From a virus: DNA of 21,365 nucleotides. The position numbers and the translations under genes were made by a program. Location: positions 1 to 21,365 of IMG/VR virus record IMGVR_UViG_3300011113_000133; one strand, written 5' to 3'. The notes under the pieces are model-generated. The model saw only the letters and a program-made list of their open reading frames with translations, made no database searches and was not told where the DNA came from. Below are positions 1-21,365 of the stretch, piece after piece (position 1 is the first letter of the stretch; the number at the start of each line of letters is the position of its first letter).

Positions 1-20
1 ATTAGAAATAGGTGCATAAT

Positions 21-266
21 ATGGCAACAGGCGCAGAAGTATTAAATATGCTAATCCCAACTGGCGGTTGGGTAATTACTGGTGATGAATATGAAGGCAT
101 AAAATTTTTAGAAGCCGAGCCAATTACTAAAACAGAATTTGAAGCAGGGTTTGCTCAATATGATGCTCGGAAGGCTGAGCAAAAAACAGCGCAAGCAGCA
201 GCCAAAGCCGTTTTATTAGAACGGCTTGGTATAACCGAAGCCGAGGCTAAACTGCTTTTAGCATAA
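21..266 (+). CDS. small tail-associated protein, copy A
   Basis: An 81-residue protein of unknown function. Its acidic C-terminal part (LLERLGITEAEAKLLL) matches the C-terminus of the gene at 16436-16642 (VLERLGISEEEAKLIV). A charged Ala/Lys/Gln helix precedes that motif. In the second copy this gene directly follows the tail-fibre gene, so the sequence just left of this window should be a tail gene of the preceding unit. Small genes ending in a similar motif are common after the last tail gene in actinophages; a role in tail tip or fibre assembly is only inference. A GTG at 12 is in frame, but ATG 21 has AGG about 8 bases upstream and is preferred. Confidence 0.7.
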   Translation: MATGAEVLNMLIPTGGWVITGDEYEGIKFLEAEPITKTEFEAGFAQYDARKAEQKTAQAAAKAVLLERLGITEAEAKLLLA

Positions 267-286
267 TCTTAGGGAAGTGTGTCGAT

Positions 287-706
287 TTGGAACCAAAGTT
301 ATGTGCAGCTGGTGAGAAGTTAAGAGATCAAGTTGATACGTGGTTTCCAGATAGGCGTACTGCCAGTGATGGGTGGGTGGGCGATAGCCGCCATTCCACC
401 AGAAAATCGGATCATAATCCAGACGAGTTTGGGTGGGTCAGAGCAGTTGATATTGATTCTAGGTTGGAGTCATCCGAAAGCCTCGCACCTTATCTGGCTG
501 ACCAAATCCGAATTGCAGCCAAGTCGGATCCACGCATATCATACGTCATCTATAACAGGCGAATATGCTCGAAGGTATTAAATTGGAAATGGCGAAATTA
601 CAAAGGCATAAACCCACACACAAAACACATTCACGTAAGTTTCACAAAGTTAGGCGACCTAAGCGGCGCAGAGTTCGATATACCACTACTAGGGGGCAAG
701 TTATGA
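287..706 (+). CDS. endolysin, M15-type peptidase, copy A
   Basis: Peptidoglycan peptidase of the M15 (D-Ala-D-Ala / L-Ala-D-Glu peptidase) type, 139 residues, single catalytic domain. The zinc-site motifs are visible: SDHNPD followed by VRAVDID (the family's SxH...D pattern) in the first half, and HTKHIHVSF near residues 110-120 (the HxH pattern). No cell-wall-binding domain and no signal peptide, so it would need the adjacent holin to reach the wall. It starts with TTG at 287; AGGGAAG at 271-277 is a good ribosome site, and the start aligns with ATG 16642 of the homologue (PKLC conserved). Its stop overlaps the holin start (ATGA). Confidence 0.85.
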   Translation: MEPKLCAAGEKLRDQVDTWFPDRRTASDGWVGDSRHSTRKSDHNPDEFGWVRAVDIDSRLESSESLAPYLADQIRIAAKSDPRISYVIYNRRICSKVLNWKWRNYKGINPHTKHIHVSFTKLGDLSGAEFDIPLLGGKL

Positions 707-843
707 ATATGAAAAATCCATACGTACTAACACTGGGCGCATTCTTATCAGCCTGGGCAGCATCCAATTTCGCAGCTGACTACCGCTCAATTCTATGGGC
801 ATTATTAGCAGGTGTATTTGGTTATGCAACTCCGAAAAAGTGA
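703..843 (+). CDS. putative holin, copy A
   Basis: A 46-residue protein with two short hydrophobic stretches, about residues 7-23 and 29-42, separated by a short polar turn and ending in a basic tail (TPKK). This is the pattern of a small two-helix holin. Its start overlaps the endolysin stop by four bases (ATGA), giving tight translational coupling, and its own stop overlaps the next gene (GTGA). The assignment rests on size, topology and its place between the endolysin and a second membrane gene. The gene at 17063-17242 is in the same place in the other module but is barely similar in sequence. Confidence 0.65.
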   Translation: MNMKNPYVLTLGAFLSAWAASNFAADYRSILWALLAGVFGYATPKK

Positions 844-1037
844 CCGCTGCAGAATGGGCTGGTTTTGCCGCAGGTATCACCGCCGTCTTACTAGGTTTCT
901 TTGGGGGTCTCCGCTATCTTATTAAAGGATGGCTCTGGACATTAACACCTAACGCTGGATCATCTCTCGCAGATCGCTTGGCAAGAATTGAAACACGCCA
1001 AGAGGAAATGATGAGAATACTTGTGGATAAGAAGTAA
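840..1037 (+). CDS. second lysis-cassette membrane protein, copy A
   Basis: A 65-residue protein with one N-terminal transmembrane helix (about residues 7-28, starting TAAEWAGFAAGI) and a C-terminal charged, probably coiled-coil segment (LADRLARIETRQEEM). Homologous to 17239-17451: AEWAGF and the GGLRY motif are shared. Actinophage lysis cassettes often carry two small membrane genes after the endolysin, so this is a candidate second holin or holin regulator. GTG 840 overlaps the previous stop by four bases and corresponds to the TTG start used in the same way in the second copy. A longer frame opening at 795 is not supported. Confidence 0.65.
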   Translation: MTAAEWAGFAAGITAVLLGFFGGLRYLIKGWLWTLTPNAGSSLADRLARIETRQEEMMRILVDKK

Positions 1038-1047
1038 CCTTATACAC

Positions 1048-1293
1048 ATGGCTACTACACGCAAGCGTAAAAAAATTAACAAGCGCAGGGTGCGTAAATC
1101 GCCTGACCCATTAACTAAATTAGATCAATGGTATATTGCAAAACATGAAATGTTTAGAGCTGCACGCAAGGCAGGATTTTCAGAGTCTGTTGCGCTCTAT
1201 CTAATGGATAGCCCAGAGTCTATGCCCGACTGGATTGTAGGCGACAAAGGGATTATTCCCATGATTCCTACTCCAGATGAGGATGAAGATTAA
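1048..1293 (+). CDS. small basic/acidic 'PDW' protein, copy A
   Basis: An 81-residue soluble protein of unknown function. The first 20 residues are very basic (RKRKKINKRRVRK), the middle looks helical (WYIAKHEMFRAARKAGF), then comes a conserved PDWIV motif, and the end is acidic (DEDED). The same architecture is encoded at 17411-17680. In both modules the acidic tail is encoded by bases that also encode the start of the metallophosphoesterase in another frame (17-base overlap). ATG 1048 is chosen over an in-frame TTG at 1021, which would overlap the previous gene. Partner or regulator of the next gene is possible from this coupling, but not shown. Confidence 0.65.
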   Translation: MATTRKRKKINKRRVRKSPDPLTKLDQWYIAKHEMFRAARKAGFSESVALYLMDSPESMPDWIVGDKGIIPMIPTPDEDED

Positions 1294-2038
1294 GCGTTGG
1301 TTAGTAATCTCAGACCTGCAGGTCCCATATCAATTGGATTCTGCCGTAAAGAATGTAATCAAGTTGGCCAGGCGGGAAAAGTTCGATTCTGTATTGGTAG
1401 TCGGCGATGAGATTGACTTTCAATCGATTAGCAAATGGAGCGAGGGCACACCTCTGGCTTATAGCGAGGATTTACACGCTGATCGTGAATTATGCAAGCA
1501 GGTACTTTGGGATATCGGTGAGTACAGTCCAGAAATGCATATTATCAGGAGTAATCATACTGATCGCTTATATAACACTTTATTAAAAGTACCAGGCTTA
1601 ATTAATTTGCCTGAACTACAATACCCAGCCTTCATGGGGTTTGCAGATATGGGGATGACATACCATCGCAAGGCCTATGAGTTCCATCCCGAATGGGTGC
1701 TTTGCCACGGAGATGAAGGCAATATGAGCCAACACGCGGGTATCACGGCCCTTAATTTGGCCAAGAAATTTGGCAAGTCAGTTTTAGCTGGGCATTCGCA
1801 CAGGCTGGGCATGAGTGCCTATTCAGAGGGCGTAAACGGCCATTACAGGGCCTTATATGGGGTTGAGGTAGGAAACCTTATGGATCGCAAGAAAGCGGGC
1901 TATATTCGCTATAACAGCGCTAATTGGCAGAATGGTTTTGCTATACTTGAAGCCGCAGGGAAGACGCTGACACCAACGTTGGTGCCTATTGACCCAAAGG
2001 ATGGCTCATTTACCGTACTAGGCAGGTATTACGGGTAA
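1277..2038 (+). CDS. calcineurin-like metallophosphoesterase, copy A
   Basis: Two-metal phosphoesterase fold, 253 residues. Motifs in order: SDLQ (12-15), GDEID (43-47), SNHTD (92-96), CHGDE (143-147) and AGHSHR (171-176). This covers the usual D-x-H, GDxxD, GNH, GH and GHxH set, except that the first motif has Gln for His and the third has Ser for Gly; both changes also occur in the copy at 17664-18410. The substrate cannot be read from sequence: nucleic acid, cyclic nucleotide and protein phosphate are all possible. It starts inside the preceding gene (17-base overlap), the same geometry as in the second module, so the two are probably translated together. A 111-base gap follows. Confidence 0.85.
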   Translation: MRMKIKRWLVISDLQVPYQLDSAVKNVIKLARREKFDSVLVVGDEIDFQSISKWSEGTPLAYSEDLHADRELCKQVLWDIGEYSPEMHIIRSNHTDRLYNTLLKVPGLINLPELQYPAFMGFADMGMTYHRKAYEFHPEWVLCHGDEGNMSQHAGITALNLAKKFGKSVLAGHSHRLGMSAYSEGVNGHYRALYGVEVGNLMDRKKAGYIRYNSANWQNGFAILEAAGKTLTPTLVPIDPKDGSFTVLGRYYG

Positions 2039-2149
2039 ATCGTTACCAAACCGTTATACAAATTAGCCCCAAAACTATCCACAAAGTCATACACAGGTGG
2101 GATACTTGGGCTGTACCACGAAACATAGTAATGGTGCAGACGGGCTACA
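2039..2149 (+). promoter_or_regulatory. intergenic gap with three DnaA-box-like sequences
   Basis: This is the longest stretch without a gene in the window. It holds three same-strand 9-mers each close to the DnaA box TTATCCACA: TTATACAAA (2054-2062), CTATCCACA (2075-2083) and TCATACACA (2087-2095). The middle one differs at a single base. The first two begin 21 bases apart, and the second and third 12 bases apart. A replication-origin or DnaA-responsive role is inference. The second module has no equivalent here. Confidence 0.3.
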
Positions 2150-2275
2150 ATGAATAAAGTAAAGAAATCAGGATACATAACTTGTGCCGCATGTGGGGCC
2201 AGATGTGTAGTGCAAAACGATCTGAGATTTTATTGCTCAGATGATAAATGCCAATCTTCGTTGGTGCGCCAATGA
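2150..2275 (+). CDS. zinc-ribbon miniprotein (41 aa)
   Basis: A 41-residue protein with cysteines arranged as C-AA-C-GAR-C followed by C-SDDK-C near the end, a plausible single zinc-ribbon knuckle pair. The rest is basic (NKVKKSGY). It has no relative in the corresponding slot of the second module. Its stop overlaps the start of the next gene as ATGA, which supports real translation. It is one of several Cys-rich miniproteins in the window; nucleic-acid binding or protein-protein contact is typical of such folds, but no specific role can be assigned. Confidence 0.6.
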   Translation: MNKVKKSGYITCAACGARCVVQNDLRFYCSDDKCQSSLVRQ

Positions 2276-2568
2276 AAATACAAATAGATATTAAAGCCAC
2301 CGATTTTGAACAGTTGTGGATCAACTCAATGGAATGGAACGGCCAGGACTGGGAAAAACAATTAAATCGATTCGAACCTGCTCCATTATTAACATGGAAG
2401 TATGCGTATTGGTTTGATAATTATGCTGCATTAAAAATGGCCCAGGCATTTATAAGTGCAATGGGATCTAATCAAGCTACACACAGCGATGAAGCAACGG
2501 GAGATTGGGTACTTTTGACTAATTATGCAAGCCCATGCCACCTACGCAAAACCCTGGTGAGCGCATGA
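2272..2568 (+). CDS. unknown protein (98 aa)
   Basis: Not recognised. A 98-residue soluble protein, rich in Trp and other aromatics in its first half (LWINSMEW, WKYAYWFDNY), with a more polar C-terminal half. No signal peptide, membrane helix or metal motif. ATG 2272 is chosen because it overlaps the preceding stop (ATGA); an earlier ATG at 2248 lies inside the zinc-ribbon gene. It ends with another four-base overlap into the membrane gene. Found only in module A; the matching slot in the second module holds an Lsr2-like protein. Confidence 0.6.
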   Translation: MKIQIDIKATDFEQLWINSMEWNGQDWEKQLNRFEPAPLLTWKYAYWFDNYAALKMAQAFISAMGSNQATHSDEATGDWVLLTNYASPCHLRKTLVSA

Positions 2569-2777
2569 ATAACTGGTTAGATTTTAGAAATCTTGTTGAG
2601 CAGTTTGCTTGGGCAATGTTGGGCGTTCTAATTGGATACTTGTTTATTACAAAAATCATCAATGATGCCAAAGATCGGTACTACTGGCTGGGCCGTAAAG
2701 ACGGCTGGGATATGCATCGCAGAATGATCAACAACAAGGTTAAAACCGATGAGGTATTTGACTATGACAAAAACTGA
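2565..2777 (+). CDS. small membrane protein, copy A
   Basis: A 70-residue protein with one transmembrane helix (about residues 13-32, WAMLGVLIGYLFI) and a cytoplasmic-looking tail containing a Gly-Trp motif (RKDGWDMHRR). The gene at 18716-18880 has the same layout, with a tail of GYKEGWADGYRRG, so this is a conserved backbone gene of unknown function. In both modules it overlaps the DUF6378-like gene downstream. ATG 2565 overlaps the previous stop (ATGA) and is preferred over an ATG at 2535. Confidence 0.65.
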   Translation: MNNWLDFRNLVEQFAWAMLGVLIGYLFITKIINDAKDRYYWLGRKDGWDMHRRMINNKVKTDEVFDYDKN

Positions 2778-3060
2778 GAAGTTGCTAGCTGATGTTGTCG
2801 ACTTGGTTCATACACGCGGATCGCTCTATGGCCATCCTTACACAAACCATAAAAGGATCAGTGAACTCTGGTCGGCATATCTCGACCATCCAATTACACC
2901 TAGTCAAGTCGCACTATGTATGGCGCTCGTCAAGGTTTCTCGGATTAGTGAATCTCCAAATCACAGCGACTCAATCAAAGACGCTATTGCTTACCTTTCG
3001 ATATACCAGACCGTGCTTGACGCAGAAATGGATCTCAACTACACGTGGGGGAATGACTAA
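2764..3060 (+). CDS. DUF6378-like protein, copy A
   Basis: A 98-residue all-helical protein resembling the phage DUF6378 family, whose function is unknown. Visible family features: RGSLYGHPYTNH near the N-terminus, LWSAYL, ITPSQVALCMALVKVSR in the middle, and a HSDSIKDAIAYLSIY C-terminal helix. Homologous along its length to 18831-19139, where LWEAYF, ICMALVKLAR and WVDAVAYFAI align. ATG 2764 is preferred over ATG 2749 because GAGGT lies about 10 bases upstream and the homologue also starts close to the conserved part. Its stop shares a base with the next start (TAATG). Members of this family often sit among phage early genes. Confidence 0.7.
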   Translation: MTKTEKLLADVVDLVHTRGSLYGHPYTNHKRISELWSAYLDHPITPSQVALCMALVKVSRISESPNHSDSIKDAIAYLSIYQTVLDAEMDLNYTWGND

Positions 3061-3695
3061 TGGCCTTTAACTTGCAAGATTACGAAACAGTCGAGAGTCG
3101 GCTGGAAAAATGGTGGAAGGATTACCCAGATGGAAGAGTTGCAACCAAAATCGAACAGGTTACAGACACTCGATACATTGTTAGTGCTGAATTATTTAAA
3201 GCGAAAGACGATTGGCGGGCATGTGCGACCGGGCTTGCTAGCGAAAGCATTGCGGATCGCGGTGTTAATTCAACTTCTGCACTGGAGAACTGTGAGACTT
3301 CAGCAATCGGCAGAGCGCTTGCAAACGCAGGTTATGCAGCTAAGGGCAAGAGGGCTAGCCGAGAAGAAATGACAAAGGTTGCAACTTATTCACCGCCTAA
3401 CACCAGAGCGAGAGCTGTTGAAGATGTGTTGCGGGCTTCCTTTGCCGAAGATAAACCTGCAGTATGGAGTATCGGCGATGCAATAGAAGCAATGCCAGTT
3501 AACCCTAAAGCCCAGGAATGTAATCACGGCCTAATGATTTTAAAGGAGGGTGTGGCCAAGACGGGCAAGCCATATTACGGTTATGTTTGCAGCGCAGCAA
3601 AACCCGATCAATGTGAACCTCGTTGGGCCAAAATGACGGCTGCTGGCGCGTGGTTCTTTCCAAGCGATGTTGAAGAGGGGAAAGGAGGCGAATAA
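3060..3695 (+). CDS. putative ssDNA-annealing protein with C-terminal zinc motif, copy A
   Basis: A 211-residue protein with two parts. Residues 1-105 start FNLQDYETVESR and contain the strongly conserved ENCETSAIGRALAN followed by a basic KGKRASREEM segment; this resembles the core of phage ERF/Rad52-type single-strand annealing proteins, though the family is not certain. The C-terminal part (from about residue 155) has a C-HG-LKEG-Y-YVCS-QC-W pattern, likely a small zinc-binding domain. Both parts are repeated in the 230-residue homologue at 19361-20053. It is the only replication/recombination-type gene visible in module A, so it may help the phage use host replication through recombination. 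Starts at TAATG overlap. Confidence 0.5.
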   Translation: MAFNLQDYETVESRLEKWWKDYPDGRVATKIEQVTDTRYIVSAELFKAKDDWRACATGLASESIADRGVNSTSALENCETSAIGRALANAGYAAKGKRASREEMTKVATYSPPNTRARAVEDVLRASFAEDKPAVWSIGDAIEAMPVNPKAQECNHGLMILKEGVAKTGKPYYGYVCSAAKPDQCEPRWAKMTAAGAWFFPSDVEEGKGGE

Positions 3696-3859
3696 TGGGA
3701 TACGTTGAATTAAAAGATGGATCAGGATTCACTCTACGAATAGAAAACGACAAGAGAACCCTGACACCATCAACGGACCGATGTGTTAGCTGTAATGACG
3801 ACAGACTATTAACAGACGGTATTTACCTAGTATGCACTCAATGTCACTGTAGGCAATAG
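3695..3859 (+). CDS. zinc-ribbon miniprotein (54 aa)
   Basis: A 54-residue protein with a C-VS-C pair near residue 31 and a C-TQ-C-H-C cluster at the end. The first half is short and probably beta-strand (YVELKDGSGFTLRI). It starts on the last base of the preceding stop (TAATG), with AAAGGAGG just upstream as a strong ribosome site. No homologue by eye in the second module, although that module has different Cys-rich miniproteins in the same slot. Function unknown. Confidence 0.6.
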   Translation: MGYVELKDGSGFTLRIENDKRTLTPSTDRCVSCNDDRLLTDGIYLVCTQCHCRQ

Positions 3860-3869
3860 AGATATTAGC

Positions 3870-4115
3870 ATGAAACATGCCCAGTTCAAGTGTAACGGCT
3901 GCAAGCGGAGCACCGAATTTTTGTGGTTGGATCAACTTGATATGCCAGACGGATTTAAAGCATATCAATGCATGGATTGTGGGTGTGTCGGTGTCAAAAA
4001 TATAGCCGAAGCGCTTACTATACCTGACTCGGAGGTTATCCGATGCGATAAGTGTGGCAGTTGGAAGTTTATTACCGTGGTCTGCCACACTTGTGCACTA
4101 ATTAAGGAGAAGTAA
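3870..4115 (+). CDS. double zinc-ribbon protein (81 aa)
   Basis: An 81-residue protein with three CxxC pairs and a final single pair: C-NG-C near residue 8, C-MD-C near 34, C-DK-C near 59 and C-HT-C near 72. This spacing suggests two zinc ribbons. The middle is acidic with aromatic residues (LWLDQLDMPDGF). It is followed by a strong overlap into the methyltransferase gene (TAATG), so the two are probably co-translated; whether they work together is unknown. Present only in module A. Confidence 0.6.
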   Translation: MKHAQFKCNGCKRSTEFLWLDQLDMPDGFKAYQCMDCGCVGVKNIAEALTIPDSEVIRCDKCGSWKFITVVCHTCALIKEK

Positions 4116-4567
4116 TGCCGACAGGAAGGCGCAATTCAGGTGGAGATGATTATTATACTTCCCAATGGATATTTGATGGCCTGAAATTATGGTTTGATTT
4201 AGATCCTTGCTCTCCCATAATTGGGGGATGCGTTCCAGCTAAACATACCTATACAATCGAAACCGACGGCTTAAAACAGCCTTGGTTTGGCTTAGTGTGG
4301 ATGAATCCGCCATATAGCAAACCTACGCCGTGGATTGATCGCTTTATTTCGCATGGAAATGGCGTGGCTCTTTTGCCTTTTACGAATGGGCGATGGTGGT
4401 TTAATATGTGGAATCATGCTGATGCCATTATGCCCATTGCGTATAATCACAAGTTTGATCGGGCCGACGGTACTCGCAAAACAATTACTTTTAACACGGC
4501 TTTATATGGTATTGGCGGCGTAGCGGTTGAAGCTATTAATCGGTTTAATTTGCATAGGATCCGATGA
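4115..4567 (+). CDS. phage-type DNA N6-adenine methyltransferase
   Basis: Adenine methyltransferase of the phage Dam-like family (PF05869 type), which transfers a methyl group from S-adenosylmethionine to N6 of adenine. Visible features: DDYYTSQWIFDGL (11-23), FDLDPCS (27-33) and the catalytic motif NPPY (64-67) preceded by VWM. At 150 residues it is at the short end for the family, and there is no separate target-recognition domain. Present only in module A; the second module has a nuclease-like gene in the same slot. Likely role: protecting phage DNA from host restriction, which is inference. Four-base ATGA overlap with the next gene. Confidence 0.8.
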   Translation: MPTGRRNSGGDDYYTSQWIFDGLKLWFDLDPCSPIIGGCVPAKHTYTIETDGLKQPWFGLVWMNPPYSKPTPWIDRFISHGNGVALLPFTNGRWWFNMWNHADAIMPIAYNHKFDRADGTRKTITFNTALYGIGGVAVEAINRFNLHRIR

Positions 4568-4671
4568 ATACAGAATCCACCGATATTGATTGGGCTTATC
4601 AGAATGCATTGCGTGCGCAGTGGCTTAAAGATAATCCTAATTCACAGTACATAGGCTGGATGTCTATATGA
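4564..4671 (+). CDS. very small acidic ORF (35 aa)
   Basis: A 35-residue product starting MNTESTDIDWAYQNAL, predicted helical and rich in Trp and Asn. It starts in the methyltransferase stop (ATGA) and overlaps the next tiny gene in the same way. That chain of four-base overlaps is the main argument that it is translated. Nothing is recognised. Confidence 0.45.
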   Translation: MNTESTDIDWAYQNALRAQWLKDNPNSQYIGWMSI

Positions 4672-4757
4672 GTGAGGCTGGTTATGACCAAACGTGGATT
4701 GATCTTGATGACATCACACCCTACCTCGCCACGCCGTCTGACCTGCGGTTATGCTGA
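4668..4757 (+). CDS. very small acidic ORF (29 aa)
   Basis: A 29-residue acidic product (DQTWIDLDDITPYL in the middle). It is linked to the preceding ORF by an ATGA overlap. There is no recognisable family and no counterpart in the second module. A short peptide of this kind could be an inhibitor or a leader whose translation affects the downstream gene, but there is no direct evidence. Confidence 0.4.
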   Translation: MSEAGYDQTWIDLDDITPYLATPSDLRLC

Positions 4758-4773
4758 AAGCCCTTGACTGCTA

Positions 4774-5184
4774 ATGGTACGCTCTAGTTCGCATTCGCCC
4801 TCAAGGCGAAAAGGCGAGCCCCGTAGGGGATGGCTCGCAAGGTGCACGCTAGTTGGGTGCGCTCTATTTGTAGCACAAATGTTATGCCTTGAAAGAGCGG
4901 AATCTGCAGTTCATTATAAAACTAATCATTATCGTCAGTGGGCCTTTGTGCAGCTAAATAATCTAGATGAGTTCTATTGTATAGATGAGTTGTACTTCCA
5001 TGAATCACGTTGGAACCCTCATGCGCGTAATGGGTCACACTATGGAATACCACAAGGTAGGTCTAAGTGGTTGGCTACAGTAGATGGGTTTAAGCAGGTT
5101 GAATGGGGTATCAAATATAATTACAACAGATATGGTTCTATGTGTAATGCATTAGATCATTATAAGCGCAAGGGCTGGCATTAG
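4774..5184 (+). CDS. secreted transglycosylase-like (lysozyme-fold) protein, copy A
   Basis: A 136-residue protein with a basic N-terminus (about 1-23), a hydrophobic core (CTLVGCALFVAQMLCL, about 24-39) and AESA before a likely signal-peptidase cut. The mature domain has HESRWNPHARNGSHYG, the pattern of SLT/aggregation-promoting-factor-like transglycosylases, with the Glu of ESRW as likely catalytic acid, then RSKW and a KGWH end. Two cysteines (FYC and SMC) are conserved in the homologue 20622-21035 and may form a disulfide. It lies next to HNH and terminase, not in the lysis cassette. The ribosome site is weak, and hairpins lie in the first codons. Its stop overlaps HNH (TAGTG). Confidence 0.75.
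   Translation: MVRSSSHSPSRRKGEPRRGWLARCTLVGCALFVAQMLCLERAESAVHYKTNHYRQWAFVQLNNLDEFYCIDELYFHESRWNPHARNGSHYGIPQGRSKWLATVDGFKQVEWGIKYNYNRYGSMCNALDHYKRKGWH
4794..4838 (+). other. two adjacent inverted repeats in the 5' coding region
   Basis: TTCGCC (4794-4799) pairs perfectly with GGCGAA (4805-4810), and GCGAGCC (4814-4820) pairs perfectly with GGCTCGC (4832-4838), with further CC/GG pairing inside. GGCGA at 4813-4817 could also compete for TTCGCC. They lie 18-62 bases downstream of the start of the transglycosylase-like gene and could slow its translation. The second copy of the gene also has inverted repeats here. Confidence 0.5.
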
Positions 5185-5558
5185 TGGTTAACAAGAAGCC
5201 TAAGCATCAACGAGCTATGGGTAGCACGCAATGGAAGAAACTAAGACTCATGGTGTTAGACAGGGATGGCAGGATCTGCTACGCATGTGGGCAGGAGGCT
5301 AATGAAGTGGATCATATATGGCCACGCGCTAAGGGCGGTGATATGTTCGACCCACTAAATTGTGCAGCCATTTGCCGTGCGTGCAACCTCGCTAAAGGGG
5401 ACCGTTTTTTTAGCCCTACGCCGACCCCCCCTGCCTTTCGCTTCAATAACTCTCCAAAAGGTGCAAATCAATCCAAATCAGTTCAAAACGGACATACAAC
5501 AATCCACGTTGATGCTGATTCACCCTTTATTAGTCCAAGTCAGCCGGGGGCTAATTGA
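5184..5558 (+). CDS. HNH endonuclease, copy A
   Basis: HNH homing-type nuclease domain of the kind encoded next to the terminase in HK97-like phages, where it is needed for DNA packaging in studied cases. Of 124 residues, 1-75 are the domain: C32-YA-C35, ANEVDH (39-44, catalytic His), N59 and C64-RA-C67-N68 with K71. The remainder is a disordered-looking tail rich in Pro, Asn and Ser. It begins with GTG inside the previous stop, and its own stop overlaps the terminase TTG start. Partial homologue at 21139. No small terminase subunit is recognisable, so HNH takes that place in the order. Confidence 0.85.
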   Translation: MVNKKPKHQRAMGSTQWKKLRLMVLDRDGRICYACGQEANEVDHIWPRAKGGDMFDPLNCAAICRACNLAKGDRFFSPTPTPPAFRFNNSPKGANQSKSVQNGHTTIHVDADSPFISPSQPGAN

Positions 5559-6961
5559 AGAAGGCACTTAAAGGGGCAACCAAGCCGCGTTTGCAGAATG
5601 CGCCGCTAAAAGGCAAGACCAGATTGCCGGAAGTCAAAAAGTTTCTTGATGATCTAAAGCTAGAGCTGCTGCCTTGGCAGGAATATGTGCTCAAAGACTT
5701 GCTGGCAGTAGATAAGGCTGGCAAGTGGCGAAGAAAGACCAGTTTGTTGCTAGTAGCACGTCAGAATGGCAAAACACACCTAGCACGCATACGCATATTG
5801 GCTGGGTTGTTTGTTTTTGGTGAAAAGAATATAGTGGCTATGTCATCCAACAGGGGTATGGCTTTAGATACCTTTCGCAAGGTAGTTGAAGTCATTGAGG
5901 ATAACCCAATGTTGATGGCTCAGGTAAAGCAGATCCGCGTGGCTAATGGTCAGGAATCAGTAGAGCTCTTAAATGGGGCTCGATATGAGATAGTTGCGGC
6001 AACAAGAGATGGCAGCCGTGGTAAGACCGCGGACTTGCTTTACATTGATGAATTACGTGAAATAGATGAAGATTCCTGGACAGCAGCTAAGCCAATTACT
6101 AGAGCGAGGCCAAATAGTCAGATATTTATGACTAGTAACGCCGGGGATGCATATAGCTCGGTTTTAAATACTATGAGAAGCATGTGTTTGTCATATCCAC
6201 CTGCAACAATGGGCTTTTGGGAATATAGTGCAGATGATTTTGCAAAGATAACAGATCGCAACGCTTGGTATCAGGCAAACCCGGCATTGGGCTATTTAAT
6301 TGATGAAGCAACGATTGAGGAAGCAATTGCTACATCCAGCGTTGAAGCAAGCAGAACTGAAACGCTGTGTCAATGGGTAAGCGCGCTTAAATCGCCATGG
6401 CCTTATCGCGCATTTGAGGATTTGGGCTTTGCTGAGCTAAAACTTGAGCCAGGTCGGCTCACTATATTTGGCATGGACATATCGGTTAACAAAAAGATGG
6501 CAAGCCTAGTAGCTGGTCAGATTATGGATGATGGCAAGGTTGGCGTTGGCGTTATAGCCCAATTTGAAAGCCAAGTAGCCATAGATGAACTAAAGATGGC
6601 TATTGAAGTCAATGAATGGGCAAGACAATACAAACCGAGAATGATTTGTTTTGATAAGTATGCGACCATGAGCGTTGCCGAACGTTTGAGCCAATCAGGC
6701 CACAAGATTCAGGATATGTCTGGAACTGTGTTCTATCAGGCTTGCTCTGATCTCTATGACAGCATAGTTAATTCCAGAATTGTGCATGCGGGGCAACAAT
6801 CGCTGGTGGATAGCATGAATAACTGCGCAGCTAAAGAATCGGATGCTGGATGGCGTATTGTGCGCCGTAAATCTGCTGGGGATGTATCTGCTGCCATCTC
6901 GTTAGCCATGGTGGTGCATCAATTGCTGAAGCCACAAAGCAAGCCACAAATATATGCCTGA
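5555..6961 (+). CDS. terminase large subunit
   Basis: Packaging motor and headful/cos nuclease, 468 residues. The ATPase half has Walker A RQNGKT (69-74), Walker B LLYIDE with D165/E166, and the coupling motif FMTSNAG (191-197). The nuclease half starts near residue 301 with FGMDIS (D308) and continues through ICFDKYATMSVAERL to DAGWRIVRRKSAGDVSAAIS near the C-terminus. It starts with TTG overlapping the HNH stop, with a GGGGG run at 5546-5550 as ribosome site. It is the first gene of the structural core. Full length for the family, no breaks seen. Confidence 0.93.
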   Translation: MKKALKGATKPRLQNAPLKGKTRLPEVKKFLDDLKLELLPWQEYVLKDLLAVDKAGKWRRKTSLLLVARQNGKTHLARIRILAGLFVFGEKNIVAMSSNRGMALDTFRKVVEVIEDNPMLMAQVKQIRVANGQESVELLNGARYEIVAATRDGSRGKTADLLYIDELREIDEDSWTAAKPITRARPNSQIFMTSNAGDAYSSVLNTMRSMCLSYPPATMGFWEYSADDFAKITDRNAWYQANPALGYLIDEATIEEAIATSSVEASRTETLCQWVSALKSPWPYRAFEDLGFAELKLEPGRLTIFGMDISVNKKMASLVAGQIMDDGKVGVGVIAQFESQVAIDELKMAIEVNEWARQYKPRMICFDKYATMSVAERLSQSGHKIQDMSGTVFYQACSDLYDSIVNSRIVHAGQQSLVDSMNNCAAKESDAGWRIVRRKSAGDVSAAISLAMVVHQLLKPQSKPQIYA

Positions 6962-6985
6962 AATGCTAGATATGTCCGTTTTGTA

Positions 6986-7001
6986 TGCTATCATTAAACG
7001 A
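6986..7001 (+). promoter_or_regulatory. candidate leaderless promoter of the portal gene
   Basis: In the 39-base gap after the terminase, TGC-TATCAT forms an extended -10 element (hexamer 6989-6994, five of six bases matching TATAAT). Its expected start point falls on or next to the A of ATG 7001. The portal gene has no Shine-Dalgarno sequence, so both facts fit a leaderless transcript, which is common in Actinobacteria. No clear -35 is seen. Confidence 0.45.
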
Positions 7002-8116
7002 TGGGTCTATTTGATCGCTTTCGCCCTGCAAAAATAGAGGCGCAAGCTGCACCGCAGCTGATGACAGATTCTTTTGGCTATTTTATGCCAACTGCTCTGA
7101 CACCTGTTGGGCGTGATGAAGCTGTTACTGTTCCAGCAGTTGCAAGATGCAGAAACTTGATTGCATGCACAATTGCAGGATTACCACTTAATCTTTACAA
7201 GAAATCTACTGGCGCTGAACTTGGATCACCATTATGGCTAGAGCAACCCAGTTTGCATCAACCAAGAAGCGTTACAGTTGCTTGGACAGTTGATTCTTTA
7301 TTATTTTATGGCGTTGCTTATTGGCGCGTTACTGAAGTTTATTTTGATGATGGCAGACCAGCACGCTTTGAATGGATTGCGCCAAGTCGCGTAACATTCA
7401 CATCTGAACCAAATACAAATTATATTTTACAATACTCAGTTGATGGCACACCTGCCCCTATGTCTGGCCTTGGATCATTAATTACATTTCAATCACAAGA
7501 TGATGGCGTTTTACAACGAGGCGCAAGAGTTTTAAGAAGTGCAATTGATTTAGAAAAGGCGATGCGTGTCGCGACTTCAACACCAATGCCAACAGGCGTT
7601 ATCAAAAACACAGGTGCAGATTTATCTCAAGAAGAAGTGCAATCAATTCTTGCAGCTTGGAAGTCAGCACGCGAGCGCCGTTCAACTGCATATTTGACCA
7701 GCACCCTGGAATATCAACCAACAGCATTCTCACCTAAAGATATGATGATGGTAGAAGGAATCCAAAATACAGCTACTCAAATTGCAAGAATGATGAATGT
7801 TCCTGCGTATTACATATCAGCAGATATGAATAACAGCATGACATACGCAAACGTTCAAGATGAACGTAAACAATTTCTTGCGCTATCACTCGCTCCGTAT
7901 ATCAACGCCATACAAGACAGATTATCAATGGATGACATAACGGCGCGAGGCAACATTGTAAAGTTTGACGTTGATTCAGCATTCCTAAGAGTTGATCCGA
8001 TGGAGCGCCTAAACGTCATTGAAAAAATGCTAACACTCGGCTTGATTACATTAGATCAAGCCATGGAAATGGAAGACCTAACCCCAAATGGAAATACCGA
8101 TGTTACTTCAATTTAG
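7001..8116 (+). CDS. portal protein
   Basis: HK97-type (phage_portal) portal, 371 residues; forms the dodecameric ring at the head vertex through which DNA enters and the tail attaches. Family features: an early VPAVARCRNLIACTIAGLPL helix followed by LYKK, then FYGVAYWRV, a clip region, and the C-terminal ARMMNVPAYYI ... MTYANVQDERKQFL segment leading to a helix with DPMERLNVIEKML. It is preceded by a gap with a probable leaderless promoter and lacks its own Shine-Dalgarno sequence. It overlaps the protease/capsid gene by 17 bases. Confidence 0.93.
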   Translation: MGLFDRFRPAKIEAQAAPQLMTDSFGYFMPTALTPVGRDEAVTVPAVARCRNLIACTIAGLPLNLYKKSTGAELGSPLWLEQPSLHQPRSVTVAWTVDSLLFYGVAYWRVTEVYFDDGRPARFEWIAPSRVTFTSEPNTNYILQYSVDGTPAPMSGLGSLITFQSQDDGVLQRGARVLRSAIDLEKAMRVATSTPMPTGVIKNTGADLSQEEVQSILAAWKSARERRSTAYLTSTLEYQPTAFSPKDMMMVEGIQNTATQIARMMNVPAYYISADMNNSMTYANVQDERKQFLALSLAPYINAIQDRLSMDDITARGNIVKFDVDSAFLRVDPMERLNVIEKMLTLGLITLDQAMEMEDLTPNGNTDVTSI

Positions 8117-9656
8117 TAGCCCAATAGAAAGCTCGGATAGTGAGCGCCGCATCATCGCTGGCAAAATTGTGCCATTTGGTGAAGTCGGCAACACAAGTGC
8201 CGGGGCTGTTGTGTTTGCTAAAGATTCAATTCAAATTGAAACACCTGGCAAAATTAAAATGTTATTTCAACACAAAAATGATAAGCCAATTGGTCGCATG
8301 CAAAAGTTTCAAGTAACCAAAGATGGCATTTATGCACAATTTAAGATGAGTAGCAGCCAACAAGGCAGCGATGCTCTAATCCTTGCAAGTGAAGGATTAG
8401 TAGACGGCCTATCTGTGGGCGTTGAAGTTATCTCATCCAAGCGGAAAAAAGATTATATTGAAGTAACAGCAGCTACTTTGAAAGAAGTTAGCCTTGTTGA
8501 ATCACCTGCATTTACTAATGCGAATGTAACTAAAGTTGCCGCAAGCGAAAGCGAAGCGGAAGAACCAACCCAACCAAATACGGAAAGTGAGGCTATCGTG
8601 GAGAACACTCCAGAGCCAACTGTAACACCGGTAGAGGTTGCTCCAGTAGAAGCCGCACGCCCGACAATTAGTGCTTCTTTTTACACAGAGCCACGCTCAC
8701 CAATTAAGACCAAGGCTCAATTCCTTGAGCACTCAATCAAAGCAAAACTCGGTAATGCTGATTCAGCAGAATGGGTAATGCATGCAGAGGCACAAGCTGC
8801 AAAAGCTTTAACCGCTGCGGATGATTCCTTTACAACCAATCCAGCATTTTCTCCCGTTCAGTATGTCAGCACAGTTGTTGACACACTAATTGGATCACGC
8901 CCTGCAATTGATGCTATTGGGTCGCGCGCGATTCCAGCAGCAGGCATGACAGTAAGCGTTCCAAAAATTACAACTTCTGGAACTGTGGCTGAAACTGCTG
9001 AGGCTGCCGCACCATCTGAAACTGGCATTGTAAGCTCATACGTCAATTTGACAGTTAAGAAGTATGCCGGACTTCAAAGATACAGCACAGAGCTTCTTGA
9101 GAGAAGCGACCCATCCTTCTTCCAGGCGATGCTTGACAATATGCAGCGCGCATATAACAAAGCAACTGATGCAGCAGTAATTGCAGCATTAACAGCTGGT
9201 GGAACTCAGGCAGCAACAACTGCTGCAACTTCAGCAGGTATCATTTCATTCGTTTCAACTGAAACTCCTGCTGCATATCTTGCAACCGGTGAACTAGCAA
9301 CACGCTATATCGCTGGAACAGGTCAATGGGGTCTGCTAATGGGTGCAACTGATTCAACAGGCCGCCCAATCTATTCTGCTTCACAGCCATTCAATGCAGG
9401 TGGATCAGCAAACCCATCTTCACTACGCGGTAACGTTCTAGGTCTTGACCTTTACGTTGATCCAAATGCAGTAGCAACAAACATTGATGAGTCTGCATTT
9501 ATTGTAGTTCCATCATCTGTTGCAATTTACGAATCACCAGTTCTACGACTAAGCACGAACGTTCCAGTTTCAGGCGAAATTGAAACATCACTCTATGGCT
9601 ATCTAGCCTGTGGTGTTCTTGTTGCCGGTGGCGTTCGCCGCTTTAACCTAACCTGA
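8100..9656 (+). CDS. prohead protease / major capsid protein fusion
   Basis: A single 518-residue protein joins two functions usually made by separate genes. Residues 1-145 are an HK97-type prohead protease (U35): LFQH with catalytic His58, GLSVGVEV with catalytic Ser105, and LKEVSLVESPAF after it. Residues about 145-185 are an acidic Pro/Glu/Thr linker. The rest is an HK97-fold capsid domain (N-arm, ARAIPAAGMTV-like core, C-terminal RRFNLT). The protease would cleave itself from the shell during maturation. Such fusions are known in small actinophages. ATG 8100 is preferred over ATG 8088 by weak ribosome site and family-like N-terminus (LQFSSPI). Codon use looks highly biased towards GCA, ACA and GTT. 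Confidence 0.88.
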   Translation: MLLQFSSPIESSDSERRIIAGKIVPFGEVGNTSAGAVVFAKDSIQIETPGKIKMLFQHKNDKPIGRMQKFQVTKDGIYAQFKMSSSQQGSDALILASEGLVDGLSVGVEVISSKRKKDYIEVTAATLKEVSLVESPAFTNANVTKVAASESEAEEPTQPNTESEAIVENTPEPTVTPVEVAPVEAARPTISASFYTEPRSPIKTKAQFLEHSIKAKLGNADSAEWVMHAEAQAAKALTAADDSFTTNPAFSPVQYVSTVVDTLIGSRPAIDAIGSRAIPAAGMTVSVPKITTSGTVAETAEAAAPSETGIVSSYVNLTVKKYAGLQRYSTELLERSDPSFFQAMLDNMQRAYNKATDAAVIAALTAGGTQAATTAATSAGIISFVSTETPAAYLATGELATRYIAGTGQWGLLMGATDSTGRPIYSASQPFNAGGSANPSSLRGNVLGLDLYVDPNAVATNIDESAFIVVPSSVAIYESPVLRLSTNVPVSGEIETSLYGYLACGVLVAGGVRRFNLT

Positions 9657-9676
9657 TAGGTAAGTAATACGAGTTA

Positions 9677-9703
9677 CCCCGGCGCACAGCCCTTGCGCCG
9701 GGG
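9677..9703 (+). other. strong GC hairpin after the capsid gene
   Basis: Perfect 9-bp stem (CCCCGGCGC at 9677-9685 with GCGCCGGGG at 9695-9703) and a 9-base loop, in the 69-base gap after the capsid gene. There is no U-tract, so it is not a standard intrinsic terminator. It may stabilise the capsid mRNA 3' end or partly attenuate transcription into the connector genes. Confidence 0.8.
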
Positions 9704-9725
9704 CTAACATTAGAAAGGATAAACA

Positions 9726-10298
9726 ATGCCAGCAACATACGTTACTGAAGCGGAACTGCGTTCTGCTCTTGGCATTGGTGCTTTATACAGCTCAGCAGTA
9801 GTGGAAGAATGCTGCCAAGCAGCAGAAAACATTGTTAAAGCCAAGTTATGGTTTAACACCCAATCCGTTTACGCATTGGAAGCAACAGGCACAACAGGGC
9901 GTATTTATATTTATGAAAATGCAAAGCAATTTATTGTTGGCGATACGATTACTGTTGAGAATGTCCGTCAACACTTTAATGGATCACAAACAATTACTAA
10001 AGTCCAAGATGATTGGCTAGAGTTTGTCAATGCACAAATTGTTACACGCGCTTATCACACGATAGCGCCATGGGGTCGTGTTTATGGAACACAGGCCGTA
10101 GATTATGCAACTTTAGCTGAAGTTAATGAAGCATCGCTTATGGTCGCTGTTGATATTTGGCAGGCTCGCCAAGCTTCTAACGCTGGGGGCATTTCACCAG
10201 ACTTTCAACCTTCGCCGTATCGCATGGGCAATACCTTAATGGCACGTGTTCGCGGTTTACTTGCGGATCACTTAGCACCGGGCGGTCAAGTAGGATAA
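9726..10298 (+). CDS. head-to-tail connector protein
   Basis: A 190-residue protein in the place of the gp6-like head-tail adaptor. The N-terminal part looks helical (VTEAELRSALGI, CCQAAENIVKAKLW) as in that family. A beta-rich insert follows (GRIYIYENAKQFIVGDTITV to about residue 110), and a C-terminal helical part (VAVDIWQARQAS) ends in ARVRGLLADHL. The insert makes it longer than a minimal adaptor. AGAAAGGA 7 bases before the ATG is a strong ribosome site. The position directly after the capsid and before the tail tube is the main evidence for the role. Its stop shares a base with the next start. Confidence 0.7.
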   Translation: MPATYVTEAELRSALGIGALYSSAVVEECCQAAENIVKAKLWFNTQSVYALEATGTTGRIYIYENAKQFIVGDTITVENVRQHFNGSQTITKVQDDWLEFVNAQIVTRAYHTIAPWGRVYGTQAVDYATLAEVNEASLMVAVDIWQARQASNAGGISPDFQPSPYRMGNTLMARVRGLLADHLAPGGQVG

Positions 10299-10687
10299 TG
10301 TCAGCAATCTCTACCCTACGTGGAACAATCGCGGCTGCGCTAACTGATAATACGGCGTGGCAGGTGTTTTCCTTCCCACCTGCCACACCGCTTGCTAATA
10401 GCATTGTGGTGCAACCTGGTGATCCATACATTGAGCCAAGTAACGATCATTACAAAGCGATTAAGCCTAAGGTTAACTTTAAGCTCATAGTGCTAACCCC
10501 TATGTTTGATAACCAAGGCAACCTAATTAACATTGAAGATTATTATTTGAATATAGTAAACAAGCTGGAAGCATCATCAATTGCATACTCAATTGGCACT
10601 TTCAGCGCCCCGGCAGTCTTGACTGGAACAGCAGGCGATCTGCTATCTGGTGAAGTATCAATCAGCGTTCTATCCGATTGGAGCTAA
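10298..10687 (+). CDS. probable tail terminator / connector protein
   Basis: A 129-residue alpha/beta protein. The N-terminal helix (LRGTIAAALTD) is followed by alternating strands (WQVFSFPP, VNFKLIVLTPMF) and a second helix with YYLNIVNKLEASS, ending in SGEVSISVLSDW. This arrangement resembles tail-terminator (gpU-like) proteins, and the position between the adaptor and the tube protein fits. The sequence alone is not decisive between a tail terminator and a second head-tail connector. It is joined to the upstream gene by a TAATG overlap. Confidence 0.6.
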   Translation: MSAISTLRGTIAAALTDNTAWQVFSFPPATPLANSIVVQPGDPYIEPSNDHYKAIKPKVNFKLIVLTPMFDNQGNLINIEDYYLNIVNKLEASSIAYSIGTFSAPAVLTGTAGDLLSGEVSISVLSDWS

Positions 10688-10690
10688 AAC

Positions 10691-10795
10691 ATGGCTGATG
10701 TAGACAAAGAACGCGAGGCTTTCCTTGCCAAAATCGGCCAGGCTGAGCTAAGCGAAAAAGCACCAAAACCAACAACTAAGAAAGACGAGGAATAA
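10691..10795 (+). CDS. small charged protein before the tail tube gene (34 aa)
   Basis: A 34-residue hydrophilic protein (MADVDKEREAFLAKIGQAELS, ending KKDEE), probably one helix plus a disordered tail. It starts three bases after the upstream stop and ends just before the tube gene; its last codons carry GAGGA, which serves as the tube gene's ribosome site. No family is recognised. The tight position between two tail genes suggests it is real, perhaps a small assembly factor. Confidence 0.5.
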   Translation: MADVDKEREAFLAKIGQAELSEKAPKPTTKKDEE

Positions 10796-10801
10796 GCTAA
10801 C

Positions 10802-11221
10802 ATGGCTGTATTTTTGAACAATACTGTTGGTCTAAAGATTAACGCTGTTGATCTATCCGACCACGTAACTTCAGTAACTCTTAATTACGCTGCTGACGAA
10901 TTAGAAGTAACAGCGATGGGAGATACTGCACACAAGTTTGTTAAAGGCTTGGAATCAGGAACTCTAACTGTATCCTTCCTAAACGACACAGCAACTTCAC
11001 AGGTATTGCAAACACTTAACAGCGCATTTGGAACAACTGTTGCCGTTAAGATGGTTCAGGAAAAAACACCTGCTGTAAGCGCAACTAATCCGTTGTATAC
11101 TTTTGATATTCTAGTAAACAACCTAACACCTGTTAATGGTGCGGTTGGCGATATTGGAACTCAGGACATTACTTTTACTCTTAATTCAAAGGTAACAGTA
11201 GCAAGCACAGGCACGTTCTAA
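10802..11221 (+). CDS. major tail tube protein
   Basis: A 139-residue beta-rich protein of the siphovirus tail-tube type. It starts with strands around FLNNTVGLKINAVDLSDHV, has the family-like VTAMGDTAHKFVKGLESGTLTVSFL segment, and ends with NGAVGDIGTQDITFTLNS, a common ending of tube proteins in this group. Many copies stack into the tail tube around the tape measure. Position after connector genes and before the tail chaperones is diagnostic. Good ribosome site GAGGA upstream. Confidence 0.85.
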   Translation: MAVFLNNTVGLKINAVDLSDHVTSVTLNYAADELEVTAMGDTAHKFVKGLESGTLTVSFLNDTATSQVLQTLNSAFGTTVAVKMVQEKTPAVSATNPLYTFDILVNNLTPVNGAVGDIGTQDITFTLNSKVTVASTGTF

Positions 11222-11239
11222 TTTAACAAAGGGGCAAAC

Positions 11240-11503
11240 ATGGCAAGTCTTAAAGTTGTAAGGGCAGATGGCACGGAAAGTATCCACGAGATAACACCTG
11301 CTGTTGAATATGCTTTTGAGCAATATGCTAAGAAAGGCTTTTACAAGGCTTTCAGAGAAGATCAAAAGCAAAGCGATATTTATTGGCTTGCTTGGGAGTG
11401 TCTGCGTAGAGCAGATGCGCCAGACGTATTTCCATTTGGGGATAAGTTTCTAAGCACTTTGAAGGCTGTTGAAGTTCTTGGTGATGATTCCCCAAATGGC
11501 TAA
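11240..11503 (+). CDS. tail assembly chaperone, short form (G-like)
   Basis: An 87-residue helical protein, the counterpart of lambda gpG, that binds the tape measure during tail assembly. It has a beta start (LKVVRADGTESIHEITPAV), helices containing AFEQYAKKGFYKAF, and ends in VEVLGDDSPNG right after a slippery site. AAAGGGG is a strong ribosome site 8 bases upstream. The longer frameshift product is given separately. Confidence 0.88.
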   Translation: MASLKVVRADGTESIHEITPAVEYAFEQYAKKGFYKAFREDQKQSDIYWLAWECLRRADAPDVFPFGDKFLSTLKAVEVLGDDSPNG

Positions 11504-11670
11504 CGCGTGATTCCTATACTTACAGAATAGCCCAGCTATCTGTTCATACAGGAATTGCGCCTAGTGAGTTTATCAATATGGATAGAGGTATGTTAAACGC
11601 TATCCATGAAGTTTTGAAGAAACAAGCGGAAGATAGGAAACATGCCAATAGTCGTAGAAGGCGTTCCTGA
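11240..11670 (+). CDS. tail assembly chaperone, -1 frameshift product (GT-like)
   Basis: Fusion made by a -1 ribosomal slip at CCCAAAT (11491-11497). Reading runs 11240-11497 (86 residues), then from 11497 in the -1 frame to the stop at 11668-11670, adding 57 residues for about 143 in all. The added part reads WLTRDSYTYRIAQLSVHTG, then PSEFINMDRGMLNAI and HEVLKKQAEDRK, the expected T domain of siphovirus GT chaperones, and it has no start of its own. It overlaps the next gene's start at 11642. The low ratio of GT to G matters for tail assembly in lambda; the same logic is assumed here. Confidence 0.9.
11491..11497 (+). promoter_or_regulatory. slippery heptamer for -1 frameshift
   Basis: C CCA AAT in the zero frame fits the X XXY YYZ rule; both tRNAs can re-pair on CCC AAA. 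The zero frame stops two codons later (TAA 11501-11503), and the -1 frame is open for 57 further codons with the T-domain sequence. Confidence 0.9.
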
Positions 11671-12283
11671 GCTAAAGAAGGCGCTTAAGAAGTTTGCGCC
11701 TGACCTTCTTAAAGAGATGAATGCTGAAATCCGCTTTGCCTTGAAAGAAGTTGTTAAAGATGCTGAGGCTAAAGTTCCAGGGCAAGCACCCGGCAACTTG
11801 TATAACTGGAATGATAAAGGCCGTGAACCGATTAGCCGTGTTACAGGTAGGCGCGCATTCCCCCTTTACAATTCTGGAGAAATTAGAAGTGGCTTAACTT
11901 ATTCAATTGCACGTAAAAAAGCCAACAGCAAAGGTTTTGCTAGCCTTTATTCATTGTTAAATAAATCAGCCGTTGGCGCAATTGTAGAAACTGCTGGAAG
12001 TCAAAGCCCATTAGGTAGAAGGCAAGTTGCAGATCGTAAATATGGCGAGAGCTATAAGAACATTGGCAATTCAAACAACCCTAATGCTGGTCGTATTTTC
12101 GTTGGTGCTATGAATGGCGTTGGGCCATTGAAACGCTATGACAGCAAGAGCCGTTTGCGTGGTCGTATATTGTATGCAGCTTATGCAGAAAATAATGGCA
12201 AAGCTTTAGATGCCACAATGAGGGCTATTGCTAAAGCTGCTGCAACGTTAAAATCAAGGTCAACAGTTGGAAAGGCCGCCTAA
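11642..12283 (+). CDS. HK97-gp10-like / minor tail morphogenesis protein
   Basis: A 213-residue protein between the chaperones and the tape measure. It starts VEGVPELKKALKKFAPDLLKEM, an N-terminal helix pair resembling HK97 gp10-type proteins, then has VVKDAEAKVPGQAPGNLYNW and a basic central part (RRQVADRKYG). It ends with an Ala-rich helix. gp10-like proteins usually sit just before the tail tube, so this place, after the chaperones, is unusual; small actinophages can have a gene here. Role in the tail initiation or connector is inferred. It overlaps the T-domain frame at its start and the tape measure at its end (TAATG). Confidence 0.5.
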   Translation: MPIVVEGVPELKKALKKFAPDLLKEMNAEIRFALKEVVKDAEAKVPGQAPGNLYNWNDKGREPISRVTGRRAFPLYNSGEIRSGLTYSIARKKANSKGFASLYSLLNKSAVGAIVETAGSQSPLGRRQVADRKYGESYKNIGNSNNPNAGRIFVGAMNGVGPLKRYDSKSRLRGRILYAAYAENNGKALDATMRAIAKAAATLKSRSTVGKAA

Positions 12284-14211
12284 TGTCAAACATTCGTATT
12301 GATATTGCTTCCGAGTTTAAGGACAAAGGTTTCAAGGCTGCCGAAAAACGCACGACAAGTCTAAACAGGAAGTTTGATAAATTAGCTCGCACAGCCAAAA
12401 GCACTTTTATTGCTATTGCTGGTATTCAAGCGTTAAAGCGATCAGTTGTAGCCTTTGCCGAAGAAGATCGTGCTGCCAATAAATTAGAGGCAAGCCTTCG
12501 CAATTTAGGCTTGGCATACAACACGCAAGCTATTGAGGATTATTTAGAGCAAAGCGAAAAAGCAACAGCAATAAACAAAGATGAGTTATCACCTGCTATT
12601 GCTCAATTACTAAGCACAACTTTAGATGCTGAAAAATCTATGAAATTGCTTGGCCTTGCCATGGATATTTCAGCTGGCACAGGCAAGGATTTAGGATCAG
12701 TTACAACAGCTTTAAGCCGTGCCTTTAATGGCAACTATGCTTCATTAGGTAAATTACAAACAGCCTACACAAACGCTGAGCTTGAAGCGATGGGATTTGA
12801 AGAAAGCGTAACCGCGCTCAATAATCAATTTGCTGGTGCTGCAAAAAACAATGCAGATACTTATGCTGGCAAAATAGACAAGATGAAGATTGCTTTTGGT
12901 GATCTTGCGGAAGAAGTGGGCGCTGGCATTGTTGCGTTTTTAGAATCGCTAGGTGAGGGCGATTACGATAAAGGTTTGCAGAAACTTGTTGATTTTGGCA
13001 CAGCGATTGGAAATGTATTTAGACGTGCTGGATTGACTATTGAATACACAAAAGCTTTATTAGCCACAGGCTTTCGCATTGATGCAGGTGAGCAATTTAA
13101 GTTAGATGAATTACGCGCTCAACTTGCTAATCCACAAATGGGCGAGTTTGGTGTCCAACGTGGTCTTGTCAGGGATTACATTAAACAATTAGAACTGCAA
13201 AAGAAGATTGTTAGGGAGCGCGAGAAGGCCGCTAAGTTAATTGAGAAAGATAAGAAAAACCAATTAGCCTTAAATAAGGCTAAGGCAGTATTTGATATTG
13301 AGAAAATACAAATTGAGGCTGCCCTGCAAGGTCAGATTACTGAAGAAGAACGTGTGCGCCTGCAATTGATGAAGGCTATTGCTAATGAGAATGTAGATAA
13401 GGTCAAGGAATTAACAGACAAGTTAAAAGAGTTGCAGGATCGCACAGCAGCACTTGCCAAATCATTAACAGAGTTTCCTGAAGCCAATGACCCATTTGTT
13501 ATGTGGACAAAGACATTGACCACAGTAACGGATCAATTAAAGGCCATAGCGACTAAGAAGATAGTTGTTGACTTTTTGGCTAACTTTACGCCTGCTAGCA
13601 CGGCAGCAATTACTAGCCCGAGTGCATCATCAGCGGCAATAGCAGCAATAACAAGTCCAGCAGCAACAGCAGCATCATCAGCCCAAGCGGCAGAAGTAGC
13701 AGTAGCGGTAGGCGATGCAGCAGTTGCAGCAGCACAGGCAGCAACGGCGGTTGCCGAGGCAGCAACAGCAACAGCACAGGCAGCAGAGGCAGTTGCCACA
13801 GCAACTACACCTGAAGAAAAAGCGGCAGCAAGCGCAGCAGTTATTGCAGCTGAAGCGGCAACTCAAGCGGCAGTTATCTTGACAGAATCGGCAGCAGCAG
13901 TTGAAGCAATAGCAGCATCGGCAGCAGTTACGGAAGCTGAAACGTTATTAGCAGTAAGTGAAAGCGTAGCTAATATCCTAGATGCAGAAGCAGCAGCAAT
14001 AGATGCTTCTTTAGCTTTAATAGATGCCACATCACTTTTTGATTATTCAGGTTTAGCAGCAATGGCAGCAGGTGTGCCAACAACAGAGATTTATGTAACT
14101 GTTGAAGGCAGCGTTACAAGTGCTGAGGATTTGGCTGAGGTCATAACAGACATTCAATACAACTATCAGAGAACAGGCAAGGGCTTACTGCTGAGCAGTA
14201 GGGCAATTTAA
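12283..14211 (+). CDS. tape measure protein
   Basis: A 642-residue protein that sets tail length. The N-terminal 220 residues show a tape-measure pattern: IASEFKDKGFKAAEKRTTSLN, then DELSPAIAQLLSTTLDAEKS and GNYASLGKLQTAYTNAELEA. Residues about 310-400 are charged coiled coil (KLIEKDKKNQLALNKAKAVF). Residues about 437-585 are almost pure Ala/Thr/Val/Glu, encoded by GCA-rich triplets. The C-terminal part (TEIYVTVEGSVTSAEDLA) resembles the end of other tape measures. At the usual 1.5 A per residue, the tail would be roughly 95 nm; that is an estimate from a general rule. Position and length leave little doubt. Confidence 0.92.
   Translation: MSNIRIDIASEFKDKGFKAAEKRTTSLNRKFDKLARTAKSTFIAIAGIQALKRSVVAFAEEDRAANKLEASLRNLGLAYNTQAIEDYLEQSEKATAINKDELSPAIAQLLSTTLDAEKSMKLLGLAMDISAGTGKDLGSVTTALSRAFNGNYASLGKLQTAYTNAELEAMGFEESVTALNNQFAGAAKNNADTYAGKIDKMKIAFGDLAEEVGAGIVAFLESLGEGDYDKGLQKLVDFGTAIGNVFRRAGLTIEYTKALLATGFRIDAGEQFKLDELRAQLANPQMGEFGVQRGLVRDYIKQLELQKKIVREREKAAKLIEKDKKNQLALNKAKAVFDIEKIQIEAALQGQITEEERVRLQLMKAIANENVDKVKELTDKLKELQDRTAALAKSLTEFPEANDPFVMWTKTLTTVTDQLKAIATKKIVVDFLANFTPASTAAITSPSASSAAIAAITSPAATAASSAQAAEVAVAVGDAAVAAAQAATAVAEAATATAQAAEAVATATTPEEKAAASAAVIAAEAATQAAVILTESAAAVEAIAASAAVTEAETLLAVSESVANILDAEAAAIDASLALIDATSLFDYSGLAAMAAGVPTTEIYVTVEGSVTSAEDLAEVITDIQYNYQRTGKGLLLSSRAI
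13597..14030 (+). repeat. imperfect (GCA)n-rich, alanine-coding low-complexity tract
   Basis: Inside the tape measure, runs of GCA/GCG/ACA triplets encode segments such as AAAQAATAVAEAATATAQAA. The units are irregular in sequence and length and stay in frame. A long Ala-rich helix, or a tract that grows and shrinks by slippage and so alters tail length, are both possible. The reverse strand carries long spurious open frames because of this bias. Confidence 0.75.
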
Positions 14212-15455
14212 TGCCAGCACCTACGCTGCGTGTCTTTGTTGACTTTGATAGTGATACCGCTTTTGAGATAAACCCCTTAATCTTAGGTAGCGCAACTGAA
14301 GGCATACTAGGCACTAATACCCTTGGCTCAGGCACGTTGCCACTTGAAATTACTGACCTTGTTTCTAAGGTGTCTATTAGGCGTGGGCGCAATCGCATCA
14401 CATCACAGTTTGAAGCTGGCACAGCCAATGTAACTTTGTATGATCAGAATGGCGATTGGAATCCGACCAACACAGCCGGGTTGTATTATCCAAACCTTGT
14501 GCCTTTAAGACAGATTATTATCTATGCCACTTACGCCACAAACAACTATTTTCTATTCTCAGGCTTCATTACAAACTATGACACAGGCTTTAGGCAAGGC
14601 AACGATGACTTAAGCACAGTTACCCTGCGCTGCGTAGATGGCTTTAAGTTGCTTGCAGGCTCAGGAATCACAACTGTTACAGGCTCAGGGGTTCAACTAT
14701 CAGGGGCTAGGGTAAATGCGATTCTAGATGAGATTGATTGGCCTTTAAGCTTGCGTAATATTGATGCAGGCGATTCAACCCTGCAAGCTGACCCAGGCAC
14801 AGATAGAGATGCCCTTCAGGCGCTCTTTAACGTGGAACAGAGCGAGTTTGGCGGCATCTTCCTAGATGGTAATGGCAAGTTGAACTTTGTTAGCCGTAAT
14901 GCTCTTATAGCCACGCCTGCCTTCCCGGTATATGAGTTTAGCGATCAAGGCACAGACATCTCATACACAAATGCCGTAGTTGCCCTAGATGATACAACTT
15001 TGATAAATGACGTAACTATTACGCGCCTTGGTGGCACAGCCCAGAATGCCTTTGACCAAGATTCAATTGATAAGTTCTTCCTACACTCAGGCACACGCTC
15101 AGGCATACTAGTCCAAACCGATGCTGAAGCCCTAGACCAAGCCGAGGGCATACTTGCCACACGCAAAGACCCTGAGATACGCATAGATAGCATTCAGCTC
15201 AATCTTTATGATGATGCCAACCCTAACAAGCCATTGGCAGGGGTAGACATAGAATTGCTTGATGGAGTAACAGTTACAAAGACCACCCCAGGATCAACTG
15301 ACGTGGTGCAATCAAGCTTGGTAAATGCTATCCATCACGACATTACCAAGTCATCCTGGATGACTACCCTATACACAACCGAACCACTATTAGCAGGCTT
15401 TGTCCTAGATTCCGATGTATCGGGTATACTAGGTGAAGACGTGCTGAGCTACTAA
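14211..15455 (+). CDS. minor tail protein (tail tip / distal tail type)
   Basis: A 414-residue beta-rich protein directly after the tape measure, where distal-tail and tail-associated proteins sit. Features: LRVFVDFDSDTAFEINP at the start, VSIRRGRNRITSQFEAGTAN and VTLYDQNGDWNPTNT (a common actinophage minor tail pattern), then FLFSGFITNYD and VTLRCVDGFKLLAG. There is no obvious catalytic or carbohydrate-binding motif. A gpL- or Tal-like hub role is inferred. It starts with TAATG overlap with the tape measure. SD AAGGAG for the next gene overlaps its stop. Confidence 0.8.
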   Translation: MPAPTLRVFVDFDSDTAFEINPLILGSATEGILGTNTLGSGTLPLEITDLVSKVSIRRGRNRITSQFEAGTANVTLYDQNGDWNPTNTAGLYYPNLVPLRQIIIYATYATNNYFLFSGFITNYDTGFRQGNDDLSTVTLRCVDGFKLLAGSGITTVTGSGVQLSGARVNAILDEIDWPLSLRNIDAGDSTLQADPGTDRDALQALFNVEQSEFGGIFLDGNGKLNFVSRNALIATPAFPVYEFSDQGTDISYTNAVVALDDTTLINDVTITRLGGTAQNAFDQDSIDKFFLHSGTRSGILVQTDAEALDQAEGILATRKDPEIRIDSIQLNLYDDANPNKPLAGVDIELLDGVTVTKTTPGSTDVVQSSLVNAIHHDITKSSWMTTLYTTEPLLAGFVLDSDVSGILGEDVLSY

Positions 15456-15464
15456 GGAGAACAA

Positions 15465-16427
15465 ATGGCAGGCGCAGGATATAAGCTCTTTAACACAGGC
15501 GATGTGTTAACGGCAGCTCAGGTTAATACGTATTTACAAGAGCAAACAGTTATGGTGTTTGCTAGCTCTACTGCTCGCACAACTGCATTATCTGGCGTGT
15601 TAGCTGAAGGAATGATGTCTTATCTGCAAGACACGAATGCTGTTGAAGTTTACAATGGATCAGCTTGGGTAGGTGTTAGCGGTGCAGGTGATTTGACTGA
15701 AATTGTTGCAGGCACAGGCATAACAGTTACATCTGGAACTGGCCCAATACCAACAGTTGCTTTAACTACGCCCGTTGCAGCTACGAATGGTGGAACAGCA
15801 CAAAGCACTTACACTACAGGCGATTTGTTGTATGCTTCAGCTTCTAATACTTTAGCAAAAAGAGCGATTGGTTCAACAGGTCATGTATTAACTGTTGCAG
15901 GTGGAATCCCAACATGGGCAGCACCTGCCGCAAGCAGTAGCGGACTAACTTTAGTTTCTGCAACTACTTTTTCCTCAGTAACTTCACATTCAGTCAATAG
16001 TTGCTTTAGTTCTACTTATCGCTATTACAAAATTATTTGCGATTTTACAGAAAATTTAACTGGTAATACTACATTAAACTTTAGATTAAGAGCTTCAAGC
16101 ACAGATACTACGACAAATTATACGGATGTTATGGGAACAATGTATAACACGAACTTTGACGTTTTAACTGGCGGCTCTGGTGAAGTATATTTAGGCGACC
16201 TTGCCGGCGGTATGACTTTGGGTGCTTTAGAAATGACTTTATTCAATCCTAATGGAGCTGCGCCAACAGGTTATCATCACGTTTATACAGGTTTTAAAAA
16301 TACTTCTCTAGAAAGTCATATGGGCTCTGGTGTTCAAACCGCAAGCACCGCATTTGATGGCTTTACTATTTACATTGGCACTACAAATATGTCTGGCACA
16401 ATCAAAGTCTATGGCTACGCAAATTAG
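15465..16427 (+). CDS. tail fibre / receptor-binding protein candidate
   Basis: A 320-residue protein at the end of the tail genes. Residues 1-75 contain YKLFNTGDVLTAAQVN and QTVMVFASSTARTTAL, a conserved N-terminal module of many actinophage tail proteins, with NAVEVYNGSAWVGVS after it. The middle has short Gly/Thr repeats typical of fibre stalks (TEIVAGTGITVTSGTGP, NGGTAQSTYTTGDLL). The C-terminal half from about residue 165 is a beta-rich domain with RYYKIICDF and many Thr/Asn residues, a likely receptor-binding head. It has a strong ribosome site (AAGGAG). The host range of this phage may be set here. Confidence 0.72.
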   Translation: MAGAGYKLFNTGDVLTAAQVNTYLQEQTVMVFASSTARTTALSGVLAEGMMSYLQDTNAVEVYNGSAWVGVSGAGDLTEIVAGTGITVTSGTGPIPTVALTTPVAATNGGTAQSTYTTGDLLYASASNTLAKRAIGSTGHVLTVAGGIPTWAAPAASSSGLTLVSATTFSSVTSHSVNSCFSSTYRYYKIICDFTENLTGNTTLNFRLRASSTDTTTNYTDVMGTMYNTNFDVLTGGSGEVYLGDLAGGMTLGALEMTLFNPNGAAPTGYHHVYTGFKNTSLESHMGSGVQTASTAFDGFTIYIGTTNMSGTIKVYGYAN

Positions 16428-16435
16428 GAGTTAAG

Positions 16436-16642
16436 ATGAAACCGCAAATTAGTATTGTTGATGCAATTACAGGTGAGCAGATTGTTAGAGAAATGAATGA
16501 TGATGAGTTTGCTCAACACGAAATTGATCAAGCAACTGCCGCAGAACGCGAAGCATTAAAACAGACAAAAAAAGCTGAAAAACTTGCTGTCTTGGAACGT
16601 TTAGGAATAAGCGAAGAAGAAGCAAAACTAATTGTATTCTAA
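16436..16642 (+). CDS. small tail-associated protein, copy A'
   Basis: A 68-residue protein homologous to the gene at 21-266; only the C-terminal part (VLERLGISEEEAKLIV) is clearly conserved. The rest is a charged helix. GGAG lies 8 bases upstream of the ATG. It follows the tail fibre by 8 bases and overlaps the endolysin start by one base (TAATG). It marks the left border of the second module. Function unknown; tail-tip assembly is possible. Confidence 0.7.
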   Translation: MKPQISIVDAITGEQIVREMNDDEFAQHEIDQATAAEREALKQTKKAEKLAVLERLGISEEEAKLIVF

Positions 16643-17217
16643 TGCCTAAACTGTGCAAAGCTGGTCAGCAATTACGCGAGCAGATAGATGATGCGTTCCC
16701 CGATAGAAGTCGAACTTCACCAGAGGGGTGGCTCGGTGATCAACGTCATGCAGCGCGTAAGTCCGATCACAATCCAACTGCTGAAGGCATTGTTCGTGCC
16801 ATTGACATTAACGCTAACTTGCAATCCAACCCAGCCGAAGCATTTGATTTGGCGGATCAGTTACGGCTACTTGCCAGAACTGATAAGAGAATCAGTTACA
16901 TTATCTTCAACGGCAAAATTGCCAGTTGGAAAAAAAACTATAAGTGGAGAAAATACACAGGCATAAATCCACATAAAACACACATTCATATAAGCTTTAC
17001 TGCTAAGGGCGATACAGATGGCAGTATGTTTCAAATCCCTATATTGACAGGAGAGCCCTTAAATGGAGCAAGCAAAAGCAGTAGCAGCAAGTTGGGCGAG
17101 AAGCTTCTTGGCCGCCGGAATCGCAACTTACTTGGCAGTAGGTTGGGATGCACCTGCAATTGTAAATGCAGCGTTGGTGGCGAGCCTTCCAGTAATTCTT
17201 CGTTGGTTAAACCCTAA
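16642..17217 (+). CDS. endolysin, M15-type peptidase, copy A', with 3' extension
   Basis: M15-type peptidoglycan peptidase, 191 residues. Catalytic motifs: SDHNPTAEG with VRAIDIN, and HKTHIHISF near residue 115. Residues 1-140 align with the copy at 287-706. That copy ends after its QIP/DIP and 'LLGGKL' region, but this one lacks the stop and runs on for about 50 residues of Ser/Gly/Cys-rich sequence (CTCNCKC) read from bases that also encode the holin in another frame. The extension therefore looks like overprinting after stop-codon loss. ATG 16642 gives TAATG coupling to the previous gene. Confidence 0.82.
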   Translation: MPKLCKAGQQLREQIDDAFPDRSRTSPEGWLGDQRHAARKSDHNPTAEGIVRAIDINANLQSNPAEAFDLADQLRLLARTDKRISYIIFNGKIASWKKNYKWRKYTGINPHKTHIHISFTAKGDTDGSMFQIPILTGEPLNGASKSSSSKLGEKLLGRRNRNLLGSRLGCTCNCKCSVGGEPSSNSSLVKP

Positions 17218-17242
17218 CGATACGGCGTTTGGTCGGCGTTGA
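17063..17242 (+). CDS. putative holin, copy A'
   Basis: A 59-residue protein with two hydrophobic segments, about residues 12-26 (FLAAGIATYLAVGW) and 31-47 (IVNAALVASLPVILRW), separated by a short DAP turn and ending in a basic RR tail. Topology matches a small holin. It lies inside the 3' end of the endolysin frame but in a different phase: 155 bases are shared. Ribosome site AGGAGAG lies about 7 bases before its ATG. Its stop overlaps the next gene's TTG (TTGA). In module A the equivalent holin starts in the endolysin stop, so this arrangement supports the gene despite the long overlap. Confidence 0.7.
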   Translation: MEQAKAVAASWARSFLAAGIATYLAVGWDAPAIVNAALVASLPVILRWLNPNDTAFGRR

Positions 17243-17451
17243 GCCCGGCTGAATGGGCAGGCTTTGTAGCTGCCATCCTTTCCTGCTGTGCGCTTATTGT
17301 CGGTGGGCTTAGATACATTATCCGACATGAAGTGCCTTCAATACTTGAAGCATCAAATATCGTGTCGCGCATAGATAAACTTGAATCAATGGTTCTAGAA
17401 TTGCTTACTCATGAGCGCAAGAAGAATCTCAAAAAGCGAACAAGCCGCTAA
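17239..17451 (+). CDS. second lysis-cassette membrane protein, copy A'
   Basis: A 70-residue protein with one transmembrane helix (AEWAGFVAAILSCCALIVGG, residues 4-23), the GGLRYIIR motif, then a coiled-coil-like segment (SRIDKLESMVLELLTHERKK) and a basic end. Aligns with 840-1037 by the AEWAGF start and GGLRY. It starts with TTG within the holin stop, just as the other copy starts with GTG within its holin stop. Candidate second holin or regulator of lysis timing. Confidence 0.65.
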   Translation: MSPAEWAGFVAAILSCCALIVGGLRYIIRHEVPSILEASNIVSRIDKLESMVLELLTHERKKNLKKRTSR

Positions 17452-17680
17452 ACGCAAGCGCAAAGAAGCGGCTGCGCGCAAAACAACAACAGACATCCTG
17501 CGACCCATTGATATTTGGGCTGCATCAATTGTTGAATGTTTTGAAGCATTAGTTCGTGCTGGATATGGTGAAGATAGGGCGCGCTGGTATATTGAAGAAC
17601 AGTTGCGCTTGCCCGATTGGGTAATACAGAATCCTAATCATTCGCCATTTGAAGATGATGAAGATGAGGATGACGATTAA
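17411..17680 (+). CDS. small basic/acidic 'PDW' protein, copy A'
   Basis: An 89-residue protein matching 1048-1293: basic start (KRKRKEAAARK), central helix (IWAASIVECFEALVRAGYGE), PDWVI motif and an acidic end (DDEDEDDD). The acidic tail overlaps the phosphoesterase start by 17 bases, exactly as in the other module. It also overlaps the upstream membrane gene by 41 bases. Function unknown; the preserved coupling to the phosphoesterase suggests a linked role. Confidence 0.65.
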   Translation: MSARRISKSEQAAKRKRKEAAARKTTTDILRPIDIWAASIVECFEALVRAGYGEDRARWYIEEQLRLPDWVIQNPNHSPFEDDEDEDDD

Positions 17681-18410
17681 GCGAATTGTAGTTATCTCAG
17701 ATCTACAAGTTCCATTCCACGATAAGAAAGCTGTTAAAAATGTTGCCCAGTTCATCAGAAAATACAAGCCTGATGACGTTCTATGTGTGGGCGATGAAAT
17801 TGACTTCCAAACAATTAGCCGCTGGTCAACAGGTCGGGATGAGTGGTCGGGAAGCATTGGTAGAGATCGTGATGAAACTGTGCGAGTTCTCGCCGAGCTT
17901 CAGGTTAGACACCTCAGCCGAAGCAATCACGGGGCAAGACTTTACAACTCACTAAGCAAGCGCCTGCCTGGGCTTATTGGTCTGCCTGAATTGACCATTG
18001 AGAAGTTTTTGCATTTGGATGATTTAGGCATTACATACCACAGCAAGCCATATCAGTTCCACGATGGCTGGGTAATGGTTCACGGCGATGAGCAGAGCAT
18101 TAAGCCACAAGGGGGTTTAACAGCCCTAGAATCGGCTAAGAGGCATGGATTGTCGGTGGTCTGTGGTCATACCCATAGACAAGGCATTTCAAGCTTTACA
18201 ACGGCTTCTGGGGGCGTTTTAAGGGGTATACTGACAGGCTTTGAGGTTGGACATTTGATGGATGAGAGCCAAGCCTATTACACACGCGGAACATTTAACT
18301 GGCAAAAGGGTTTTGGAATCATCTACATAGACAGAAAGCGTGTTCAGCCAGTAGCCATACCGATTGAAAAGGATGGCAGCTTCTTAGTTGAAGGCAAGCG
18401 ATATGGTTGA
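17664..18410 (+). CDS. calcineurin-like metallophosphoesterase, copy A'
   Basis: A 248-residue phosphoesterase homologous to 1277-2038. Motifs: SDLQVPF, VGDEIDFQ, SRSNHGAR, VMVHGDEQ and CGHTHRQG. The first motif again has Gln where the family has His, and the third has Ser in place of Gly; here the Asp/Glu after SNH is also absent (SNHGA versus SNHTD). ATG 17664 is chosen over ATG 17649 because it gives MRM at the start and the same 17-base overlap as copy A. Substrate unknown. A tiny ORF overlaps its stop. Confidence 0.85.
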   Translation: MRMTIKRIVVISDLQVPFHDKKAVKNVAQFIRKYKPDDVLCVGDEIDFQTISRWSTGRDEWSGSIGRDRDETVRVLAELQVRHLSRSNHGARLYNSLSKRLPGLIGLPELTIEKFLHLDDLGITYHSKPYQFHDGWVMVHGDEQSIKPQGGLTALESAKRHGLSVVCGHTHRQGISSFTTASGGVLRGILTGFEVGHLMDESQAYYTRGTFNWQKGFGIIYIDRKRVQPVAIPIEKDGSFLVEGKRYG

Positions 18411-18486
18411 TGACATCTTTCCAATTCATAGAACTATTGATGATCACATGGATAACTTTGATGGCGTGTCGCTGATTGACAAATAG
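18403..18486 (+). CDS. very small acidic ORF (27 aa)
   Basis: A 27-residue acidic product beginning MVDDIFPIHRTIDDHM. It overlaps the phosphoesterase stop by eight bases and has AAGG about 9 bases upstream. There is no family match and no counterpart in module A, where a zinc-ribbon gene follows instead after a gap. It may be a real short peptide or chance. Confidence 0.35.
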   Translation: MVDDIFPIHRTIDDHMDNFDGVSLIDK

Positions 18487-18501
18487 CATATAGACCCTTC
18501 A

Positions 18502-18524
18502 AAATAGGATTTGAAATCCTATTT
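18502..18524 (+). promoter_or_regulatory. perfect inverted repeat upstream of the Lsr2-like gene
   Basis: AAATAGGATT (502-511) and AATCCTATTT (515-524 of the 18,000s) form a perfect 10-bp dyad with a 3-base centre; TTCAA/TTGAA flanks extend it with one unpaired base. It sits 16 bases before the ATG of a DNA-binding gene and is AT-rich, so it could be an operator for that protein or a hairpin. No U-tract follows. Confidence 0.6.
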
Positions 18525-18540
18525 GAAAGGGGTTTAGGGC

Positions 18541-18726
18541 ATGGCGATTAGATATGATCGTAAATCGGGTGCGTATACCGATGGCAAGCACTTTGTGCGA
18601 GCTTCATTCATACGCGATTACGCAAAAAAAAAACTAGGCATGAGCCAAGAACGCGGCAGAATTAGTCGCGAGGTTTTGGCTGCCTACTTTCTTGATGTGC
18701 ATGGGGTGAGCGATGATGTTGAATGA
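18541..18726 (+). CDS. Lsr2-C-terminal-domain-like DNA-binding protein
   Basis: A 61-residue protein resembling the DNA-binding half of Lsr2, the actinobacterial nucleoid protein that silences AT-rich foreign DNA by inserting an R-G-R loop into the minor groove. Here RGR is at 38-40, preceded by a helix IRDYAKKK (24-31) and followed by ISREVLAAYFLD, the same helix-RGR-helix order. The Lsr2 N-terminal oligomerisation domain is absent, so it might bind alone or interfere with host Lsr2. An A10 run at 18624-18633 lies in the coding sequence; the frame is open through it. AAAGGGG precedes the ATG. Module A has no equivalent. Family call is by pattern only. Confidence 0.5.
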   Translation: MAIRYDRKSGAYTDGKHFVRASFIRDYAKKKLGMSQERGRISREVLAAYFLDVHGVSDDVE

Positions 18727-18880
18727 TATTCGTTTAGTTGAGTTAGCTCTCTACTGCTTTTTATTTGTATTAGGTGCATACACAATCGGTGTATTCATTA
18801 AGGAAAAAGGATATAAGGAAGGCTGGGCAGATGGTTACAGACGGGGCAAAGCAGTTGCGAGCGAAAGATATATTGACTAA
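18716..18880 (+). CDS. small membrane protein, copy A'
   Basis: A 54-residue protein with one transmembrane helix (about residues 9-28, ELALYCFLFVLGAYTIGVFI) and a positively charged tail with GWADGYRRG. Homologous in layout to 2565-2777, where the helix is followed by GWDMHRR. It overlaps the end of the Lsr2-like gene by 11 bases and the start of the DUF6378-like gene by 50. No function known. Confidence 0.6.
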   Translation: MLNDIRLVELALYCFLFVLGAYTIGVFIKEKGYKEGWADGYRRGKAVASERYID

Positions 18881-19139
18881 TGCAAACGACACGATCATTA
18901 ACAGAGGGTCAACGCATGGTCATTACGACCACACAATGCTACGAACAGCAAAGCTATGGGAAGCATACTTTGAAAGACCCATTGAGCCGATGGACATTGC
19001 AATCTGTATGGCATTGGTCAAGCTCGCAAGAATTATGGAAACTAAATCAAATAACGATTCTTGGGTGGATGCCGTTGCCTACTTCGCAATCGCCGGAGAA
19101 CTCGCGGTCAAGGATTGGAATGATCTTAATGCTTTCTAG
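18831..19139 (+). CDS. DUF6378-like protein, copy A'
   Basis: A 102-residue helical protein aligned with 2764-3060: RGSTHGHYDH, LWEAYFERPIEPMD, ICMALVKLARI and WVDAVAYFAIAGEL. The pattern is that of the DUF6378 family of phage proteins, whose role is unknown. ATG 18831 has AAGGAAGG about 10 bases upstream and is preferred to a TTG at 18774. Its last codons overlap the following Cys-rich gene. Confidence 0.68.
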   Translation: MVTDGAKQLRAKDILTNANDTIINRGSTHGHYDHTMLRTAKLWEAYFERPIEPMDIAICMALVKLARIMETKSNNDSWVDAVAYFAIAGELAVKDWNDLNAF

Positions 19140-19368
19140 ATCACCTAAGGGAACTTGGTGTGATTACTGTAAAAACAGACATGGCACTAGCAGTTTACGT
19201 GGACAAACGCAAGCTGTATGGCAAGTTACTAGCAAACGATATGGCAAGTTAATTGTCAGGCATTACTGTCAATCTTGTGCTAATGAAGTTCAGGCATGGC
19301 CTGATGGCACAACCTGGACTTTGAAAGAACAAATTGACTATGCAAAAGGAGAAACCCTAGATGTTTAA
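19129..19368 (+). CDS. Cys-rich zinc-binding protein (79 aa)
   Basis: A 79-residue protein with C-DY-C near residue 11 and C-QS-C near residue 50, i.e. a two-pair zinc site separated by a beta-rich segment (AVWQVTSKRYGKLIVRHYC). The end is polar. The frame is longer upstream, but that part shadows the DUF6378-like gene; the start is taken at ATG 19129. Its stop overlaps the next gene by eight bases. There is nothing here in module A, so it is an insertion between two backbone genes. Function unknown. Confidence 0.6.
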   Translation: MLSRSPKGTWCDYCKNRHGTSSLRGQTQAVWQVTSKRYGKLIVRHYCQSCANEVQAWPDGTTWTLKEQIDYAKGETLDV

Positions 19369-20053
19369 TTTAGATAACTATGAAGATGTAGATACGAGGA
19401 TACACAAGTTTTATGAAACCTTTGAAGACGGCTCAATACTCACAGAACTCATCACGAATGACGAAGAAAAAGGCATTGTTGTATTTAAGGCAGTTGCTTA
19501 TCGCACCCACGTTGATACTGCTCCTTCCGCTGTGGGTTATGCGCGCGGCGCTCGCAAAGATAGGGGTGTGGATCGCGATTTTTGGTTTGAGAATTGCGAA
19601 ACTAGCGCAATTGGAAGATGCCTGGCTAATCTCGGACTTAGTGCTAAAGGAAAGCGAGCAAGCAGCCTTGAAATGGCTAAGGTTAATCAAGCTCAATCAG
19701 ACACTCCAATACGTGTTCGCACAGAAAGTCATAAACAATTTCTTCAAACAACAAATCCAAATGCTGAAATAGTATGGGATACAACTATTGAGCCACCTGA
19801 GGATGTAGACCCAGCATTTGACAATGCGCTTGATCTACTGAAAGAAAAGGTTGGAGCTCATCCGCTTCCCATGTGTAAGCACGGCGCACGTTTGCTAAAA
19901 GAAGGCACAGGTGCTAAGGGCGCATATAGAGGCTGGACTTGCAGCTTGCCAATGAAGCGTAAAGCTGAACAATGCAAAGCAATTTGGATGATGCTAAGCA
20001 AGGATGGCACATGGTCATTTAGGCCAGAAGATGAAGAATTGTTAGTGGGGTGA
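19361..20053 (+). CDS. putative ssDNA-annealing protein with C-terminal zinc motif, copy A'
   Basis: A 230-residue homologue of 3060-3695. The N-terminal part has FNLDNYEDVDTRI, ENCETSAIGRCLANLG and KGKRASSLEM. The C-terminal part has C-KHG-LLKEG, GWTCS and EQCKAIWMM, i.e. the same likely zinc-binding module. The linker differs in length. Resemblance to ERF/Rad52-type annealing proteins is by motif pattern; a firm family assignment would need a profile search. It is the main candidate for DNA metabolism in this module. AAAGGAG lies just upstream. Confidence 0.5.
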   Translation: MFNLDNYEDVDTRIHKFYETFEDGSILTELITNDEEKGIVVFKAVAYRTHVDTAPSAVGYARGARKDRGVDRDFWFENCETSAIGRCLANLGLSAKGKRASSLEMAKVNQAQSDTPIRVRTESHKQFLQTTNPNAEIVWDTTIEPPEDVDPAFDNALDLLKEKVGAHPLPMCKHGARLLKEGTGAKGAYRGWTCSLPMKRKAEQCKAIWMMLSKDGTWSFRPEDEELLVG

Positions 20054-20057
20054 ATAG

Positions 20058-20168
20058 ATGTTAGTGATGGATAAATTACTTGACGTGTGCGACAATTGCA
20101 ACGAGCCAATAACGGCTGGGTCTGCAAAACCTTGCAAATGCCACACATGTCAAGCTAGGACTAACTAA
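20058..20168 (+). CDS. zinc-ribbon miniprotein (36 aa)
   Basis: A 36-residue product (start MLVMDKLLDVCDNCN) with C-DN-C and C-K-C-HT-C, enough for one zinc site. It lies four bases after the annealing-type gene and its stop directly abuts the next GTG. In module A the slot also begins with a Cys-rich miniprotein, but the sequences do not align by eye. Function unknown. Confidence 0.5.
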   Translation: MLVMDKLLDVCDNCNEPITAGSAKPCKCHTCQARTN

Positions 20169-20504
20169 GTGAGTAATCAAAGTCGCAAGCATAGAGGCTA
20201 TGCAACGCAGCGCATTGTAGCAGAATACTTGCAAGGGCAAGGCTGGAAACATGCGCTACCTGTTGGTGCTGGTAGAGATGGCTCGGACATCACGGGAATT
20301 GATGGCCTAGACATTGAAATCAAAGCTAGGACAAATCTGGACCTGTCAGGGCTAATGCGCCAACTTCATGATCGCAAGGCAAACAAAGGGATGGGCGTAG
20401 GCGTTCTACGTCTAAATGGTCAGGGTGAGAAATCCGTTGAGCAGTATGTGGCTGTTCTCACCTTGGCTGACTTAGTATATTTATTGCAGGCAAGTGGCTA
20501 CTGA
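20169..20504 (+). CDS. PD-(D/E)XK nuclease, Holliday-junction-resolvase-like
   Basis: A 111-residue protein with RKHRGYATQRIVAEYLQ at the start, then GAGRDGSDITG (D40), GLDIEIKA (E50, K52) and a C-terminal helix-strand region with MGVGVLRLNG. The D...ExK spacing and size match phage resolvase-like nucleases of the PD-(D/E)XK superfamily; such enzymes cut branched DNA before packaging. Starts with GTG directly after the upstream TAA. Module A lacks it and has an adenine methyltransferase in the same slot. Alternative: a small restriction-like or VRR-NUC-type nuclease. Confidence 0.65.
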   Translation: MSNQSRKHRGYATQRIVAEYLQGQGWKHALPVGAGRDGSDITGIDGLDIEIKARTNLDLSGLMRQLHDRKANKGMGVGVLRLNGQGEKSVEQYVAVLTLADLVYLLQASGY

Positions 20505-20604
20505 ACCTTATCTAATACATCGTTGCAAAGGATGTGGATTATGGATATATGGAAAAAGAGATTACTGCGAAGAGTGCAACACGCCCGAAGTTACGCACAA
20601 ATAA
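20494..20604 (+). CDS. zinc-ribbon miniprotein (36 aa)
   Basis: A 36-residue product (MATEPYLIHRCKGCG...) with C-KG-C near residue 11 and C-EE-C near residue 25, spaced as in a compact zinc ribbon. It begins inside the nuclease gene with GTG, with no stronger start nearby. It lies directly before the secreted transglycosylase-like gene. Function unknown. Confidence 0.5.
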   Translation: MATEPYLIHRCKGCGLWIYGKRDYCEECNTPEVTHK

Positions 20605-20621
20605 AGACTAGATTTGACATC

Positions 20622-21035
20622 ATGGCTATGCTTAGCATGCCAGCAAGCCTGAAAGGCAGCTTGCACGGCAAGCAAGCATTGGCCAGAGCTATGTTTATTG
20701 CTGGCTTAGCAATTGCACTACTGCCGCTGCAAACAATACAAACAAACGCTGCTGAAAAGCGCAGCTACCACATTATGAATATTAAGTTATATGCCTACAA
20801 CAAAATGGAATGGAAGCAGTTTGAATGCTATAACTGGCTTATTTATCATGAGAGTAGATGGAACTACAAAGCAAGAAATGGTAGTCATTACGGATTAGGT
20901 CAAATGCGATCTAAGTGGTATGGCACACTTAATCCATATAAGCAAGTAGATGCACATCTTAAATACTTGATTACAAGATATGATGGTTGTGCATGTAAGG
21001 CATATCAACATTGGAAGGATAAGGGATGGCATTAG
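20622..21035 (+). CDS. secreted transglycosylase-like (lysozyme-fold) protein, copy A'
   Basis: A 137-residue homologue of 4774-5184. N-terminus basic (KGSLHGKQALAR), hydrophobic core (AMFIAGLAIALLPL), probable cut after TNAA. Mature domain: YHESRWNYKARNGSHYG with Glu as likely catalytic acid, GQMRSKW, then KQVDAHLKYL and a KGWH end; cysteines in FEC and CAC match the other copy. The frame is open upstream to 20523, but ATG 20622 gives a normal signal peptide and a length equal to the other copy (136). Export by Sec is expected; it may loosen the wall independently of the holin/endolysin pair or act on the wall at infection. Confidence 0.72.
   Translation: MAMLSMPASLKGSLHGKQALARAMFIAGLAIALLPLQTIQTNAAEKRSYHIMNIKLYAYNKMEWKQFECYNWLIYHESRWNYKARNGSHYGLGQMRSKWYGTLNPYKQVDAHLKYLITRYDGCACKAYQHWKDKGWH
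20643..20677 (+). other. competing inverted repeats in the 5' coding region
   Basis: GCTTGC (20659-20664) can pair perfectly with GCAAGC at 20643-20648 on its left, or with GCAAGC at 20668-20673 (3-base loop) or 20672-20677 on its right. The hairpins are mutually exclusive and lie in codons 8-19 of the transglycosylase-like gene. Copy A of the gene also has hairpins there. Confidence 0.45.
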
Positions 21036-21148
21036 GTAAATGCATAGAATGCAAACAAGATACAGATGAAACAGAGTTAATAGTGCATAAAGGTGATCTA
21101 TCAACTATGTGCATTGATTGTTATGACAGGTTAGACAAATGGCGTTAA
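21026..21148 (+). CDS. zinc-finger miniprotein (40 aa)
   Basis: A 40-residue product with C-IE-C near residue 6 and C-ID-C near residue 29, an acidic spacer (DTDETE) and a basic end. It overlaps the transglycosylase-like gene by ten bases and the HNH gene by ten. It sits between two genes that directly touch in module A, so it looks inserted. AAGGG is the ribosome site. Function unknown. Confidence 0.55.
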   Translation: MALGKCIECKQDTDETELIVHKGDLSTMCIDCYDRLDKWR

Positions 21149-21365
21149 AGCCATATAGAGCTACTTCCCATTGGAAGAAGATAAGGTTAAAGGTGCTTAA
21201 TCGTGATGCATGGACTTGTAACTATTGTGGGGAATCTGCTAATGAAGTTGATCACGTATATCCCAAGTCAAAGGGCGGTGAAGATACGCTTGATAATCTG
21301 GTGGCTGCGTGTAGAAGGTGCAACATCAAAAAAAAGGATGCCGTTTTTTTAGGCTCAGCTTCTAC
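21139..21365 (+). CDS. HNH endonuclease, copy A' (cut by window end)
   Basis: First 75 residues of an HNH nuclease: C27-NY-C30, ANEVDH (34-39), N53 and C58-RR-C61-N62, then KKKDAVFLGS. It aligns with 5184-5558 throughout. The window stops inside a codon, so the 3' end and the expected terminase gene are missing. The T7 run at 21344-21350 occurs in the same place in copy A but in another codon phase. By the order in module A, a large terminase should follow. Confidence 0.85.
   Translation, partial: MALKPYRATSHWKKIRLKVLNRDAWTCNYCGESANEVDHVYPKSKGGEDTLDNLVAACRRCNIKKKDAVFLGSAS

Follow-up and report, generated by a model that had tools for sequence, protein, structure and literature searches.

Two different small phages of one uncultured family appear to meet head to tail at their cohesive end in a single virus contig

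Why does the window, by which we mean the whole 21,365-nt stretch of DNA that was analysed, carry an accessory/lysis module twice, on both sides of what looks like a single structural core? The doubling itself is real. BLASTP of the window ORFs against each other yields nine gene pairs whose order is kept, with 29-56% amino-acid identity and E-values of 3e-5 to 2e-76 (small tail-associated protein 37%, endolysin 56%, second membrane protein 31%, PDW protein 29%, phosphoesterase 49%, DUF6378 protein 41%, annealing-type protein 33%, transglycosylase-like protein 39%, HNH 51%), and chance cannot account for nine ordered homologous pairs. The original prediction had counted about eleven genes; the two further pairs, the holins and the small membrane proteins, correspond by position only and show no sequence match. 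Of the offsets that it gave, four (16355, 16387, 16301 and 15955) match either ORF starts or a DNA repeat, the left-to-right offsets of the copies being 15.7-16.4 kb. It had also dismissed a recent duplication or a plain concatemer of one genome, rightly so since the protein copies are just 29-56% identical. On the DNA level the similarity between the copies comes down to two short stretches of 59 and 56 nt (about 80-82%), and each copy has genes of its own:

3870-4115: 81-aa Cys-rich ORF, left copy only
4115-4567: Dam-type methyltransferase, left copy only
20169-20504: 111-aa gene, right copy only

Comparison with related contigs makes it very probable that the window consists of the right end of one small phage (A), joined head to tail to the whole genome of another (B). 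A doubled gene set in one genome is the wrong description; the stretch spans a junction of two viruses, and the accessory/lysis module lies on both sides of the B core because the right end of A precedes the left end of B. Thus, where the original prediction saw two modules flanking one core, each module forms the right-hand end of a separate genome, and the suggestion of two related phages in tandem is borne out as two different phages, head to tail at cos. Both are cos-packaged 'miniphages' from one uncultured family and are probably of freshwater origin. On this reading the window would divide as follows:

1..5425, + strand: right end of phage A (5,425 bases), incomplete, its own core lying outside the window
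5426..5438, + strand: cos, the 13-nt cohesive end CCCCCCTGCCTTT and meeting point of A and B; A-type leftward and B-type rightward by comparison with A- and B-clade contigs
5439..21365, + strand: entire phage B genome, a duplex of 15,927 bases from physical left to physical right end

Each genome would have the order cos - TerL - portal - capsid - tail - endolysin - accessory genes - HNH - cos. The annotated genes are:

287..706, + strand: endolysin-like, phage A; 56% to 16642-17217; function as read in the original prediction, match to an unnamed PHROG only
1277..2038, + strand: metallophosphoesterase, phage A; phrog_221, E 5e-61
2749..3060, + strand: DUF6378-like protein, phage A; 41% to B copy
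3060..3695, + strand: putative annealing-type (Erf-like) protein, phage A; 33% to B copy; matches PHROGs without known function
4774..5184, + strand: transglycosylase-like protein, phage A; phrog_12661, E 1.5e-13
5184..5558, + strand: HNH endonuclease ORF through cos; A-type HNH domain (5184-5423) in frame with a B-type C-terminal tail (5439-5558)
5555..6961, + strand: terminase large subunit (TerL), phage B; phrog_9, E 2.5e-69
7001..8116, + strand: portal protein, phage B; phrog_12, E 4e-51
8088..9656, + strand: major head protein, phage B, apparently fused to maturation protease; phrog_2263, E 6e-63; phrog_80 at residues 14-240
10802..11221, + strand: major tail protein, phage B; phrog_4574, E 4e-22
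12283..14211, + strand: probable tape measure protein, phage B; matches no family and is judged from its length, its place and its repetitive composition
16642..17217, + strand: endolysin-like, phage B; 56% to A copy; no Pfam match
17649..18410, + strand: metallophosphoesterase, phage B; 49% to A copy; PF00149
18774..19139, + strand: DUF6378 protein, phage B; Pfam PF19905, E 1.6e-21
19361..20053, + strand: putative annealing-type (Erf-like) protein, phage B; 33% to A copy
20523..21035, + strand: transglycosylase-like protein, phage B; 39% to A copy
21139..21365, + strand: HNH domain, phage B; 3'-open ORF without stop before the genome end; 51% to A copy

Judged from its predicted TerL, portal and major head protein, B is a member of the Caudoviricetes with HK97-like packaging genes.

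To which lineage does each part belong? Contigs with a TerL at least 86% identical to that of the window always carry B-type and never A-type module genes, where these are present, and 13 of the 13 contigs of the window TerL clade that reach the phosphoesterase, linked via the core, have the B-type copy (80-100%). Contigs with an A module and a full TerL all belong to a different TerL clade (56-58% to that of the window). Because the TerL relatives are B-type and the relatives of the A module carry another TerL, the core belongs solely to the right-hand module. In addition, the window TerL lies in the B clade of the TerL tree (SH-aLRT 100) and the right phosphoesterase falls within the B clade too, while the left one is placed in the A clade (SH-aLRT 100), from where the AU test rejects moving it to B (p=0.0009). 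Positions 212-5425 are collinear with contigs L121/L401 (DNA 81-85%, with gaps), and among 112 cos-spanning contigs the window ranks as the most discordant.

The same comparisons bear on another option of the original prediction, namely an assembly that passed through a shared core; in this case a phage with the B left end or core and an A right module would live in the sample, and the assembler would have run from its module through the core shared with B into the B module. Mosaic right ends do occur in the family, in which L169 and L185 pair an A-clade TerL with another phosphoesterase; in L234 a B-like right end is joined to the left end of another clade, and the overlapping ends of G004 are near-identical at first and then diverge. 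However, none of the B-clade contigs contains an A-type module, the type switches precisely at cos and not within a gene, and the left end of the window lacks the overlap with the end of the B core that a graph branch would leave, exact matches between A and B being 13 nt at most. No other IMG/VR contig has the exact A-right/B-left junction, and the opposite pattern, B-right to A-left, had 52 IMG/VR matches, mainly from other clades with the same cos, without any B-right/A-left join. We therefore consider passage through a shared core improbable, given also that TerL and module are distributed as described above; with genuine mosaicism in the family, a recombinant in this one sample, with the right end of A and the left end of B, likewise keeps a small probability.

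The two-phage junction is defined by the cos site. Compared with A-clade and B-clade contigs, the window switches from A-type to B-type exactly at 5426-5438, with the T/C site at 5434 carrying C, the B-type letter. Of 80 TerL-relative contigs, 25 begin exactly at the base equivalent to 5439 and 17 contigs terminate exactly at that equivalent to 21365, and therefore both are physical genome ends. With B ending at 21365, no sequence lies to the right of the HNH at 21139 for the comparison with the terminase at 5555 that the original prediction proposed. Many contig ends to the left and to the right lack the 13-nt cos, whereas in some contigs the 13 nt are still present and run on into a short non-template tail or into adapter (L317), which fits a 3' overhang. 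Cos ends of actinophages are usually of the 3' overhang type. The pile-ups of contig ends point to fixed ends with complementary single-stranded overhangs. The cos sequence, CCCCCCTG[T/C]CTTT, is nearly letter-identical across clades with only 52-60% TerL identity. As exact matches between the two phage parts reach at most 13 nt, repeat-driven misassembly is unlikely. A cos-like motif in the 46.5-kb contig L293 turned out to be unrelated sequence.

The HNH frame is open across cos in all 146 readable cos-spanning contigs, and its C-terminal tail is conserved at the codon level, with HNH matches in PHROG; the peptide linking domain and tail across cos would be TPP[A/V]F. At this in-frame cos, packaging is predicted to split the HNH gene in two.

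A functional-looking cos between the modules, at which terminase would cut, also argues against a single larger phage genome or prophage tandem in which both modules are stably combined. A continuous contig with intact reading frames in the two modules is what such a unit would show; however, in both clades the relatives measure 15.7-17 kb and have a single module, the clade histories of the two parts differ, no integrase is found among the families matched for window genes (PHROG, Pfam), and no GTDB genome has a close TerL relative. We regard this explanation as extremely improbable. Hardly more probable is a chimera created at random by scaffolding, PCR or multiple displacement amplification and located at cos by coincidence. 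Chimeric ends are found in related contigs (L011 and L317 carry terminal adapter, L021 an inverted end), but only about one random break in 1000 would fall within the 13-15 nt of cos, head-to-tail order and reading frame would not be preserved, and other contigs also pass through cos into a different genome.

How, then, would A and B have been joined? While the lineages, the cos junction and the completeness of B emerge from comparison, we infer the mechanism: the 3' overhang of A would anneal to the complementary overhang of B at the common 13-nt cohesive end and would then be sealed, with one T:G mismatch in the annealed overhangs if the A strain has the usual letter of its clade. The two lineages meet exactly at cos and head to tail, as in a mixed junction. 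The same architecture is seen in a 24,775-b contig, in which a partial genome of 8.6 kb is followed by cos, a genome of 16 kb and a further cos, with copies 28-51% identical. L233 was not counted as an independent repeat of the second junction of this contig, as it is 100% identical to it over all 4,632 b; the two are probably the same reads assembled twice. A and B may have been joined inside a co-infected cell, where a mixed concatemer would form, or else in the DNA extract or library, from virion ends that were free. We lean slightly towards the latter because free ends are plainly common in the libraries of the relatives; the T/C base in the overhang cannot tell in-vivo from in-vitro joining. 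More tentatively, distant miniphage clades (52-60% TerL identity) that share the cohesive end might form mixed concatemers when their genomes co-infect a cell and so swap the HNH C-terminal tail, the window possibly being a snapshot of this. If joins do occur in cells, the cohesive end that distant clades have in common would offer a testable route of genome mixing. In the literature library searched, no report on cohesive-end chimeras was found. It is odd that the right end of B is free yet its left end is joined, if B-to-B joins are common, and this counts against the joining view.

A striking apparent genome architecture is thus replaced by a checkable cause, and public virus databases contain contigs longer than one genome that cross cos into a different phage. 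Such two-phage contigs escape terminal-repeat and k-mer-frequency checks and would skew genome size, gene content and clustering. CheckV flags concatemeric IMG/VR viral contigs by repeated k-mers, that is, by copies of the same genome (PMC8116208). The window likewise exceeds one genome and has head-to-tail content, but it joins two phages instead of repeating one, and the flag would not be raised because the copies lack an exact match longer than 13 nt.

Freshwater 'miniphages' with genomes of 13.5-15 kb, for which a freshwater-specific size peak at about 15 kb is reported (PMC6802176), are likewise tailed and resemble the present phages in size and type; the genomes of the present family are somewhat larger (15.7-17 kb). 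Among cultured phages, mostly actinophages are related by TerL; the closest, at about 30-31% identity, are phages of Microbacterium, Arthrobacter and Mycobacterium with HK97-type packaging genes, whose records of 40-44 kb are unlike the small genomes described here. No cultured phage in the collection exceeds 60% for TerL or phosphoesterase. A first TerL scan of GTDB genomes for a host had no match, and a second scan gave only distant actinobacterial prophage-like TerLs (22-33%) and one binned contig. L423, which belongs to the wider family and measures 10.4 kb, is in a bin labelled uncultured actinobacterium, bin membership alone being a weak host link.

For a large uncultured phage family the physical ends are now defined, with cos inside the HNH gene, an arrangement for which no report was found in the literature library searched. 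In the cos phages SfV, SfI, ST64B and Streptococcus phage Pika, an HNH gene likewise comes last at the right end of the genome; the annotated gene stops 58 b (SfV) and 87 b (Pika) short of that end, whereas the present HNH continues through cos into the left end.

The window (21,365 b), which IMG/VR lists as a linear virus record, had been proposed to carry two diverged copies of one accessory/lysis module around a single structural core. The window ORFs compared form nine gene pairs in the same order in both copies, with 29-56% amino-acid identity and start-to-start offsets of about 15.7-16.4 kb, and the duplication is therefore real. Whereas these nine pairs are recovered by sequence, the holin and small-membrane pairs of the original prediction correspond by position only. 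One of the options offered for it, two phages in tandem, is upheld, but not the double-module architecture as a genome feature: the latter is not real, whereas the junction at the cohesive-end site (cos) and the HNH gene that spans it are. The relevant features are:

1-5425, left-hand module, right end of phage A
1277-2038, left phosphoesterase (A copy)
5184-5558, HNH ORF across cos
5426-5438, 13-nt cos
5439-21365, core and right-hand module of phage B
5555-6961, terminase large subunit (TerL)
17649-18410, right phosphoesterase (B copy)
21139-21365, second HNH ORF, at the right end

Which of the two modules, then, belongs to the core? We gathered 80 IMG/VR loci related to the window TerL and scored all module genes on each. 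In contigs with a TerL of at least 86% identity the accessory genes are far closer to the right-hand than to the left-hand copy wherever the region is included, the phosphoesterase typically showing 87-99% identity to the right copy versus 47-50% to the left. In contigs that begin with the left genome end, the core, and not a crossing of genome ends, connects TerL to the phosphoesterase; all 13 of these with a full-length phosphoesterase carry the B type (80-100%). Relatives of the left-hand phosphoesterase or endolysin that have a full-length TerL carry one of another clade (56-58% to the window TerL), and the tail gene of left-module relatives reaches 34-42% as compared to 74-97% in B relatives. 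In trees of contigs carrying both genes, the window TerL and the right phosphoesterase share one 14-row clade, each with support 100; the left phosphoesterase groups with the A clade (support 100). These are quick trees with clades parted by long branches, used for clade membership and not for deep branch order. Forcing the left phosphoesterase into the B clade was rejected (AU p = 0.0009). The left part has its nearest relative in a contig that matches most of 212-5425 at 81-85% identity and continues through cos into an A-clade TerL. Separately, L169 and L185, two contigs pairing an A-clade TerL with a phosphoesterase of another clade, represent genuine accessory-gene exchange between clades.

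The point at which the window switches from A to B is the genome-end site of this phage family. Alignment to both clades shows the A-type ...GCCCTACGCCG, followed by ACCCCCCCTG, which both clades share, and by the B-type CCTTTCGCTTCAATAACTCTCC. Among the 80 contigs related by TerL, 25 begin exactly at the base matching window 5439, 116 b before TerL, and 17 contigs stop exactly at the ...AC matching 21365. By this accumulation of contig ends, 5439-21365 is one complete genome of 15,927 b, and 1-5425 is the right end of a second one. Phages of about 15 kb, termed 'miniphages', have been described from freshwater (PMC6802176). Between the stop and start points lie 13 nt, CCCCCCTG[T/C]CTTT, with T in A-clade and C in B-clade contigs. 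They are absent from both ends, which matches the effect of end repair on 3' overhangs. Some contigs retain them and then continue with a short tail rich in C and T or with an Illumina adapter (L317), which fits a library capturing single strands. We infer from these contigs that cos has a 13-nt 3' overhang. An adapter after the overhang marks the 3' end of a strand; Illumina adapter sequence or an inverted artefact occupies a genome end in the public contigs L317 (end), L011 and L021 (starts).

The HNH frame is open through cos in all 146 cos-spanning contigs with a recognisable HNH domain, and its phase there is constant (ACC CCC CCT G[T/C]C TTT, peptide TPP[V/A]F). It continues past cos for about 19-41 residues of the left end, its stop usually overlapping or adjoining the TerL start. 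Conservation of this tail at the codon level is limited to the HNH frame (pN/pS 0.41-0.73 in five length classes versus 0.83-2.23 in other frames), so that packaging divides the gene in two and circularisation makes it whole again. In the window the HNH domain is of A type and continues in the same frame into a B-type tail. Besides the window, the gene crosses cos in L002, L121, L259, L278, L332 and others. Other cos phages, such as SfV and Streptococcus phage Pika, likewise have an HNH gene beside the right end, but there the annotated gene stops before the genome end. We found no report of an HNH gene spanning cos in the literature searched, which included few subscription journals. Between cos and TerL (5426-5555), a space occupied by the HNH tail, no gene for a small terminase was seen; the HNH domain itself matches one PHROG that carries the label small terminase.

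How did the junction arise? Misassembly through k-mers of a repeat is unlikely, as exact matches between the A and B parts reach 13 nt at most and the first bases of the window show no overlap with the end of B's core. The simplest explanation, judged from the assembled sequence, is that reads crossed the junction and hence that the molecules were joined. Both genomes have the layout cos-TerL-...-HNH-cos, and their overhangs differ in a single base; the right overhang of A could anneal to the left overhang of B and be sealed, either inside a co-infected cell or in vitro, which would yield exactly the window, including its clean stop at the right end of B. A search of IMG/VR, from which near-identical records may have been withheld, found the exact A-right to B-left junction in no contig besides the window; matches to the reverse junction (B-right to A-left) were other clades with the same cos. 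CheckV treats contigs repeating the same genome as probable assembly artefacts (PMC8116208); the window would not be caught by its k-mer test.

In the 112 contigs that span cos and include both arms, left-arm and right-arm similarity broadly track; the window is the most discordant of them (best left-arm neighbour 0.98 similar on the left, 0.10 on the right). In L234 and, less clearly, L266, also cos-spanning, the arms point to different clades; these may be further mixed junctions or recombinants. Over-length contigs support a general joining process. G001 (L395/L396; 24,775 b), a second multi-phage contig, opens with 8.6 kb from one phage up to cos at 8600; a genome of 16 kb follows, then another cos at 24634 and a further left-end start, with copies 28-51% identical. 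Overlapping ends are only 94, 85, 92 and 94% identical in G003, G005, G009 and G011, diverge strongly in G004 and are exact in G006 only (123 b), in a set picked by length and biased because assemblers collapse exact overlaps. With overlapping ends of 76-94% DNA identity, the over-length contigs L397, L398, L399, L400 and L401 are neither circular nor plain concatemers.

Cultured TerL relatives are distant (at most about 31%) and mostly actinophages. L423 (CAIXTG010000056.1), a 10.4-kb member of the family, was binned into an uncultured actinobacterium genome, which offers a weak hint of the host.
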